Positions 1 to 64,000 of a DNA stretch of 64,000 nt are shown here, one piece after another (within the stretch, counting starts at the first letter, position 1; each line of letters starts with the position of its first letter). This DNA comes from an uncultured Flammeovirgaceae bacterium. Lineage in GTDB: Bacteria > Bacteroidota > Bacteroidia > Cytophagales > Cyclobacteriaceae. Where the stretch lies: contig CAJWQD010000003.1 in assembly GCA_913045135.1 (NCBI GenBank), forward strand, positions 1 through 64,000, in the 5' to 3' direction. Under the pieces are notes generated by a model. It was given only the letters and a program-made list of their open reading frames with translations. It was not told the origin of the DNA and searched no databases. The position numbers and the translations under genes were made by a program.

Positions 1-821
1 ATGCCCTGACGAATCCATACCTCTTCTTGCGCTAGTTTTTTATCAAACTCAGCGTTTTGTGAAGCTTCAACCTCTAAATCGTGCTGCTTCTTTTCTAAAT
101 AAGTTTCGTAGTTACCCGGATAGCTCGTAACCGAGCCGCGGTCTAGATCAATAATTCGCGTAGCCATGGCACGTATAAATGCACGGTCGTGGCTTACAAA
201 CACAATTGCGCCTTGGTAATTACTCAAGCTGGATTCAAGCCAGCGGATCATTTCAATATCAAGGTGGTTAGTTGGTTCGTCTAACAGGAGCAAATCCGGC
301 TGTCGAACAAGCGCACGAGCTAGCGCTGCTTTTCTGCGCCATCCCCCAGAAAGAGTAGATAGCGATATCTCAGGGTCTAGCTTTAGCATGGTTAGCGTCT
401 GTTCAATTTGCTGTTCAAACTGCCACGCGTCTCTGGCTTCTAACTGTTCTTGTAGTCGCTGTAATTTATTTAAATTCGATTCGCTTGGATCTTCACCAAC
501 GATACGGGTTTGATGAAAGTAGGCTTTCAGTGTTTCACCTACGTCAGATAAGCCTTCGGCAACATAGTCAAAAAGCGTCACATCGGTAGTTTGGGGCGGG
601 TCCTGCTCTAGGCGCGCAATGACCGTATTATTTTCAATTATACGCTGCCCATCGTCGGCAATAATATCGCCAGCAATAACTTTCATCAGTGTTGATTTAC
701 CGCTACCATTGCGACCTACTAAGCAGACGCGCTCTTTAGGCTGTACAACCAGTTCGACACCGTCTAACAGCGGCGGATTCCCATAAATAACAGTGATGTT
801 TTTTAACTGCAAAATGCTCAC
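1..821 (-). CDS. uup: ABC-F family ATPase Uup (partial, C-terminal part beyond window)
   Basis: About 273 N-terminal residues of an ABC-F ATPase, a soluble cytoplasmic family acting at ribosomes or DNA rather than in transport. The first ABC domain is complete: Walker A GRNGSGKST near residue 37, signature LSGGWRRKAALARAL, Walker B LLLLDEPTNHLD and the switch VSHDRAF. The fragment ends at EEVWIRQG, a stretch typical of Uup just before the inter-domain linker. The start is GTG at 821, overlapping the stop of the upstream glutaredoxin-like gene by four bases, which implies translational coupling. Base composition and sequence style look gammaproteobacterial, unlike everything after 1.5 kb. The family call is firm; the foreign origin is inference. 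Confidence 0.9.
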   Translation of the reverse strand, partial: MSILQLKNITVIYGNPPLLDGVELVVQPKERVCLVGRNGSGKSTLMKVIAGDIIADDGQRIIENNTVIARLEQDPPQTTDVTLFDYVAEGLSDVGETLKAYFHQTRIVGEDPSESNLNKLQRLQEQLEARDAWQFEQQIEQTLTMLKLDPEISLSTLSGGWRRKAALARALVRQPDLLLLDEPTNHLDIEMIRWLESSLSNYQGAIVFVSHDRAFIRAMATRIIDLDRGSVTSYPGNYETYLEKKQHDLEVEASQNAEFDKKLAQEEVWIRQG

Positions 822-1057
822 TGAAGAAACTCCTCTAAATCGGCGGTATTAAAAGGCCAGCCGATTTCTTTTTCATTATCTGCCCGTTTCAAAACGGGGA
901 TCCTTGCACCGTACAAATGATAAAGCTCAGTGCTAGTGCGAATGTTAACCTTCTCTATATTAAGCGATGAAAACATAGACGTTTGTTGAAGCTCAACATC
1001 GGCTAAGTCGCACAGGCTACATTGCGGCCCGGTGTAAAAATAAATTTTCATGACCAA
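818..1057 (-). CDS. Glutaredoxin-like protein (DUF836 family)
   Basis: A 79-residue thioredoxin-fold protein, cytoplasmic. It starts MKIYFYTGPQCSLCDLA, with a CxxC redox motif (CSLC) at residues 14-17; the cis-Pro region IPVLKR is near residue 54. Length and layout match the small glutaredoxin family PF05768. It is the upstream partner of uup with a four-base GTGA overlap, an arrangement I associate with Alteromonadales and relatives (from memory). There are two possible starts, at 1057 and two codons later; the second gives the usual MKIYFY beginning. A disulfide reductase role is likely, but its substrate is unknown. Confidence 0.8.
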   Translation of the reverse strand: MVMKIYFYTGPQCSLCDLADVELQQTSMFSSLNIEKVNIRTSTELYHLYGARIPVLKRADNEKEIGWPFNTADLEEFLQ

Positions 1058-1487
1058 TGTTGTTTCTGTTAGATTGATTTGCTATTATTCTATTTTTCTA
1101 GCTTTTTCTTACGGGATCATCATTGATAAAATTATTTAAGCTGACGACAATGAATCACCGGATGTGAATGTTCTATTAAAAGATTCTAATTGTTGAAGAT
1201 GTAATTATGAGAAGCAACAATACTAGACAAAGGTAAATTGCTCTTTTTTAACTCAATCCAAACGTATTTTAAATGAATAAAGAAGCAAATCTTTTCGGGC
1301 ATCAAAGAGATACGCTGTAGAATGTCTCTAAAATACTTGAAGCAAAAGATAATTATCTAAATGCTCAGTGGTGCAACGCACAGATCTATTGCTGAATGGA
1401 AGGAGTGTATAAGGAAAAGTAATTGCCGAAATTAATAAAAATTAATAAAATAAATATAAGTTGAAATAAGATTAATCAATACGCCAT
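1058..1487. other. Non-coding stretch holding the presumed assembly or transfer junction
   Basis: There is no convincing gene in these 430 bases. To the left, sequence looks gammaproteobacterial; to the right, Bacteroidota. Composition drifts from mixed to strongly A/T-rich, ending in a short direct repeat of AATTAATAAAA near 1433-1450 just before the LamG gene. A 24-codon frame beginning ATGCTCAGTGGTGCA near 1360 resembles nothing I know. No tRNA, integrase or inverted repeat marks the boundary, so the exact breakpoint cannot be placed. Confidence 0.5.
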
Positions 1488-3644
1488 ATGAAAAATCAAA
1501 TTTATGTAAGCTTTTTTATCTGTTTTCTTTTTGCTTCTCTTGCTGTGAATGCACAGCAACCTATTGCTCACTTTGATTTTGAGGATGTTCGGGTGGAGCG
1601 TAGCGTTGTGGAGATGGTCCGAGGTGAAACATATGTCCCTAAGGAGGTCTTCGGTTACGTAAAAGAGATAGTTGAGAACATTGTTTATGATCTGGAGGGT
1701 AAGTATTACAAGCAGGTGAAAGGGGTAAAAGGAAAAGCTTTGCTTCTTGACGGATACTCAGCATTTATAAATCTTGAAACCATCTATGATGAAGAAAATG
1801 ACGATAAGCTGATTAGACCGATACCAGAAATTGAAAATGGTAAGTTTACTGTCGAGGCTTGGCTGGCACTTGGCGCTTATCCCAAGAACACCACTCCTAT
1901 ATGGAGTCATCGCAGACCTATTTCAGAAGGTTCCGCACAAGGGTATAGCCTGGAGCTAGATGCTTGGGGACGTCCCGAGCTTAAGGTTGCTACCAAAAAC
2001 GGTAAGACGGAGAGTCTCATTAGCGATCAACCAATTAAGCTTAGGAAGTGGACGCATGTTGCGGCCAGCTATTCTGATGAATCGGGTATGTCACTATATT
2101 TAGATGGAAAGCTAATTGGTAAAAGAAGCATTGAGGGTGGATATGGTGAGATTTTTCACCATGTACCGGTAAGTATACTGATCGGAAAGAGTAGAGTACC
2201 AGCAAGACCTACTGGCACCATACGTCCTTATGGTACAGAATCAAGTCATACTTATATTGACGGAATAATTGATGAAATTAAGCTTTTCGATCGCGTGCTG
2301 AGTGATGACGAGATCTATAATAGCTTCAAGCGAAATAGTACTAGTGAAGATCCTGAGCTACCACTGAGAAAATTACCCTCAGGGCCTCAATCGCCAGGCA
2401 TTTTCAGGGCTGTAAATACAACGCTTGATTATTATCCTTCCTGGGATGCTCCCTGGGCTTCAGGAGAGAATGCCGATATAGTAGTTCAATTTGATGAGTC
2501 TGATTGCAAGTTTGTTTTTTGGAGAGGAACGAGTTATATACCTAGTTGGGTTACGGAAAATGGCATTCATTATAACAATGGCTTTAATGAAGGGTGGAAT
2601 GATCATGGAAGCTGCGAACCTATGTCTGATAAAAAGGCGAAGTATTCCTCAGTAAAAATCGTCGAGAGCAATCCTGCAAGGGTAGTTGTAAAATGGAGGT
2701 ATGGATTGGTGGATGTACTAGGGAGTTTTGCCTTTGAGGATCCGGAAACAGGGTGGGGTGATTGGACAAACGAGACCTACTACATATACCCAGATATGAC
2801 TGCCGTACGTAAGGATGTGCTACTGAGTAATGCTCCTCACGCCGCACATGAATGGCAAGAAAGTATGATGGTGCTTTCACCAGGCCAGAGACCAGAAGAT
2901 GTTCTTGAATATGCAGCGCTGACTCTAGGTAACATAGAAGGAGACACAAAAACTTTTTCATGGGAAGATGAGGTTCCACCTGGTAACCCACGAGAGCCAA
3001 AGGATAAGAGTGCCCAAGTGATAAACACTAAATCCAAATATAAGCCATTTTCTGCCATCAGAGCACAGGACATTGACGGGATGGATGTTTACGCTGGTGA
3101 GATACGAAGAGATGTTAGCGTTTTTCCGTGGTGGAATCACTGGCCTGTCGCCCCCCGCCCAACAGACGGTCGATATGCAAATTATGAAGATCGGGCGGCG
3201 CATGCTTCACTTTCGCACTGGTTTTGGAACGAGTATGAGTCCACTGACCGATCAATGACTAAGATCATGCTTTGTGGTATGACCAAAGGTGATATACAGG
3301 ATATTATACGCCTCAATCGAAGTTGGTCAAATCCAGCAGAAATTTCAGTAAAGGGTGCAAAGTTGGCGAAGTATCGACCGGATGAAAAAGCATATTATAT
3401 CTCTGAGGTTGAGGATATCGTTTTTGTAGAGTTGAATGGTGGATTGAATTCACCAATTGTCAATCCTGCTTTCGTAATCAAAAATTGGGGCAGTTCTAAA
3501 ATAGAGGTAACAGTCAATGGAACCAAAAAAGAGATCGACAAAAATCTGCGGGTAGGATACAAGAATACGCTTCAATCCCAAGATATAATCATATGGATGA
3601 GAAATGATAGTGATAATTTAAAAATTATCTTCAAAAAAATATAA
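1488..3644 (+). CDS. Secreted LamG-domain protein of unknown activity
   Basis: 718 residues with a Sec signal peptide (residues 1-22, ending VNAQQ). Residues about 95-280 form a LamG/concanavalin-A-like jellyroll: the run FTVEAWLAL, WTHVAASY, LYLDGKLIG and IDGIIDEIKLFDRVLSDDE is typical. Such domains bind or cleave glycans. The remaining 430 residues, rich in Trp and Tyr and holding EMHEW-like and PWWNHWPVAPRPTDG segments, do not match a family I can name; a beta-sandwich glycan-active domain is possible. The gene sits 83 bases before susC on the same strand, so it probably belongs to the polysaccharide locus and acts in the periplasm or outside. No lipobox and no T9SS tail were seen. Confidence 0.75.
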   Translation: MKNQIYVSFFICFLFASLAVNAQQPIAHFDFEDVRVERSVVEMVRGETYVPKEVFGYVKEIVENIVYDLEGKYYKQVKGVKGKALLLDGYSAFINLETIYDEENDDKLIRPIPEIENGKFTVEAWLALGAYPKNTTPIWSHRRPISEGSAQGYSLELDAWGRPELKVATKNGKTESLISDQPIKLRKWTHVAASYSDESGMSLYLDGKLIGKRSIEGGYGEIFHHVPVSILIGKSRVPARPTGTIRPYGTESSHTYIDGIIDEIKLFDRVLSDDEIYNSFKRNSTSEDPELPLRKLPSGPQSPGIFRAVNTTLDYYPSWDAPWASGENADIVVQFDESDCKFVFWRGTSYIPSWVTENGIHYNNGFNEGWNDHGSCEPMSDKKAKYSSVKIVESNPARVVVKWRYGLVDVLGSFAFEDPETGWGDWTNETYYIYPDMTAVRKDVLLSNAPHAAHEWQESMMVLSPGQRPEDVLEYAALTLGNIEGDTKTFSWEDEVPPGNPREPKDKSAQVINTKSKYKPFSAIRAQDIDGMDVYAGEIRRDVSVFPWWNHWPVAPRPTDGRYANYEDRAAHASLSHWFWNEYESTDRSMTKIMLCGMTKGDIQDIIRLNRSWSNPAEISVKGAKLAKYRPDEKAYYISEVEDIVFVELNGGLNSPIVNPAFVIKNWGSSKIEVTVNGTKKEIDKNLRVGYKNTLQSQDIIIWMRNDSDNLKIIFKKI

Positions 3645-3727
3645 GTGAAAAACGGGTAAAATCAGAATAGGCTATTATGAGAATTCAACTCCGTAATTTT
3701 TGAGATATCATTTATTAAATAATTAGG

Positions 3728-6700
3728 ATGAGAAAAGTATTTTTATTTTCCTTACTATATGCATTTTTGCTAGCTTCCGTCATAGCTCAGACTAGTAGTG
3801 TGGTGGGGGTCGTTACTGATGAATCCGGTAATCCTCTACCAGGTGTTCTTATTCAGTTATCCGCAGAGCCTAGTAAAGGAACAATTTCCGATATTAATGG
3901 ATATTATAGGATAGATGTAGCACCTGCAGACATTCTAAAATTTTCATTTGTTGGATATATTTCTCAGGAAATTACTGTTGGATCGCAAACTAAGATCGAT
4001 ATAAAATTTGAACCAGATATTACCGCGCTGGACGAAATAGTGGTAGTGGGTTATGGTGTTCAAAAAAGGGAAAACCTTACAGGCTCAGTGACTCAAGTTA
4101 CTCCGGAGGCTTTAGCTGATCGTCCGACAATTAATCTTTCAGAATCATTATCAGGATTGGTCCCAGGGTTGCAAATAAGTACACCAAGTGGGGAGATTGG
4201 TGCAAGTTCGTCTTGGAACATACATGGACCAAATACAATAGGCGGAGGAAGTAGCGGAGGTGCCTTGATTTTGGTGGATGGCATTGAAACTAGTCCTGAT
4301 CTAATTAATCCAAATGATATTGAGAGCATAACAGTTTTAAAGGATGCGGCGTCTACAGCAATTTACGGATCCCGTGCACCTTATGGGGTTGTTCTAATAA
4401 CGACCAAAAGGGGAAAAAATTCTTCTAAGCCTCAATTTAATTTATCGACTAATATGCAGTGGCGAACTGCAATATCTGATTGGGATCTTTTGACAAATGG
4501 TAGACAATACGCCGAGTTCTTTAATGATTTAAACATCAATACATTTGGACTTGTTGATGAGAGCTTTGGATTCTTGGATTCCTGGTTTACAGAATATGAT
4601 CGCCGAATGGGTAATCCAGATTTACCAAAAGTTGAAGATGGAAATTACATGATTAACTTTCTCGGTATGAGTGTAACTGACGCTCCCGATTATTATCCAT
4701 GGATACAAGGGTTTTCCAATACAGATTGGTTTACAGAATTACACCGACAAAACGCACCCACGGAAAATTATGATTTCAATGTATCGGGTGGTTCGGACAA
4801 AGTTTCATACTATTTGTCCTTGGGATATCAAAATAGGGATGGTTTAAAAAGCCACTTGGTGATAGAGAATGAGAAGCGTTATACGATGAAAGCTCGTATT
4901 GATGCCGATGTAACGAGTTGGTTTAACGTCGGGTTTCAAACGTTATTTTCCAATTTTGTGAGAGATCTACCTGTTTCTTCGGGATTTATAAACCCGGTCA
5001 ATTTACATCCGACGATCCCTATTAAGGATCCCAATGGTAATTATCTGAGAGGATCACTTAATGAGCTTGTGGATGGTGGCCGTAGTGATGAGAACGTTCG
5101 AAATTATAATAATACAATCAGTGCTACTCTAACTCCAATTGATGACCTAACCATTAGAAGTAATTTCACATGGAAAAATTATAATTTAAATAATGAATCA
5201 TTTGAAGAAGAATACCCTTTTTTTTATACATCTCTTGGAAGGCCCGTAATTTTTGGATGGCAGGGGCAACAAGACGCAATCACCAGGATTGAACAGACTT
5301 CAACTTACCAAAACTTTGATTTAACAGCTAATTATGTAAAAACTTTTGGAAATCATAATTTCTCCGTTTTATTGGGAATGCAAGCTGAGGAAGATTATTT
5401 ACTTGGAATATCTGCTTCTCGAGGAGGAATGATTTTGCCGGTTCCTTCTTTCAATTTTGCCTTTGGCAATAGTATTGATTTGAGTGACGAAGTAGCTGAA
5501 TGGAGCACTTTGGGCTATTTCGGAAGGCTCAATTATAATTTTCAAGGGAAGTATTTATTGGAATTTAATGTTAGAAGAGCAGGTGCCTCTCGTTTTGCTG
5601 AGGAAAGCAGATGGGGTACATTTGGTGGGATTTCAGCGGGCTGGAATATTCTTAACGAGAGTTTCCTTACAATTAACGAGAGCTTTATGGATACCTGGAA
5701 ATTTAGGGCTTCGTACGGAGTCACTGGAAACGCTAATGTTGATAGAATTTATCCAGCTAGTACGGTGCAGGGTAGTATTCGAAGTTATTATTTTAATGGT
5801 CAAAGAATACCTCAGCTGCCTACTCCTGAATTGGTAAATACTGATCTTACATGGGAAAAACCACAAAAATTTGTGGTAGGTACTGATATATCAATGCTAG
5901 ATGGAAGGTTAAACCTTACAGTTGATATGTATCAACAGGTTACCAAGGATATGGTGGGACCGGCTCCGCCAAAGCCAGATCTTTTAGGTGCTGAAATGCC
6001 AAGCGAAAATAATACAGAATTGACTACCAAAGGGTTTGATTTGAGTTTTGCTTGGAGAGACAGAGTAGGTGAAGTCGGCTATAACATAGGCATGAACTTA
6101 AATAGATGGAAAGCGGAGATAACTCAATATTATAACCCTGACGGAACCCTTGATGGAATCAATACGGATGAGGTATACTACAGAGGGCAACAGTGGGGAG
6201 AGATATGGGGATTAACTACTGATAAAATATTATCTTCGGAAGAAGATGTTGTTGCATATAACGCACTGAATTTTGAAAATGTAACTACCCAAAATGATAT
6301 GGTGAAAGAGGGAAGTATTGCTTACAAAGACCTTGACGGAGACGGAAATATTGATTTTGGAGAGTTACAACTTGAAAATCACGGTGATTGGAGCGTGATC
6401 GGCAATACCATCCCAGATCTTTTCTATAATTTTATAGTTGATGTTGATTGGAGAGGATTTGATGTTAGAGTATTCCTTAATGGTCAAATTGGTGGAGATT
6501 GGGATCCTGGAATTGAATCTGCAGAGGATGGTTGGTCAACTTCATCGACAACCCATTTTTTTGCTTCGGGCGGCTTTGATATGATGTTGCTGACTAACGA
6601 TAATTATGAGAACTATTGGCGGGAGGATAGAAAAGACGCTTACTTTTTTGCTCCATTTGATGGGGATTTCGGAGGGAACTGGGGTCAGATAAATGCGCGT

Positions 6701-6934
6701 TCCCAAACACGCTATTTACAAGATTTGACTTATTTGAGGATCCAAAACCTACAACTGGGATACACCCTGCCGGTAGGATGGATTAATAGGATGAGCCTAA
6801 CTCAGTGTAGAGTCTATGCTAGTATGGAAAACTTATACACGTTTCAGCGACTACGTGTGGGAGATCCGGCATTGCCTGGATTGAATTATCCTCGTCAACG
6901 CTCTGTTTCTGTTGGAATTAATATTCAGTTCTAA
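3728..6934 (+). CDS. SusC/RagA-family TonB-linked outer membrane receptor
   Basis: 1068 residues; imports oligosaccharides through the outer membrane using TonB energy, capped by its SusD partner. A signal peptide (1-20) is followed by a carboxypeptidase-regulatory-like domain (about 24-105), the TonB-box region DEIVVVGYG near 103, the plug (about 115-230, with ILVDGIE and the family hallmark DAASTAIYGSRAPYGVVLITTK) and a beta barrel ending in aromatic GINIQF. Length is normal for SusC. SusD follows directly, its start 20 bases after the stop. No N-terminal STN signalling domain is present, so it probably does not talk to an anti-sigma factor. Confidence 0.96.
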   Translation: MRKVFLFSLLYAFLLASVIAQTSSVVGVVTDESGNPLPGVLIQLSAEPSKGTISDINGYYRIDVAPADILKFSFVGYISQEITVGSQTKIDIKFEPDITALDEIVVVGYGVQKRENLTGSVTQVTPEALADRPTINLSESLSGLVPGLQISTPSGEIGASSSWNIHGPNTIGGGSSGGALILVDGIETSPDLINPNDIESITVLKDAASTAIYGSRAPYGVVLITTKRGKNSSKPQFNLSTNMQWRTAISDWDLLTNGRQYAEFFNDLNINTFGLVDESFGFLDSWFTEYDRRMGNPDLPKVEDGNYMINFLGMSVTDAPDYYPWIQGFSNTDWFTELHRQNAPTENYDFNVSGGSDKVSYYLSLGYQNRDGLKSHLVIENEKRYTMKARIDADVTSWFNVGFQTLFSNFVRDLPVSSGFINPVNLHPTIPIKDPNGNYLRGSLNELVDGGRSDENVRNYNNTISATLTPIDDLTIRSNFTWKNYNLNNESFEEEYPFFYTSLGRPVIFGWQGQQDAITRIEQTSTYQNFDLTANYVKTFGNHNFSVLLGMQAEEDYLLGISASRGGMILPVPSFNFAFGNSIDLSDEVAEWSTLGYFGRLNYNFQGKYLLEFNVRRAGASRFAEESRWGTFGGISAGWNILNESFLTINESFMDTWKFRASYGVTGNANVDRIYPASTVQGSIRSYYFNGQRIPQLPTPELVNTDLTWEKPQKFVVGTDISMLDGRLNLTVDMYQQVTKDMVGPAPPKPDLLGAEMPSENNTELTTKGFDLSFAWRDRVGEVGYNIGMNLNRWKAEITQYYNPDGTLDGINTDEVYYRGQQWGEIWGLTTDKILSSEEDVVAYNALNFENVTTQNDMVKEGSIAYKDLDGDGNIDFGELQLENHGDWSVIGNTIPDLFYNFIVDVDWRGFDVRVFLNGQIGGDWDPGIESAEDGWSTSSTTHFFASGGFDMMLLTNDNYENYWREDRKDAYFFAPFDGDFGGNWGQINARSQTRYLQDLTYLRIQNLQLGYTLPVGWINRMSLTQCRVYASMENLYTFQRLRVGDPALPGLNYPRQRSVSVGINIQF

Positions 6935-6953
6935 ATCTGATGTGGAAGTAATT

Positions 6954-8699
6954 ATGAAAAGAATAATATTCAAATTAATAATAGCTTATATATACCTTTT
7001 TGTATTGACTGGGTGTGAAGAGGACTTTCTCGACAAAGAGCCACAAACGAGTAAGTCTCTTCAATCATTTGGGTCAGTTGAAGAAATTCGTGCATATCTC
7101 AATCAATTTTATTCTGATGAAAGTGGAGATATTATCATGGGCAAAGATGGGGGAACAGACAATCAAGGTATTGATCCCGTGGACTTGGTTAATGATAATT
7201 ACATTGTTCCCTCAGCAGACGGAAATTGGACTGATGCTTATGCTAATATTCGCACGGTAAACATACTCTTGGAGAATAATAGTGTTCCAGAAGCCGAATC
7301 CCGCAATCTAATTGGTGAGGCTCATTTTTGGCGCTCATGGCAATATTTTCAGTTACTGAAAAGATTTGGAGGGGTACCGATAGTTGAGAGCGTTATTCCA
7401 ACTAACGATGATGATTTGTTGAATACTCCTCGAAGTTCCCGATCAGAAACCGCGGACTTCATAATTGAAGACTTAGATAAAGCCATATCTATGATGGATG
7501 CACGTGATGAGAACAGGGGCAATCAGTGGATAAATAAGGATGTAGCCTTGGCACTTAAATCTCGAGTGGCGCTTTACGAGGGAACTTGGGAGAAATATCA
7601 TGCCGGAACAGATTTTGGTATACCTGGATCGAATGGATCAAGCTATTTAATTCAAGCTGTTGATGCGGCTCAGATTCTCATGAATTCTGGGAGATATGGA
7701 ATTTGGAAAGGATCAGACCAGCCATATACGGATTTGTTTATTCAGGAGGATTTGAGTTCAAATCGTGAAGTTATTTGGTGGAAGGAATACAATATCCAAG
7801 ATCAATTTGTTACTCGAATGATGACCATTTGGGGTGGGTTTGTTACCAAAGATTTTATCGATACATATTTAGAGGTCGATGGCAATCCCATTGCAGTCAA
7901 TAACGAAGATAGTCCATCCTCTGGTACCTCATACTTTTGGGTAACTGAAAGCGATATGCATGAAGATCGAGATCCTAGACTTGTTCAAACAATACTGCTT
8001 TCGAGCGATATTGTAAATGATACTGAAAAGCAAAATCTTCCAGGCAATCAATCTTTTTCATTAACAATGCGCAAATATTATGTTGGTGATTTATCAAGAA
8101 GGTTTGGTGACGATGCATCAAATAGTGGGGAAATACTTTTTAGATATGCCGAAGTTTTACTGAATTTAATCGAAGCCAAGGCAGAATTAGAGGATCTTGG
8201 TGAGCTTGACTATCTAGTAACTGACGACGATATCGACGCTACTGTAGGATTATTACGTAACCGACTAGAATGGACTTCTTGGACAAGTGGAAGTAGTCTC
8301 TCAGATTTTGAGAGAGGAGGAGCAGAAAATGTTCCATTACTTCAATATCAACGTAATATGCTTGCTGGAAGTAAAACCAATCTTATTCATGCAATACGGC
8401 GAGAGAGAAGGGTAGAACTGATTTGCGAAGGATTTAGGTGGGATGACTTAATGCGCTGGAAAATGGGTGAACTTTTACGACATTACCTCAATAGAGGTAA
8501 TACCAAAAGCGTAATGAATGAAATAAATCAGACAGAGGCTGAGAAACCCATTTATTTTTACGATGAAAATGAGTTTAGTTATTCGGCTAATTGGGAGGGA
8601 ATTGATGGACTGAATTTTATTGAAAGTAAAAGTTATTTGTACCCTCTACCCTTTAGACAAATTCAACTCGCAGATTATGAACAAAATCCGGGATGGTAA
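6954..8699 (+). CDS. SusD/RagB-family glycan-binding lipoprotein
   Basis: 581 residues. The start at 6954 gives a clean lipoprotein signal, MKRIIFKLIIAYIYLF then LTGCEEDFLDKEP; an earlier in-frame ATG at 6912 overlaps susC and would hide the signal. The opening DFLDKEPQTSKS and the C-terminal pattern (IRRERRVELICEGFRWDDLMRWK, then YPLPFRQIQL) are diagnostic of SusD. It is anchored on the cell surface, binds the target glycan and delivers it to the SusC pore. Tetratricopeptide-like helices (about 90-240) carry the canonical AEAHFWRSWQYFQLLKRFGG-type stretch. Confidence 0.95.
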   Translation: MKRIIFKLIIAYIYLFVLTGCEEDFLDKEPQTSKSLQSFGSVEEIRAYLNQFYSDESGDIIMGKDGGTDNQGIDPVDLVNDNYIVPSADGNWTDAYANIRTVNILLENNSVPEAESRNLIGEAHFWRSWQYFQLLKRFGGVPIVESVIPTNDDDLLNTPRSSRSETADFIIEDLDKAISMMDARDENRGNQWINKDVALALKSRVALYEGTWEKYHAGTDFGIPGSNGSSYLIQAVDAAQILMNSGRYGIWKGSDQPYTDLFIQEDLSSNREVIWWKEYNIQDQFVTRMMTIWGGFVTKDFIDTYLEVDGNPIAVNNEDSPSSGTSYFWVTESDMHEDRDPRLVQTILLSSDIVNDTEKQNLPGNQSFSLTMRKYYVGDLSRRFGDDASNSGEILFRYAEVLLNLIEAKAELEDLGELDYLVTDDDIDATVGLLRNRLEWTSWTSGSSLSDFERGGAENVPLLQYQRNMLAGSKTNLIHAIRRERRVELICEGFRWDDLMRWKMGELLRHYLNRGNTKSVMNEINQTEAEKPIYFYDENEFSYSANWEGIDGLNFIESKSYLYPLPFRQIQLADYEQNPGW

Positions 8700-8742
8700 A
8701 TACATTTTAAGTATTGCAATTTTTAAAAAACTTAAGTATCAA

Positions 8743-8776
8743 AAGACATTGGTAAACGGGTTCTTCCAAGTGTCTT
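8743..8776 (+). other. Intercistronic stem-loop between susD and the FISUMP gene
   Basis: Arms AAGACA-TTGG (8743-8752) and CCAA-g-TGTCTT (8766-8776) pair with one bulged base around a 13-base loop. There is no following T-run, so it is not an ordinary terminator. It may stabilise or process the upstream susCD message (inference). Confidence 0.4.
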
Positions 8777-8823
8777 AAGGTATATATTGATAAATTATAA
8801 GAACCCAAAATTTAAACATAAAC

Positions 8824-10215
8824 ATGAATCAAATGAAGACTAGAATAAGTAACAATTTAAAAAGTATGGTTTTGTTGTCTATTATTGGAGTTCTCATATT
8901 TTTTGGGAGCTGCGGTGATGACGATGAACCGACAGCTGCGGCTACAGTGGAAGAAAATAGTCCACCTGCAGCACCAGCTCTGTCAAGTCCAACAAACGGT
9001 AGCGATGACATAGATCCATCATTATCCATAGTATTGTCGTGGGAAGAAGCCTCTGATCCAGATGGTGACGCTGTGGCTTACTACGTTTATTTTGACACCG
9101 ATACTTCCTCATGGACAGGAACGTCGGCAGGTACAATTACTGAATATACCCCTTCGGGTGTTACTGGATTAACCAAGTATTTCTGGAAAGTTGAAGCAAG
9201 GGATGTTAATAATAACGCTACATCATCTGAAACATGGAGTTTTACGACGATAAATTTATCTGAAGACAAAGCTACAATTACTTGGACTTCAGGGGATGGA
9301 ACAAGTAATGGAGATGTTGGTACGATGACAGACTTAAGAGATGTACCTGCAAAATCTTATGGTGTACAGGTAATTGCGGGATCAGTGTGGATGACGGAAA
9401 ATTTAGCCTTTTTACCGGAAGTTCATCCTGCCTCGGATGTTAGTGACGGATTGGCTAGATATTACGTGTATGGATATGACGGCACCGATGTTGCTGAAGC
9501 AAAATTAGCCACAATAGACACCCTTGCAGCAGATTGGAATGGTGATGGCAGTCAAACCACCGATGCAATTAATACTTTCGAAACTTTTGGAGCATTATAT
9601 AATTTAAAGACTATTGATACTGGGTGTCCTTCAGGATGGCATGTGCCGAATGCTGAGGAATGGTCAGCATTATTAGTTGCAAACGGGTGGCCTTCAGATA
9701 CATTAGATTTAAATTATGCACATCCTGATAATTCATGGATTCCTGAAATGATAGCTGAAGCTGAAAGCAATCCCGGAAATGTTGGTTTGTATTTTGGATG
9801 GCCTATCTTTTACTACTACCATGGAGAAAATACAGGTGTAAAACTTGCGGATAAGAGTACTTGGCTAGCAGATCCTAGCTTCGAATTTGTCTATCCTACT
9901 GTAACCGATCCAGATGACGAGGAGCAGGCAGAACCTGAGCTGAATCAGCAAGATGGAATTGCATTAATGGCATCTAATGCGAGCACAGATCGTAATTTAT
10001 CTGGATTTTCTGCAAAAGCAGGGGGTTTTGTTTCAGGAGAGGGTGCTGCATTTACTGGACTTGGTTCGTTGGCTTCTTTCTGGTCATCAAGTGACGGAGA
10101 GGATGGGCCGATGTACGTTAACTTAGATGCAGAGATGCCTGGAGCACAAAAGTTTAGTTATGAGGAAGGAGGATCTCCCGGATTATCTATTCGTTGTGCC
10201 CTAGATCAAGAGTAA
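8824..10215 (+). CDS. FISUMP-domain surface lipoprotein, SusE position
   Basis: 463 residues. A lipoprotein signal ends at Cys30 (IFFGSCGDDDE); a start four residues later is equally possible. Residues about 45-143 form a fibronectin-type/Ig-like domain (WEEASDPDGDAVAYYVYFD ... YFWKVEARD). Residues about 180-462 are the Fibrobacter succinogenes major paralogous (FISUMP) domain: VWMTENLAF, CPSGWHVPNAEEWSALL, FSAKAGG and FWSSSDGE...SIRCALDQ. The gene stands third after susC and susD, where SusE/SusF-type surface glycan-binding proteins usually sit, so a carbohydrate-binding role at the surface is likely; FISUMP domains have no established catalytic role. A strong terminator follows directly. 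Confidence 0.85.
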   Translation: MNQMKTRISNNLKSMVLLSIIGVLIFFGSCGDDDEPTAAATVEENSPPAAPALSSPTNGSDDIDPSLSIVLSWEEASDPDGDAVAYYVYFDTDTSSWTGTSAGTITEYTPSGVTGLTKYFWKVEARDVNNNATSSETWSFTTINLSEDKATITWTSGDGTSNGDVGTMTDLRDVPAKSYGVQVIAGSVWMTENLAFLPEVHPASDVSDGLARYYVYGYDGTDVAEAKLATIDTLAADWNGDGSQTTDAINTFETFGALYNLKTIDTGCPSGWHVPNAEEWSALLVANGWPSDTLDLNYAHPDNSWIPEMIAEAESNPGNVGLYFGWPIFYYYHGENTGVKLADKSTWLADPSFEFVYPTVTDPDDEEQAEPELNQQDGIALMASNASTDRNLSGFSAKAGGFVSGEGAAFTGLGSLASFWSSSDGEDGPMYVNLDAEMPGAQKFSYEEGGSPGLSIRCALDQE

Positions 10216-10230
10216 TTACTTTTCCTTAAT

Positions 10231-10271
10231 ATAAGAAATAAGGCTATTCTTAGCCTTATTTCTTATTTTTT
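10231..10271 (+). terminator. Strong intrinsic terminator after the susCD block
   Basis: A perfect 16-bp stem (10231-10246 with 10251-10266), four-base loop TTCT, then a T-rich run. It closes the LamG-SusC-SusD-FISUMP unit and separates it from the enzyme block that begins at 10422. The inverted repeat is read directly; the terminator function is inference from its form. Confidence 0.85.
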
Positions 10272-10286
10272 GGACTCAACTAAAAT

Positions 10287-10312
10287 CTTTTAAATTAAAT
10301 CGAATTTAAAAG
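10287..10312. repeat. AT-rich inverted repeat upstream of the enzyme block
   Basis: Perfect 10-bp arms CTTTTAAATT and AATTTAAAAG around a 6-base centre. It lies about 110 bases before the G8 protein gene and 16 bases past the terminator, where an operator for the second PUL transcript could lie. AT-rich palindromes of this length also arise by chance. Confidence 0.3.
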
Positions 10313-10421
10313 TACTTTGCAGTTTTAAAAGCCAAAATATACGTTAAAGTTCATTACTAATTTTGAACGATTCTCAAGTAAGAATTGTATCCCTTATTAA
10401 AGTTTTAATGTTTTAAAAAAT

Positions 10422-13154
10422 ATGCTTACTAAGCAAATTAAACAATATTGTGTACTCACCATCATATGTGTTTTAGGCCTTTCTAATAACTTTTGCTTTG
10501 CCCAAGTTGGAGATGATATAGTGGCTTTACAGTCTGGAAAATGGTCTGAACCTAGTACATGGGGAGGAAATGTTCCAGGTGATGGCAGTACGGTTAGAAT
10601 TCCATTGGATGTAGAGGTTTTATTCGATACGATCTCTTCTAGAATTAAAAACATCAATTTGGCTGGAGTATTTCGTTTTGAAAAGGAAAAAAATACATTA
10701 CTCTATGTAGAAACCTTTATTGGCCAACCTTCAAGTAAATTTGAAATTGGGACATCTTCTCAGCCAATACCTGCTAATATCACTTCGCAGATCGTTATTA
10801 TAGATAATGGTTCAATAGATATTGAAGATGATTATGATCAAATTTCAAAAGGACTAATCCTCAGGGGCGCGGTTGAGATATACGGCGCAAAAAAAACGTC
10901 ATGGCTGCCATTAGGTAATTTTCCCAAAATCGGGGATTCCTCTGTAAGCCTTTCGGAGATTCCTGAAGGCTGGGAAGTGGGTGATGAAATAGTGATAACA
11001 GGAACGGAGCCAGATAATCCCGAGAGTGATGAAAAAAGGAGGATATCGAGACTCGATAGTACAATAGTTATACTGGATGAACCCTTAATTCGAGACCATA
11101 TAAGTCCACGAAATGACTTAAATGTTCATATTGCCAATCTTTCTCGCAATGTTGTTTTCAGCTCTGAAAATCCTGCAATTGAAAGAAGAGGGCATGTTAT
11201 GTTCATGAAAAATCTTGATGTAGATTTGAATAATGCCAGGTTTTATCAAATGGGACGAACAAATAAGCGCATTCAGGTAGATGATTGGTATTATGAAAAC
11301 CTAATTGCAGAGGATGGTGAGAGGGGGCCAAGAACCAATATCAGGGGTCGCTATTCTGTTCATTTTCATAGGGGTGGAGTTGATCCAAATAATACAAGCC
11401 CAGCACACGTCGAGGGCTGTGTTGTGGAGGACGACCCTGGCTGGGCATATGTAAATCATTCTTCCAATGTCGATTTTATAGATAACGTGTCATACAACGT
11501 CGTCGGTGGTGCTTATCAAACGGAGTCTGGAGATGAAATAGGGTCTTTTATTCATAATATAGCAATCCGGACAGTAAATCCAGATTATCCAATTTTGAAT
11601 TGGAGAACAAGTCCCGTGGATATAAGAGAAAATACACAGGATTTTGCTTTTCAGGGTGATGCTTATTGGATACATGGAGGTGGGGTGGCTTTAGAAGATA
11701 ATGTTGCTTCTGGCAGCAGTGGTCATGGATTTATTTTTTGGACTGAAGGACAGAGAGAGGTGGATACAGAATTTTGGCTTATGAACCATTTTTTGACATC
11801 CAACATTCCGAATGGAGATTTGATAACTAAAACCGATGAAGTTGATTCGTGGTGGGTACCAATAAAATCCTTTAAGAATAATACGACCTACTCCTCTGTT
11901 GATGGCTTGGCTGCGTATTACATACATGCTACTTTGTTTGAGGATATACATTTACTTTCGGATGAATATCTGGAAACCGTTCATTCAACTTTAGAGGGGT
12001 TAAATATTTGGAACGTGAAAAGATTTGGGATTGAGCTACAAAACTGTGAGCGATTTACGTTTAAAAATGTGAATATTATTAATGATAATTATACAAATGC
12101 GATAGGAATTGACATTAAAAACCAAACGGGCGGTAGAAATATTTGGGAAAATGTAAATGTACGAGGATTCGAGATCGGAATGATCGTACCAATGCAAGGT
12201 GAGGTCACCATTCGAAATGGTGAGTGGGGCAATCAATGGGATTTCCGAATAATACCTCCACAAAATGATGGGAGACCCCAAAAAAATAATCGAGACCTCT
12301 TTTTTGATCACGTTAAATTTATTGAAGCACCAGAATTTGACTTGTCAGATAGGGTCAATTTTAAACTGGAAGGTAAAGCTACCCTTGATGGATGGCTAAA
12401 TTACATGATAGATAGCGAATGGGCGCATAAATATTTTCTCATCCCAGACCGGATTACGATTAAATCTGAACAATATGATGGTTTAAAAAGGATCTATTAT
12501 GATGAACAAGCTCCCGATTTTGTGCCTATCAGAAATAGCAATATAGATGAGGCGGAGGGTACATATAAAACTGATATCTTAAGTAAGTCTAATCAATGGA
12601 TGTGGGATAATCTCGGACTCTCATTTGCTGGAGCGCTGTTACCCAGTGATGCTGAGCAAGTTGAAGGAATCGATGGCGGGTTAATTAGTGATGTAGATTT
12701 TCCAACAATGAATATTCCCAGTTGCACATTCGTTAATGAACCACCATTGCCTGTCAACTTTGGCGATGACTTTGATTTTTACGAGTGTTGGGATGACAAT
12801 CCAAAGATGGCCGGTATGATTGGCCGGTATAATCATGAGCTAGAAGTATACTACGTTGATTCTTCAGATTTTAGCTATGAAATTGAAAGTGCGGTAATAG
12901 CAGCTAATGATGAAGAGATCCTCCGACCTATACTAGTATACCCAAATCCCGTTGATGGAGAAATAATAGTTAAAGGAGCTACAGGGAAAAACATGGATGT
13001 GGACATTCTGTCGTTATCGGGGCAGATAGTCCTTGCTAGAAATGTTGTAGCGGGAGAGACAATAGATGTTGAGACATTGAAAAGTGGTATATATCTAATA
13101 AGGATTAAAACGGTAAACGAACTCCCCCAGCTATTCAAAATATTGAAGAGATGA
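10422..13154 (+). CDS. G8-domain, parallel beta-helix protein exported by T9SS
   Basis: 910 residues. Signal peptide 1-28 (ending NNFCFAQ); G8 domain about 36-160 (SGKWSEPSTWGGNVPGDGSTVRIP...), then a long right-handed beta-helix-like part (about 160-640) with many short Asn/Val repeats such as FTFKNVNIINDNYTN. Residues about 835-910 (YPNPVDGEIIVKG ... SLSGQIV ... LKSGIYLIRI) are a type A T9SS C-terminal sorting domain, so the protein is secreted or surface-bound. G8 plus beta-helix architecture occurs in CEMIP/TMEM2-type hyaluronan-handling proteins and in polysaccharide-active proteins; a lyase, hydrolase or binding role is plausible but unproven. Its stop overlaps the next start by four bases (ATGA). 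Confidence 0.85.
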   Translation: MLTKQIKQYCVLTIICVLGLSNNFCFAQVGDDIVALQSGKWSEPSTWGGNVPGDGSTVRIPLDVEVLFDTISSRIKNINLAGVFRFEKEKNTLLYVETFIGQPSSKFEIGTSSQPIPANITSQIVIIDNGSIDIEDDYDQISKGLILRGAVEIYGAKKTSWLPLGNFPKIGDSSVSLSEIPEGWEVGDEIVITGTEPDNPESDEKRRISRLDSTIVILDEPLIRDHISPRNDLNVHIANLSRNVVFSSENPAIERRGHVMFMKNLDVDLNNARFYQMGRTNKRIQVDDWYYENLIAEDGERGPRTNIRGRYSVHFHRGGVDPNNTSPAHVEGCVVEDDPGWAYVNHSSNVDFIDNVSYNVVGGAYQTESGDEIGSFIHNIAIRTVNPDYPILNWRTSPVDIRENTQDFAFQGDAYWIHGGGVALEDNVASGSSGHGFIFWTEGQREVDTEFWLMNHFLTSNIPNGDLITKTDEVDSWWVPIKSFKNNTTYSSVDGLAAYYIHATLFEDIHLLSDEYLETVHSTLEGLNIWNVKRFGIELQNCERFTFKNVNIINDNYTNAIGIDIKNQTGGRNIWENVNVRGFEIGMIVPMQGEVTIRNGEWGNQWDFRIIPPQNDGRPQKNNRDLFFDHVKFIEAPEFDLSDRVNFKLEGKATLDGWLNYMIDSEWAHKYFLIPDRITIKSEQYDGLKRIYYDEQAPDFVPIRNSNIDEAEGTYKTDILSKSNQWMWDNLGLSFAGALLPSDAEQVEGIDGGLISDVDFPTMNIPSCTFVNEPPLPVNFGDDFDFYECWDDNPKMAGMIGRYNHELEVYYVDSSDFSYEIESAVIAANDEEILRPILVYPNPVDGEIIVKGATGKNMDVDILSLSGQIVLARNVVAGETIDVETLKSGIYLIRIKTVNELPQLFKILKR

Positions 13155-14080
13155 TATACACAATACCTCTTTCACGTCGAAAATTTCTCAAGAATTCTAG
13201 TCTCGCCGCCCTGGGGTTTATGACCGCTAAAACCTCGGCAATGGCGAGTCCTTCTAAAATTTGTCTCCAAGAATATCCTTGGAGAACTTTCATGGAAAGA
13301 GAGGGAATGGACTGGCACAATGACCCCATTAAACACTATCAAGAGCTTATGTCTTCGGCTTTCAAAAAGTTTGAGCCAGTCGTTGATTCCTTCGAATACT
13401 TCAAAGAGATGAGTTCATCGGTAGACTGGTCAGCTTTTGATATCGGGTCTGTGTATCTTAATGCAATTCTCCATGAGGAGAAAAATTTAAATCAACGCAT
13501 AGGTCAAGTCAGAGTGATTGCTAAGTTTTACGCTAAATTGGGGGCCAAGATTATAATTATAAATCCATCACCAATAAGTTGGGATGAGGCAGTAGATAAA
13601 ACTGATGATGAATTAAATACGCAGGTCAAAGCGCTTAGCCTGTTAAGTAAATCCTTTGCTGAGATGGGTCTGCTTTTGGCTTATCACAATCACGATTCGG
13701 AAATGAGAAATAGTGGAAGAGAGCTGCACTGGATGTTGCAGAAAACAAATCCTCAATACGTAAAATACTGTTTAGATTGTCATTGGATTTATAGGGGAAG
13801 TGGTAACAATTCGAAGGAATTGTATAGAATAGTTGATTTATATGCTGATAGGATAGTTGAACTTCATTTGCGACAATCATCAGATGGAATATGGACTGAA
13901 ATTTTCAAAGAGGGCGACATTGATTATAGTAAAATAGCAAGGGTACTTAAATATAGGAATCTAAAGCCCAGATTGGTTCTAGAACAAGCTGTAGAAAAAG
14001 GCACTCCTCATACAATGAGTATTGAGAAGTCGTATAGCCTGGGAATTCAATATGCCAATAAAATATTCATTGATTTTTAG
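13151..14080 (+). CDS. Tat-exported sugar phosphate isomerase/epimerase-like TIM-barrel protein
   Basis: 309 residues, AP-endonuclease-2/xylose-isomerase-like TIM barrel. The N-terminus has a twin-arginine motif (LSRRKFLKNSSLAAL) and a cleavable A-rich end, so export in folded, metal-loaded form to the periplasm is likely. Candidate metal ligands lie in LLAYHNHDSEM, YCLDCHWIYRG, VELHLRQ and LVLEQAVE, matching the usual Glu/Asp/His/Glu set of the fold. It starts inside the stop of the G8 gene and its stop lies 13 bases before the GH95 start, so it is co-transcribed. It probably isomerises or epimerises a sugar released by neighbouring enzymes; the substrate is unknown. Confidence 0.8.
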   Translation: MIYTIPLSRRKFLKNSSLAALGFMTAKTSAMASPSKICLQEYPWRTFMEREGMDWHNDPIKHYQELMSSAFKKFEPVVDSFEYFKEMSSSVDWSAFDIGSVYLNAILHEEKNLNQRIGQVRVIAKFYAKLGAKIIIINPSPISWDEAVDKTDDELNTQVKALSLLSKSFAEMGLLLAYHNHDSEMRNSGRELHWMLQKTNPQYVKYCLDCHWIYRGSGNNSKELYRIVDLYADRIVELHLRQSSDGIWTEIFKEGDIDYSKIARVLKYRNLKPRLVLEQAVEKGTPHTMSIEKSYSLGIQYANKIFIDF

Positions 14081-14093
14081 CGTAATAAGACGA

Positions 14094-16478
14094 ATGAAAA
14101 ATCTAGAGCAACAAATATATTTTTTTTTAGTGTTTACGCTTTTATATGGATGTTTAAGTAAAACTGAAAATAATGTTTTGGATTCCTCTTTCAAAGGAGT
14201 CTACTTAAACACTCCTGCAGAAAATTGGCAAACGTCTTTCTTAACAGGAAATGGTACTCATGGTGTGGTGGTTCCAGGTGATGCCCTTGAGGAAAAGCAA
14301 ATTTTCTGTCATGAAGCGCTTTTTATGCCCCAATACCCACCTGCATCTGCTCCAAATTTGGCTTCACGTCTTTCCGAAATACGAGAGTTGATCCTAAGCG
14401 GTAAGAATAGAGAAGCAGCCCTTTTAATGGTAGAAGAGGGTAAAAAAGTTGGGATCGATGAAATGATATGGACAGATCCATTGGTTCCTGCTTGTCAAAT
14501 GGAGCTAGAGTTTCTCGACAAATCAGATATCTCATTTTATGAAAGATCAGTCAATTATGAAAATGGCTTGGTTTCCACTAAATGGCAACAAAATAATGCT
14601 CATCACCTGAAGGAGGTTTTTGCTTCCCGACCAGACTCATGCATTGTCACAAGAATTTCTGGCCCAGAGGGTTCTCTGAATATTAGAATTAGGTTAAGTC
14701 AATTGCCCATTGAGGAGGGCATCAATGAGCAAGATCAAAGATTTTCCAAGGACGAGGTCATTACAAAATCAGAAGAGAACATAACAGCTGAGGGGAAATT
14801 GACTTTCATTACTGAATTTAAGAAAAAATGGGTGGGTTCCTTGAAAGGTTATTCCGTAGAATCAGTTGTTCAGCAGTCAACTGGCGAACTCAGTGTTGAG
14901 GGAGATTGGTTACAAATTAAAAATGCTGATGAAATACTTATTGTTTCCACCATTAAGCTAGCTTATGAAGAGCCTCCGGTCGAAAATATAGAAGCAAATT
15001 TAGAGGCATTACTAAACTATGGATTTGAAGAATTACTATCTCGTCATGAAAAAATTCACAAGGAAATGTTCAATAGGTTTTCTATTAAAATTAATAGCGA
15101 ACAAAACCATCTTCCCGCAAATGAGTTACTGAATAACTCTAAAATTGGAAATTTAAATCCTCAGCTTGTAAATCAGGTATGTCAAGCTGCACGATATGAA
15201 CTTATAAGTAGTACTGGGCAATTTCCACCCTCATTGCAAGGGATATGGGGAGGAACATGGTTACCTGCATGGTCTGGAGATTTCACGCTCAATGGAAATG
15301 TTCCATCAGCGATTTCAAGTGGATATAATACAAATTTTTTTGAGGTAAATACAGCTTACATGAACTATATGTTGGGTATGCTCAATAATTTTAGAGAGAA
15401 TGCTGGGGGCCTTTTTGATGCACCGGGTATATTCGTGCCATCCCGTACAAGTTCCTCAGGTAGTACATATCATTATTTTGAAGATGAGTACCCGCATTTA
15501 TTTTGGTTCGCAGGTGCTGCGTGGGCCTCTCAGGTTTTTTATGATTATTGGCAATATTCGGGCAATGAGAGGTTGCTAAAAGAGTCCATAATTCCGTTTA
15601 TGCTGGAATCGCTTGAGTTTTATGAGTCAATACTATATAAAGATAAAAATGATGATCTTCATTTCATCCCGTCTTACTCTCCCGAGGTTGGTCCAAAAGA
15701 CTTACATCCTTTGGCCATCAATGCCACCATGGATGTGGCCGCCTTGAAACAATTAATTAGAAATGTACTTAAACTTGAGAGTGAAGGATTATTAATTACG
15801 GAAAAGATTTCATTATGGTCGGATATTATTAATCGATTACCGGATTATGAAATAAGTAAACAAGGCGAGCTAAAAGAATGGATCTATCCAGGGTATGAAA
15901 ATGATAATGAGCACCGGCATGCCTCTCATTTGTATCCATTATTCTATGAAGTTGATCCAGAGTTTGTTGATAACTTGGAATTAAAAAATGCCGCTTTAAA
16001 GGCTATTGAGGCACGAATGGAATATAGAAGAGGGAATGAAGGGGGTGAAATGGCTTTCGGTTTAGTACAGAAGGGTTTAGCTGCTGCTCACATCAATGAT
16101 CTCGAGCACGCTTATGAATGTCTAGACTTTTTGTGCCATTCCTATTGGTCAGAGGCTTTTACATCTTATCACGATCCCGGGGCAATTTTTAATGTGGATA
16201 TCAGCGGGGGGCTTCCAGCTCTTGTATCTGAAATGTTAGTGCAATCCTCGCAAAAAGAGATAAAAATTCTACCGGTTCTTCCCGAGCAATGGCCAAGCGG
16301 TAAAATAATGGGTGTTAGAACAAGAACTAAATCAACAATTGATATTGAATGGGAGAACGGTCAACCAACTTATTTACGTATTTTGGCAAATGAGGCAAAT
16401 GAGCTTAAAGTGACCTACAAAAACCAGTCTTGGGATTTAATACTTAAAAAAGATGAAGTTTACGAAAATAGCTTTTAA
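14094..16478 (+). CDS. GH95-family alpha-L-fucosidase / alpha-L-galactosidase-like lipoprotein
   Basis: 794 residues. The start at 14094 gives a lipoprotein signal ending in Cys20 (VFTLLYGCLSK); a longer frame from 14022 overlaps the previous gene and lacks a signal. The N-terminal supersandwich (W-Q-T-S-F-L-T-G-N-G) and the (alpha/alpha)6 barrel fit GH95. Candidate catalytic residues are visible: the N-x-N pair at 400/402 (LNGN), Glu531 in SYSPEVG and the EHRHASHLYPL block at 606. GH95 enzymes are inverting and remove terminal alpha-1,2-L-fucose or alpha-L-galactose. The subfamily cannot be told by eye. Its end overlaps the next gene by 26 bases. Confidence 0.85.
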   Translation: MKNLEQQIYFFLVFTLLYGCLSKTENNVLDSSFKGVYLNTPAENWQTSFLTGNGTHGVVVPGDALEEKQIFCHEALFMPQYPPASAPNLASRLSEIRELILSGKNREAALLMVEEGKKVGIDEMIWTDPLVPACQMELEFLDKSDISFYERSVNYENGLVSTKWQQNNAHHLKEVFASRPDSCIVTRISGPEGSLNIRIRLSQLPIEEGINEQDQRFSKDEVITKSEENITAEGKLTFITEFKKKWVGSLKGYSVESVVQQSTGELSVEGDWLQIKNADEILIVSTIKLAYEEPPVENIEANLEALLNYGFEELLSRHEKIHKEMFNRFSIKINSEQNHLPANELLNNSKIGNLNPQLVNQVCQAARYELISSTGQFPPSLQGIWGGTWLPAWSGDFTLNGNVPSAISSGYNTNFFEVNTAYMNYMLGMLNNFRENAGGLFDAPGIFVPSRTSSSGSTYHYFEDEYPHLFWFAGAAWASQVFYDYWQYSGNERLLKESIIPFMLESLEFYESILYKDKNDDLHFIPSYSPEVGPKDLHPLAINATMDVAALKQLIRNVLKLESEGLLITEKISLWSDIINRLPDYEISKQGELKEWIYPGYENDNEHRHASHLYPLFYEVDPEFVDNLELKNAALKAIEARMEYRRGNEGGEMAFGLVQKGLAAAHINDLEHAYECLDFLCHSYWSEAFTSYHDPGAIFNVDISGGLPALVSEMLVQSSQKEIKILPVLPEQWPSGKIMGVRTRTKSTIDIEWENGQPTYLRILANEANELKVTYKNQSWDLILKKDEVYENSF

Positions 16479-18771
16479 GAATTGTTTAATTTTTTTGATT
16501 GGTCTCTTTTTTTTCTCTAAGTGTAACCATGATAGGCCAGCCTATTTGGATTCTGGACTTTCCGTTGATCAAAGAGTTGATGATTTGGTCTCTAGGATGA
16601 CGTTAGAAGAAAAAATTTCCCAGTTAAGTCACTTTGCTCCAGGTATTCCGCATCTAGGAGTTATTCCATATAATCCTATATTTAAAAATCCACTCGGTCC
16701 TACCTCTATAGGTGAGGAGATCATACCTACTTCGCAAAAAGATTATGAGGAAAACCAGTATTGGAAGCACATCGGACCATTAGGTGAAGCTCATTACATG
16801 GATGGCGGCTATTGGAATGAGGCTTTACATGGTGTGGCCCGTGCTGGAAGAGCTACGTCATTTCCCCAGTGTATTGGGTTGGGAGCCACTTGGAACCCTG
16901 AGCTAATCGAGCAGATGGCTCAGGTCATAGGCATTGAAGCTAGAATACATCATAATGAATATGGGAAAAAGCTAACTTATTGGTCTCCCAATATTAACAT
17001 ACTAAGAGATCCGAGATGGGGTAGAAATGAGGAGTCCTACTCCGAAGATCCATATTTATTATCTAAAATGGCTGTCGCTTACGTTAGAGGCCTCCAAGGG
17101 AATGATGATAATTATCTGCAGGCTGTTGCTACTGTGAAGCATTTTGTCGCAAATAACAGTGAGTTTAACAGACACTCAGGATCATCCGATGTAGATGAAC
17201 GGTTTTTAAGAGAATACTATTTACCTGCATTTAAGGCGGCAGTAACAGAAGGAAAGGTGCAATCTGTAATGAGCGCATACAATGCAGTTAATGGAGTACC
17301 GGCAAGTGTAAATAAGTGGTTGCTAGATTCTGTACTCCGTCAGGAATGGGGGTTTGCGGGATATGTAGTTTCGGATTGCGGAGCTATCAGTGATATACCT
17401 AATGTTCATAAGTATGAGAAGAATAAGCCAAAGGCTGTGGCAATGGCGGTAATAGCTGGAACAGATTTGGAATGTGAAACTTGCGAGACCGAAGAGTTTA
17501 TGTATGATAGCTATCTAAGAAAAGGATTTGATGAGGGCTATATCCAAGAGAGTCACATAGACAAAGCGATTAAAAGGTTATTTAAAGTAAGAATTAAACT
17601 TGGCGAATTTGAGCAGCCTGGTAGTGTACCATTTGATACGATTTCTTTAGATATGCTTGAATCTCCAGCTCATCAGAAACTTGCTCTGGAGGTTGCGCGT
17701 CAGTCTATGGTACTTCTCAAAAATGAAAATAGTATACTTCCCCTGTCAACCTCAATAAACCGGTTGGCCGTCATAGGACCCAATGCGGATGTGGTAGAGT
17801 TGGGTGGATACGCAGGTGATCCCTCCATTACAATTAGTCCGTTGAACGGGCTTTCAAAAGTACTTGGGGATCAAACACAGGTAATTTATCATAAAGGATG
17901 TAATATCACATCCAATAAAATTGCTGACGAAGAATTAGAGGATGAGGATTGGATAGAAAATGAGGATGTTTCGATAGCCGAGGCAGCCCAGATTGCAGGA
18001 AATTCAGATGTTGCTATTGTTGTGGTGGGTACTAATTTATCCATTGCTAACGAAGGGGGAGATAGAGTGGATTTAGATTTGCCGGGGAGGCAGCTAGAAT
18101 TGATTCAAAAAGTACATGAAGCCAATTCAAAAACAATTGTAGTCCTAATTAATGCCATGCCACTCGCTATTAATTGGGTCAATAATAATATACCAGCCAT
18201 TATTGAGGCTTGGTACCCCGGACAGTCCGGGGGATTGGCTCTAGCAGAAGTACTTTTTGGCAAAATAAATCCAGGAGGTAAACTTCCAGTCACTTTTTAT
18301 AAATCAGTAGAGGACCTACCCCCCTTAGGTGATTATGATATTTCCAAAGGCCGAGCTTATTGGTTTTATGAAGGACAAGTATTATATCCATTTGGATTTG
18401 GCCTGAGCTATACATCTTTTGATTATTCTAACCTACAAATATCAAACCTGAGTCCCTCAAATAATGAGATTATCAAGGTAAGCTTTGACCTTACCAATGT
18501 AGGGGATATAGGTGGCCATGAGGTAACACAACTTTACATTAGGGATATTGAGTCAAGTCATGTTCAACCGTTTAAACGATTAAAAAAATTTAATAAATAT
18601 TTTATTAAAGTTGATGAAATTAAAAAAATTACATTTGAATTGAACGCAAACGATTTTAAATACTGGAATCCTGACTTAGAAAACTGGTATTTGCAGCCTG
18701 GACAATTCGAAATACAAATAGGGAGTTCTTCTGCAGATATTCATTTGTCTCAAACAATAGCTTGGCAATAA
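16453..18771 (+). CDS. GH3 beta-glycosidase (beta-xylosidase/glucosidase type), lipoprotein
   Basis: 772 residues, complete GH3 layout: TIM barrel (about 30-370), alpha/beta sandwich (about 400-620) and fibronectin III-like tail (about 655-770). The lipobox Cys is residue 24 (FFFSKCNHD). The nucleophile is Asp308 in VVSDCGAI; the likely acid/base is Glu534 in ANEGGDRVDLDLPG. The substrate-binding stretches NEALHGVARAG, TYWSPNINILRDPRWGRNEE and KHFVANN are typical of the xylosidase/glucosidase branch. It removes non-reducing beta-linked glucose or xylose from imported or surface oligosaccharides. The 26-base overlap with the GH95 gene suggests coupled translation. Confidence 0.92.
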   Translation: MKFTKIAFKNCLIFLIGLFFFSKCNHDRPAYLDSGLSVDQRVDDLVSRMTLEEKISQLSHFAPGIPHLGVIPYNPIFKNPLGPTSIGEEIIPTSQKDYEENQYWKHIGPLGEAHYMDGGYWNEALHGVARAGRATSFPQCIGLGATWNPELIEQMAQVIGIEARIHHNEYGKKLTYWSPNINILRDPRWGRNEESYSEDPYLLSKMAVAYVRGLQGNDDNYLQAVATVKHFVANNSEFNRHSGSSDVDERFLREYYLPAFKAAVTEGKVQSVMSAYNAVNGVPASVNKWLLDSVLRQEWGFAGYVVSDCGAISDIPNVHKYEKNKPKAVAMAVIAGTDLECETCETEEFMYDSYLRKGFDEGYIQESHIDKAIKRLFKVRIKLGEFEQPGSVPFDTISLDMLESPAHQKLALEVARQSMVLLKNENSILPLSTSINRLAVIGPNADVVELGGYAGDPSITISPLNGLSKVLGDQTQVIYHKGCNITSNKIADEELEDEDWIENEDVSIAEAAQIAGNSDVAIVVVGTNLSIANEGGDRVDLDLPGRQLELIQKVHEANSKTIVVLINAMPLAINWVNNNIPAIIEAWYPGQSGGLALAEVLFGKINPGGKLPVTFYKSVEDLPPLGDYDISKGRAYWFYEGQVLYPFGFGLSYTSFDYSNLQISNLSPSNNEIIKVSFDLTNVGDIGGHEVTQLYIRDIESSHVQPFKRLKKFNKYFIKVDEIKKITFELNANDFKYWNPDLENWYLQPGQFEIQIGSSSADIHLSQTIAWQ

Positions 18772-18830
18772 TGTACTGAAAGCAAACATGTTATTGGAGA
18801 GTAAAAAAATTTAATAAAACTATAAAGTTT

Positions 18831-21017
18831 ATGGATTACAATGTCTTTATAAATAACAAATGCAAGTCGTTAAAAAGCATATTGATCATACTTCTATTAT
18901 TAGGACCAATCGCATGTTCCGAACAGGAGCAATGGGTAGCCGATAAAGAGGAAGACTTAAGCCCATTTGCACCACCAGTGTCTTATCGTGAGGCTAGAGA
19001 CAAAGCTGATAGCATAGTATCTTTAATGTCTCTAGAAGAAAAAATTGAGATGATTGGAGGAAGGGACATTTTTTTCACGAAAGGATATGAAAAATATGGT
19101 ATCCCGCCTATAAGATTTTCTGATGCCACACAAGGAATTAGTCTCATAGATTATACAGATCACTTGGACAGGTCAGTTGCGTTTCCAGCACCTATTATGC
19201 TTGCCAGTACTTGGAATCGAGAATTGGCGCATCGTTATGCTAAAAGTATCGGTGAGGAGGCTCGTGCGGGTGGTATAACAGTTTTACTCGGTCCCGGATT
19301 GAATATTTATAGAATTTCTCAGTATGGAAGAAACTTTGAATACTTTGGCGAAGATCCATTTTTGGTATCCAGAATGGTTGAAAATTACGTGATCGGATTA
19401 CAGCAGACAGGTACAGTGGCAACATTGAAACATTTTGTGGCTAACAATAGTGATTTTCGTCGCAGAACCTCTAATTCGGTGGTAGGAGAACGTGCATTAA
19501 GAGAAATCTACATGCCAGGATTTGAAGCAGGTATTGAGTCGGGTGCAATGGCTGTCATGACTGCTTTCAATCAAGTTAACGGAAAATATGCCCCTCAAAG
19601 TAAATATGTGGTTAACAAATTACTCCGAGGCGATTTAGGATTTAAGTGGCTGGTGATGAGTGATTGGTTATCTATCTGGAATGCAGAGGAGGCATTAACC
19701 TCAGGTTTGGATTTAGATATGCCAGGAGAGTCTGAGGATGGAGTTTATGGTGTTGATGATCCAGAGAAATACCTGCGTCAAGAAGCAGAACAACTGGTTG
19801 AGCTGGGTAGGGTAAGCCAATCGGATATTGATCCAATGGTCTCTAATATTTTGACCACAATTTTTGCAATGCAAATGCCTAAACCCTCTGACAAAGAGCT
19901 GAGCTACCTTGATAATTATAGGCAGCATGAACAAATTGCACTTGAGACTGCAAGAGAGGGCGTAGTTCTTCTCAAAAATGAGAGTCTTTTTCCTTTCAAA
20001 CCACAGAAAGGTCAATATATTCAGGTTATCGGGGATTATGTTGATTCACTTGCCGTAGGTGGAGGGTCTGCGTATGTTATTGGATATAATCAAATTAATT
20101 TATTAACTGCTTTAAAGGCGGAGTTGGGAGAGGCTGTCAGGTATTCCCAGAATCCCTCGGATGAAAAGATAAAAAATGCATCCTTAGTATTATATACAGT
20201 AGCTACTTATGATAGTGAGGGCTCAGATGTATCTTTTGATCTAAAATCACGCGATAATAATGAGATCAATAGACTTACCCGACTCAATGATAATGTTGGG
20301 GTGATAATTTATACGGGTGGTGGTAGAAATATGTCGTTATGGAATGATGAGGTAGAAGCTATTTTGTACGGCTGGTACCCAGGACAAATAGGTAATCAAG
20401 CCATTGCAGAAATAATAAGTGGCGCTACTAATCCATCAGGAAAGCTACCAATCACAATAGAAAGGCATTTTGAAGACTCTCCTGGATTTCCATATCTTCC
20501 TGATGGTGAGGAGTTATATGATGATTTCGAATTTGATTTTGATCTAGATCACCCCATTCATGATATTTTTTATGATGAGGATATTTTTGTTGGATATCGA
20601 TGGTATGAATTAAAAAATATCAAGCCATTGTATCCTTTTGGTTTTGGATTGTCATTTTCCGATTTTAGCTACGAAAATCTCCGAGTGTTTAAGCAAGAAT
20701 ATCAATCTGGTGAAGATGTCTTGGTGAAGGTAAGCGTTACAAATACAAGCGATATCGCTGGTAAAGAAATAGTGCAGCTATATGTGCGTGATGTTGAAGC
20801 TAGTATTGCACGTCCTTTTAAAGAGTTAAAAGGTTTTCGAAAGGTAGAATTTGCTCCGAAAGCAACAAAAGAATTGATTTTTAAGTTGACCCAAAGAGAT
20901 TTTTCATTCTGGGATGAAAACACGAGTAGGTGGAAATTGGAGCCTGGTACATTTGAAATTATCGTTGGGTCTTCCTCTCAGAATGTACCTCTTACTGCAA
21001 AAGTTAATATCATTTGA
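18831..21017 (+). CDS. Second GH3 beta-glycosidase, lipoprotein
   Basis: 728 residues. Lipobox Cys29 (LLGPIACSEQE). The GH3 barrel holds KHFVANNSDFRRR and the nucleophile Asp278 in VMSDWLSIWN; the probable acid/base is Glu463 in YDSEGSDVSFDL. A fibronectin III-like domain closes the protein. It is clearly diverged from the preceding GH3: loop sequences and the residue after the nucleophile differ (Trp instead of Cys), so a different linkage or sugar is likely. The barrel stretch between RISQYGRNFEYFGEDP and KHFVANN is shorter than in its neighbour. Start at 18831 fits the signal peptide and lies 59 bases after the previous stop. Confidence 0.92.
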   Translation: MDYNVFINNKCKSLKSILIILLLLGPIACSEQEQWVADKEEDLSPFAPPVSYREARDKADSIVSLMSLEEKIEMIGGRDIFFTKGYEKYGIPPIRFSDATQGISLIDYTDHLDRSVAFPAPIMLASTWNRELAHRYAKSIGEEARAGGITVLLGPGLNIYRISQYGRNFEYFGEDPFLVSRMVENYVIGLQQTGTVATLKHFVANNSDFRRRTSNSVVGERALREIYMPGFEAGIESGAMAVMTAFNQVNGKYAPQSKYVVNKLLRGDLGFKWLVMSDWLSIWNAEEALTSGLDLDMPGESEDGVYGVDDPEKYLRQEAEQLVELGRVSQSDIDPMVSNILTTIFAMQMPKPSDKELSYLDNYRQHEQIALETAREGVVLLKNESLFPFKPQKGQYIQVIGDYVDSLAVGGGSAYVIGYNQINLLTALKAELGEAVRYSQNPSDEKIKNASLVLYTVATYDSEGSDVSFDLKSRDNNEINRLTRLNDNVGVIIYTGGGRNMSLWNDEVEAILYGWYPGQIGNQAIAEIISGATNPSGKLPITIERHFEDSPGFPYLPDGEELYDDFEFDFDLDHPIHDIFYDEDIFVGYRWYELKNIKPLYPFGFGLSFSDFSYENLRVFKQEYQSGEDVLVKVSVTNTSDIAGKEIVQLYVRDVEASIARPFKELKGFRKVEFAPKATKELIFKLTQRDFSFWDENTSRWKLEPGTFEIIVGSSSQNVPLTAKVNII

Positions 21018-21148
21018 TTAGGAATATGAGAATAAATTTGATTCTGTTTATTTTATTTTTTTTCAATTGACCAATGTTCAACACATGCGAGAGCTTTTTA
21101 TCACAAGTCAATATATTCACTGTCCTGAGGTACTAAACGAAGACTGAT

Positions 21149-22534
21149 ATGTTCAATAAAATAAAAGGATCCCTATTTAGAAGCGCACTTATCGCATCAC
21201 TCGGCGGACTGTTGTTCGGCTTTGATACTGCAGTAATTTCGGGTGCAGAGGCTACTTTGAGTGATATTTATTTACCCGTATACAAATCGTTGGCTAACCA
21301 TTTTGGAAGTTTAAATTTCTGGCATGGCTTCACTGTTGCCAGTGCTTTGATCGGAACAATTATTGGCTCCATTGCTTTTGGAAGGCCTGCAGATCGGTAT
21401 GGTAGACGGTCAATGCTATTTCTGATAGGAGCTTTATATATGATATCTGCATTGGGAAGTGCTTTTGCCTTTGATTGGTGGTTTTTTGTAGTTATGCGAT
21501 TGATTGGTGGAATCGCTGTTGGAGGTTCATCGGTGGTGTCACCTATGTACAATGCAGAAATTTCACCTGCTAGTTCGAGAGGGCGTTTGGTAGCACTTAC
21601 CCAGTTCAATGTGGTTTTGGGTATAATGCTTGCTTACCTCTCTAACTATTGGATCAATGAACTTAATTTAGGAGATATGACTTGGAGATGGATGTTTGGA
21701 GTGGAGGCAGTTCCTGCCTTGCTATTTTTTGTTTTCATGTTCCTCAATCCAAGAAGTCCTCGTTGGTTGATCAGTCGTGGTTTAGTAAAGGAAGCAAAAA
21801 TCATTATCGAACAACTTGGTTCGGACATTGGAGATGTGAATAAGGAGGTAAAAGAAATTCAGAATTCGTTACTTGCTGAAAATACAGCTAAGTCTGAGCG
21901 GTTCTTTCAAAAACGTTATTTTATACCAATATCATTGGCTGTATCAATTGCGATGTTTAACCAATTATCAGGCATTAATGCCATATTATATTATGCACCC
22001 CGAGTGTTTGAAATGGCAGGATTTGAAAAGTCTGGAGCGATGCTCAGCTCACTCGGGATTGGGTTTGTTATGCTTATTTTTACTTTAATTGCCTTGGTGA
22101 TTATTGATCATTTCGGTCGAAAAAATTTAATGATATGGGGATCCATTGGCTATATATTAAGTCTTACTGCTATTGCAGTCACTTTCTATTCCAATGGTAC
22201 TGATTTTACCTATATTGGTAGCATGGTGGTTTTAATTAGCATCATGATCTTCATAGCTGCTCATGGTTTTGGACAAGGTGCAGTTATCTGGGTGTTTATT
22301 AGCGAAATATTTCCCAATAAGGTTAGAGCAAGGGGGCAGTCACTTGGCAGTTTTACGCATTGGTTTATGGCTGCAGTAATTTCATGGACATTTCCGGTTT
22401 TTGCAGAATTTTCGGGTGGGCATGTATTCACCTTTTATATGATTTGTATGATATTACAGCTATTGTGGGTAGTATTTAAAATGCCAGAAACCAAGGGAGT
22501 GCCTCTGGAACAACTGGAAAAACAATGGCACTGA
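21149..22534 (+). CDS. MFS sugar porter (sugar:H+ symporter, XylE-like)
   Basis: 461 residues, twelve predicted membrane helices of the inner membrane. Sugar-porter signatures are all present: LFGFDTAVISGAE in helix 1, GRPADRYGRRSML between helices 2 and 3, SPMYNAEISPASSRGRLV after helix 4, QLSGINAILYYAPRVF in helix 7, WVFISEIFPNKVRARGQS and the C-terminal PETKGVPLEQLE. It probably brings a monosaccharide from the periplasm (fructose, xylose, glucose or similar) into the cytoplasm by proton symport. It lies within the PUL, 131 bases after the second GH3 gene, and 22 bases precede the GH32 start. Confidence 0.93.
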   Translation: MFNKIKGSLFRSALIASLGGLLFGFDTAVISGAEATLSDIYLPVYKSLANHFGSLNFWHGFTVASALIGTIIGSIAFGRPADRYGRRSMLFLIGALYMISALGSAFAFDWWFFVVMRLIGGIAVGGSSVVSPMYNAEISPASSRGRLVALTQFNVVLGIMLAYLSNYWINELNLGDMTWRWMFGVEAVPALLFFVFMFLNPRSPRWLISRGLVKEAKIIIEQLGSDIGDVNKEVKEIQNSLLAENTAKSERFFQKRYFIPISLAVSIAMFNQLSGINAILYYAPRVFEMAGFEKSGAMLSSLGIGFVMLIFTLIALVIIDHFGRKNLMIWGSIGYILSLTAIAVTFYSNGTDFTYIGSMVVLISIMIFIAAHGFGQGAVIWVFISEIFPNKVRARGQSLGSFTHWFMAAVISWTFPVFAEFSGGHVFTFYMICMILQLLWVVFKMPETKGVPLEQLEKQWH

Positions 22535-22556
22535 TTTGAAACTTAATCTTCAATTT

Positions 22557-24152
22557 ATGAAAAATATTAATTTCTTGATATGTGCTTGGCTAACATTAAG
22601 TTTCGTTCATGCGCAGCACGATGAATTCAATGTTCGAGTTATAGCGGATCACATATATGCTGAGCATTTGTATAGAGATAAATTATTGAAGGACCCTTAT
22701 CGACCTCTATATCATTACGTAATTCCGGAGGGTATGGCTCATCCATTTGATCCAAATGGGGCGTTCTATTGGAAAGGCAGATATCACCTTTTCTACATAA
22801 TACAGACAGTGAGACCGAAACCATTTTATCGAGGTGATGCGTGGGCACACATATCGAGTCATGATTTGATTCATTGGAAACAACATCCCACAGCTCTAAA
22901 ACCAACTGATGACACACCAGAACGAGCTATATATAGTGGTAATATGTTTTTGAACAAAAAGGGCATTCCGACAATCATGTATCAAGGATTGGGTGCTGGA
23001 AATAGTATTGCAATAAGTGCCGGTGATGACTGGTTAGATTATTGGGATCGTCATCCTAATAATCCGGTAATACCCTATGCCGAATATTCTTTAGACAATG
23101 ATGGAGCCGAGTATCGAACGATTCTAGATAAAATGCCAGACTATGGGCAGTATGATATATGGGATCCACATTGCTGGTTGGATGGAGATACCTATTATAC
23201 AATTACAGGTAACAACGAACTCTGGCCTGGTAAAGACGCCTTGTTTAAATCTAAAAATCTGAAGGATTGGGAACTTTTGGGTGATTTTTTTCATCATGAA
23301 CCAATAGAGGGGACGCTCGATTGTCCTGATTTTTTTCGGTTAGGTGAGAAATTTGTTCTTCTATACTTAAGAAATGGGTTAGAATATGTAATTGGTGATT
23401 TTAAGGCTGAGCAGTTTTATCCAGAAAAACGAGGAACTATGACATGGAACATTGGGGCTGGATATGCTCCCGAAAGCTTGGTGGATTATAAGGGTCGTAG
23501 GATTATGTGGGCAGCACTCAATGATAGTCGTACGGGCTGGGGGGATATAGATAATTTCATTACTAAACATGCATGGGCCGGTACTCTGACCCTTCCGAGG
23601 GAACTATCGCTTGATGAAAATAATAATCTTAAAATTAAACCCATTGATGAGCTAAAGGTATTAAGATATGATTCCATCAAAATTGAAAATCTTAATGTCA
23701 ATGAGGAGATGGTGCTCGAGAAGATTAGAGGAAACTCAATGGAGCTAAAATTATCAATAAATCCTCGAAAAGCTGAATATTTGGGAATAAAGGTCTGTGC
23801 ATCAGTTGATGGACAAGAGGAAACAGTTTTGACATATTATCCATCAAAAAACGAATTTAAAATAGACCTTACAAAATCCTCATTAAATAATGAGTACATG
23901 GAGGGATATTTGTGGGAAAAAGATAAAATTCAAAAAGCGAAATTATCACTTGGACGAAATGAAAACCTTGACCTTAGAATTTTTATAGATCGTTCGGTGA
24001 TTGAGGTTTTTGTTAATGAAAAGCTCGCATTAGTACAAAGGATTTATCCAGTGATGAAGGAGAGCGATCAGGTGATACTTTTTAGTAATGGTGGAAGTAT
24101 TCAGGTTCCAATATTGGAGAGTTGGAAACTTCATCCATCTAATCCATATTAA
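22557..24152 (+). CDS. GH32-family protein with altered catalytic motifs
   Basis: 531 residues with a Sec signal (MKNINFLICAWLTLSFVHA, then QH); periplasmic. An upstream TTG at 22536 is less likely because it would place extra residues before the signal. Five-bladed propeller plus C-terminal beta-sandwich typical of GH32. The nucleophile motif HPFDPNGAFYW (Asp65) is intact. The usual RDP reads WDP (Asp203 in DIWDPHCW), and the usual EC acid/base motif reads LDCPDFF, placing Asp255 where Glu is normal. It may thus be a slow or differently specialised fructosidase, a fructosyltransferase, or a binding protein. Family call firm; activity uncertain. Confidence 0.88.
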   Translation: MKNINFLICAWLTLSFVHAQHDEFNVRVIADHIYAEHLYRDKLLKDPYRPLYHYVIPEGMAHPFDPNGAFYWKGRYHLFYIIQTVRPKPFYRGDAWAHISSHDLIHWKQHPTALKPTDDTPERAIYSGNMFLNKKGIPTIMYQGLGAGNSIAISAGDDWLDYWDRHPNNPVIPYAEYSLDNDGAEYRTILDKMPDYGQYDIWDPHCWLDGDTYYTITGNNELWPGKDALFKSKNLKDWELLGDFFHHEPIEGTLDCPDFFRLGEKFVLLYLRNGLEYVIGDFKAEQFYPEKRGTMTWNIGAGYAPESLVDYKGRRIMWAALNDSRTGWGDIDNFITKHAWAGTLTLPRELSLDENNNLKIKPIDELKVLRYDSIKIENLNVNEEMVLEKIRGNSMELKLSINPRKAEYLGIKVCASVDGQEETVLTYYPSKNEFKIDLTKSSLNNEYMEGYLWEKDKIQKAKLSLGRNENLDLRIFIDRSVIEVFVNEKLALVQRIYPVMKESDQVILFSNGGSIQVPILESWKLHPSNPY

Positions 24153-24154
24153 TT

Positions 24155-25207
24155 ATGAAAAAGTTATTTCTAATATTTTCATATTTATGTGCCTTGAATG
24201 CTTTGTCACAAGAGTGCAATATTGTTGAATTAATTCGCAGCACAGGAATTGATAAGTATTCAGATATTACATATTTGTCTATGAAGAAGCACCCTGAATT
24301 GGATGATGTGAAAAACTATTTCTTTAACACCAAAGATTGTAAGTGTTTTGAGGGAGGGTCATATTTTGTGGGTTTGAAAGATATGGGGGCTAAAAATTTG
24401 ATAGTTAACCTACAGGGAGGAGGAGCATGCTGGTCAGGTTTTTTTGAATGTAAGGAAGATGTTGACATTGAGGAATTTGAAAGCGTTGAGAAAGATCTTC
24501 ATAAACCGAATACAGTACTCTCATGGAATACAACCTTCATTCCGTATTGTGACGGAAGCAACTACATGGGTGATAATACGGTGGATTATGATGAAAATGG
24601 AATAACAGATCATAGTCATTGGGGAATCAGGCACCTTAGTGCTGGACTCAATCTGGCCAAATCTGAGCTGGAAGAGCCAGATAAAATTCTCATTACTGGA
24701 TGCAGTGCTGGTGGATATGGTACATTTCCTGCCATGTTACTGGCAAGATTAAAATTCCCAAATGCTAGAATTTATGTGCTAAATGAAAGTGGTCCAGGTA
24801 TGACTGATGCTAATAAGAATGGTATATGGGATTTGGTTAGGGAGAATTGGGGTATGGATGAGTGGTTGCCAAATCAATTTGATGAAGGTCAGAACTCACT
24901 ACTCCCACTTTATAGTTGGATGCTGGGGCATGATCCCCTGATCAAGGTAGCAGTATTTTCAAGTTACCATGATGCGGTGCTGGCGAATGAATTTCTGGGC
25001 ATTACTGGGACGGAATTCAAAAATCGTTTATTGAAGGATTCTGAGATCATTCAACAGGAATTTCCAGATCGGTTCAAAAGATTTTTTATTAAGGAAGACT
25101 CACATTGTGTAGAGGATTACTTTTATGAAATAGACGGAATCTCTTATGCCGAATGGGTAAGACATTTTGTAAATGATGATACTGACTGGATAGATATAAT
25201 GGAATAG
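24155..25207 (+). CDS. Pectin acetylesterase / Notum-like carboxylesterase
   Basis: 350 residues with a Sec signal (residues 1-18, ending LNALSQ). An alpha/beta-hydrolase of the PAE/Notum family: the oxyanion stretch NLIVNLQGGGACWSG near 87, nucleophile Ser184 in GCSAGGYG and a C-terminal His in DSHCVEDYF. Many paired Cys residues fit a secreted, disulfide-bearing enzyme. Bacterial members are thought to remove O-acyl groups from glycans, which would expose the chain to the neighbouring glycosidases. It follows the GH32 stop by two bases and is followed by another gene after one base, so it is firmly within the operon. Confidence 0.82.
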   Translation: MKKLFLIFSYLCALNALSQECNIVELIRSTGIDKYSDITYLSMKKHPELDDVKNYFFNTKDCKCFEGGSYFVGLKDMGAKNLIVNLQGGGACWSGFFECKEDVDIEEFESVEKDLHKPNTVLSWNTTFIPYCDGSNYMGDNTVDYDENGITDHSHWGIRHLSAGLNLAKSELEEPDKILITGCSAGGYGTFPAMLLARLKFPNARIYVLNESGPGMTDANKNGIWDLVRENWGMDEWLPNQFDEGQNSLLPLYSWMLGHDPLIKVAVFSSYHDAVLANEFLGITGTEFKNRLLKDSEIIQQEFPDRFKRFFIKEDSHCVEDYFYEIDGISYAEWVRHFVNDDTDWIDIME

Positions 25208-25208
25208 T

Positions 25209-27815
25209 ATGATTAACAAAATTATTATCCTGTCGTTTATTTTGACTTCATATTTTGCATCGGGGCAAGTCCTTGTAGCCACTGAGGCAAACCATTTAAT
25301 CAAAATGGCTGCTAAGGAAGTTCGGAGGTATACATACTTGAGGACAGGTAAGTTGTTAGATATTAAATCTAACATTAATATCGATAATCAAAGGATAATA
25401 GTGGGTACGCACGATGCAAAGGTTATTAGAGAATTAACGGAATTGAGAGCACCCAAGGGGGGATTTTTTATAAAATCCGTTGACTCAAAATATGGAGAAA
25501 CTTTACTCATTTCAGGTGATACGAATATCAGTACACTTTATGCCGCATATCGATATGCAGAGCTTATTGGTTGCAGATTTTATTTACACGGAGATGTCAT
25601 CCCGGATCAAAAAATAGGTTTAAAATTTACTGGTTTTGACGAGCAAGGTCAGCCAACAACTAAAGACGAAAGGCAGTGGGAGACTCGAGGGATTCAACCA
25701 TTTCAAAACTTTCCTGCTGGATCTGTAATGTGGGGTGTTGAAGATTGGAAAATGCACATCGCCCAATTACCAAAAATGGGGATGAATTTCATAGGGCTAC
25801 ATACCTACATGTCGGATCCAGAAGATGATCACGTTGGAGACTATGGCCCAAATCTTAACGTTTGGATCGGTCACGAAAATGATCTGAATTCGGATGGAAC
25901 TGTAGATTTTGCTTATGATGCTACTTTTTTTCATACCCATCAGAAAATCATTGGATGGGGAAAGACTAATACTTCCGATCTGAAAGGAGGAGCCAATCAG
26001 CTTTTTCCCTCTAATGGATATCCCTCCGAGATCATAGGTGAATCCTATCATACCGACCAAAGTGGGTATATACGATCTTTTAAGGAGACAGGTACACTTT
26101 TCAAAAATGTATTTACCTATGCCAATCTACTGGGAGTTACTACAGCTACCGGTGTAGAGCTGCCTTTAGGTAGGGATAAAGAATCTGGTTCAGATGATTT
26201 GGTCAATGGCGTTCCTGATGTTTTACAAGATCGGTTGATCAACGAATACGGACTGGATCCTCTCTCCGATGAAGCATCCAAAGCACTATATCGGGGCATG
26301 TATCGATGGCTGATTTATAATCAGATTCCAGTTAATTATTTCTGGATTTGGACTACTGAAATCTGGATGCCCTGGGGCGGAGCCGGACGTGATTCTGAGC
26401 GTATCCAGGCAGCCAAAGATAATCTGAAAATAGCCGTAGAGGCATGGGAGGAAATGGAAGTGAAACCTTTTGATCGATTTGCACTTGGAGGTTGGGCATT
26501 TGGAGCGCAGGGTAATCCAGACGTTTTTGGTGATATTCTTCCAAGTATTCAAGATGCTTATTCTTTCATGAATCCACCCTACAATATGAAAGGGCGACAT
26601 ATGAAGACTGAAGAATGGATTGATCAGGTACCAAAAGAGCGCGTTAAATGGCCTTTTACCTGGATGGAGTATGATTATTCACTCGAACAACCTTCTTTCC
26701 ATATGTATCGGGTACTAGAAGATGGACAAATAGCATGGGAACAACATGCAGATGGATTTATGGGAGAGTTTTGGCGTACTCGGATGATCGGCCCACAGTT
26801 TGCCGCGGTAAAAGATCTGTCATGGGATTATTCGCTAACAGATAAAGAAATCATATCAGATCTTCCAATGAGTCATCAAAATAGAAATAAAAAAATTGAT
26901 CAAATATATATGGATTGGGCGATTCACGAATTCGGTAATAACGATGCAGCAAAAAGAATAGCCTCTGATATGGCAGCTTTTGAAAAACCTGATGATAATC
27001 GCTTTATGAATGTAACTAATTTCACTGAAGGAGCAGATGATATTTATTCTCAGGGATATATTACGGGGGACGACTGGGGGAGTGATCACATCTGGGGCGC
27101 ATGGGAGAATGAAGCCCCTAAACTCAATTGGATTGCTGAGTGGGAAGAATTAAGGATTACAATCGAAGGACAAGGTAATTTAGCCAGATTTGACTATTGG
27201 ATGAATACTATGAAATCTTACCGTCTAATGGCTAATATATCATCAGAAATCAATCAATATAAAATCAAAACAGATAAAGGAGCGTTGGAGAGTGCTGCTG
27301 CGCATCGTTCAAATCTAGCCAGTCTCTGGGAAAAACTCATGAGCTTGTTAGTTCAGCGAGTTCATGATGAAGTAGATTTAGGAGTCATCCTCAATCTTCA
27401 GTGGCGGTCGTGGGATAATTGGATTGTAGGTAAATACGACAGGGAATTTCTGAAGGCCGGTGGACAATTACCTGCAGATCATGCCCCCTCTATGGACTAT
27501 CAGGGAGAAGCTTTTATCACCTGTATGCCAATTAGAACACATATCCTAAATAAAGAAAATTATCAGGTCAAAGCAGTCATAATGGGACAAGTGAGCGAAG
27601 TTATCATTTATTATAGGAAGTTAGGTTCTGAGGAGTTTGAATCCTTACCCATGCTCCATGTGAAAAGGGGGGTTTATCAGATTCAACTATCTGATCAGGA
27701 TGAAGATTTTGAATGGTATGTTAAAGCCAAAACCGATCTGGGAGATGTAGTTTATCCCGCCACCGCTGGTGCAGAAACTTTATCTCAATATCAAACAGTT
27801 ATCGTATTAAACTAA
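25209..27815 (+). CDS. Large secreted putative glycosidase with GH67N/GH20b-like N-terminus
   Basis: 868 residues, Sec signal 1-19 (ending YFASGQ). Residues about 20-130 (TEANHLIKMAAKEVRRY ... QRIIVGTHDA ... LYAAYRYAELIGCRFYLHGD) resemble the small alpha/beta domain in front of alpha-glucuronidases (GH67N) and hexosaminidases (GH20b). A probable TIM barrel follows (about 150-560), with candidate acidic residues in NYFWIWTTEIWMPWGG and FTWMEYDYSLEQ, then a helical part and a C-terminal beta domain (about 760-868). The family cannot be assigned by eye. Neighbours and tight spacing make it part of the glycan pathway. Its stop shares one base with the next start. Confidence 0.65.
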   Translation: MINKIIILSFILTSYFASGQVLVATEANHLIKMAAKEVRRYTYLRTGKLLDIKSNINIDNQRIIVGTHDAKVIRELTELRAPKGGFFIKSVDSKYGETLLISGDTNISTLYAAYRYAELIGCRFYLHGDVIPDQKIGLKFTGFDEQGQPTTKDERQWETRGIQPFQNFPAGSVMWGVEDWKMHIAQLPKMGMNFIGLHTYMSDPEDDHVGDYGPNLNVWIGHENDLNSDGTVDFAYDATFFHTHQKIIGWGKTNTSDLKGGANQLFPSNGYPSEIIGESYHTDQSGYIRSFKETGTLFKNVFTYANLLGVTTATGVELPLGRDKESGSDDLVNGVPDVLQDRLINEYGLDPLSDEASKALYRGMYRWLIYNQIPVNYFWIWTTEIWMPWGGAGRDSERIQAAKDNLKIAVEAWEEMEVKPFDRFALGGWAFGAQGNPDVFGDILPSIQDAYSFMNPPYNMKGRHMKTEEWIDQVPKERVKWPFTWMEYDYSLEQPSFHMYRVLEDGQIAWEQHADGFMGEFWRTRMIGPQFAAVKDLSWDYSLTDKEIISDLPMSHQNRNKKIDQIYMDWAIHEFGNNDAAKRIASDMAAFEKPDDNRFMNVTNFTEGADDIYSQGYITGDDWGSDHIWGAWENEAPKLNWIAEWEELRITIEGQGNLARFDYWMNTMKSYRLMANISSEINQYKIKTDKGALESAAAHRSNLASLWEKLMSLLVQRVHDEVDLGVILNLQWRSWDNWIVGKYDREFLKAGGQLPADHAPSMDYQGEAFITCMPIRTHILNKENYQVKAVIMGQVSEVIIYYRKLGSEEFESLPMLHVKRGVYQIQLSDQDEDFEWYVKAKTDLGDVVYPATAGAETLSQYQTVIVLN

Positions 27816-30001
27816 TGATAATGATATGTAAAATTGATTTGAGTAATCTCATGTTGCCTTTTATTGTGCTATTGGTATTGTCATGCAATCAATCCAGTGA
27901 GCCAATTGTCATTGCTACGTTTGATCATTCCCTGGAGAACTGGATAAAGGAAGGAAAAGCATTTGGTGAGGGGCCGGTAAAGGAAACTATGGGATATTAT
28001 GGTGAGGCACATCTCTCAAGTCTCAATGAGCTCAATGAGCCATCCACTGGTAGACTGACCTCTCTGGAATTTAGAATAGAAAGAAATTACATACATTTTC
28101 TGCTTGGTGCCCGTGAGATAGATTTCATGAATGAAAAAGGTGACATGTCCATTGAGTTACTTCTAAATGGCGAGGTAGTAAGATCAAAAAAGCCCGAAGA
28201 ATTTCACGCTATGTTTCATGCTGGTTGGAATGTCTCAGAATTTAAAGGTGAGATGGTTCAAATAAGTGTAATGGATGAGGACGATCGACCTTTTGTTTAT
28301 ATCGATGTGGATCATATTGTACAGAATAATATTCCTTTAGAGGGTATTGTGACAGAGCGTATCATTGAGATGAGTTCAGGTACCATTAATATTCCTATCA
28401 AGGAAAATGCGCCTAGGTATTATTTTGAGATTTATGCTAATGGTGAGTTAATTAGAGCCTTTGATGCTTCCCTCGCAACAACTGATGATATTGATTTCTG
28501 GGTGAAACATGATATGTATGAATGGTCTGGAGAGCATGTTAAAATAAGAACTTATCAATACTTTGAAAATAAGTCAAAGATACTTGATAACCTTGTTGTT
28601 AGTGATGGTCTTATAGATTCTGATAATTTGTACAAGGAAAATCTCAGACCCCAATTTCATTTTACTGCCAAGCGAGGCTGGCTTAATGATCCTAATGGAC
28701 TAGTCTTTCATCAAGGTGAGTATCACTTGTTTTATCAGTCTAATCCTTATGGAAATGATTATGGTAGAAATGATTATAATAAGACATGGGGCCATGCGGT
28801 TAGCGAGGATCTGGTTCATTGGAAGGAATTGCCTGCAGCCATCAATCCCGATCATCTTGGGTCGATTTATTCAGGCTCGGCTATTATCGATCATAACAAC
28901 AGCACAGGATTCGGATTACAGCAAAATCTTGCGTTGGTTGCGCTTTACACATCAGCTGGAACTCGCAACCGCTGGTCTTTGGGGGAACCTTTTACCCAGT
29001 CGGTTGCATATAGTCTGGACAATGGAAGAACCTTCACCAAGTATGACGGTAATCCAGTATTTGAAAATATGGGATATATCAACAGAGATCCAAAAGTATT
29101 TTGGTATGAGGCGGGTCAGCATTGGGTGATTGTGTTGTATTTGGATCATGGGGCATTCGTATTTTTCACTTCTGATGATCTCAAAGAATGGAAACAACAA
29201 AGTACTATTCAAATTGAGGATCTTGGTATCTCGGAGGTGTCTGCATTTGAAGACTGTCCCGAACTTTTTGAATTGCCAATTGACGGAAATCCAGAAAACA
29301 CAAAATGGGTATTGTATGCTGGATCAGGTGATTATGTTTTAGGTGATTTTGATGGTAAAAAATTTATTCCTAAAACAGGATTGCTAAAATATAACCACGG
29401 TGATTGTTTCTATGCCTCACAGACTTTTAATAACGTCCCACTGGAAGATGGTCGCAGGATTCAAATGGCGTGGGGCATAGTAGACTTTCCAGAGATGCCA
29501 TTTAATCAGATGATGACATTTCCTGTCTCATTGACCTTAAGAAGTACAACGAACGGGGTAAGGATGTTTGCAAATCCAGTGAATGAAATTGAGAAACTGT
29601 ATAACTCAATGAAATCATATACTGACATTTATTCTCAACCAGGTGAGAATTTACTTGTGGGCTTTAATAGTGGCTTATATGATATATCGATGGACGTATT
29701 ATCAAGTTCACAGGGTAACATTATATTCGAGGCTAATGGAAGAGAAATCAACTTCGATTTAGATCTGCAAACGATCGCCAGCGAAGATTTGGAGATTAAT
29801 TATCAAATCAAAGATGCTGAAATGAATATTCGTTTATTGGTCGACATAAAGTCCATTGAATTGTACCTGAATGATGGTGAAATTTATATACCTTTAAGAA
29901 TTGATGGCAAAATCGAGTTAGAGTCGATTTCACTGACATCAGATTCGCCTGTAAATATTCAGGAATTGAAAATAAGAACTCTTCGATCAATATGGAACTA
30001 A
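27815..30001 (+). CDS. GH32 fructosidase-like lipoprotein with extra N-terminal domain
   Basis: 728 residues. Lipobox Cys24 (LVLSCNQSSE). Residues about 30-265 form an added beta-rich region with two glycan-binding-like halves; the GH32 propeller starts near 280 (RPQFHFTAKRGWLNDPNGL). Nucleophile Asp292 (WLNDPNG) and transition-state Asp425 (NRDPKVFW) are intact. The acid/base region reads AFEDCPELFEL: Asp480 directly precedes Cys-Pro, with Glu479 one residue earlier, unlike the usual Glu-Cys-Pro. The typical SGSAIID, TKWVLYAGSG and RIQMAWG segments are present. Likely role: removal of fructose from fructan or sucrose-like ends at the outer membrane. The start overlaps the previous stop by one base. 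Confidence 0.9.
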   Translation: MIMICKIDLSNLMLPFIVLLVLSCNQSSEPIVIATFDHSLENWIKEGKAFGEGPVKETMGYYGEAHLSSLNELNEPSTGRLTSLEFRIERNYIHFLLGAREIDFMNEKGDMSIELLLNGEVVRSKKPEEFHAMFHAGWNVSEFKGEMVQISVMDEDDRPFVYIDVDHIVQNNIPLEGIVTERIIEMSSGTINIPIKENAPRYYFEIYANGELIRAFDASLATTDDIDFWVKHDMYEWSGEHVKIRTYQYFENKSKILDNLVVSDGLIDSDNLYKENLRPQFHFTAKRGWLNDPNGLVFHQGEYHLFYQSNPYGNDYGRNDYNKTWGHAVSEDLVHWKELPAAINPDHLGSIYSGSAIIDHNNSTGFGLQQNLALVALYTSAGTRNRWSLGEPFTQSVAYSLDNGRTFTKYDGNPVFENMGYINRDPKVFWYEAGQHWVIVLYLDHGAFVFFTSDDLKEWKQQSTIQIEDLGISEVSAFEDCPELFELPIDGNPENTKWVLYAGSGDYVLGDFDGKKFIPKTGLLKYNHGDCFYASQTFNNVPLEDGRRIQMAWGIVDFPEMPFNQMMTFPVSLTLRSTTNGVRMFANPVNEIEKLYNSMKSYTDIYSQPGENLLVGFNSGLYDISMDVLSSSQGNIIFEANGREINFDLDLQTIASEDLEINYQIKDAEMNIRLLVDIKSIELYLNDGEIYIPLRIDGKIELESISLTSDSPVNIQELKIRTLRSIWN

Positions 30002-30029
30002 AATTCACGATGTCAGAAAAAAAAAAGTT

Positions 30030-30446
30030 ATGAAATCAAAATTCATTATTTTATTCATCTTGATTACTATATTTGCTAGTTGTGATCAAGAAAAAAAACA
30101 GGAAGTAGAAGCAGTGACTAAACGTGTTGGTATGGTGATAAAGCTAAAAGAAGAAAATCTAGCAGAATATAGAAAGCTTCATTTAGACGGTAATACTGGA
30201 GTCCGAGATCTGCTCATTAAATATAATTTACATAATTTTTCCATCTTCCTTACTCAACTTGAAGATGGTAATTATTACGAATTTGGCTATTACGAGTATA
30301 CAGGTGACGATTTTGATAATGACATGAGGGCGCTTTCAGAAGAACCTCGAAATATTGAATGGTTAAAGATTTGTAATCCGATGCAGGAGCCGATAGGAGA
30401 AGCTAAGGGTTGGAAGGAAATGGAAACGGTTTACTTTAATCCATAA
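30030..30446 (+). CDS. L-rhamnose mutarotase-like (DUF718) lipoprotein
   Basis: 138 residues; the C-terminal ~105 match the whole RhaM fold: VGMVIKLKEENLAEYRKLH, HNFSIFLTQLEDGNYYEFGYYEY, DDFDNDMRALSE and WLKICNPMQEPI. RhaM enzymes interconvert alpha and beta anomers of L-rhamnose or related 6-deoxy sugars. Unlike cytoplasmic RhaM, this one has a lipoprotein signal with Cys18 (TIFASCDQE), so it works in the periplasm or at the surface. It is the last intact gene of the enzyme block, 28 bases after GH32. With a GH95 enzyme upstream, L-fucose or L-galactose is a reasonable substrate (inference). Confidence 0.85.
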   Translation: MKSKFIILFILITIFASCDQEKKQEVEAVTKRVGMVIKLKEENLAEYRKLHLDGNTGVRDLLIKYNLHNFSIFLTQLEDGNYYEFGYYEYTGDDFDNDMRALSEEPRNIEWLKICNPMQEPIGEAKGWKEMETVYFNP

Positions 30447-30469
30447 GAGTCTATAATAAATCACTCAGA

Positions 30470-30604
30470 ATGATTATTAAGATCATCCTTAAATGCTGTA
30501 AAGGTTATGAGTCATTAGTTGTGGTGATTTGTTATGTAAGTGTTGTATTTGCTCAAAAACCATTTCAACCTTTTAATTTGATATCCGATAAAATTAAGGG
30601 ATAG
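30470..30604 (+). pseudogene. 44-codon stub of a secreted protein
   Basis: A short frame beginning MIIKIILKCCKG, a hydrophobic signal-like core and an AQ cleavage site (VVFAQKPFQPFNLIS), then a stop. The signal peptide and only about 15 mature residues remain, which looks like the 5' remnant of a larger secreted or enzyme gene once attached to the PUL. It is 23 bases after the mutarotase gene and before a good terminator. A genuine tiny secreted peptide is the alternative. Confidence 0.4.
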
Positions 30605-30657
30605 GACGATATTTTACTTCGAGTAATTAGCATAGCGAGGCTTGTTGATGAAAACAT

Positions 30658-30696
30658 AAAAAAAGGACTCCAATCTATTTTATTCGGTCCTTTTTT
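30658..30696. terminator. Bidirectional intrinsic terminator closing the PUL
   Basis: An A-run with GGAC (30658-30668) faces GTCC with a T6 run (30687-30696): perfect 10-bp pairing AAAAAAGGAC/GTCCTTTTTT over an 18-base loop, with A- and T-tracts on both sides. It would stop + strand PUL transcripts and also - strand reading from the pseudogene at 30727-31410. Confidence 0.75.
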
Positions 30697-30726
30697 AAGG
30701 TGAGGTAATTAGTTTATTACCAATTT

Positions 30727-31410
30727 TTAATTGTAGATTTTTAAATCTCTGACTATGTAATCTCTTACATTTTCGGTTTCACCTCTTTCACCAGGAAGTT
30801 TAATGAAATCACTTTGACTTTGAAGTTTATTTAGAATTATCATATGAACATGATCATCCTTGTCTGAAACACCTACCCAATGAGTTGCTCCATTAGGATA
30901 ATTAATATCATAAGTTCTGAAACCCACCCATCGTTTCTCTAATCCTTTTTTGAATTTCTTGACAATTTTATTGTGTACTATTTTGAATTGATTTGGATCA
31001 TCAATTTTAATATCCCAGATATGTGTCTACTCATAATTTTCGTTGGTCCCCTATGGTCTGCTAAAAGCTCCGACACAATATGATTCTCCCCACTCTTCGA
31101 TGTAATTATTCATTTGACTCCACCAAAGGTTTGCTTTCTCTTGAACATTTGTTCATCCCCAAAGATCTTGTCCTATTGGCCAGTATCATATCAGTCGATG
31201 TGTAATACCATTATCACAGCTTTTTCTATTACTTTGAACTCCAAAACCTCCATTAGGTTTCACATCTGTACAAAAGGTTTCAAAGGCAGTTCTAATATCA
31301 CTTTTAGAGAAATCTTTCACTTTGATCACTTAAACATTAAAAACTATTGTCTGAGCTAAAGGCATAGTAGCGAATAGTGAGTTAATTATTAACAAAATTA
31401 TTTTTTCCAT
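30727..31410 (-). pseudogene. Secreted protein gene inactivated by five in-frame stops
   Basis: Read from ATG at 31410, one continuous frame of 228 codons runs to the stop at 30727 with no frameshift, but is cut by five internal stops (TAA once, TGA twice, TAG twice; after codons about 26, 79, 90, 121 and 129). A signal peptide (MEKIILLIINSLFA..., ending PLAQ) and coherent sequence such as KDFSKSDIRTAFETF, KANLWWSQMNNYIEEWGE and THIWDIKIDDPNQFK show this was a real ~228-residue secreted protein. The family is not known to me; the part from 30927 is still open (66 codons). All three stop codons occur, so a changed code is excluded. Confidence 0.8.
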
Positions 31411-31573
31411 TTTTATTAATTTTTTTTAATAAAGTTTTTTCCGAATACAAAAAATACTTTTTTTTAAAATTGTAATATTTGAATATAAAAAACACTTAAA
31501 ATTTTTTCACGGCCTAAGTCGAAATAGAAATCAATTTCTGGTCTATTAATTCAACAAAAAGTTATTCTCATCT

Positions 31574-32230
31574 TTAATCTAGGTCATCTACCGAACAGTT
31601 GATAAAATTAGGTTTGGGTTTTATCCAAGCTATTGCATCTCTGCTGAAGTTTTCACAATCTGAAACATTACTCACGTCCCAAGAATCAATATCTTGGTTA
31701 AAAGATTGCGCACCTGCAAACATACTGTTCATGTTTGTAATATTGCTTACATCCCAAAAACTAATATTTTGGTTAAAACCATCAGTTAAATAAAACATAT
31801 GGGATGTATTGGTTACATTACTCAAGTCCCAAGAGCTAATGTCCTGATTAAAATAGGGGAAAGATCTTCTGGTAAAATTGATATAACTCAAATTAGTAAT
31901 TCTCGTGGTCACAACGTACTTCATATCTTCATTATTCAGCACCATTTCGTATAAAATTACTGAATCAACAACCACATAGCTAAATTCACCTAATTCATAT
32001 GATTCCCCGATTATAGCATTACTCGAAGCTTTAATTGTAACACCATTTTCGGCTAAGTAAATAGGTGGTTTTTTAGTTCTAATAATTGCATTTCCATCTG
32101 ATGAATCAGCATTAGCAATTTTAGTATTATCATCTGTAAAAGGATCTATACTTTCTTGCCCACAATTAGTGAAAACTACAACAGAATAGATGATACTTAA
32201 TAATATGAAGTCTTTGATGTGATTTTTGAT
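31574..32230 (-). pseudogene. BspA-like (DUF285) repeat lipoprotein, start codon apparently lost
   Basis: An open frame of 218 codons ending at 31574. Its natural beginning is xKNHIKDFILLSIIYSVVVFTNCGQES, a lipoprotein signal with lipobox Cys, but the first codon reads ATC (32230-32228) instead of ATG, and a TAA lies three codons upstream. The next usable start is GTG at 31975, far inside. The C-terminal half has three ~25-residue DUF285 repeats (FNQDISSWDLSNVTN, FNQNISFWDVSNITN, FNQDIDSWDVSNVSD), as in BspA-type surface proteins. Either a single base change silenced it or a non-standard start is used. It lies next to another pseudogene, favouring decay. Confidence 0.7.
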
Positions 32231-32722
32231 GGTTAATTATTGTTAGTGACCAAAATTAATAAAACTTTTGACCCCCGATGAATTCTTTTAATCCTAAGGT
32301 ATTGCTATTGTCCAATTTAATTATTTTTAAAAAGTTCTCAACTATGACAAAATTAAAAAGTTTTCAATAAGAAAAAGTACAGATAAATTGGGGTATTTTT
32401 GCTATTGTTGTAATCAGGGATGAGATACACAAGTCAAAGGAAGCGGGAGGGATTTGTGATGTTGATGATCGTGAGGCCTTTGGATAATTATTTCATTAAT
32501 GATTTTAAAATTTTGCTTTAACCCATCTCTTGATAGATTTCATTCATCCTTTAATTTTTCATCATCCGTGATACATACTGTTTCAATACATAGTAAAAAA
32601 ATAATTTATTGTAATTTTAATCTCTTTATCTTCGGAGCAGCATTAGAATTATAAATACTTTTTATTTAGTCTAAGGGTTTCTTTTTTTTTTGCATAATCA
32701 ACTTATTTTTACATACTGTTTT
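32231..32722. other. Non-coding stretch between the BspA-like gene and tRNA-Leu
   Basis: 492 A/T-rich bases. The longest frame is only 34 codons (MRYTSQRKREGF... from about 32419) and resembles nothing known. The ~80 bases before the tRNA should hold its promoter, but I cannot point to convincing boxes. No repeats were found. Confidence 0.4.
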
Positions 32723-32808
32723 GCGCACGTGACGGAACTGGTAGACGTGCTAGGTTGAGGGCCTAGTGGCTAATTATGGCCGTGGAGGTTCGATTCCTCT
32801 CGTGCGCA
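32723..32808 (+). tRNA. tRNA-Leu (anticodon GAG)
   Basis: An 86-base cloverleaf. The acceptor arm GCGCACG pairs with CGTGCGC; the D-arm has GGTAGAC, the anticodon stem CTAGG/CCTAG frames the loop TTGAGGG (anticodon GAG), a long variable arm follows (class II tRNA), and the T-loop is GGTTCGATTCC. The discriminator is A. CCA is not encoded. Confidence 0.95.
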
Positions 32809-32815
32809 CTCCCCA

Positions 32816-32850
32816 GGCTTTGGAAAACACTTTTTTTCCAAGGCCTTTTT
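32816..32850 (+). terminator. Terminator of the tRNA-Leu(GAG) transcript
   Basis: A 12-bp stem with a single G-T pair (32816-32827 with 32834-32845), a short loop and T5 lie 8 bases past the tRNA and 13 bases before the M42 peptidase start. It may allow partial read-through into that gene. Confidence 0.65.
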
Positions 32851-32862
32851 AAATTTCAGAAT

Positions 32863-33915
32863 ATGAAAATGAATATACCCCTTTTAAAAAAGTTGTGTGA
32901 GACCCCAGGTACTTCCGGTTTTGAGTCTCAAATAAGAGACGTTATTGAAAAAGAAATACGGTCTTATTGCGATGAGATTTCTATTGACAATATGGGCAAT
33001 TTGATTGCATTGGTAAAAGCAAAAAAAAGAGTGTCCCCGAAGAAAATTATGCTAGCTGCCCATATGGATGAAATTGGCTTTATGGTAACAAATATCGATG
33101 ATAATGGCTTTATTCGATTTCACACGTTGGGAGGATTCGATCCTAAAACTCTCACCGCCCAACGTGTGGTGATCCATGGTCAGAAGTCAGTGATCGGAGT
33201 TATGGGTTCGAAACCTATTCATTTAATGAAGTCGGAAGAACGAAAAAAGGAGTTGCAAATAGAAGATTTCTTTATTGATACTGGGATGTCCGTAGCAGAG
33301 GTAAAAAAAATCATAGCTGTAGGTGATCCCATTACTAGAGAAAGAGAATTGATTGAAATGGGAAATTGCATAAATTGTAAATCGTTAGATAATAGAATAT
33401 CAGTTTATGTATTGATTGAGGTGCTTAAGCAATTAAATGAACCTCAAATAGATGTTTATGTCATATTTACAGTTCAAGAAGAGTTAGGATTGCGGGGTGC
33501 CCAAGTTGCATCACATTACATTGATCCAGATTTTGGATTGGCCATAGATACAACCATTGCATTTGATTTGCCAGGGTCACAAGATCATGAGAAAATAACA
33601 TCACTTGGGAGTGGACCTGCAATCAAAATTATGGATGCTTCTACAATCTGTGATCCTAGAATGGTAAAGTATTTGAAACAAACGGCTAATGAGGCTGCGA
33701 TAAATTGGCAACCCGAGGTTCTTACAGCAGGAGGAACTGACACTGCAAGATTACAACGGACTGGTAAACATGGGGCTATCGCAGGGGCTGTTTCTATTCC
33801 TACGCGTCATTTGCATCAAGTAATAGAAATGTCAAACAAAGAAGATGTTCTCAATACCATTTTACTAATCAATCAATTTCTTATAAAAATAACCAGTTTC
33901 AATTGGAATAGATAA
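32863..33915 (+). CDS. M42-family aminopeptidase (FrvX/glutamyl aminopeptidase type)
   Basis: 350 residues, cytoplasmic dinuclear-metal aminopeptidase. The start at 32863 (MKMNIPLLKKLCETPGTSGFE) matches the family; an earlier in-frame start at 32776 would lie inside the tRNA. Metal-site motifs are visible: AAHMDEIGFMV, the bridging Asp in SLDNRISVYVL, the catalytic Glu pair in FTVQEELGLRGAQ, AIDTT and the C-terminal RHLHQVIEM. Members form tetrahedral 12-mers that trim peptides released by other proteases. It stands alone, converging with the UPF0114 gene. Confidence 0.92.
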   Translation: MKMNIPLLKKLCETPGTSGFESQIRDVIEKEIRSYCDEISIDNMGNLIALVKAKKRVSPKKIMLAAHMDEIGFMVTNIDDNGFIRFHTLGGFDPKTLTAQRVVIHGQKSVIGVMGSKPIHLMKSEERKKELQIEDFFIDTGMSVAEVKKIIAVGDPITRERELIEMGNCINCKSLDNRISVYVLIEVLKQLNEPQIDVYVIFTVQEELGLRGAQVASHYIDPDFGLAIDTTIAFDLPGSQDHEKITSLGSGPAIKIMDASTICDPRMVKYLKQTANEAAINWQPEVLTAGGTDTARLQRTGKHGAIAGAVSIPTRHLHQVIEMSNKEDVLNTILLINQFLIKITSFNWNR

Positions 33916-33947
33916 GCCAAGTTTATTGATTTTGGATTGACTTTTTT

Positions 33948-34574
33948 TTATTCGTCAAAATCATATTTAAGCAGATTCTGATCTTCTCTATCCTTTTTCG
34001 CCATCTTCGATTTGATCCTATTCTTCTCATGTGCATAGCCATGTGTTATTTTTTCCGTTTGAGCTAATAATAATGCAGATAAAATGAAGATTATATGAAT
34101 GATTATTTCAATAATGATTCCCTCACTGCTCACCTTGGTTGCAGCCTCTCTGTAATCAACAAAAGTCTTTAAAAGTTGAACACCTGTAATAGAGGCAAGT
34201 GAAGTTGCCAATTTTATTTTTAATTGTCCTGCATCTAAGTTATTTAACCAAAGGGGTTTGTCCTCATGTAAATCGACCTCCATGCGGCTCGTAAATATTG
34301 AGTATCCACCAATGGTTACAATGACTAAAAGGTTCATTACCATTGAGATGTCTACAAGGTTCAAAACACTAAGCATCATCTCAGTTTCTTGCCATGGACC
34401 CGATTTTGAACCAACTGGTTGGTTCAAAAGTCTTGTAAACATGTTGTAGAGTTCGTGAAAAAACACATATAGATAAATGAATGATCCAAAAATCAATCCA
34501 CCGTACATAGGAGCTTGAACCCAGCGGCTCCAAAACATGAATCCTTCAAATAGGTTTTCTAATTTTTTTGACAT
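33948..34574 (-). CDS. UPF0114 (YqhA-like) inner membrane protein
   Basis: 208 residues with about four membrane helices (about 20-45, 70-95, 120-140 and 150-170) and a charged C-terminal tail rich in Lys and Asp. FEGFMFWSRWVQAPMYGGLI near the start, MVMNLLVIVTIGGYSIFTSR in the middle and the QLKIKLATSLASITGVQLLK stretch match UPF0114/YqhA. Function is unknown in the family. It is a single gene with its own upstream region; the M42 gene converges on it with 32 bases between the stops. Confidence 0.85.
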   Translation of the reverse strand: MSKKLENLFEGFMFWSRWVQAPMYGGLIFGSFIYLYVFFHELYNMFTRLLNQPVGSKSGPWQETEMMLSVLNLVDISMVMNLLVIVTIGGYSIFTSRMEVDLHEDKPLWLNNLDAGQLKIKLATSLASITGVQLLKTFVDYREAATKVSSEGIIIEIIIHIIFILSALLLAQTEKITHGYAHEKNRIKSKMAKKDREDQNLLKYDFDE

Positions 34575-34805
34575 AAATACAAATGATGTACTAAATTCTG
34601 TGGAAAGATAGACAAATTATTTTTTAATGATTTCAGTTTAGAATATTAATGAGTCGAAAAAAGGAGGATCAATTTACAGGAGTTATTTTAACATATTTTA
34701 TTGGGTGTATTTCTTTATTCATTTGTTTATTGAAAAATAAAGAAAATTATAGATAGTAATTGTTTGGGTTGGCATGATATTTAGATATTTTTACGGTACT
34801 CAAAT

Positions 34806-34887
34806 GCCAAAGTGGCGGAATTGGTAGACGCGCACGACTCAAAATCGTGTTCTTTCGAGAGTGAGGGTTCGATTCCCTCCTTTGGTA
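34806..34887 (+). tRNA. tRNA-Leu (anticodon CAA)
   Basis: An 82-base class II cloverleaf. The acceptor GCCAAAG pairs with CTTTGGT (G-T closing pair), the D-arm has GGTAGAC, the anticodon stem CACGA/TCGTG holds the loop CTCAAAA (anticodon CAA), a variable arm and a GGTTCGATTCC T-arm follow; discriminator A. CCA is not encoded. Short reading frames across it on the other strand are artefacts. Confidence 0.93.
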
Positions 34888-35362
34888 CAATAAGGACTTC
34901 TTTAGTTGCAAGCTTTTTGTAGATTCTCGATTCAATAGTTATAATCCTTTTTAAGTGAACCGCAACAGTCATCGATCATCACTATCGTAACCATTTAAAA
35001 TAAGTAGTAGTAATTGGGTAATCTTTGTGAATAGCAGTTCCGTAGATATGGGAATATCAGCTTCAGGGTCTTCGCTGATTTCTAACCTATCATTGGATAT
35101 TAATTATAGAATATGTTACACAATTTCTATAATTAAGAATTTTGCGGTGCTCAAGTTATTCTTAGAAAGTTGACGATCTTTATTTCTCCAAATGCATTAA
35201 GAACAGAAAAATGCTATGTGTGTGGTATATTATTTGATTTTGATTTTTGTTAGAATAATAGTTTAATAACCTCATTGTCAATAATTTAATTTTTTATTTT
35301 TTAAACAGATTACAAAAATTAATGACTTTTTTTTCTTGAATCCAGACACATAGTTTTCAATA
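34888..35362. other. Non-coding stretch after tRNA-Leu(CAA)
   Basis: 475 A/T-rich bases with no credible gene on either strand. The only structure I see is the 12-bp palindrome at 35100-35136. No terminator is obvious just after the tRNA. Confidence 0.4.
35100..35136. repeat. Perfect 12-bp AT-rich inverted repeat
   Basis: Arms TTAATTATAGAA (35100-35111) and TTCTATAATTAA (35125-35136) with a 13-base loop, in the middle of an intergenic region. There is no T-run after either arm, so a classical terminator is unlikely; an operator or RNA hairpin is possible. A 12-bp perfect match is notable even at high A/T. Confidence 0.45.
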
Positions 35363-36142
35363 TTATGATTCAATGTTGAAATTTATATAAACAGTAGCAT
35401 CCATGCGAATTCCTAAAAGTTCTGAGGCACGTCCCATATTAATGCCAATCTGTAGGACTTTTTCTGAATTAAAAAAAATAAAACACTCTCCGGGTTCGAC
35501 TTCATCATAGCCTTCATGCAATCGATCAAAAATCTCTCTACCTATTTGTACTTGGAAGGAGCTGTTTCCATTAATTTTTTGAATTTCAAGATAATCTTTA
35601 TGCTTAATATTGGTAATTAAGTTGCCATAGTGATCGATGTGAATGACATGGCCTACTATGTTTTTTTTTGTTATTTTAGCAATTCGGTTCATTAGTTGGA
35701 GATGATCTGTTATGATCTTTCCTATGTACTTTAGATCACCTCCCATGGCTAAGTCTTTTACTGCTTGACTCACCTTTTTCGGACAATTGTTTTCTGGATT
35801 TATCGCGCAAATTTCGACGACTAGAGTAGGGTTTTCATCGCTAATAATACTGAAAATACCAGAATCTGTACCGATGAAATGATGTCCTTCAAGTGTCATT
35901 CCAATCCATCTGTTTTTTAGACTTCTAGAAGAATTCATAGCCACGAAATGGACGGTTCCTATCGGAAATTTTTTAAAAACATTACGTAATATATAACCCC
36001 CATGACTAATATCAGATAAATTAATTTCATGACTGATATCAACTATTGTTAACTGGTAGTTTAGTTTTAGTAAGATTCCTTTTGTAGCTGCTACATAATG
36101 GTCCTCTAATCCATAATCAGACATAAAAGTGATTAGAGCCAT
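35363..36142 (-). CDS. SAM hydroxide adenosyltransferase (DUF62 family)
   Basis: 259 residues. The N-terminal ITFMSDYGLEDHYVAATKG, NLSDISHGGYILRNVFKKFPIGTVHFVAMN, the GTDSGIFS core, the HIDHYGNLITNI stretch and the C-terminal beta barrel match the PF01887 family, which hydrolyses S-adenosylmethionine to adenosine and methionine and is related to fluorinases. It is cytoplasmic. The start at 36142 is the only good one. It is divergent from phoH with 81 bases between the starts, so the two probably share a promoter region. Its physiological purpose is unclear in the family. Confidence 0.9.
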   Translation of the reverse strand: MALITFMSDYGLEDHYVAATKGILLKLNYQLTIVDISHEINLSDISHGGYILRNVFKKFPIGTVHFVAMNSSRSLKNRWIGMTLEGHHFIGTDSGIFSIISDENPTLVVEICAINPENNCPKKVSQAVKDLAMGGDLKYIGKIITDHLQLMNRIAKITKKNIVGHVIHIDHYGNLITNIKHKDYLEIQKINGNSSFQVQIGREIFDRLHEGYDEVEPGECFIFFNSEKVLQIGINMGRASELLGIRMDATVYINFNIES

Positions 36143-36223
36143 GTTTGAAAAAAATATTTGTTTATTTTGTTATAAATATATTATTGTAAAAATAGGCAAA
36201 GTCAATTTTAAAAGATACTTCAA

Positions 36224-37168
36224 TTGCTCAAAAAAATATTTACTTTAGAGAACATACCCTTGGTTGATTTTCTTGGAACAGAAAATGTCAATATTAATGA
36301 GATCATATCGGCTTTTCCAGATACCAAAATTATCTCAAGAGGTAATGAAATCACTGTTCAAGGAGCAGCTCCTCAATTAGTTAAGATCAATGAAATTTTA
36401 AATGCATTGACTCTTCATTATCACAAATATGGAAATCTCACTCAGGATCATGTGATTTCGTATTTGATGGATGAAAATCATTTAAATGAGAAAGATGATT
36501 TGGGAGAAATTTTAGTTTATGGTACAAGGGGAATTAAAATTAGGTCAAAGTCGGCAAATCAAAGAGAACTGGTTATTGCTGTACAGAAAAATGATTTGGT
36601 TTTTGCCTTGGGACCTGCAGGAACTGGTAAAACCTACATATCAGTTGCCTTAGCAGTTAAAGCATTGAAAAACAAAGAGGTAAAAAAAATAATTATTACT
36701 CGTCCAGCGGTTGAGGCCGGTGAAAGTTTAGGGTTTTTACCGGGAGATTTAAAGGATAAAATAGATCCCTATTTAAGACCGATCTATGATGCTTTGAGTG
36801 ACATGATTCCTGCAGAAAAACTAAAATTTTATCAGGAAAATAATATTATTGAGATTGCTCCCTTGGCTTATATGAGAGGTAGAACACTTAATAATGCATT
36901 TATTTTACTAGATGAAGCTCAAAATGCCACACAAAGTCAGATCAAAATGTTTCTAACACGGATGGGTCCTAGTTCAAAGGTAATTGTAACAGGCGATAAG
37001 TCTCAAATCGATTTACCCCAAAAACAAAAATCAGGATTATTAGAAGTTTTGGAGGTGCTCAAGGAGACGAAAAATATTGGATTTGTCCATCTTGATGAGA
37101 AAGATGTACTTAGACACCGTCTTGTAAAAAGTATAATCAAAGCGTATCGCAGGCATTATGAATTATAA
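36224..37168 (+). CDS. PhoH-family ATPase
   Basis: 314 residues, P-loop ATPase of the PhoH/PhoL type. An N-terminal KH-like RNA-binding region is followed by the ATPase core: Walker A GPAGTGKT at about 130-137, the hallmark RPAVEAGESLGFLPGDLKDK, Walker B AFILLDEAQNAT and VTGDKSQIDLP. The start is TTG at 36224: a stop lies a few codons upstream and no ATG occurs before residue ~80, which would be far too late. Members are linked to RNA handling and rRNA maturation. Its last 11 bases overlap the GNAT gene, so the two are coupled. Confidence 0.92.
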   Translation: MLKKIFTLENIPLVDFLGTENVNINEIISAFPDTKIISRGNEITVQGAAPQLVKINEILNALTLHYHKYGNLTQDHVISYLMDENHLNEKDDLGEILVYGTRGIKIRSKSANQRELVIAVQKNDLVFALGPAGTGKTYISVALAVKALKNKEVKKIIITRPAVEAGESLGFLPGDLKDKIDPYLRPIYDALSDMIPAEKLKFYQENNIIEIAPLAYMRGRTLNNAFILLDEAQNATQSQIKMFLTRMGPSSKVIVTGDKSQIDLPQKQKSGLLEVLEVLKETKNIGFVHLDEKDVLRHRLVKSIIKAYRRHYEL

Positions 37169-37595
37169 GGTTGTACCGGTAGATTCAGCTTACCTACTGC
37201 GTAAATCTTTTGAAGTAAGACAACTTGTTTTTGTGAATGAGCAAGGTCTTTCTGAGGTGATTGTACATGAGGACCCGAATAAATCGGCACATTACTTTGT
37301 GGCTATAGATGTAGATGGTAATGCCTTGGGTACCGCGCGCTGGAGGATAACTTCTGAAGGTGTGAAGCTTGAAAGGTTTGCAGTATTACAAGCCTATAGA
37401 AATAATGGTTTGGGTAGAGATTTGTTAAAATCTATTTTGAATGATATTAAAAGCAAATTTGGTTCGGAAGTGCTTGTTTATTTAAATGCACAATTGAAAG
37501 CTGTAAACCTATATGGCCACCAAGGATTTTTACCGGTTGGCCCGAGATTTATAGAAGCGGATATTATCCATCAAAAGATGGCTCGGACACTTTAA
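37158..37595 (+). CDS. GNAT-family N-acetyltransferase
   Basis: 145 residues. The GNAT fold is shown by RKSFEVRQLVFVNEQGLSE at the start, LERFAVLQAYRNNGLGRDLLKSIL (acetyl-CoA pyrophosphate loop RNNGLG) at about 75-98 and AQLKAVNLYGHQGFLPVGPRF near the end. It is cytoplasmic and its substrate is unknown; ElaA-type members are the closest I can think of. It overlaps phoH by 11 bases. Confidence 0.88.
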   Translation: MNYKVVPVDSAYLLRKSFEVRQLVFVNEQGLSEVIVHEDPNKSAHYFVAIDVDGNALGTARWRITSEGVKLERFAVLQAYRNNGLGRDLLKSILNDIKSKFGSEVLVYLNAQLKAVNLYGHQGFLPVGPRFIEADIIHQKMARTL

Positions 37596-38063
37596 ATATT
37601 AAAAGTATCATTTTATCATACTCTGTCAAAGAAAAATCGAAATTTTTTATAAGTTAAGTTATATTGCTTGAAATGCCATGATTGAATGTAAATATGGAAT
37701 GCCTATTCTTTTTTGTAATATTCATTAAGTATTTACTTCGATATATGGTTCTATGATTTCTATTTTGATCTTGCCCTGATAATCTTTTTCATCTTATTTT
37801 GATTATCGATTTTTTACTTTTTCCTTGTTTGAAAGAATTAATTATTTTCGTTGGAATTATGAGCATGTTGATGATCGGTTTGGTTTGATATGTCTTTGCT
37901 TTGATACTGATAAAATCATTAATAAATTTATCATATGAACTTTCAAGTACATATGTGCGAAATAAGATGGCTATTGAGCGGAGAATTGTGGTTGCAGGAA
38001 CTGATATTATTTTTCAATATTTTTACAAAATAGAGCTAAAAGGAATATTTAATTTGAACAAGT
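37596..38063. other. Non-coding stretch between the GNAT gene and recQ
   Basis: 468 A/T-rich bases, no frame longer than a few dozen codons that looks protein-like, no RNA gene, no repeats and no clear terminator recognised. It must contain the recQ promoter. Confidence 0.4.
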
Positions 38064-39800
38064 TTGACTGATCCGAAAGATATATTGCGTACTTATTGGG
38101 GTTTTGAACATTTTAGGGAATCTCAACTTGAAATTATTGATTCTGTACTAAAAGATCAAAATACTCTTGCATTATTACCCACCGGTGGAGGAAAGTCAAT
38201 TTGCTTTCAAATTCCTGGATTGATACTTGATGGTGTTACCCTTGTGGTCACTCCACTGATTGCTTTGATGGTTGATCAAGTAAATGAGCTCAAAAATAAA
38301 AATATTAAAGCAGTAGCTATTCATGGGGGCTTATCTCCTCGAGAAATTGATATTCTTTTAGATAACTGTATTTATGGAGGTATTAAATTTCTCTATGTCT
38401 CTCCTGAAAGATTGACTACAGAGCTTTTTTTGGCTAGAGTAGAAAAAATGGTAATTTCTTTGTTCGTAATCGATGAGGCCCATTGTATCTCTCAATGGGG
38501 TCATGATTTCAGACCTTATTATTTAAAAATAAAAGATTTTATAGTGTTATTTCCCATAGCCAAGCTTATTGCATTGACGGCTTCTGCTACTGAGGTTGTA
38601 AAAAAGGACATCATCAATCAGCTTGAGATGGTGGATCCTAAAGTATTTCAGAATAGTTATGTCAGATCCAATCTTTCCTTTGTTGTATTCAAAGGAGAAA
38701 ATAAACTGCAAAAGGTATTTGAGATACTCAATAAAGTAGCAGGGTCCTCTATTATATACGTGAGGAGTCGAAAGAGAGCTGAACAGGTTGCGAGAGATCT
38801 AAATCAAAAAGGTATTTCTGCGCGATTTTATCATGCAGGCTTATCCTATAATGAAAGAAATCAAAGACAAGCCGAATGGACACAATCTAAATTAAGGGTA
38901 ATGGTAGCAACTAATGCTTTTGGGATGGGAATTAATAAGCCAGATGTACGCACGGTGCTGCATCTGGATTTACCCCAAACGTTGGAAGCCTATTACCAAG
39001 AAGCAGGAAGGGCAGGTCGAGATGGCATGAAAGCTTATGCAGTACTCTTTTTTAGTAAACAAGATATCATTCAGACAGAAAAGCGTATTTTTCAGGCATC
39101 AGTGGACATTAAATTTATTAAACGTGTTTATCAAGCCATCTCAAATAGGTATAAGTTGGCAATTGGAAGTGGAGCAGGATTAAGTTTTGATTTTGCTTAT
39201 TTTGATTTTATCGATGATTTTGAGTTACCCTCTCATCCTACTATTGTTGCGCTAAGGAAGCTACAAAATGCTGGTCTTATTCAACTGACAGAAAATATTT
39301 ATCAAAAGTCCAAGATCTCGATGTTGATGCAAAGAGAGATACTGTATCAGTTTCAGTTAACTCATGCTTCACTTAACCCCTTGATTAAAGTACTTTTTAG
39401 ACTGTATGGGGGTGAGCTTTATACAAGTTATATGATGATCGATGAAGAAGATATCGCCCGTATTTTGAAAATCAACTTAAAAAAATTAAAAGAGCAATTG
39501 CATTTTTTGCATGATTATCAAGTAATAGATTATAGAAAAACAAACTTTAAGCCGCAAATTGAATTTATTAAGGGACGATTAGACTTAGGATCCTTACCCA
39601 TTCAATCGGTTGATTTGAAGAAAATGAATAAGCAGGTTGTTGACAAATTTGGTCATGTAGTACGTTATGTAAACACAGATTATGCGTGTAGGACTAGAAT
39701 GCTTCTAGATTATTTTGGTGAGCATATGAATTTTGGATGTGGCATTTGTGATTTTTGTCTCACTAAAATAAAAAATAATGACGGAGTTAAATCTTTTTGA
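38064..39800 (+). CDS. RecQ-family ATP-dependent DNA helicase (short form)
   Basis: 578 residues. 3'-5' DNA helicase for repair and recombination. Walker A LPTGGGKS at about 38-45, DEAH box at 137 (VIDEAHCISQWGHDF), the aromatic-rich loop just after it, TASAT, and motif VI YYQEAGRAGRDG. The C-terminal zinc site is seen in YACRTRMLLDYFGE...CGICDFC. There is no HRDC domain, so it is shorter than E. coli RecQ, which is common in this phylum. Start TTG at 38064: a stop lies three codons upstream and the protein begins TDPKDILRTYWGFEHFRESQ, the usual family start. It stands alone. Confidence 0.93.
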   Translation: MTDPKDILRTYWGFEHFRESQLEIIDSVLKDQNTLALLPTGGGKSICFQIPGLILDGVTLVVTPLIALMVDQVNELKNKNIKAVAIHGGLSPREIDILLDNCIYGGIKFLYVSPERLTTELFLARVEKMVISLFVIDEAHCISQWGHDFRPYYLKIKDFIVLFPIAKLIALTASATEVVKKDIINQLEMVDPKVFQNSYVRSNLSFVVFKGENKLQKVFEILNKVAGSSIIYVRSRKRAEQVARDLNQKGISARFYHAGLSYNERNQRQAEWTQSKLRVMVATNAFGMGINKPDVRTVLHLDLPQTLEAYYQEAGRAGRDGMKAYAVLFFSKQDIIQTEKRIFQASVDIKFIKRVYQAISNRYKLAIGSGAGLSFDFAYFDFIDDFELPSHPTIVALRKLQNAGLIQLTENIYQKSKISMLMQREILYQFQLTHASLNPLIKVLFRLYGGELYTSYMMIDEEDIARILKINLKKLKEQLHFLHDYQVIDYRKTNFKPQIEFIKGRLDLGSLPIQSVDLKKMNKQVVDKFGHVVRYVNTDYACRTRMLLDYFGEHMNFGCGICDFCLTKIKNNDGVKSF

Positions 39801-39968
39801 AAATATTCAGTCCTTATTTTGTTAAGGAATTGATATATATGCCTCATTCGTTTTTTTAAATTTTTCATGGATTATGTTATATCATTAACGAGGTATTTTA
39901 GTAGATGAAAATAAGATTTATCTTGAGGAAGACGACTATAAAAAGACCATAATTTTTAGCTAAAGTCA

Positions 39969-41156
39969 TTAATTTTCTAATATTGCCAGCCCGGGCAACG
40001 TTTTTCCTTCCATATACTCTAATAAAGCTCCTCCACCCGTTGAAACATAGGATACTTTATTACCAAAACCTAAATTATTGATGGCGGATGCAGAATCTCC
40101 TCCTCCAATGAGTGAGAAACTACCATTTTGAGTGGCGCTCACTACAGCCTCTGCAATAGCCTCGGTGCCAACAGCAAAATTGTGAAATTCAAAAACTCCC
40201 ATGGGACCATTCCAAAGAATTGTTTTTGATTTTTTAATTATATTCTCAAATGCGTAAATACTTTGAGGACCGATATCTAGCCCCTCCCAGTTATAAGGAA
40301 TTTCTCCAGATTTGACAATCTGACGCTTCGCATTATTACTGAAATCATCGGCAATTACATTGTCAAGGGGGAGGCAAAGATTTACGTTTTTGACTTTAGC
40401 TTTTTCAATTAGTTCAAGAGTATATGCTTTTCTGTTATCTTCACACAAAGACTTACCGATGGCTCCCCCTTGTGCTTTTATAAAGGTGTATGACATTCCA
40501 CCACCAATTATGAGATTATCTACTTTATCTAAAAGCTTTTCAATGATCATGATTTTATCTGAAATTTTAGCCCCACCCACGATAGCTGTGAAAGGTCGGT
40601 TTGGGTCCTCAAGTACTTTATTGGCATATGCTAATTCGTTTCCCATGATATATCCAGCACATTTATCCTCAAAAAATTGTGCCACAATGGTTGTAGAGGC
40701 ATGTGCTCGATGTGCTGTTCCAAAGGCATCATTTACATAAATATCGCCTAGTTTTGCTAATTTGATAGCAAAATCCTGATCACCTTGGGTTTCTTCTTGA
40801 TAGAATCTGACATTTTCAAGAAGTATAATTTCTCCCGTTCCAAGTGTTTTAGATAGCTCTGATGCTAAGGATCCGATACAGTCTCCGGCAAACTTTACTT
40901 CTATACCGAGTTTTTCTTGTAGATTAGGGATAATATGTCTTAACGAAAATTTATCTTCTGGACCCTTTTCTGGTCTACCAAGGTGGCTCATAAGAATGAC
41001 AGAACCTCCTTCGTTTATGATTTTTTTGATGGTGGGTATCGCAGCAATAATTCGAGTTTCATCTGTGACTATAAGTTCGTTATTCAAGGGGACATTAAAA
41101 TCAACCCTCAATAATGCCTTACGATTTCTAAAATTATAATCATCTATATTTCTCAT
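39969..41156 (-). CDS. pgk: Phosphoglycerate kinase
   Basis: 395 residues, glycolysis: 1,3-bisphosphoglycerate + ADP to 3-phosphoglycerate + ATP, cytoplasmic. The motifs ALLRVDFNVPLN, MSHLGRPEKGPE, VNDAFGTAHRAHASTT, AIVGGAKISDK, the nucleotide-binding WNGPMGVFEF and the C-terminal SLIGGGDSA...STGGGALLE are all intact. Length is as expected for bacterial Pgk. It is not clustered with gap or other glycolytic genes here. The start at 41156 fits; an A/T-rich leader lies upstream before the Sua5 gene. Confidence 0.98.
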   Translation of the reverse strand: MRNIDDYNFRNRKALLRVDFNVPLNNELIVTDETRIIAAIPTIKKIINEGGSVILMSHLGRPEKGPEDKFSLRHIIPNLQEKLGIEVKFAGDCIGSLASELSKTLGTGEIILLENVRFYQEETQGDQDFAIKLAKLGDIYVNDAFGTAHRAHASTTIVAQFFEDKCAGYIMGNELAYANKVLEDPNRPFTAIVGGAKISDKIMIIEKLLDKVDNLIIGGGMSYTFIKAQGGAIGKSLCEDNRKAYTLELIEKAKVKNVNLCLPLDNVIADDFSNNAKRQIVKSGEIPYNWEGLDIGPQSIYAFENIIKKSKTILWNGPMGVFEFHNFAVGTEAIAEAVVSATQNGSFSLIGGGDSASAINNLGFGNKVSYVSTGGGALLEYMEGKTLPGLAILEN

Positions 41157-41219
41157 TTTTCTGAATATTTCATGAAAACAAAATTGTATCTATTTTTTTC
41201 AAATTAAAATTAATTTTGG

Positions 41220-42167
41220 TTAAAAATAAGAGGCACGTTTTAAACGATCATTTATAGCTTTTCCAATGCCTTTTTGTGGTACATATTCTCCTAAAATGAG
41301 GTCGATATCTTCGTTATCTAAAGTCCTCAATGCACTGAAAAAGTTCTCAGCAGCCTCATTAATATCGCCGTTTGCTGACAAAACAATATTCTTGTTGGAA
41401 TTAGAATATATTTTTGAAAAAGAGAGAATACCTATTTTTGAGTTTGCGTGTTCTAAAAGGAGGTCATCTAACTTACCTATAATGAATTTTTTTTTTGGTG
41501 CATAGTGACTGTCCAGCTGTCCTGGTCCATTGGGTTTAGCCTCTGTAGTATTTCGAACTATTACTTCACCAAAAGTTTGAAGTTTTTCAAGATCAAGTCC
41601 TCCCAATCGATGTACGCAAATGACTTTCCCTTCAATGGACACAATGGTGGATTCCAAACCAATGTTAGCTGGTCCCCCTTCGAGAATATAAGGAATTTTT
41701 TCCCCTAACTGGCGGTCAACATGTCCGGAGGTAGTGGGGGATATATAGCCAAATGGATTGGCACTCGGAGCGGCCAATGGAAAATTTATTTTTTTTAGTA
41801 ATTCTAGTGTGATAGGATGATCGGGTACTCTGATGGCCATTTTTTCTAAACCTGATGTGAGCATATCAGGCACATGTTTTCGTTTTGGCAAAAGTAGAGT
41901 CAAGGGACCTGGCCAAAATCGCTCAGCCAAATTATAGGCGAGTTTTGGAATTGAATCGACTAACGTTGAGGCGTCGGCGATATTATTTACATGTGTGATT
42001 AATGGATCAAAACTTGGCCGGTCTTTAGTGGTATATATTTTAGCTATGGCGATGGGGTCCAGTGCATTACCCGCTAACCCATATACGGTCTCTGTTGGAA
42101 TGGCTACAAGTTCATTTTTCTTTAGTAGTCGAGATGCTTTGGATATATCAGTGCCAATTTCAGCCAT
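41220..42167 (-). CDS. L-threonylcarbamoyladenylate synthase (Sua5/YrdC type)
   Basis: 315 residues, makes threonylcarbamoyl-AMP for the t6A37 modification of ANN-decoding tRNAs. The YrdC domain occupies about 8-200 (NELVAIPTETVYGLAGNALDP, KDRPSFDPLITH, FWPGPLTLLLPKR, IRVPDHPI, PLAAPSANPFGYISPT, GLESTIVS). The linker GPGQLDSHYAPKKK and the extra C-terminal domain mark the longer Sua5 form instead of the short TsaC. I chose ATG at 42167; the frame also runs to an upstream start at 42230, but this adds 21 non-conserved residues and overlaps the divergent small membrane gene. Confidence 0.93.
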   Translation of the reverse strand: MAEIGTDISKASRLLKKNELVAIPTETVYGLAGNALDPIAIAKIYTTKDRPSFDPLITHVNNIADASTLVDSIPKLAYNLAERFWPGPLTLLLPKRKHVPDMLTSGLEKMAIRVPDHPITLELLKKINFPLAAPSANPFGYISPTTSGHVDRQLGEKIPYILEGGPANIGLESTIVSIEGKVICVHRLGGLDLEKLQTFGEVIVRNTTEAKPNGPGQLDSHYAPKKKFIIGKLDDLLLEHANSKIGILSFSKIYSNSNKNIVLSANGDINEAAENFFSALRTLDNEDIDLILGEYVPQKGIGKAINDRLKRASYF

Positions 42168-42221
42168 GGATTTGATGAGGATATAATTTTCTAATATATT
42201 TACAATTTGAAACAATAAAAT

Positions 42222-42389
42222 ATGGATCAAAGGAAGAAAAACTTAATAAGATTTGCCTCAATATTGTTAGTTTTGATAGGTGTTTTGGAAAAATTAGAGA
42301 TTGTTCATTTGGATATTTTTTCTGATAATGGTGCTTTTTGGGTCCTGATTACCGCTTATGGGATGATCATTATTACATTAAAAAAATAG
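42222..42389 (+). CDS. Small membrane protein (55 residues)
   Basis: MDQRKKNLIRFASILLVLIG begins a 55-residue frame with a positively charged start, one clear hydrophobic helix (about 10-25), a short polar stretch and a second hydrophobic segment (AFWVLITAYGMIIITL), ending KK. Charge pattern and two-helix layout look like a genuine small inner membrane protein, inside-out orientation as expected from the positive-inside rule. It is divergent from the Sua5 gene with 54 bases between the starts. I do not recognise the family. Confidence 0.6.
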   Translation: MDQRKKNLIRFASILLVLIGVLEKLEIVHLDIFSDNGAFWVLITAYGMIIITLKK

Positions 42390-42769
42390 CCTAATCATTC
42401 AATACTAAAATTTATTTCTTCATTTGTTTAAGTGAACAAGCTACAGCTGCTAGGCTATCTTTATTTTCAGTCTATTTCTCGTCTCTAAGAAATAGAAAAG
42501 ATTTCAAACTTCGTAAAATAATTTACCATCTCTTTACAGTTCCCCATTTTTCAAATACAATTTTTGACATCTCTCGTTTTCTTTCGTAGTGGAAAGTACA
42601 ACTTCTGAACTACAAATAAAAAATTCTGAGTCATTTATCTACTATATTCTTAGTGTATTGAAAAGCTGTGACATTGTCCAAGATGGATGGCTAATTGAAG
42701 AGCAGACGATCAAAGCATAGTTCAATTTGATATTTTCATATTTTCTTTTTGATTATTCATTACATTTCA
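42390..42769. other. Non-coding stretch with a possible gene remnant
   Basis: 380 bases between the small membrane gene and the end of the T9SS protein gene. A + strand frame of about 50 codons (42569-42721; GTG at 42590) reads SESFIYYILSVLKSCDIVQDGWLI..., which has protein-like composition and may be the tail of a lost gene. No tRNA, repeat or clear terminator was seen. Confidence 0.35.
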
Positions 42770-45700
42770 TCATCTAATTAAAGAGATTGATCCATATTGA
42801 GTCTGAATACCTAAGTTTGGTTTTTCTATATGGGTGAATTTAATTACATATGAATAAGTAGCGGGACCCATTATTTGGTCATTATAGGTACCATCCCAAC
42901 TGAAATTTTTATCATTGGAGTAATAAATCTGCTCTCCCCACCTAGTATAGATAAATATCTCAAATTGATCGATAAATAAATTGGGATAAACAAAAAAATT
43001 CTCGTTCTGACTGTTTCCATTGGGACTGAATGCATTTGGTGCAAATATCTCAGGGCTACAGTCATTTATCCCTGCAATTAGAGGGGTAATCAGTACTGTA
43101 TCAGACTGAATACAGGGCCCATCATCACCAATTTCTTCAACAGTAACGTAATAAAATCCCGAATCCAATTCTGGTGTTATACTAATCGGAACATAAAGAT
43201 TATTTTCAGTATATACCGTATCATAGTTAGTGTCACTTATAAATACATTTACTGCTGAGGGCAGTGTTACTCCCGAAACTGTCAAACTCAAGTTTGCATC
43301 GATATCACAATCGGGAAGGTTATTTGCCGATAGTGAAAACAAAACTTCATCTTCAATAATAATTGGATTTTCCAAAATACAGTTAGAGACTAAGTTTGTG
43401 ATTTTATAATTATAAACACCGGCAGATAGTCCTCCCGAGACGGATATGGTGTCGGGACCATCAATCGACCCAAAAGTACTGATATTGGTGCCTTCAAAAT
43501 CATATCTGTAACTTCCTTCAGATGAAATTAAAAAAGAAAGAACAGCATCGTCTGTACCGCAGTTAGAGGGTGGCGTATAAATTGAACTGACCTTTGGTGC
43601 TGCCTGTATGGATATTAAAACGGTATCTGTATTACTACAACCTCCAAAAGTGTCGTCTTCTTTTGCATAAATGACATACTCAAAAATACCAGAAATTTCT
43701 GTAGATATAGTCTGTGTACTAGTCGTATCTCGGGCCTCCCCATTAATAGTCCATTGCTGCGTATTTAAATCACTTATATAACTGTTTAAATCAGGTGCGG
43801 AATCAAATTGACAATATTGTTGATCGATACCTAGATCAATATCTGGACGTCCATCTCCAATAAATATTTCCAATGTATCCGAAGAACAACCATCATCATT
43901 TATAATTGCCAAATTAAGGGTAATTGGATCAAAAATTTCGATGATTCTGGAAGTATCTCCGGATGACCAATAATAGTTATAATCAATGCGATCTTCATTC
44001 CATGCGGCAAGTTCCAAAGATCCTGTACAAATAGATGCAGATTCCGTAAGGTTTGGATTCACTGGAAGACTGTAAACCTCTAAGGTATCTGTGATCAAGC
44101 TGTCAAAGCCACATCTATTGGTAATGTTCAATGTGAAATACTGAAATCCCGCAGCACCATATTCATACTCTGTAGTTTGTTCATTGGTAGCATACAAAGT
44201 ATCAGTTTGAGACAATGAATCGTAAAAAACCCAAAAATATTCATCTAAAGCAGAACTACCTGATGCATAAAACTGAGTTGTAAGTCCAAAACATGCATTG
44301 ACATAAGAAGTTGCAGGATTTTGAAATGATGATCCTAAATTTTGGACAAAGCTAGGTAACCCCTTTCTACTGGTATGTCCCAGTAAATCAAAACCTTTAG
44401 CATTAAAGTTGGCGGCAGCACCTTCTAGTGATGGATTAGAAATGGTGCCGACTGATTGCCCCTGGTCAATGGCTAGGTAAATAATACTATTGGGTCCACG
44501 CTGCAGGGCGCCATGTATCCCCTCCGTAATGTAATCATCATATTTGCTTGATGTGATATGAATTATTTCATCTTCAGTTCCCAAGCTGTCAAGGTTAAAT
44601 TGAATTAATTCACTTACTGAGGATGTATAAACCTTAGAACCATCACTAGAAAAAGCTACTCCATAAAGATTATCTGTTGAACCAGTTTCGATTTGTCTGA
44701 CGTTTTTAAAATTCCCCGTTTGGTTATCAAAATCAAATATTTCTAGGGTATTTAGACCTGGAATTGTGTTGGAAAACAATTGAGCACCACTATTAAAGGT
44801 CATGTAACCAGAGGCATATTCAGGATGTTGTGCCTCTATAATACTTCCAATTGGAGTGTATACTGTAGCTTTAATGCCCTCGTCATCGATAAGATTGGCT
44901 CGGAAAGAATTATTACCAAATTCATGGGTAATCAACCAGGTATTCAAAGAAAATCCTGAAGAGGTAATTTTCTCAATACTTTGATCAAATAGTGGTAAAT
45001 TGCTTAAAACAACGGCACCTCTGGCTGAATCTTTTTTCATATCTACAACAGCATAAGTCATTGGGAAATTAGTACCATTAGCACCTACTTCTCCTACTGT
45101 AAATACATAGAACATTGTGACGTCGTTCATAAAAGGGATAATTAAAGTACCTTGACTACTTGTGCTGTCTCCAGAGAGACTTTGAAGACTGTCAGATAAG
45201 AATGGCATGATTTTGTGTAGTCTATTCCAAATGGTTTTTCCATTTGTATAAAACATTAAATTTCCTTGTGCATCATCTATGGTCGCACAACCTTCTAGTG
45301 AGTTCATTTGATTTTCATCATTAATTGGGACTGGTCCTTCGGTGAATTCAATTCCTGCAGTTTCTCCAAAATACCATTTATTCTGAATTTGGCGTTGTGC
45401 GCCGTATTCTGTCACTGAGGATTCTGCATATTTTGTACAACCTGAGGCACCGGTTATTTCTACCCAATAAATGCCTGCGGTATCGATATCAATGGTACTA
45501 CTAGTTTCTCCTGTACTCCACTGATATGAAATACCTTCTTGAGTATTTGGATCCAGGGTTAGGATTTCATTATCACAAATGGTTGTATCAGCGATCAAAT
45601 TCATTTCCATTTCTTCTGCAACGATATTAATTGATTTAGTGACACTTTGTATTTTTCCATTTAGCTCTGCGTAAAGGGTGACATTATAGCTGCTTGAAGA

Positions 45701-47080
45701 TTCGTAGGCATGTATCGGAGCAACACTATTGATTCTATTTCCGTCACCAAAATCCCATAAATACTGATTGGCGGGAGGATCCACCAAAGGGAAAAACTTA
45801 GTAGATAGATCTTGACAGCTGTCTAAGTAGGTAAAGTCTAAAGAAGTAAATTCTTCAAAAGTACTTGGTGCAAATTCGGGAAACTGAGTACCTTGAAAAT
45901 CAGTTGCTAAAAAATCATTTTCGTAGACAATTAAATCATAATTATCATCTATATTTTTTAGTCGCTTTACTAAATAAGGCCCTGCCTCTTCTTCTTGAAC
46001 GAGGTGGTAGATGTTACCATCAATTGCTCTTTTGAGACCATAACTTCGGTAAATGGGCTCTGATAGAATTGATCGAATTAGACTTGCACTATCGGTCAAA
46101 TTAATTTGATAGAGATTGCCTGATATTTCATCTATCGAACCATATCGTGAAAGAAATAATTTGTCACCATCATTAGACCATTCAACATCATAAATACCTT
46201 GATTTGCATCATCAGGGAATCCTGAATTTAAAATTTGACTATTAAAACTTAATACTCCAGAAGTATCATTAAAGTTCATAAGCATTACGTTTCTTGAGGC
46301 TGTTTTGGGAGCGACTGCAAGGATAGAATAAGCTGGGTTCATTGATATATTGGCAGCCTCAAATTCTCGAATATCAGTACTAAAGGGATAGAGAGTACTG
46401 GCAGGCTCAGGCGTAACACCATCATTGGTAATTTGGTAAACATAAAAAGTATGGGTACCTCTATTTTGGGCGATCAACCAACTTATGCTCGCATCAAAAG
46501 TGCTTTGCACTATAGTCATCCCTTCAGCAGGACTGAAAAGGCCTACCGGATTATTGTTTGAAAGGACTTCGCCAAGAGGAGCATTAAGGGTTCCATTACC
46601 TTGCGCACTTAGATCTATGATACTGTATTGCAATTCATCTACATCAGAAATCCCACTTGCATTGGTGAAAACAATATATCGATCCGGATTCTCAGGTGAT
46701 GAACAGGCCAGGGCGGTTTGATTAATGGATGCATCACCGTTTAGATCAATAGCTCCTGACATGATTTCGCCAGAACCATCATAAATTCGAATACCATCGG
46801 TGTACATCATTAAGTTTCCCATAATTGAATGATTAATTACCGCAGGGCCGCCCAATCCAAAATCCTCGTTCATACGATTTTCTTCATACACATTGAAACC
46901 ATTTTTGTCAAATTGTAAGTTGGCAATAGATCGTCCAAAAAACCATTGTGTTTCATTCAATAATTGTCCATTTAAAGCGAATGAAAATATCACAAAACAG
47001 GAATAGATCAAAAATTTTCGGTAAATCGTAATGAAATTTATGAAGGATTTAATAATTAAGTGGTTCAACTGTGGATTCAA
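42770..47080 (-). CDS. Large T9SS-exported protein with PKD domains and gliding-type C-terminal domain
   Basis: 1436 residues. The signal is preceded by a long N-region (core KFLIYSCFVIFSFALNG, about 22-38). Two similar modules of about 350 residues, probably beta propellers, start near 43 (TQWFFGRSIANLQF) and 563 (NKWYFGETAGIEF); each is followed by a PKD or Ig-like domain (for example YLWDFGDGNRINSVAPIHAY near 440). Further beta domains fill about 1000-1345. The last ~90 residues (FAPNAFSPNGNSQNENFFV ... IYTRWGEQIYYSND ... WDGTYND ... ATYSYVIK) are the gliding-associated type B sorting domain (CHU_C). Exported by T9SS and surface-bound; its role is probably adhesion or gliding-related. It is divergent from a PorP/SprF gene, its likely partner. 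Confidence 0.88.
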   Translation of the reverse strand: MNPQLNHLIIKSFINFITIYRKFLIYSCFVIFSFALNGQLLNETQWFFGRSIANLQFDKNGFNVYEENRMNEDFGLGGPAVINHSIMGNLMMYTDGIRIYDGSGEIMSGAIDLNGDASINQTALACSSPENPDRYIVFTNASGISDVDELQYSIIDLSAQGNGTLNAPLGEVLSNNNPVGLFSPAEGMTIVQSTFDASISWLIAQNRGTHTFYVYQITNDGVTPEPASTLYPFSTDIREFEAANISMNPAYSILAVAPKTASRNVMLMNFNDTSGVLSFNSQILNSGFPDDANQGIYDVEWSNDGDKLFLSRYGSIDEISGNLYQINLTDSASLIRSILSEPIYRSYGLKRAIDGNIYHLVQEEEAGPYLVKRLKNIDDNYDLIVYENDFLATDFQGTQFPEFAPSTFEEFTSLDFTYLDSCQDLSTKFFPLVDPPANQYLWDFGDGNRINSVAPIHAYESSSSYNVTLYAELNGKIQSVTKSINIVAEEMEMNLIADTTICDNEILTLDPNTQEGISYQWSTGETSSTIDIDTAGIYWVEITGASGCTKYAESSVTEYGAQRQIQNKWYFGETAGIEFTEGPVPINDENQMNSLEGCATIDDAQGNLMFYTNGKTIWNRLHKIMPFLSDSLQSLSGDSTSSQGTLIIPFMNDVTMFYVFTVGEVGANGTNFPMTYAVVDMKKDSARGAVVLSNLPLFDQSIEKITSSGFSLNTWLITHEFGNNSFRANLIDDEGIKATVYTPIGSIIEAQHPEYASGYMTFNSGAQLFSNTIPGLNTLEIFDFDNQTGNFKNVRQIETGSTDNLYGVAFSSDGSKVYTSSVSELIQFNLDSLGTEDEIIHITSSKYDDYITEGIHGALQRGPNSIIYLAIDQGQSVGTISNPSLEGAAANFNAKGFDLLGHTSRKGLPSFVQNLGSSFQNPATSYVNACFGLTTQFYASGSSALDEYFWVFYDSLSQTDTLYATNEQTTEYEYGAAGFQYFTLNITNRCGFDSLITDTLEVYSLPVNPNLTESASICTGSLELAAWNEDRIDYNYYWSSGDTSRIIEIFDPITLNLAIINDDGCSSDTLEIFIGDGRPDIDLGIDQQYCQFDSAPDLNSYISDLNTQQWTINGEARDTTSTQTISTEISGIFEYVIYAKEDDTFGGCSNTDTVLISIQAAPKVSSIYTPPSNCGTDDAVLSFLISSEGSYRYDFEGTNISTFGSIDGPDTISVSGGLSAGVYNYKITNLVSNCILENPIIIEDEVLFSLSANNLPDCDIDANLSLTVSGVTLPSAVNVFISDTNYDTVYTENNLYVPISITPELDSGFYYVTVEEIGDDGPCIQSDTVLITPLIAGINDCSPEIFAPNAFSPNGNSQNENFFVYPNLFIDQFEIFIYTRWGEQIYYSNDKNFSWDGTYNDQIMGPATYSYVIKFTHIEKPNLGIQTQYGSISLIR

Positions 47081-47202
47081 ATATTTAAATTTACTGCAAA
47101 ATACTATGCTTTATATAACGTTTCAGCAGTAGTATAAATTATTATGTCAAATTTATCCTTTGTAATTGTTTTTTTAACTTTTAATCTGGTTTAATCCTTA
47201 TC

Positions 47203-48228
47203 ATGGGGCTGAGAAGTTTATTTTTTTTCTTGTTTCTGGTTTATCTAAATTGTTTGATAGCTCAGGATACGCAGTTCTCTCAATATTATTCAAATCCTAT
47301 GTTTTTGAATCCAGGTTTGGTAGGAATCAATCAGCAGGGTAGTGCAGGGATCAATTATCGCAACCAATGGCCATCAATTAATGCTAATTTTGAAAGCTAT
47401 TCTTTCTACTCTTATTATAATTTCGATGATGTTAGTAGTAGTTTGGGCCTTATTTTAAATTCAGATAGAGAAGGAATGGTAGGGTTAAATGCCCGAAGTG
47501 TAGCCCTTCAGTATGCCTACCAAGTTCGATTAAATTATAACTGGACTTTTAGACCAGGGGTAGAGGTAGGCTACGTTTGGAAAGATATTAATTTTAATCG
47601 GTTGACTTTTGGAGATCAATTTGATGATACGGGTTTGATTTCTAACCAAACAATTGAATCTTTCAATACAGGATTGAGTGTTGATTTTATGGATTTGGCG
47701 TTTGGGGGTATTATTTTCAATGAAAAAGCTTGGTTGGGTACTTCTTTTCATCATATTACCGAGCCGAATCAATCTATTACGGGAGATGAGAGTCCTTTGA
47801 GAATTCGATTTTCATTACATGGCGGTTATAAAATAAATTTCGATCAAATTAATCCTAGATGGGCTTCAAAAGATGGTAAAGAGAGAAGTATGACACCCAC
47901 TTTTAATTTTAAAGATCAGCACGATTTTACTCAACTTGATGTTGGAATGAGTTTAATGTTGGAGCCGCTCATGTTTGGACTTTGGTATCGCGGTTTCCCT
48001 AGTGAAGATTTCTCTGGAATTGGAGCGAGTGATATTATATTGCTATTTGGTGTTAAAATAGGCCCCACCCTGGTGGGTTATAGTTATGATTTCACCTTAT
48101 CAGATTTAGGGTTTAGTAGTGGAGGTGCACACGAGCTCTCTATGAGTTATTCATTTGATTTAAGAGATTCTAGAAAACCTCCACGTGGAACACGCGATGT
48201 AAAATGTCCAGTACCGTTTATCTTTTAG
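47203..48228 (+). CDS. PorP/SprF-family type IX secretion outer membrane protein
   Basis: 341 residues. Signal peptide 1-20 (ending CLIAQ), then the family hallmark DTQFSQYYSNPMFLNPGLVGINQQG and a 14-stranded-like beta barrel with many alternate aromatic residues (ALQYAYQVRLNYNWTFRPGVEVGY, VGYSYDFTLSDLGFSSGGAHELSMSYSF). These proteins attach or transport T9SS cargo carrying type B C-terminal domains and are usually encoded beside it. Here the neighbour is the 1436-residue type B protein, starting 122 bases away on the opposite strand. Confidence 0.93.
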   Translation: MGLRSLFFFLFLVYLNCLIAQDTQFSQYYSNPMFLNPGLVGINQQGSAGINYRNQWPSINANFESYSFYSYYNFDDVSSSLGLILNSDREGMVGLNARSVALQYAYQVRLNYNWTFRPGVEVGYVWKDINFNRLTFGDQFDDTGLISNQTIESFNTGLSVDFMDLAFGGIIFNEKAWLGTSFHHITEPNQSITGDESPLRIRFSLHGGYKINFDQINPRWASKDGKERSMTPTFNFKDQHDFTQLDVGMSLMLEPLMFGLWYRGFPSEDFSGIGASDIILLFGVKIGPTLVGYSYDFTLSDLGFSSGGAHELSMSYSFDLRDSRKPPRGTRDVKCPVPFIF

Positions 48229-48287
48229 ACTTGATATGTGAAAAAAAAGACATTGGTTAAATTGATAATTTTTTAGAAAGTATTTTT

Positions 48288-49556
48288 ATGAGTGAAAAAG
48301 TAATAGCTATTCTTGTTATAGGAATCTTGATTTTTGATTTCCTGTTGGATTTATTATTAAGCTTTTTAAATGAAAAAAGTTCTAAGAATCCCATTCCAAG
48401 TGAATTGAGTGGAATTTACGATGATGAGAAATATCAAAAATCTCAGGATTATCAAAATACCACAGGTCGTTTAGCGAAAATTTCGAGAACGCTGTTATTA
48501 ATTTTAATGGTAGCTGCTATATGTTTTGGATGGTTTGGATTTTTAGACGATTGGGTTCGGAGTTTAAGCTCTATGGCACCTGTCACGCCTTTGATTTTCT
48601 TTGCTATTTTATTTTTGATTTCGGATTTGATGGGCACTCCCTTTTCACTCTACCAAAATTTTATCATTGAAGCTCGTTTCGGGTTTAATAAAATGACTTT
48701 GAAAACTTATTTTGTAGATAAACTCAAGGGTTATCTTTTGACGGCTTTTTTAGGAGGCGGTTTGCTATTGGTTTTTGTTTGGATGGTTGAAGTGATAGGA
48801 GCTGATTTTTGGTGGTATTTTTGGATCGTAATTACGATTTTTCTGTTGGCTTTAAATATCTTTTATACCTCTTTATTACTTCCATTATTCAATAAATTAG
48901 TCCCTTTAGAGGAGGGTGAATTGAAAACATCTATCGCTGACTTTGCTGAAAAAGTAGAATTTCCACTTACGCAAGTATTTGTAATAGATGGGTCGAGGCG
49001 ATCCAGTAAAGGCAATGCTTTTTTTTCCGGGTTATGGAAAAAGAAAAAAGTGGTTTTTTACGATACCTTGATTGATAAGCACAGTGTTGATGAACTTACT
49101 GCAGTCTTTGCTCATGAAGTAGGTCATTACAAAAAAAATCATATTTATATTGGTACTTTTATGTCTATTGTTCAAACTGGGTTGATGCTTTTTTTACTCT
49201 CAAAAATGATTTTTAATATTCAAGTAAGTTTTGCTATGGGTGGAGAGGTAACTGCCATCCATCTTAATATGCTTGCATTTGGGGTGTTATATAGCCCATT
49301 TTCAAGAATTCTTGGTGTCATCATGAACATAATCAGTCGTAAACATGAATATGAGGCAGACGCTTACGCTACCAAATATTTTGGTGCACAACCTTTGATC
49401 GATGGATTGAAAAAAATGAGTGGAGATCATTTATCCAATCTCACACCACATCCAGCTAATGTTTTTATTAATTACTCACATCCTACTGTTCTACAGAGAA
49501 TTAGGGCAATGAATTTATTGAATAAAAAGATTAATTCAGAAATTCAATTTCATTAG
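48288..49556 (+). CDS. M48-family membrane metalloprotease (Ste24/CAAX-type)
   Basis: 422 residues, inner membrane zinc protease. Membrane helices lie at about 5-22, 65-85, 95-115, 145-165, 170-195, 285-310 and 325-345. The zinc motif HEVGH is at 276-280 (VFAHEVGHYKKNH) with the third ligand in EYEADAYATKYFG; the intervening RRSSKGNAFFSG and the SHPTVLQRIRAMN C-terminus match Ste24 homologues. Bacterial members degrade misfolded or cleave small membrane proteins. Its last 26 bases overlap the end of gpsA on the other strand. Confidence 0.93.
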   Translation: MSEKVIAILVIGILIFDFLLDLLLSFLNEKSSKNPIPSELSGIYDDEKYQKSQDYQNTTGRLAKISRTLLLILMVAAICFGWFGFLDDWVRSLSSMAPVTPLIFFAILFLISDLMGTPFSLYQNFIIEARFGFNKMTLKTYFVDKLKGYLLTAFLGGGLLLVFVWMVEVIGADFWWYFWIVITIFLLALNIFYTSLLLPLFNKLVPLEEGELKTSIADFAEKVEFPLTQVFVIDGSRRSSKGNAFFSGLWKKKKVVFYDTLIDKHSVDELTAVFAHEVGHYKKNHIYIGTFMSIVQTGLMLFLLSKMIFNIQVSFAMGGEVTAIHLNMLAFGVLYSPFSRILGVIMNIISRKHEYEADAYATKYFGAQPLIDGLKKMSGDHLSNLTPHPANVFINYSHPTVLQRIRAMNLLNKKINSEIQFH

Positions 49557-50586
49557 TAAAGGGAAATTTCATCATATAAGCATGCGCTTCTTCAACTTTA
49601 ATCTTTTTATGCATAATTTTGAAAAGAGTTTCAGTAATTGGGATACGTATGAGATTACTTTTAGACCATTCATAGATGATTTCAATGGTTTTAATTCCTT
49701 CTGCAACTTCGAGCATTGAGTTAGTGATATCATTTAGTTTTTCCCCACTAGCTAACCGCAGACCTACAGTATAGTTTCTGCTGAGTTTACTTGAACAAGT
49801 TGCAATCAAATCACCAATACCTGCAAGACCTAAAAATGGTTCAACTTTTCCACCCATTTTTTTAGCAATTTCGACCATTTCGACCATACCTCTCGTGATA
49901 AATAAGGACTTGGCATTTTCACCTAACTTCATACCTTCAATAGTTCCAGCGCCAACTGCAATGATGTTTTTTAATATTCCGCAGAGCTCAGTACTCATTA
50001 AATCATTGCTACCAAAAATTAAAAATCGATCGCTTTTTAAGCATTTTCTACCCAATTCAATAACTTCATCAAATTCACTTGCAATTACAGAGGCTGCAGG
50101 CATTTTTGCGGCAATTTCTTTAGATAAATTAGGACCTGCAATACATCCTATTCTAACGACTGATGATTCTTGTCTTATAACCTCACTCATCGTGAAAATT
50201 TGACTGTCTGATTCTTTGAAAGGATTATGACTTTTTTTTGTCTTATCAAAATCAAATCCTTTTGTACCATGAATTAAGATATGATATGGTTTTAAATAGG
50301 GAGATAGATTTTTTATCACTTCCCTAAAATTTATTGAGGGAACGATTGGAAAAATCAGATTACATTTTTCGGTAAGAAGTGATAAATCTGTGATAATTTC
50401 AACGTTATCTGCAATTTTATGATATCCGTTTTTTCTGGTTTTGATCAGTTGCATAGATTTTTCTTTACTTCTGGCATAAAGAAGCACTTTATTACATTTT
50501 TCAGAAAGTAAATTAGCCAAAGCGGTACCAAAATTTCCCGTACCAATCACACCGACGGTTGCTTTATATATGTTTTTCAAGGCCAT
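49531..50586 (-). CDS. gpsA: NAD(P)-dependent glycerol-3-phosphate dehydrogenase
   Basis: 351 residues, cytoplasmic; reduces dihydroxyacetone phosphate to sn-glycerol-3-phosphate for phospholipid synthesis. The Rossmann motif GVIGTGNFGTALA is at about 13-25, HGTKGFD and GPNLSKEIAAKMP follow, catalytic Lys is in ILKNIIAVGAGTIEGMKLG and GLAGIGDLIATCSS is intact. Its start overlaps the end of the acyltransferase gene by 23 bases, so substrate-maker and user are coupled. The 3' end overlaps the M48 gene by 26 bases on the opposite strand. Confidence 0.95.
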   Translation of the reverse strand: MALKNIYKATVGVIGTGNFGTALANLLSEKCNKVLLYARSKEKSMQLIKTRKNGYHKIADNVEIITDLSLLTEKCNLIFPIVPSINFREVIKNLSPYLKPYHILIHGTKGFDFDKTKKSHNPFKESDSQIFTMSEVIRQESSVVRIGCIAGPNLSKEIAAKMPAASVIASEFDEVIELGRKCLKSDRFLIFGSNDLMSTELCGILKNIIAVGAGTIEGMKLGENAKSLFITRGMVEMVEIAKKMGGKVEPFLGLAGIGDLIATCSSKLSRNYTVGLRLASGEKLNDITNSMLEVAEGIKTIEIIYEWSKSNLIRIPITETLFKIMHKKIKVEEAHAYMMKFPFTNEIEFLN

Positions 50587-52228
50587 ACCCCTCTAGTCTG
50601 TTGTGGTAATAATATAGTGTACTTGCATTAAGTATCTGAATTTCATTTTTTATTTTTATTAAAGGTCTTTTTGCATGATACATTCCGACATTATTCAGCC
50701 CATAGATGATGGATTCATCTGCTGTACTTCTAAACTTCTCATTTACATCAATCTTACCTTGTTCATTGAGTAATAAAATAACACCTCTAAGTTTTTTGAA
50801 ATTCATCTTGAAAACTTCATAGTCTAAAGTAAGGTCCTCTTTGGATAGCCGCAAAATACTGTAAAGATCCAGTTTAGAATTTTTTCTTTCAAGCATTTTA
50901 AAGGCAGTATAGGCTACTAAATGGCTAGAATAAACTCGGTTAATCTTGTAGTATTCTTCAATAATTTTTTTAGAGAGAATTTGAACGTAGGTATGTTCTC
51001 GTTGTTTATCAACGTTAATTTTTCCACCGGAAAGAAAATAATCTTTGATGTCAATGATAGCTTCATTTTGGTCTAAACTTTCTCCCTGATCGTTGACATA
51101 ATTACCTAGAACATCAAGACCTCGTCCAATACTTACTGAAATATCAGATTTTTTCGTAAAAAATTTCATAAGGAAAGTCGTGATTTTTTTTGAATTACTA
51201 AAAGCATCTGATTCCCTGTAATACCTTTCTCTTCCTGTTCGTTTGAGATGCTCATTAATTAGAGAAGGGGCCTCAAGAGTAAATTGATAATTAATTACAA
51301 CAGGTACTATGAAAATCGGTTTAGCATCCTTAACATTGTCACTAATTAGGGCTCTTTGAGCCTCAATGGTAGTACCTAGCAACCCCAATTTTAATGAATT
51401 TTCGATTTGACCAGATCTACTTCTGGTACCTCCTGGAAAAAAAAGACTATGGCATCCCCACTCTAAAGCTCTTTTTGAATATTCTTTTACGGTCTCTAAA
51501 TAAATGGGATTTTTTTTTCTTCGATCAAGTTTATAAGCTCCTAAGCTATTCATAAAGTAGGCCAATATTTTAATATTGAATAGGTTAAGTCCTGCGCCAT
51601 ATATGAACGGTGGGAGTCCCAAAAACTGAATTACCCATCCAATGAGAATAGAATCTAGATTGCTAAAATGAGTTGGAACCAGAACAATAGTTCCTATTTT
51701 CGCTAGTTTCCTTAGCTGATCAGGTTCTCCAACTACATGAATTTGATCCTGTAAATCTAGTTGTCTACTGAATATTGATTTAATCCCTTTAACGCGTGCA
51801 GCATTGAGCAATCGAGCAAATCCAAAAGTGGTAATTCTTTTAGCAAACCGATATGATGACTTATTGAAACTACCGACTATTTCTTTACAATAGCGATCAA
51901 TGATTTCTTTTAATATTTCTTTTTCAACCGTTACTTTATCCTTACTTTCTTTGACAGATAGTTGTTTTTTCTGGATCTTCCTCCAAAAAGTCAAATCATC
52001 TTTTGGATCGACCCGCCATGGATTATTGATAACGCGTTGTTTCTCTCTGTAGATAGTCATTTCTAGTTCTTCATGGAGGGTTTTACGACCCTTACTTTGA
52101 ATTAGATTGTCAAAAACATGTTGACTTACCTCATCTAGAAAGGTTTTTTTATTTTGTGAAAAATTGACGATTGGCCAATCTTTTTTTCTTTTGAGTATAT
52201 CTTTATACCTAGGTCTTGATCGACTCAT
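50564..52228 (-). CDS. Glycerol-3-phosphate / lysophosphatidate acyltransferase (PlsB/PlsC-like)
   Basis: 554 residues. A PlsC-type acyltransferase core with HX4D motif HFSNLD near residue 187 (VLVPTHFSNLDSILIG), FIYGAGLNLFN and the phosphate-binding FFPGGTRSRSG; flanked by long helical regions on both sides. The length and the N-terminal helical domain recall PlsB-like enzymes found in Bacteroidota, so sn-1 acylation of glycerol-3-phosphate or a lysophospholipid is likely. It is followed by gpsA with a 23-base overlap, the enzyme that makes its presumed acceptor. The exact donor (acyl-ACP, CoA or phosphate) cannot be told. Confidence 0.85.
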   Translation of the reverse strand: MSRSRPRYKDILKRKKDWPIVNFSQNKKTFLDEVSQHVFDNLIQSKGRKTLHEELEMTIYREKQRVINNPWRVDPKDDLTFWRKIQKKQLSVKESKDKVTVEKEILKEIIDRYCKEIVGSFNKSSYRFAKRITTFGFARLLNAARVKGIKSIFSRQLDLQDQIHVVGEPDQLRKLAKIGTIVLVPTHFSNLDSILIGWVIQFLGLPPFIYGAGLNLFNIKILAYFMNSLGAYKLDRRKKNPIYLETVKEYSKRALEWGCHSLFFPGGTRSRSGQIENSLKLGLLGTTIEAQRALISDNVKDAKPIFIVPVVINYQFTLEAPSLINEHLKRTGRERYYRESDAFSNSKKITTFLMKFFTKKSDISVSIGRGLDVLGNYVNDQGESLDQNEAIIDIKDYFLSGGKINVDKQREHTYVQILSKKIIEEYYKINRVYSSHLVAYTAFKMLERKNSKLDLYSILRLSKEDLTLDYEVFKMNFKKLRGVILLLNEQGKIDVNEKFRSTADESIIYGLNNVGMYHAKRPLIKIKNEIQILNASTLYYYHNRLEGYGLEKHI

Positions 52229-52268
52229 TGAAACATAGTTAATTTCGTAAATATAAACATTTGGCTAT

Positions 52269-53156
52269 TTAATCAATGCTAAACTTCCCCTTTCCAACAA
52301 AGACGGCTTGTCCTCCAACTTTTACATTTTTCATAATCCCCTTTTCACTTTCAATTTCAATATAAATAGTGCTAGGTCTATTCATTTCAAAACCTTGCTC
52401 ACTAACCAATGGGCCTTTTTTTATACCATATTTAAACAAATAACAAGCCAAAGGGCCATTGGCAGAACCGGTTGCAGGATCTTCGACAATACCAATTTCT
52501 GGAGCAAACATGCGACCATGTAAGTCACCATTATGTAATAAGCCCTCTGGAGTAAATACATAAATACTATTATCTCTAAGTACATATTGAAGTTTTTCCC
52601 AGATTTGGATATTAAAAGTTAAATTTTGAATATTCTCTATGGTTCTTACCGGAATTATAATATAGGGTACGCCACAAGAAACTTCTTGTATAGGATAATC
52701 CATCAAGTCGGAAATTGTTAAGTTTAATAATTGAGCTATTTCCGCTCTGTTTTCGAAAATTCTCCCAAAAGATGGAGGCACTTGATACATTGTAGCTAAA
52801 AGAGGTCCTTTTTTTGACATTTTGATTTTAACTTCAATTGGACCAATTTTTTGCGCCAACGTAATTGTTATGTTTCTCTCTTTTTTTTGAAAATTTTGTG
52901 CTAAGAAATAAGCGGTTCCAATACTGGGATGGCCTGCGGTTGGAAGTTCTTTAACAGGGGTGAAAATACGCATAGGGTATAGGCCATTAGAGTTCTTGGG
53001 AAATAGAAATACGGTTTCTGATAAATTTAACTCCTGAGCAATATTTTGAAACATTTCAGGTGGAATTTCTGTTGCGTCTTCAAATATTGCTAACTGATTT
53101 CCTCCAAATTTCTTATCTGTAAATACATCTAAAAGATGATATGTAGCCTTTTTCAT
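52269..53156 (-). CDS. PhzF-family isomerase-like protein
   Basis: 295 residues, diaminopimelate-epimerase fold. It starts with YHLLDVFTDKKFGGNQLAIFED, has the catalytic Glu in QELNLSETVFLF (about 45), PTAGHPSIGTAYFLA near 75 and the second half-site motif DPATGSANGPLACYL near 225. In phenazine producers PhzF isomerises DHHA, but no other phz genes are here, so this is one of the many family members of unknown substrate. It lies just upstream of the acyltransferase gene (40 bases) on the same strand and is divergent from the prenyl synthase gene. Confidence 0.92.
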   Translation of the reverse strand: MKKATYHLLDVFTDKKFGGNQLAIFEDATEIPPEMFQNIAQELNLSETVFLFPKNSNGLYPMRIFTPVKELPTAGHPSIGTAYFLAQNFQKKERNITITLAQKIGPIEVKIKMSKKGPLLATMYQVPPSFGRIFENRAEIAQLLNLTISDLMDYPIQEVSCGVPYIIIPVRTIENIQNLTFNIQIWEKLQYVLRDNSIYVFTPEGLLHNGDLHGRMFAPEIGIVEDPATGSANGPLACYLFKYGIKKGPLVSEQGFEMNRPSTIYIEIESEKGIMKNVKVGGQAVFVGKGKFSID

Positions 53157-53246
53157 ACTAAATATTTAATATTCATGCAAATCTAATGAGGATCATTATA
53201 AGTGTCTATTTTAAATGCAAGTGAAGTAGTTTAATATTGTATTTAA

Positions 53247-54218
53247 ATGAACACACTCAAAAAAATACAAGCTCCTGTCAAACAGGAAATGAATGAATTT
53301 GAATTAAAATTCCGTCAGTCCATGAAAAGCAAGGTGATGTTACTAGATAAAATCATGAATTACATCATTAAGAGGAAGGGAAAGCAAATGCGTCCATTAT
53401 TTGTATTTCTTACTGCTGCTATAACAGGTAATATCAATGAAGCCACGCATCGGGGAGCTGCCTTGATCGAGCTTTTGCATACAGCCAGTTTGGTGCACGA
53501 TGATGTTGTAGATAATGCACATTATCGTCGTGGCTTCTTCTCAATTAATGCACTTTGGAAAAATAAAATAGCTGTTTTAGTAGGAGATTTTCTTTTGTCA
53601 AAAGGCCTCCTTCTTTCCTTGAAAAATGACGATTTTGAGCTGCTTCGTATTGTATCAAATGCTGTCCAACAAATGAGTGAGGGAGAATTGCTTCAGATGG
53701 AGAAGGCTAGGAAATTAGACATTACTGAGAATCTTTATTACGAAGTAATTAAACAAAAAACTGCTAGTTTAATTACTTCTTGTTGTCAAGTAGGTGCTAG
53801 TTCGGGTGGAGGAACGAAAGAAGACATTTCCAAAATGGGAGTTTTTGGTACTAAAGTGGGTATGGCATTTCAGATAAAAGATGATTTATTTGACTATGAA
53901 AACGCGGCAATTGGAAAGCCCACAGGTATTGATATTCGGGAAAGGAAGATGACTTTACCACTTATTTACGCACTTGAGCATAGCAGCTCTTCGGAGATTT
54001 CAATCATTAAGAAAATGATAAAGAATAGTGAAAAAAAATCTGCTAACGTGAAGAAAATTATTGATTTTGTGGTAGCAAAAGGGGGAATTGATTATGCAAC
54101 TGAAAGAATGAATAATTTTCTTTCAGAAGCCACTGCCATCCTTAAAACCTATCCAGATACAATTTACAGAAGTTCTCTAGAGCAGCTTCTCGCTTTTACA
54201 ATCGCTAGAAAAACGTAA
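53247..54218 (+). CDS. All-trans polyprenyl diphosphate synthase
   Basis: 323 residues, isoprenoid chain elongation to the side chain of menaquinone (probable). First Asp-rich motif DDVVD in LLHTASLVHDDVVDNAHYRRG (about 80), second DDLFD in MAFQIKDDLFDYEN (about 210); GKQMRPLFVFLTA near 47 binds diphosphate. The residues before the first motif (TASLVHDD) are small (Ala, Ser), in keeping with a long-chain product such as hepta- or octaprenyl. It is cytoplasmic and separated by 36 bases from the AddB-like gene. Confidence 0.92.
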   Translation: MNTLKKIQAPVKQEMNEFELKFRQSMKSKVMLLDKIMNYIIKRKGKQMRPLFVFLTAAITGNINEATHRGAALIELLHTASLVHDDVVDNAHYRRGFFSINALWKNKIAVLVGDFLLSKGLLLSLKNDDFELLRIVSNAVQQMSEGELLQMEKARKLDITENLYYEVIKQKTASLITSCCQVGASSGGGTKEDISKMGVFGTKVGMAFQIKDDLFDYENAAIGKPTGIDIRERKMTLPLIYALEHSSSSEISIIKKMIKNSEKKSANVKKIIDFVVAKGGIDYATERMNNFLSEATAILKTYPDTIYRSSLEQLLAFTIARKT

Positions 54219-54254
54219 AATTTATTTTTTTACCTAAACGGCACTTAATCTATC

Positions 54255-57131
54255 ATGATAAGCTTTATTGGAGACCTTGCGGAGCAATTGCTTGTAAAGT
54301 ATCAAGATTCAAGAAACCTCACGGTGATTTTTCCTAACAGAAGGGCAGGACTTTTTTTGCAAAAAGAACTTGCAAAAAGAATTGAAAAACCTATTTGGTT
54401 GCCTCAAATTTCAAGTCTGGAAGATTTTATTTTGGCCCGTTCGCAATTTAAAAAGATAGAAAATTTTGAGTCGGTACTGTGGCTACATGAGGTTTACTTA
54501 AATCATCAAGAAAAAGGAGAGACTCTTGATAAATTTTTCTTTTGGGGTGAAATGATCATAAAAGATTTTGAAGAGATAGACCAATATGGAGTAGATGCCA
54601 ATCACCTTTTTACTAGTATAAAATCTCAAAAAGAGCTGGATCAAGAATTTTATTTTTTTTCAGAAGAGGAAAAAAAAATAATTTCTTCTTTTTGGGCTAC
54701 CTTTTTACCTAAAAGCAGCAAAAATCAAGATCTTTTTCTCGAAACATGGAAAATACTTAAATCCATATATACAGAATATAAATCTTTCTTGATATCAAAA
54801 GGTAAGGCCTACAATGGGATGATTTATGCAAACTTTTTGGAACATTTATTAGCTGATGATTTTTCAGATGATGGGAAATTTTTGTTTGTCGGTTTCAATG
54901 CATTAACGGCGGTTGAAGAGCGGATTCTGAAGTACTACATTGAGCACAAAGGAGCAGATGTGTTGTGGGATACAGATGTTTATTATCTCCATGATAACTC
55001 TCAGGAGGCCGGGTATTTTCATCGTATATATCAAAAAGATAATATTTTAGGTAATACTTTTAAGTCACCGATTCCGGATCATTTGGCTGAGCCCAAGTCA
55101 ATTACTGCCACTGGCGTTTCGCTAGAAGTAGGTCAAGCGAAAGCACTAGGTGAAAAATTATCAATTTTAATGTCAAAACCTCATTTTAAGGCAGAAAATA
55201 TTGTCATTGTTCTTCCTAATGAATACATGCTATTTCCTGTTTTGCATGCACTCCCCAAAGAATTAAAAGACATTAATATTACAATGGGTTTTCCTCTGAA
55301 AGATGCTCCAATATATAGCTTATTGGAAAGTGTTTTGATGCTTCAAAATATGCGAAAGCCCACTATTAATGGGGATATATTTTATTATAGACCTGTAATA
55401 TCCATACTAGAACATCCTTTAATTTCTGCCTTGGATATTTCTAATTTTAAAGAGTTTACGGATAAAATCAGAAAATATAATTTGGTTTTTATTAGTGATA
55501 GTCAGATTTCGTTTAACTCCCCCTTATTAAAACTAATTTTTTCAAAGCCAAAAAATCCATTAGACTATCTTTTAGACATTCTTAAAACAATTCTTGCACA
55601 ATCAGAAATAGAAAAAAGAGGCTTAGAAATAGACTTTATAAATAAATATTATCATCATATCTTTCAACTGAAAGAAGTTCTAGGAGCACAAGTAGATCTC
55701 TTGTCTTATGAATTTTTGATCCAATTATTTCAAAAAGTTTCTAGAAGTCTGAAAATTCCGTTTTCGGGAGAACCCTTAAAAGGGGTTCAGATAATGGGTA
55801 TACTCGAAACACGTAATTTAGATTTTGAATATGTTTTTATATTAAATATGAATGAAAATGTATGGCCGGCATCTCCAAAAAGTGGATCTTTTATCCCTTA
55901 CAATATCAGAAGAGCATTTGATTTGCCCACCCATGAACATCAAGATGCTATATATGCTTACTTGTTTTATCGATTATTACAACGTTCTAAAGAAGTAGTT
56001 TTTTATTATAATACTGTTTCGGAGTTCAATGTAAATGGAGAGCTGAGTCGTTTAGTGATGCAACTTGATCTAGAATCAACTCATTCAATTGAAAAGAAAA
56101 TTTTAACAAATCCTATTTCGCTCTCTTTCAAAAAAGAGATCTCAGTGAAAAAGGATTATTCAGTAATGAAAAGGCTCTCAAGGTTTACTACCGATTTTAA
56201 GACGGCTTATATGAGTCGATTAACCCCATCGGCTTTGGATACTTATCTTTATTGTAAACTCAGGTTCTACTATAAATACGTCGCTGAATTATACGAAGAA
56301 GATCAAATTAAAGAAGAACTAGATGCTTTGATTTTTGGTAACATTCTTCATGATGCAATGGAAATTTTATATCGTCAATTCACGATTACACAAAAAACAT
56401 CCATTGTGGAATCAAGGCATTTTTTTTGGTTGAAAGAAGGGGTAGACGGGGCCATTAATGAGGCTTTCCAAAAGCAGTATCAAATTGAAGGAGATAGGAA
56501 AAAGGTAATGATTGAAGGCAGAAATATCATTGCTGCTGAAATTATTAAAAAGATGATTAATAAAATATTGAATATCGATGAAAAGTATGCTCCATTTAAA
56601 ATAATAGGTTTAGAAGCAGGAACTAAAGAAGGCTTTTCCATTGATGTTCCCCTTGAGGTCAACGGAAGAAATCATGTGATAGGTCTCAAAGGTAAAATTG
56701 ATAGAATTGATTTAAAAGCGGGTGTATTGCGGGTGATAGATTACAAAACAGGTAAGGATGAGAAAACTTTTGAGAATCTTGACTCCCTCATCGATCGCGA
56801 AAATATCAAACGAAACAAAACTGCCTTCCAAATATTTTTCTACAGTTATTTAGTGCAAAATAGATATAAAGGGTCATACGAGCATATTGAGCCAAGTATA
56901 TTTAATAGTAAGCAGCTCTTTGATGATAAATTTGATTGGAGGCTGATTCAAAAAGAAAAAGATGAATCAGAAATTAAAATACAGTCATTTGGACAATACA
57001 GTAATGGATTTGAAAAGATTTTAAAAAAATTACTTAAGGAAATTTGGAATACAAAAAATTCTTTTGATCAGACTCCTGATTTGAAAAAATGTCAATATTG
57101 CCCGTATAATGGGATTTGCAAACGTATTTAA
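54255..57131 (+). CDS. AddB-like PD-(D/E)XK nuclease
   Basis: 958 residues. The N-terminal ~600 residues resemble an inactivated UvrD-like helicase as in AddB (VIFPNRRAGLFLQKEL in place of a Walker A, IMGILETRNLDFEYVFILNMNE for motifs V). The C-terminal nuclease (about 660-950) has GNILHDAMEIL, GKIDRID and the catalytic VIDYKTGK near 835. Cys residues in YLYCKLRFYYKY and CQYCPYNGICKRI can hold the 4Fe-4S cluster that caps AddB-type nucleases. It should process DNA ends for recombination with an AddA helicase, which is not in this window. Confidence 0.88.
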   Translation: MISFIGDLAEQLLVKYQDSRNLTVIFPNRRAGLFLQKELAKRIEKPIWLPQISSLEDFILARSQFKKIENFESVLWLHEVYLNHQEKGETLDKFFFWGEMIIKDFEEIDQYGVDANHLFTSIKSQKELDQEFYFFSEEEKKIISSFWATFLPKSSKNQDLFLETWKILKSIYTEYKSFLISKGKAYNGMIYANFLEHLLADDFSDDGKFLFVGFNALTAVEERILKYYIEHKGADVLWDTDVYYLHDNSQEAGYFHRIYQKDNILGNTFKSPIPDHLAEPKSITATGVSLEVGQAKALGEKLSILMSKPHFKAENIVIVLPNEYMLFPVLHALPKELKDINITMGFPLKDAPIYSLLESVLMLQNMRKPTINGDIFYYRPVISILEHPLISALDISNFKEFTDKIRKYNLVFISDSQISFNSPLLKLIFSKPKNPLDYLLDILKTILAQSEIEKRGLEIDFINKYYHHIFQLKEVLGAQVDLLSYEFLIQLFQKVSRSLKIPFSGEPLKGVQIMGILETRNLDFEYVFILNMNENVWPASPKSGSFIPYNIRRAFDLPTHEHQDAIYAYLFYRLLQRSKEVVFYYNTVSEFNVNGELSRLVMQLDLESTHSIEKKILTNPISLSFKKEISVKKDYSVMKRLSRFTTDFKTAYMSRLTPSALDTYLYCKLRFYYKYVAELYEEDQIKEELDALIFGNILHDAMEILYRQFTITQKTSIVESRHFFWLKEGVDGAINEAFQKQYQIEGDRKKVMIEGRNIIAAEIIKKMINKILNIDEKYAPFKIIGLEAGTKEGFSIDVPLEVNGRNHVIGLKGKIDRIDLKAGVLRVIDYKTGKDEKTFENLDSLIDRENIKRNKTAFQIFFYSYLVQNRYKGSYEHIEPSIFNSKQLFDDKFDWRLIQKEKDESEIKIQSFGQYSNGFEKILKKLLKEIWNTKNSFDQTPDLKKCQYCPYNGICKRI

Positions 57132-57138
57132 GAAATTC

Positions 57139-57468
57139 TCACTTGTGTGTATCAAAGATTTTTACGCAAGTCCATAAGTGTTGGCAGTCATTTATAAAAC
57201 TCTTGTGCGCTTCATGATCCTGGTAAATATCATGCGCCTTTTTATCCTTAAAACCAACTACTAGAGCAATAGTGTAGCTTCGTTCAATGATAGGTCTATC
57301 CGTTGATGCAGGAATTCCAACATGATAATTATCTATAGTTTCTATCTGATCAAGGAAAGAAACAGTACGATTTTTAAAAATATCAATTTTCTTATGTGAA
57401 GTATCCTTTAACCAGAAGAAGACCATATGGATAAAATTACTATTACTTTCTTTTTTCTTAGTGATCAT
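57139..57468 (-). CDS. Dabb-family (stress-responsive A/B barrel) protein
   Basis: 109 residues, a ferredoxin-like dimeric alpha/beta barrel. FIHMVFFWLKDTSHKKIDIF, DNYHVGIPASTDRPIIERSYTIALVVGFKDKKAHDIYQDHEAHKSFI and a short C-terminus match PF07876. Function is usually unknown; some members bind or cyclise small aromatic or polyketide compounds. It ends 8 bases from the AddB-like gene end, in convergent orientation. Confidence 0.85.
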   Translation of the reverse strand: MITKKKESNSNFIHMVFFWLKDTSHKKIDIFKNRTVSFLDQIETIDNYHVGIPASTDRPIIERSYTIALVVGFKDKKAHDIYQDHEAHKSFINDCQHLWTCVKIFDTHK

Positions 57469-57517
57469 GATTGTAAGTTTTCAATCTTGGATTAGAGTCT
57501 TTATATGAAATTAAAAA

Positions 57518-58180
57518 TTATTCTGAAACTTTTAGAAGTGCTTTAAATTTTCTAGCAACCAAATCTATTTTTGGTTTTGAAACGCTTAAGACATAAGGCT
57601 GGTACGGATTCTTTTTTTCATAGTCTTGGTGATACTCTTCAGCGAGATAGAAAGTGATCAATGGCTCAACTAGTGTGACGATAGGATTGACAAAAGCAGG
57701 ACCTATATCTTTTATTTTCTGACTAACTATTAGTTTTTGGCTTTCGTTGTGGTAAAAGACCACAGATCGATATTGTTTTCCAACATCAGGTCCTTGTCGG
57801 TTAAACTGAGTCGGGTCATGTGCCGTAAAAAGAATATCTAATAAAGTTTCGTAGCTAATTTTATTTGGGTCATAATAAATTTGCACCGCTTCCGCATGCG
57901 CAGTCTTACCTGATGATACGAGATCATATCGAGCATTATTTTTTGTTCCACCCGCGTATCCAGAGACAGCTTCAATCACTCCTTCAATTTGCTCAAATGA
58001 TGCTTCAATACACCAAAAACAACCGGCTGCAAATGTAGCCGTATCTAGTTTTATTTCTCTGTGAGATGCTTGAAGAATATTTGACTCCTGATTATTGGGT
58101 TCAGATCTTTTAGAGATACATGACGAGAAGAACAGGAGGCAGAGTAAAAAAGTAAAGGGAATAAGTTTGAAAGAATGCAT
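57518..58180 (-). CDS. msrA: Peptide methionine sulfoxide reductase MsrA, lipoprotein form
   Basis: 220 residues. An N-terminal lipoprotein signal (LLFFSSCISK, Cys21) places it in the envelope rather than the cytoplasm. The active site GCFWC has catalytic Cys54 and Cys57; YAGGTKNNARYDLVSSGKTAHAEAVQI, DPTQFNRQGPDVGKQYRSVVF and the C-terminal EEYHQDYEKKNPYQPY are family standards. It reduces methionine-S-sulfoxide in exported proteins. No MsrB domain is fused and none is adjacent. Confidence 0.94.
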   Translation of the reverse strand: MHSFKLIPFTFLLCLLFFSSCISKRSEPNNQESNILQASHREIKLDTATFAAGCFWCIEASFEQIEGVIEAVSGYAGGTKNNARYDLVSSGKTAHAEAVQIYYDPNKISYETLLDILFTAHDPTQFNRQGPDVGKQYRSVVFYHNESQKLIVSQKIKDIGPAFVNPIVTLVEPLITFYLAEEYHQDYEKKNPYQPYVLSVSKPKIDLVARKFKALLKVSE

Positions 58181-58291
58181 GTGAAAAACTTAATATTGAA
58201 AATTAAAATTAAAAAATGTCTAAACAAGTTCATACCAAAACAATTAATAAACTAATATCCAACGAATTTTAGATCGTTTTATCCGTAAAAA

Positions 58292-59491
58292 TCATTTATG
58301 CTTTTTTCCGAGAAAGTGCTTACGATACTCTCTTTTTTGATCAGGATTGTAATCTGGAGCTACACCCAAGCTTACAGGTATTTCGGCTTTGCCTATAGTT
58401 CTGCCAATAAATTTTTCAATATCACCAAATTGTCTTTGTTCTTTCTCGTTGATAAAAGTGAAGGCAACCCCATTAGCAGCTGCTCGGGCGGTTCGTCCAA
58501 TTCTGTGAATATAATCTTCCACATCACTGGGGACATCATAATTTATAACCAATTCAATGTCTTCAATATCAATCCCTCGAGATAATATATCAGTTGCTAC
58601 CAGAATGGTTATTTTTTTTGCTTTGAACAAATTAAGTACTTTACCTCTATCTTTTTGATCGAGGTCTGAATGTATTTCAGCTACTGAAAATTTTAATTTT
58701 TTTAACGATTTAGTTAAATTTTTGGTTTTGTCTTTTGTCGAACAGAAAATGATAATACTTGAAAAATCCCCCGCACTCAGTACATGCTCTATCATGGGTA
58801 TTTTTTGCTTATCATAAACCACAAATCCTACTTGAATAATTTTTTCAGCAGGTACTGAAACGGCAACATTAATTTCTTCAGGATTATTCAGTACTTCCTT
58901 AGCTAATGTTCTAATCTTAGGGGGCATTGTAGCTGAAAACATTAAATTCTGACGTTTTTTGGGTAGAAATGAAATGATTTTTTGAATGTCTTGATGAAAC
59001 CCCATATCAAGCATTCGATCAGCTTCATCAAGTACAAGAAAATCTAAACTTTCCATATTAACATAGCCCATTTTTAGATGCGCTATCAATCTTCCTGGTG
59101 TAGCTGTAATGACTGATACGCCCCCCGAAAGAGCTATTTTCTCTTGAGTAAAGAGATCTCCATCACCACCACCGTACACTGCGATAGAGTTTACTCGTGT
59201 AAAATAGGAGAGCCCTTGCATTTGCTGATCTATCTGTATGGCCAATTCCCGAGTGGGAACAACGATCAAGCATTTACTTGCTTCATGTTCATTTTTATTT
59301 AGAATATCATTGATAATTGGAAGTAAGAAGGCAGCAGTTTTTCCTGTACCTGTTTGAGCAGATCCTATAAGGTCTTTGCCAGCTAAAATTACTGGAATTG
59401 CCTTCTCCTGAATGGGCGTTGTGGATTTAAAACCTATAGCGTCGATTCCCTGCAACAAGTCAGGATGGAATCCTAGTTCACTGAATTTCAA
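58292..59491 (-). CDS. DEAD-box RNA helicase (RhlE-like)
   Basis: 399 residues, a compact helicase with no long basic tail. All motifs are visible: Q motif FHPDLLQGIDAIGFKSTTPIQ, Walker A AQTGTGKT (about 44-51), PTRELA, TPGR, DEAD (LVLDEADRMLDMGF), SAT, and motif VI HRIGRTARAA. It remodels RNA, for example during ribosome assembly or mRNA decay at low temperature. Monocistronic, with an A/T-rich leader of about 245 bases shared with the divergent thioesterase gene. Confidence 0.94.
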   Translation of the reverse strand: MKFSELGFHPDLLQGIDAIGFKSTTPIQEKAIPVILAGKDLIGSAQTGTGKTAAFLLPIINDILNKNEHEASKCLIVVPTRELAIQIDQQMQGLSYFTRVNSIAVYGGGDGDLFTQEKIALSGGVSVITATPGRLIAHLKMGYVNMESLDFLVLDEADRMLDMGFHQDIQKIISFLPKKRQNLMFSATMPPKIRTLAKEVLNNPEEINVAVSVPAEKIIQVGFVVYDKQKIPMIEHVLSAGDFSSIIIFCSTKDKTKNLTKSLKKLKFSVAEIHSDLDQKDRGKVLNLFKAKKITILVATDILSRGIDIEDIELVINYDVPSDVEDYIHRIGRTARAAANGVAFTFINEKEQRQFGDIEKFIGRTIGKAEIPVSLGVAPDYNPDQKREYRKHFLGKKHK

Positions 59492-59738
59492 TTTTTTTTC
59501 AAATTATATTGCACAATTTAGACAATATGTTTGGTATTACATCAAAGGAACTATTTCATTCGTTATATTCTTGATTTTATATTGATAACTTCTAATCATA
59601 TGTTGATAAAATGTTATTTACTAACAAAAACTGTTAATAAAAATTGTTATAATCTATTTAGAAAGAATTTATTTATTTTGTTTAAATGTTTTTGAACCAA
59701 TTGAGTTCTTATAACTTTAAACATAAATAACGAAAATT

Positions 59739-60284
59739 ATGGAAGCCAAAACAGTTAAGAATTCTCAAACAACTATTACTGAATTAATGATCCCTTCTTA
59801 TGCAAATTTTGGTGGAAAAATACATGGTGGTATTTTATTGTCTATCATGGACAAGACTGCATATGCCTGTGCAAGTAAGCATGCGCGAAATTATTGTGTA
59901 ACCGTATCGATTGAAAATGTTGAATTTCTACAGCCAGTTGAGGTTGGAGATTTAGTGTCGTTTTATGCTTCAGTAAATTATGTGGGCAAATCGTCTTTGG
60001 TTGTGGGAATGAAAGTAGTAGCTGAAAATGTTAAGATGGGCACGTCGCGACATACCAATTCATCTTATTTTACTATGGTTGCTAAAGGGGAGGACAATAA
60101 AACTAAGGTAGTGCCTGAATTAATATTGGAAGAAGAAATTGAGGTTAGAAGGTTTCTTGAGGCACTTAAGCGTAAAGAGTTCAGTACTGCATTCCGAGAT
60201 AGGATGCAGGATGTTAAGTCAGCTTTTTCGAGAAAAGATATGAATCTTTTGAGTGAGCAACGATGTGTTATTGGCTTTATTTAA
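59739..60284 (+). CDS. Acyl-CoA thioesterase (hotdog fold, YciA/BFIT type)
   Basis: 181 residues, cytoplasmic. A single hotdog domain (about 8-125) with the family signature FGGKIHGGILLSIMDKTAYACASKHARN, VTVSIENVEFLQPVEVGDLVSFYASVNYVGKSSLVVGMKV and the C-terminal HTNSSYFTMVAKGED. It hydrolyses acyl-CoA to free acid and CoA; chain preference is not visible. The ~50-residue tail after the hotdog domain is charged and not conserved to my knowledge. It converges on trxA with a shared hairpin. Confidence 0.9.
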   Translation: MEAKTVKNSQTTITELMIPSYANFGGKIHGGILLSIMDKTAYACASKHARNYCVTVSIENVEFLQPVEVGDLVSFYASVNYVGKSSLVVGMKVVAENVKMGTSRHTNSSYFTMVAKGEDNKTKVVPELILEEEIEVRRFLEALKRKEFSTAFRDRMQDVKSAFSRKDMNLLSEQRCVIGFI

Positions 60285-60299
60285 AAAATGAAAAAGCCA
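60272..60299. terminator. Hairpin between the thioesterase and trxA ends
   Basis: Arms TGGCTTT (60272-60278) and AAAGCCA (60293-60299) enclose a 14-base A/T loop; the stem overlaps the thioesterase stop codon. T-rich sequence follows on the + strand. Position between convergent genes suggests a two-way terminator, though the stem is short. Confidence 0.4.
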
Positions 60300-60330
60300 T
60301 TTACTTTATTTTTAGGGCACTAAATTTCAA

Positions 60331-60654
60331 TTAAGCTAACTGGGCTTCTATTTTTTTGCTCAATACCGATTTTGGAACTGCTCCAACTTGTTTATCAACA
60401 ATTTCTCCACCTTTAAACACAAGTAGGGTAGGTATTGATCTGATTCCAAATTTTGCAGAAACTTCAGGGTTAGTGTCAACATCTACTTTCCCAATGATAG
60501 CTTTACCTTCAAATTCATTCGCTAACTCTTCAACCAAGGGGCCAATCATTTTACACGGACCACACCACTCAGCCCAAAAGTCAACTAAAACTGGTTTATC
60601 TGAGTTGATGATTTTTTCGAAATTACTGTCTGTTATTTCTACTGGCTTTGACAT
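60331..60654 (-). CDS. trxA: Thioredoxin
   Basis: 107 residues, general cytoplasmic disulfide reductase. The active site WCGPC is at 30-34 (DFWAEWCGPCKMIGP), preceded by VEITDSNFEKII and followed by KVDVDTNPEVSAKFGIRSIPTLLVFKGGE with the cis-Pro. Length and all fold-defining residues are as in E. coli TrxA. It is transcribed alone from the promoter described at 60700-60729, between dnaE and the thioesterase gene. Confidence 0.97.
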   Translation of the reverse strand: MSKPVEITDSNFEKIINSDKPVLVDFWAEWCGPCKMIGPLVEELANEFEGKAIIGKVDVDTNPEVSAKFGIRSIPTLLVFKGGEIVDKQVGAVPKSVLSKKIEAQLA

Positions 60655-60699
60655 AAATTTTTTTTTAACTAGTTGTTAATTCATTTTCTTTTTAAGATA

Positions 60700-60729
60700 C
60701 AAACTTAAGCAATTTGCTATCTCATTCAA
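60700..60729 (-). promoter_or_regulatory. Candidate Bacteroidota-type promoter of trxA
   Basis: On the - strand, TTG (60729-60727), then exactly 19 bases, then TAAGTTTG (60707-60700). This matches the phylum's -33 TTG / -7 TAnnTTTG consensus with the expected spacing, and lies 45 bases before the trxA start. Confidence 0.6.
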
Positions 60730-60759
60730 TAACATGATTACGACTTTTACATATTTTAT

Positions 60760-63700
60760 TTAGTTAAGCAGTACTTTATAACGCAGGTCATCCATTGATT
60801 CTATTTTTTTTATAAGTGCATAATTTGGATCAATAGTCACGCTTCGACTAATCATTTCCACATTGATCAAGCGGTCTTCATGCCTGTTGTAAATATTTAG
60901 TTTAATTATACAATTTCCTGGAAATTCTTCTCCTAATTTTTCGAGTTCCTCAATAAGATTATCATTTATAGCTTGAAGATTGACTTGAATTTCCAGTCCT
61001 TTGATGGCTTTTTCTCTAATGTCTCCTAAATATTCGATATTTGAGATTTTAAATTCTAGTTCTTCACTTTTCCACCTATTTTGAATCGATCCACTCAAGG
61101 ATAAAAACCAACCTACCTCTAAATAACTTTTAAATTTTAAATAGGTATCTGAAAATAGGAAAAAGGTGTGACTGTCACTATAATCTTCAAAGGTGAACTG
61201 ACCGAAAGGGCTTCCTTTTTTAGTCATTCTATGCTGGACTTGTGTAATAATTCCTCCTATTTTAAATATACGACCATTAACCAATGTAAGATCTTTTAGG
61301 TCACTAATCTTTCCTTTAGTAAGGAAGCGCATTTCAAACTGATACTGATCTAAAGGATGTCCTGAGATATAAAGGCCTACCAAATCTTTTTCAATATTTA
61401 GTTTTTCTATCTCTCCATATGGAGCTACTTCACCTACTTTTGGTTTTGATAGTCCCTTACTTTCACTCCCACCAAACAATGATCGTTGTGAACTTAAAGT
61501 TTCCTGCTCAACTTTATTTGCATAAGATATGGCTTTTTCTATCAAAGAAATCCCATCTTTATCAGGTTCTACATATTGTCTTCTGTGATAAGCGGGAAAG
61601 CAATCAAAACCACCTGCTTTGGCCAAGGCTTCAAATGATTTTTTATTAACTGCTCGCAAATTGATTCTGACTGAAAAATCAAAAATATCTTCGAAAGGTT
61701 TATCTTTTCGTTCAGCCACTATAGCTTGCACTGCTGCTTCACCGGTACCCTTAATGGCTCCGAGACCAAATCTAATTTCGCCAGATGAATTCACTGTAAA
61801 ATGTTCATCAGATTCATTGATATCAGGGCCTAACACCACAATATTTTGATTTCGGCATTCTTCCATGAAAAAAGTGACTTTATCAATATTGTTTTGATTA
61901 TGAGTCAACACAGCAGCCATATATTCAGCTGGGTAGTTAGCCTTTAGATACCCAGTTTGATAGGCCACTACCGAGTAGCAAGTGCTATGGGATTTGTTGA
62001 AAGCATAAGCAGCAAAAGATTCCCAATCTTTCCATATTTTTTCAAGACTGGTCTGATCATAACCTTTTGCTTTCGCCTGATTGATAAATTTGGGTTTGAG
62101 TTCTTCAAGTAGTGCGAATATTTTCTTACCCATAGCTTTTCTTAAAACATCGGCTTCTCCTTTGGTAAAGCCCCCAATTTTTTGTGAGAGTAGCATGACT
62201 TGCTCTTGATAAACCGTGATACCATATGTCTCTGCCAAATATTCCTCCATATCCGGTAAGTCATAATGTATTTTTTCAGTGCCATGTTTACGATTAATGA
62301 AGTTTGGAATGTATTCCATCGGTCCGGGGCGGTAGAGTGCATTCATAGCAATCAAATCCTCAAATTTATCTGGTTTCAAGGCCTGTAGGTGTTTTTGCAT
62401 ACCTAGAGACTCAAACTGAAAGGTTCCGTTAGTTGCTCCTTTTTTATATAACTCATAGGTAGCTTTATCATCTAAAGGGATGAGATCAATGTCAATCTGA
62501 ATACCATGTCTTTTCTCTATATTTTCTACCGCTGTTTTAATGATAGAAAGTGTTCTCAAGCCTAAAAAATCCATTTTTAGCATACCTGCTGATTCTACGA
62601 CACTATTATCGAATTGGGTGATTAGTAATTCAGAATCTCTTGCCCGAGCCATTGGAATATAGTTGGTCATGTCTTTGGGGGTTATGATCACTCCACATGC
62701 ATGAATACCTGTATTCCTTAGGGATCCTTCTAGAATCACCGCTTGATTTAGGACTTGTGAGGGTAAATCATTTCCCTTTTTGATGGCGGTGAGGTCAGGA
62801 ACTTCTTTAAGGGCTTGTTTAAAATTAGTCCCTGGTCTTTCGGGAATTAATCTGGCAATCTTGTCTGTCTCTGATAGTGGTAACTCCATGACACGACCTG
62901 CATCTCTGATGGCAGATTTTGGTGCCATTGTACCATAAGTAATGATTTGGGCTACTTGATTAAATCCATATTTATTGACTACATAATTGATTACTTTTTC
63001 TCTACCTTCATTGTCAAAATCAATATCAATATCTGGAAGTGAGACTCGATCGGGATTCAAAAATCTCTCAAAAAGTAAATTATAAGCAATTGGATTCACA
63101 TTGGTAATTCCAATACAATAAGCCACAACACTGCCTGCAGCAGAACCTCGACCAGGTCCAACTGCAACTCCCATCTCACGTGCTTTTGAGGTGAAATCTT
63201 GAACGATCAAAAAATAGCCAGGATAGCCTATTTTCATTATAGTTTCTAACTCAAAATCAATGCGCTCTCGCAAGGAATAGTCTATTTTTTTGTACCTTTT
63301 TTCCGCTCCTTTATAAGTAAGGTCTCTTAAATAAGCATTTTCTCCCCGCTTACCACCGTCTGATTTATCTTTTGGATTTAAAAAGGATTCAGGGATATTG
63401 AAATCGGGTAAAAGCACCTCGCGCTCCAACTCATACTGTTCTATTTTGGAAACGAGGGGACTTATATTTTCTATGGCTTCAGGAAGATCGTGAAATAGGA
63501 CTTTCATCTCTTCTTGACTCTTAAAAAAATATTGATCATTTATCATACCATGTCGAAATCCACGTCCACTCCCTACAGGTGTGCTTTGTTTTTCATTTTC
63601 TTTAATGCAAATCAGCACATCGTGAGCCTTTGCGTCCTCTTGATTCAAATAGAACAATTCATTTGCAGCGATGGTTTTAATATCATATGATGCTGAAAAG

Positions 63701-64000
63701 CGATTTAATACTTTATTAAGGTGATCCTCTTCGGGGATGCCATGCCGGTTCAATTCGAGATAAAAGTCATCACCAAATGCATCTTTATACCACTTAAGAG
63801 CTTTTTCCGCTTGCGACTCTCCGACATTGAGTAATAGATTCGGAATTTCTCCTCTTAAGCTACCACTTAGACAGATTAATCCTTCTCTGTGTTCCATAAT
63901 CAAATCTTTATCTATTCTTGGATAAAGGCCATAATTACCCTCGATGTAGGCTAGTGAACTGAGCTTAACCAAATTTTGATAGCCCTTGCTATTTTTGGCT
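60760..64000 (-). CDS. dnaE: DNA polymerase III alpha subunit (partial, N-terminus beyond window)
   Basis: About 1080 residues visible; the frame is open to the window edge (AKNSKGYQNLVKLSS at 64000 inward), so roughly the first 90-110 residues, including the start of the PHP domain, are missing (inference from family length). The palm has GRGSAAGSVVAYCIG and the catalytic Asp cluster PDIDIDFDNEGRE; FQFESLGMQKHL, NALYRPGPMEYIPNFI and AYAFNKSHSTCYSVVAYQT follow; the C-terminal OB fold (about GGIITQVQHRMTKKGSPFGQFTFED) is present. It is the replicative polymerase of the DnaE type. An apparent start at 63972 is a TTG within the frame and should not be used. Confidence 0.96.
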   Translation of the reverse strand, partial: AKNSKGYQNLVKLSSLAYIEGNYGLYPRIDKDLIMEHREGLICLSGSLRGEIPNLLLNVGESQAEKALKWYKDAFGDDFYLELNRHGIPEEDHLNKVLNRFSASYDIKTIAANELFYLNQEDAKAHDVLICIKENEKQSTPVGSGRGFRHGMINDQYFFKSQEEMKVLFHDLPEAIENISPLVSKIEQYELEREVLLPDFNIPESFLNPKDKSDGGKRGENAYLRDLTYKGAEKRYKKIDYSLRERIDFELETIMKIGYPGYFLIVQDFTSKAREMGVAVGPGRGSAAGSVVAYCIGITNVNPIAYNLLFERFLNPDRVSLPDIDIDFDNEGREKVINYVVNKYGFNQVAQIITYGTMAPKSAIRDAGRVMELPLSETDKIARLIPERPGTNFKQALKEVPDLTAIKKGNDLPSQVLNQAVILEGSLRNTGIHACGVIITPKDMTNYIPMARARDSELLITQFDNSVVESAGMLKMDFLGLRTLSIIKTAVENIEKRHGIQIDIDLIPLDDKATYELYKKGATNGTFQFESLGMQKHLQALKPDKFEDLIAMNALYRPGPMEYIPNFINRKHGTEKIHYDLPDMEEYLAETYGITVYQEQVMLLSQKIGGFTKGEADVLRKAMGKKIFALLEELKPKFINQAKAKGYDQTSLEKIWKDWESFAAYAFNKSHSTCYSVVAYQTGYLKANYPAEYMAAVLTHNQNNIDKVTFFMEECRNQNIVVLGPDINESDEHFTVNSSGEIRFGLGAIKGTGEAAVQAIVAERKDKPFEDIFDFSVRINLRAVNKKSFEALAKAGGFDCFPAYHRRQYVEPDKDGISLIEKAISYANKVEQETLSSQRSLFGGSESKGLSKPKVGEVAPYGEIEKLNIEKDLVGLYISGHPLDQYQFEMRFLTKGKISDLKDLTLVNGRIFKIGGIITQVQHRMTKKGSPFGQFTFEDYSDSHTFFLFSDTYLKFKSYLEVGWFLSLSGSIQNRWKSEELEFKISNIEYLGDIREKAIKGLEIQVNLQAINDNLIEELEKLGEEFPGNCIIKLNIYNRHEDRLINVEMISRSVTIDPNYALIKKIESMDDLRYKVLLN

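Follow-up and report, generated by a model that had tools for sequence, protein, structure and literature searches.

PULs of the SusC/SusD type in Bacteroidota cluster a SusC/SusD pair with exported and lipoprotein CAZymes and an MFS porter. The same combination is found in the window analysed here, a 64,000-nucleotide stretch of DNA from an uncultured marine Flammeovirgaceae bacterium, in an operon of 15 genes on the forward strand (1488-30446) in which neighbours overlap or sit at most about 210 bases apart (Table 1). The SusC/SusD pair (g2, g3) is present together with linked, same-strand CAZymes. Pfam matches above the curated cut-off identify, besides SusC/SusD, one GH95, two GH3 and two GH32-family proteins, a PAE/Notum-family esterase, the G8/CEMIP beta-helix protein g5, the exported AP_endonuc_2 protein g6 and a RhaM lipoprotein; a sugar-porter MFS transporter is also encoded. 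The original prediction, made from the sequence alone, had named the GH32, GH3, GH95, Notum-like, G8/beta-helix, exported isomerase and exported mutarotase genes, all of which were recovered at their predicted positions on one strand. The operon differs from SusC/SusD-type PULs in that a local regulator is missing and in that g1 and g13 match no catalytic family. Domain searches found neither a fructokinase nor a hybrid two-component regulator among the 15 genes, and the left-edge gene, an ABC ATPase, is neither; the predicted lack of both thus holds for these genes. For the regulator this is a local lack: a Bacteroidales MAG encodes a GH95 homolog (54%) immediately next to genes for a hybrid two-component regulator and SusC.

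Table 1 Genes of the operon, with their positions in the window
Gene	Position	Strand	Product	Matches and remarks
g1	1488..3644	+	Exported LamG domain and unclassified C-terminal region of ~430 aa	Only Laminin_G_3 matched
g2	3728..6934	+	SusC-like TonB-dependent transporter	Plug, CarbopepD_reg_2
g3	6912..8699	+	SusD-like lipoprotein	SusD_RagB, SusD-like_3; start at 6954 fits better (by eye)
g4	8824..10215	+	FISUMP-domain lipoprotein	PF09603, TIGR02145
g5	10422..13154	+	T9SS-secreted G8 and CEMIP beta-helix protein	G8, CEMIP_beta-hel, Por_Secre_tail
g6	13151..14080	+	Exported AP_endonuc_2 (xylose-isomerase-like barrel) protein	PF01261; PDB 8tct, E 9e-8
g7	14022..16478	+	GH95 lipoprotein	PF22124, 229 bits; 7kmq, E 1e-59; start at 14094 fits better
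g8	16453..18771	+	GH3 beta-xylosidase-type lipoprotein	PF00933/PF01915; best NCBIfam model Xyl3A, below cut-off
g9	18831..21017	+	Second GH3, lipoprotein	PF00933/PF01915
g10	21149..22534	+	Sugar-porter MFS transporter	PF00083; TIGR00879 above cut-off
g11	22536..24152	+	Exported non-canonical GH32-family protein	PF00251/PF08244; WDP for RDP, Asp for acid/base Glu; searches used start at 22557
g12	24155..25207	+	Exported PAE/Notum-family esterase	PF03283, 51 bits vs cut-off 26.6; GCSAGG motif
g13	25209..27815	+	Exported, 868 aa, unclassified family	Only GH67-type N-domain recognised
g14	27815..30001	+	GH32-family lipoprotein	PF00251; Asp at acid/base position
g15	30030..30446	+	RhaM-family mutarotase lipoprotein	PF05336

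Fructan PULs, such as the levan system of Bacteroides thetaiotaomicron (BT1760), resemble the operon in having two GH32-family proteins, whereas here the acid/base Glu, the fructokinase and the hybrid regulator are missing and GH95, two GH3, the PAE esterase and g13 are extra. Like the GH32 and clan GH-J fructosidases, g11 and g14 have GH32 Pfam domains (the N and C domains both score above cut-off in g11, the C domain below it in g14) and retain the nucleophile Asp and the stabiliser Asp. The acid/base column, however, holds Asp in both proteins, as against Glu in 21 of 21 reference GH32s, and the Arg of the RDP motif is replaced in g11, with g14 retaining its Arg and Asp. Both orthologs of g14 also carry Asp in place of the EC Glu, and in the tree g14 groups with Phycisphaerae proteins and proteins of the source genome's second GH32 locus, some of which retain Glu. 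In keeping with the original prediction, this is not an ordinary fructan PUL, given its non-canonical GH32 residues and missing partners; on the same grounds a levan/inulin PUL was rejected as the first choice. The suggestion of a fructose-capped substrate is weakened by these replacements; GH95, two GH3, the PAE esterase and the exported mutarotase make the suggested acylated heteropolysaccharide a reasonable interpretation.

Animal CEMIP and TMEM2 share the G8 and CEMIP_beta-hel domains with g5, which differs from them in being bacterial, T9SS-secreted and encoded in a glycan operon where no glycosaminoglycan enzymes were recognised; the hyaluronidase activity of TMEM2 is disputed in the accessible parts of the literature (PMC10206443, PMC10474455). 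Its secretion and fold make g5 a candidate endo-enzyme. Notum and the pectin acetylesterases have in common with g12 the PF03283 match and the serine motif, whereas sequence search found no solved structural relative of g12. The two GH3 types (g8, g9) are indeed diverged, as predicted, with a mutual identity of about 30-34%. Candidate catalytic Glu, Asn and Asp residues of g7 align with 7kmq. The solved structures nearest to g6 are of the sugar isomerase/epimerase type, and g4 is a possible surface glycan-binding protein. The operon members g1, g4 and g13 had not been listed in the original prediction.

Parts of the operon recur in other genomes. In an independently assembled MAG (L021), g8-g15 occur in order together with a shared downstream flank, and at a further locus (L020) g8-g14 are repeated in order, with g15 not found there; g1-g7 fall outside the contigs of both loci, and it is the window that links them to g8-g15. 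The Bacteroidales MAG encodes homologs of g7 (54%), g8 (64%, measured over 300 residues at the end of a contig), g11 (62%) and g13 (61%). In a MAG labelled Phycisphaerae in its database record (L023), a g13 homolog is fused in frame to a g9-type GH3, next to GH32. Identity between g9 and this fusion is 63% over 712 residues; the missing part of the fusion protein is found at the end of a second contig, the two pieces overlapping by 26 residues. The same MAG also encodes a 60% homolog of g11, and the predicted exo-enzymes g9, g11 and g13 are thus shared with Planctomycetota. Support for a functional unit comes from how the operon is laid out, from its recurrence in L020 and L021 and from the GH3-g13 fusion in L023. 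The locus had been called unusual for its mix of known families; that mix is present, but the description overlooked the unclassified g13, which is fused to GH3 in the Phycisphaerae MAG. No published match to the gene set was recognisable from titles or the beginnings of abstracts.

GH115 and GH67 alpha-glucuronidases are the nearest recognised relatives of g13: profile comparison suggests that g13 shares the N-domain of both and, in the right order, a short helical segment of GH115. Their catalytic Pfam models miss it and the barrel region is unaligned. In that comparison, the g13 profile matched GH115 at 96% (E 2.7e-9) from the N-domain into the barrel region, and the further in-order helical segment at 40%; the predicted structure of g13, built from a five-row alignment (pLDDT 45.5; weak Foldseek ranking, TM about 0.14), is too poor to check either match. 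With E values of up to 1 allowed, the GH115 catalytic Pfam model matched neither g13 nor a single one of 13 relatives, and among the GH67 models the N-domain matches g13 and the middle and C-terminal ones do not. Against solved structures, a bacterial peptidylarginine deiminase was matched at E about 1e-4, equal to the glucuronidase-type match. For GH84, three matches were obtained, all in one of the 61 genomes searched. Close relatives of g13 occur in two Cytophagales-type MAGs, the Bacteroidales MAG and the Phycisphaerae MAG, and the wider family is found at full length in six further genomes from the phylum of the Phycisphaerae MAG; the other 14 proteins were absent from the neighbouring stretches examined around the distant relatives. 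Among 295 other Bacteroidota genomes, none contained whole g13; matches there were short and mostly to the N-domain, and plasmids gave no match. An alignment of the relatives contains many invariant acidic residues. We read g13 as, most probably, a member of an unclassified glycosidase family with distant ties to GH115/GH67, and as a candidate for a new glycosidase family; should it prove to be a glycosidase, the GH115/GH67 group would gain a family, and the fusion offers g9 and g13 as a ready test pair for the g13 substrate.

Because the operon is unlike the normal fructan pathway and its unclassified, enzyme-like g13 is common to unrelated bacteria, its substrate is probably a complex glycan that has yet to be matched to these genes. 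Our more specific reading, which we hold with moderate confidence and regard as having an even chance of being right, is that the operon of this Cytophagales-type bacterium is one PUL, built around exo-enzymes shared with Planctomycetota, for a complex heteroglycan that carries esters and is apparently not sulfated, and that g13 is most likely a glycosidase working with g9. In such a pathway, g5, perhaps with g1, would cleave the polymer extracellularly, and g2 and g3 would take up the oligosaccharides. In the periplasm, the g12 esterase would strip acyl groups and the exo-enzymes (GH95, the two GH3, the two non-canonical GH32-family proteins and g13) would release sugars singly, with g13 acting immediately before or after g9 on one oligosaccharide; the g15 mutarotase, perhaps g6, and the g10 porter would condition and import the monosaccharides. 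Gene content, layout, homology, the fusion and the motif changes are observed here, and from them we infer each activity, what the substrate is and how the steps follow one another.

A PUL for fructan (levan/inulin) or a fructose-capped glycan, in which the GH32 proteins are working fructosidases and the remaining enzymes serve mixed substrates, appears unlikely to us. It would be consistent with the nucleophile Asp in both proteins, with the full RDP of g14 and with its tree neighbours that retain Glu, but not with the acid/base Asp of g11 and g14, the Trp of g11 and the missing fructokinase and hybrid regulator; in a Bacteroides levanase, as described in the accessible text of PMC6560043, replacing the acid/base Glu by Ala costs about 4000-fold in activity, though Asp is a milder change than Ala. 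The altered residues of g11 and g14 would also be expected if g11, g14 or g13 were non-enzymatic (glycan-binding or decayed) and the operon a reduced PUL. We consider this rather improbable, as the frames are long, stop-free and conserved, g13 and g11 each keep 61-62% identity to their homologs across orders and phyla, and g13 has many invariant acidic residues.

Small glycosides or glycolipids (e.g. glycosylated natural products or osmolytes) as the target would require little more than exo-enzymes, an esterase and a sugar porter, and no recognised endo-glycanase family is found among the 15 genes; the structural neighbours of g6 and the 3-keto-disaccharide hydrolase genes of the genome's second GH32 locus point the same way. 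SusC/SusD and a T9SS-secreted beta-helix protein, however, fit oligo- or polysaccharides, and the oxidoreductase and 3-keto-glycoside hydrolase of a 3-keto-glycoside pathway are not among the 15 genes beside the AP_endonuc_2 gene, so that we rate a small-molecule target as unlikely. Around related GH32-like genes, 3-keto genes occurred in one of 11 regions (Phycisphaerae contig C71), and 3-keto-glycoside oxidation, an idea prompted by C71 and the genome's own second locus, was dropped as a theme of non-canonical GH32 neighbourhoods; sequences of the window, L018 and C71 served as the queries, which would overlook divergent versions, and the genome's own second locus lies outside the 11. Seven control regions around GH32s retaining Arg and Glu gave one weak Gfo/Idh match. 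Very unlikely, in our view, is an algal uronate- or rhamnose-rich (ulvan-like) polysaccharide with g13 as alpha-glucuronidase. The kinship of g13 with GH115/GH67 and the RhaM-family mutarotase speak for it; against it, sulfatase, polysaccharide lyase and uronyl hydrolase families have no match in the 15 genes and g13 falls outside the catalytic Pfam models. Moreover, at the position of the putative GH115 acid (Asp-206 in the accessible part of PMC3879575), window-type g13 proteins have QNF and distant relatives HDF, in an alignment register that is our reading of the profile comparison.

Returning to the heteroglycan PUL, a broader and more tentative proposal, to which we give somewhat less than an even chance, is that g13 founds a GH family at home in Planctomycetota and paired with GH3, that the GH32-like clade without the RDP Arg and EC Glu uses another catalytic apparatus, and that the substrate is an aquatic heteroglycan without a known degradation pathway. 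Among GH32-like proteins from Planctomycetota and Bacteroidota, the RDP Arg and EC Glu are lost nearly jointly; equating 'GH32' with 'fructan' can consequently be misleading, and marine glycan turnover is mostly deduced from annotations such as GH32 calls. These natural variants make the role of both residues testable.

Recent transfer could not be argued from composition, as the GC content of the operon genes (0.34-0.42) differs too little from that of 17 tabulated neighbours (0.32-0.38); third-position GC likewise overlaps with that of the neighbours. Family and structure-profile searches found no catalytic family for g1, and a single-sequence fold of its C-terminal part was uninformative (pLDDT 32). 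Assignment of g1 as a PL40 ulvan lyase was rejected, since it matched only LamG-type folds; PL40 is described as an (alpha/alpha)6 toroid with a beta-sheet domain, and LamG is not mentioned in the accessible part of that source (PMC12915356). At other loci, five proteins related to g1 (31-35% identity) are encoded next to GH32-family genes or in their vicinity.

The window lies on contig C3 of a 2.1 Mb genome (97 contigs, 82% complete by its listed value). Its operon comprises 15 genes (g1 to g15) that overlap or are separated by gaps of at most about 210 bases. Pfam and NCBIfam searches bear out the families of the original prediction, namely GH32 (g11 and g14), GH95 (g7), GH3 (g8 and g9), PAE (g12), G8 with a CEMIP beta-helix (g5), AP_endonuc_2 (g6) and RhaM (g15), and add SusC/SusD (g2/g3), a sugar porter (g10), a FISUMP protein (g4) and a LamG protein (g1). 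The predicted absence of a fructokinase and a hybrid regulator also holds for the 15 operon genes in these searches. The enzyme translations start with signal peptides or lipoprotein signals (read by eye), so that sugars would be released outside the cytoplasm and then taken up through the MFS porter.

A polysaccharide utilization locus (PUL) for a complex heteroglycan is the best-supported account of this operon. PAE includes Notum and the pectin acetylesterases, and with g12 esters would be expected on the substrate. GH95 enzymes are specific for fucose- or galactose-type residues, which g7 would lead one to expect here, and the GH3 enzymes would point to beta-linked pentose or hexose. Fructose in the substrate is not assured. 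An endo-acting step may be performed by g5 or g1, as suggested solely by secretion and fold family; this step and the substrate are the weakest links of the PUL account. As a PUL, the operon is a version of a known type; new are g13 and the GH32-like clade described below. The gene set was not recognised in literature titles or the starts of abstracts, which is weak evidence of absence.

Coordinates of the operon, g13 and other features
Feature	Sequence	Position	Size	Remarks
Operon g1 to g15	window	1488-30446	15 genes	+ strand
g13	window	25209-27815	868 aa	not in the original prediction
Flank common to window and L021	window	31562-35369	3.8 kb	85% identity
DUF285 (Mycoplasma-type) protein	window	31574-31975		directly downstream of operon, within the common flank
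tRNA-Leu	window	32723-32809
tRNA-Leu	window	34806-34888
PKD protein	window	42770-47080	1436 aa	CHU_C type IX secretion domain
PorP/SprF-family gene	window	47203-48228		adjoins PKD protein
GH3-g13 fusion	L023	7832-11923	1364 codons	single open frame, ended by contig edge

Locus L021, from a Marinoscillum MAG, starts within g8, continues to g15 in window order and then with the window's flank, at 85-94% DNA identity to the window. Locus L020, from a Flammeovirgaceae MAG, contains g8 to g14; the window flank was not detected there, apart from a 73-base match inside g15. Since the gene order is repeated in both loci, misassembly of g8 to g15 is unlikely, a comparison that covers g8 to g15 because neither contig extends to g1 to g7. 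Marinoscillum is a member of the Cytophagales, an order in which the window is placed only through its DNA identity to L021. The names of the source genomes suggest a marine origin. Both tRNA-Leu genes are located at most 4.5 kb downstream of the operon, and g8 to g14 of L020 occupy another site.

The sole Pfam/NCBIfam match of g13 is the GH67 N-domain (27.4 bits against a cut-off of 24.3). Searches with g13 gave matches in five of 296 Bacteroidota genomes, and a profile of five relatives in 17 of 395; in both cases the protein was found whole in its own genome only, and the g13 matches in the four other Bacteroidota genomes span 84 to 138 residues. The species-genome collection was scanned by pattern, a method that detects close relatives only; this yielded four: in L020 (91%), L021 (87%), a Bacteroidales MAG (L022, 61%) and a Phycisphaerae MAG (L023, 62%), the class label of the last being taken from its name. 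Phycisphaerae fall within the Planctomycetota, and in that MAG's phylum the five-row profile matches 18 of 392 genomes. Relatives reaching both profile ends occur in six genomes besides the Phycisphaerae MAG and are 29-33% identical. In 13 stretches around distant relatives (L106-L114, L116-L119), the other 14 window proteins gave no match at E 1e-5, so the partnership of g13 with operon proteins is confined to the close subgroup. The locus of one distant relative (L108) encodes GH29 and GH78. A malectin domain is inserted after the barrel region in six of 13 aligned rows of the family; the distant relatives in L106, L107 and L109-L112 carry it after the predicted barrel region.

In profile searches against solved structures, the g13 insertion is matched by malectin and GH2-type chains, the N-domain by xylan alpha-1,2-glucuronidases and GH67 (E 1e-4 to 2e-4), and a GH115 enzyme is found at E 0.08; a peptidylarginine deiminase also matches the C-terminal part (E 1e-4). 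Profile-profile comparison links g13 to GH115 at 96% (E 2.7e-9) in an alignment that starts in the N-domain and runs into the beginning of the barrel region; a further helical segment, in the same order, scores 40%. GH67 reaches 92% over the N-domain. For calibration, GH115 compared with GH67 gives 77%; the two share a published core fold (PMC3879575). An AlphaFold model for which five rows were used is of low quality (pLDDT 45.5), and its Foldseek ranking, led by a GH115 enzyme and followed by GH84 enzymes, with GH67 entering at rank 23 (TM-scores near 0.14), is weak evidence for the fold. We consider g13 a probable distant relative of the GH115/GH67 group rather than a member of either family. 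E317, E384, E487 and D489 are among the acidic positions conserved in at least 90% of aligned rows.

Canonical GH32 enzymes combine the Arg of the RDP motif with an acid/base Glu. The latter is present in all 21 reference loci (L153-L173), the top-scoring ones from other Bacteroidota genomes; weaker matches (L174-L181) were left out, so this set leans towards canonical enzymes. The acid/base position is Asp in g11 and its homologs in L020, L021 and the Bacteroidales and Phycisphaerae MAGs, as well as in g14 and both its orthologs; the Phycisphaerae relatives of g14 have Asp in one of three cases and Glu in two. In g11, Trp replaces the RDP Arg, which one analysis describes as completely conserved in clan GH-J (PMC3360783). 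Our alignment of 49 rows comprises g11, ten earlier proteins and 38 of the 39 loci L183-L221 (L216 has no row at the cut-off used). The Arg is absent in 19 rows, or 17 without two duplicates, of which the acid/base column shows Asp, Ser, Met or Ala in 15, a gap in one and Glu in one (L213); among rows with Arg, 29 of 30 have Glu, g14 being the exception. With few exceptions the two residues are thus lost together, in rows that are related and do not represent independent events. This paired loss was not recognised in literature titles or abstract openings, again weak evidence of absence. Both residues are absent from L203-L207, L209, L212, L219 and L220 (phylum of the Phycisphaerae MAG) and L183 (Bacteroidota), with Trp, Ala, His, Tyr or Phe at the Arg site and Ser, Met or Ala at the Glu site. 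In the tree, g11 and its homologs join a Ser-type clade in a group of 11 rows (support 100/99) with no reference inside. At E 1e-20, g11 finds matches in 23 of 296 Bacteroidota genomes (best beyond its own genome 36% identity); in the phylum of the Phycisphaerae MAG, 17 of 236 genomes have one, the two best at 60% and 45%.

The Phycisphaerae MAG encodes the 60% homolog of g11 and also the fusion in L023, whose first part matches g9 with 63% identity over 712 aligned residues and whose second part matches g13 with 63% identity over 636. The remaining g13 part lies at the end of contig C76 of this MAG (57% over 251 residues), where it repeats the last 26 residues of the L023 piece. Because g9 and g13 are separate genes in one genome and a single chain in another, they probably act together. 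The fusion is preceded by a gene for a GH32-family protein (39% to g14) whose start looks Tat-like by eye. On contig C71 of this MAG (L062 and L063), a Ser-type GH32-like gene comes after the g11 homolog, as do genes resembling Gfo/Idh and AP_endonuc_2 (these two labels by eye).

Separate short contigs of the Bacteroidales MAG carry one homolog each, of g7 (54%), g8 (64% over the 300 residues next to a contig end), g11 (62%) and g13 (61%). Its GH95 homolog adjoins a hybrid two-component regulator and a SusC gene (L071). Its g11 homolog (L068) adjoins an alpha-L-arabinofuranosidase gene and, on the same strand, MFS transporter-, FGGY-type kinase-, DeoC-like aldolase- and dehydrogenase-like genes (by eye), a setting for which a furanose other than fructose would be a candidate.

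A second GH32 locus (L018 and L019) is located on contig C28 of the window's own genome. It contains two further GH32-family genes, one of which belongs to a Ser-type clade and lacks the acid/base Glu. Also encoded there are a g1-like protein (31%), esterases and a GH43-like protein, two proteins that combine 3-keto-disaccharide hydrolase and ThuA domains, two of the AP_endonuc_2 family and one DUF6807/DUF7133/HEAT/cytochrome c protein. Related GH32 and g1-like genes occur in the genomes of L020 and L021, and in the Bacteroidales MAG two g1-like genes flank one GH32 gene; g1-like proteins thus recur with GH32-family genes.
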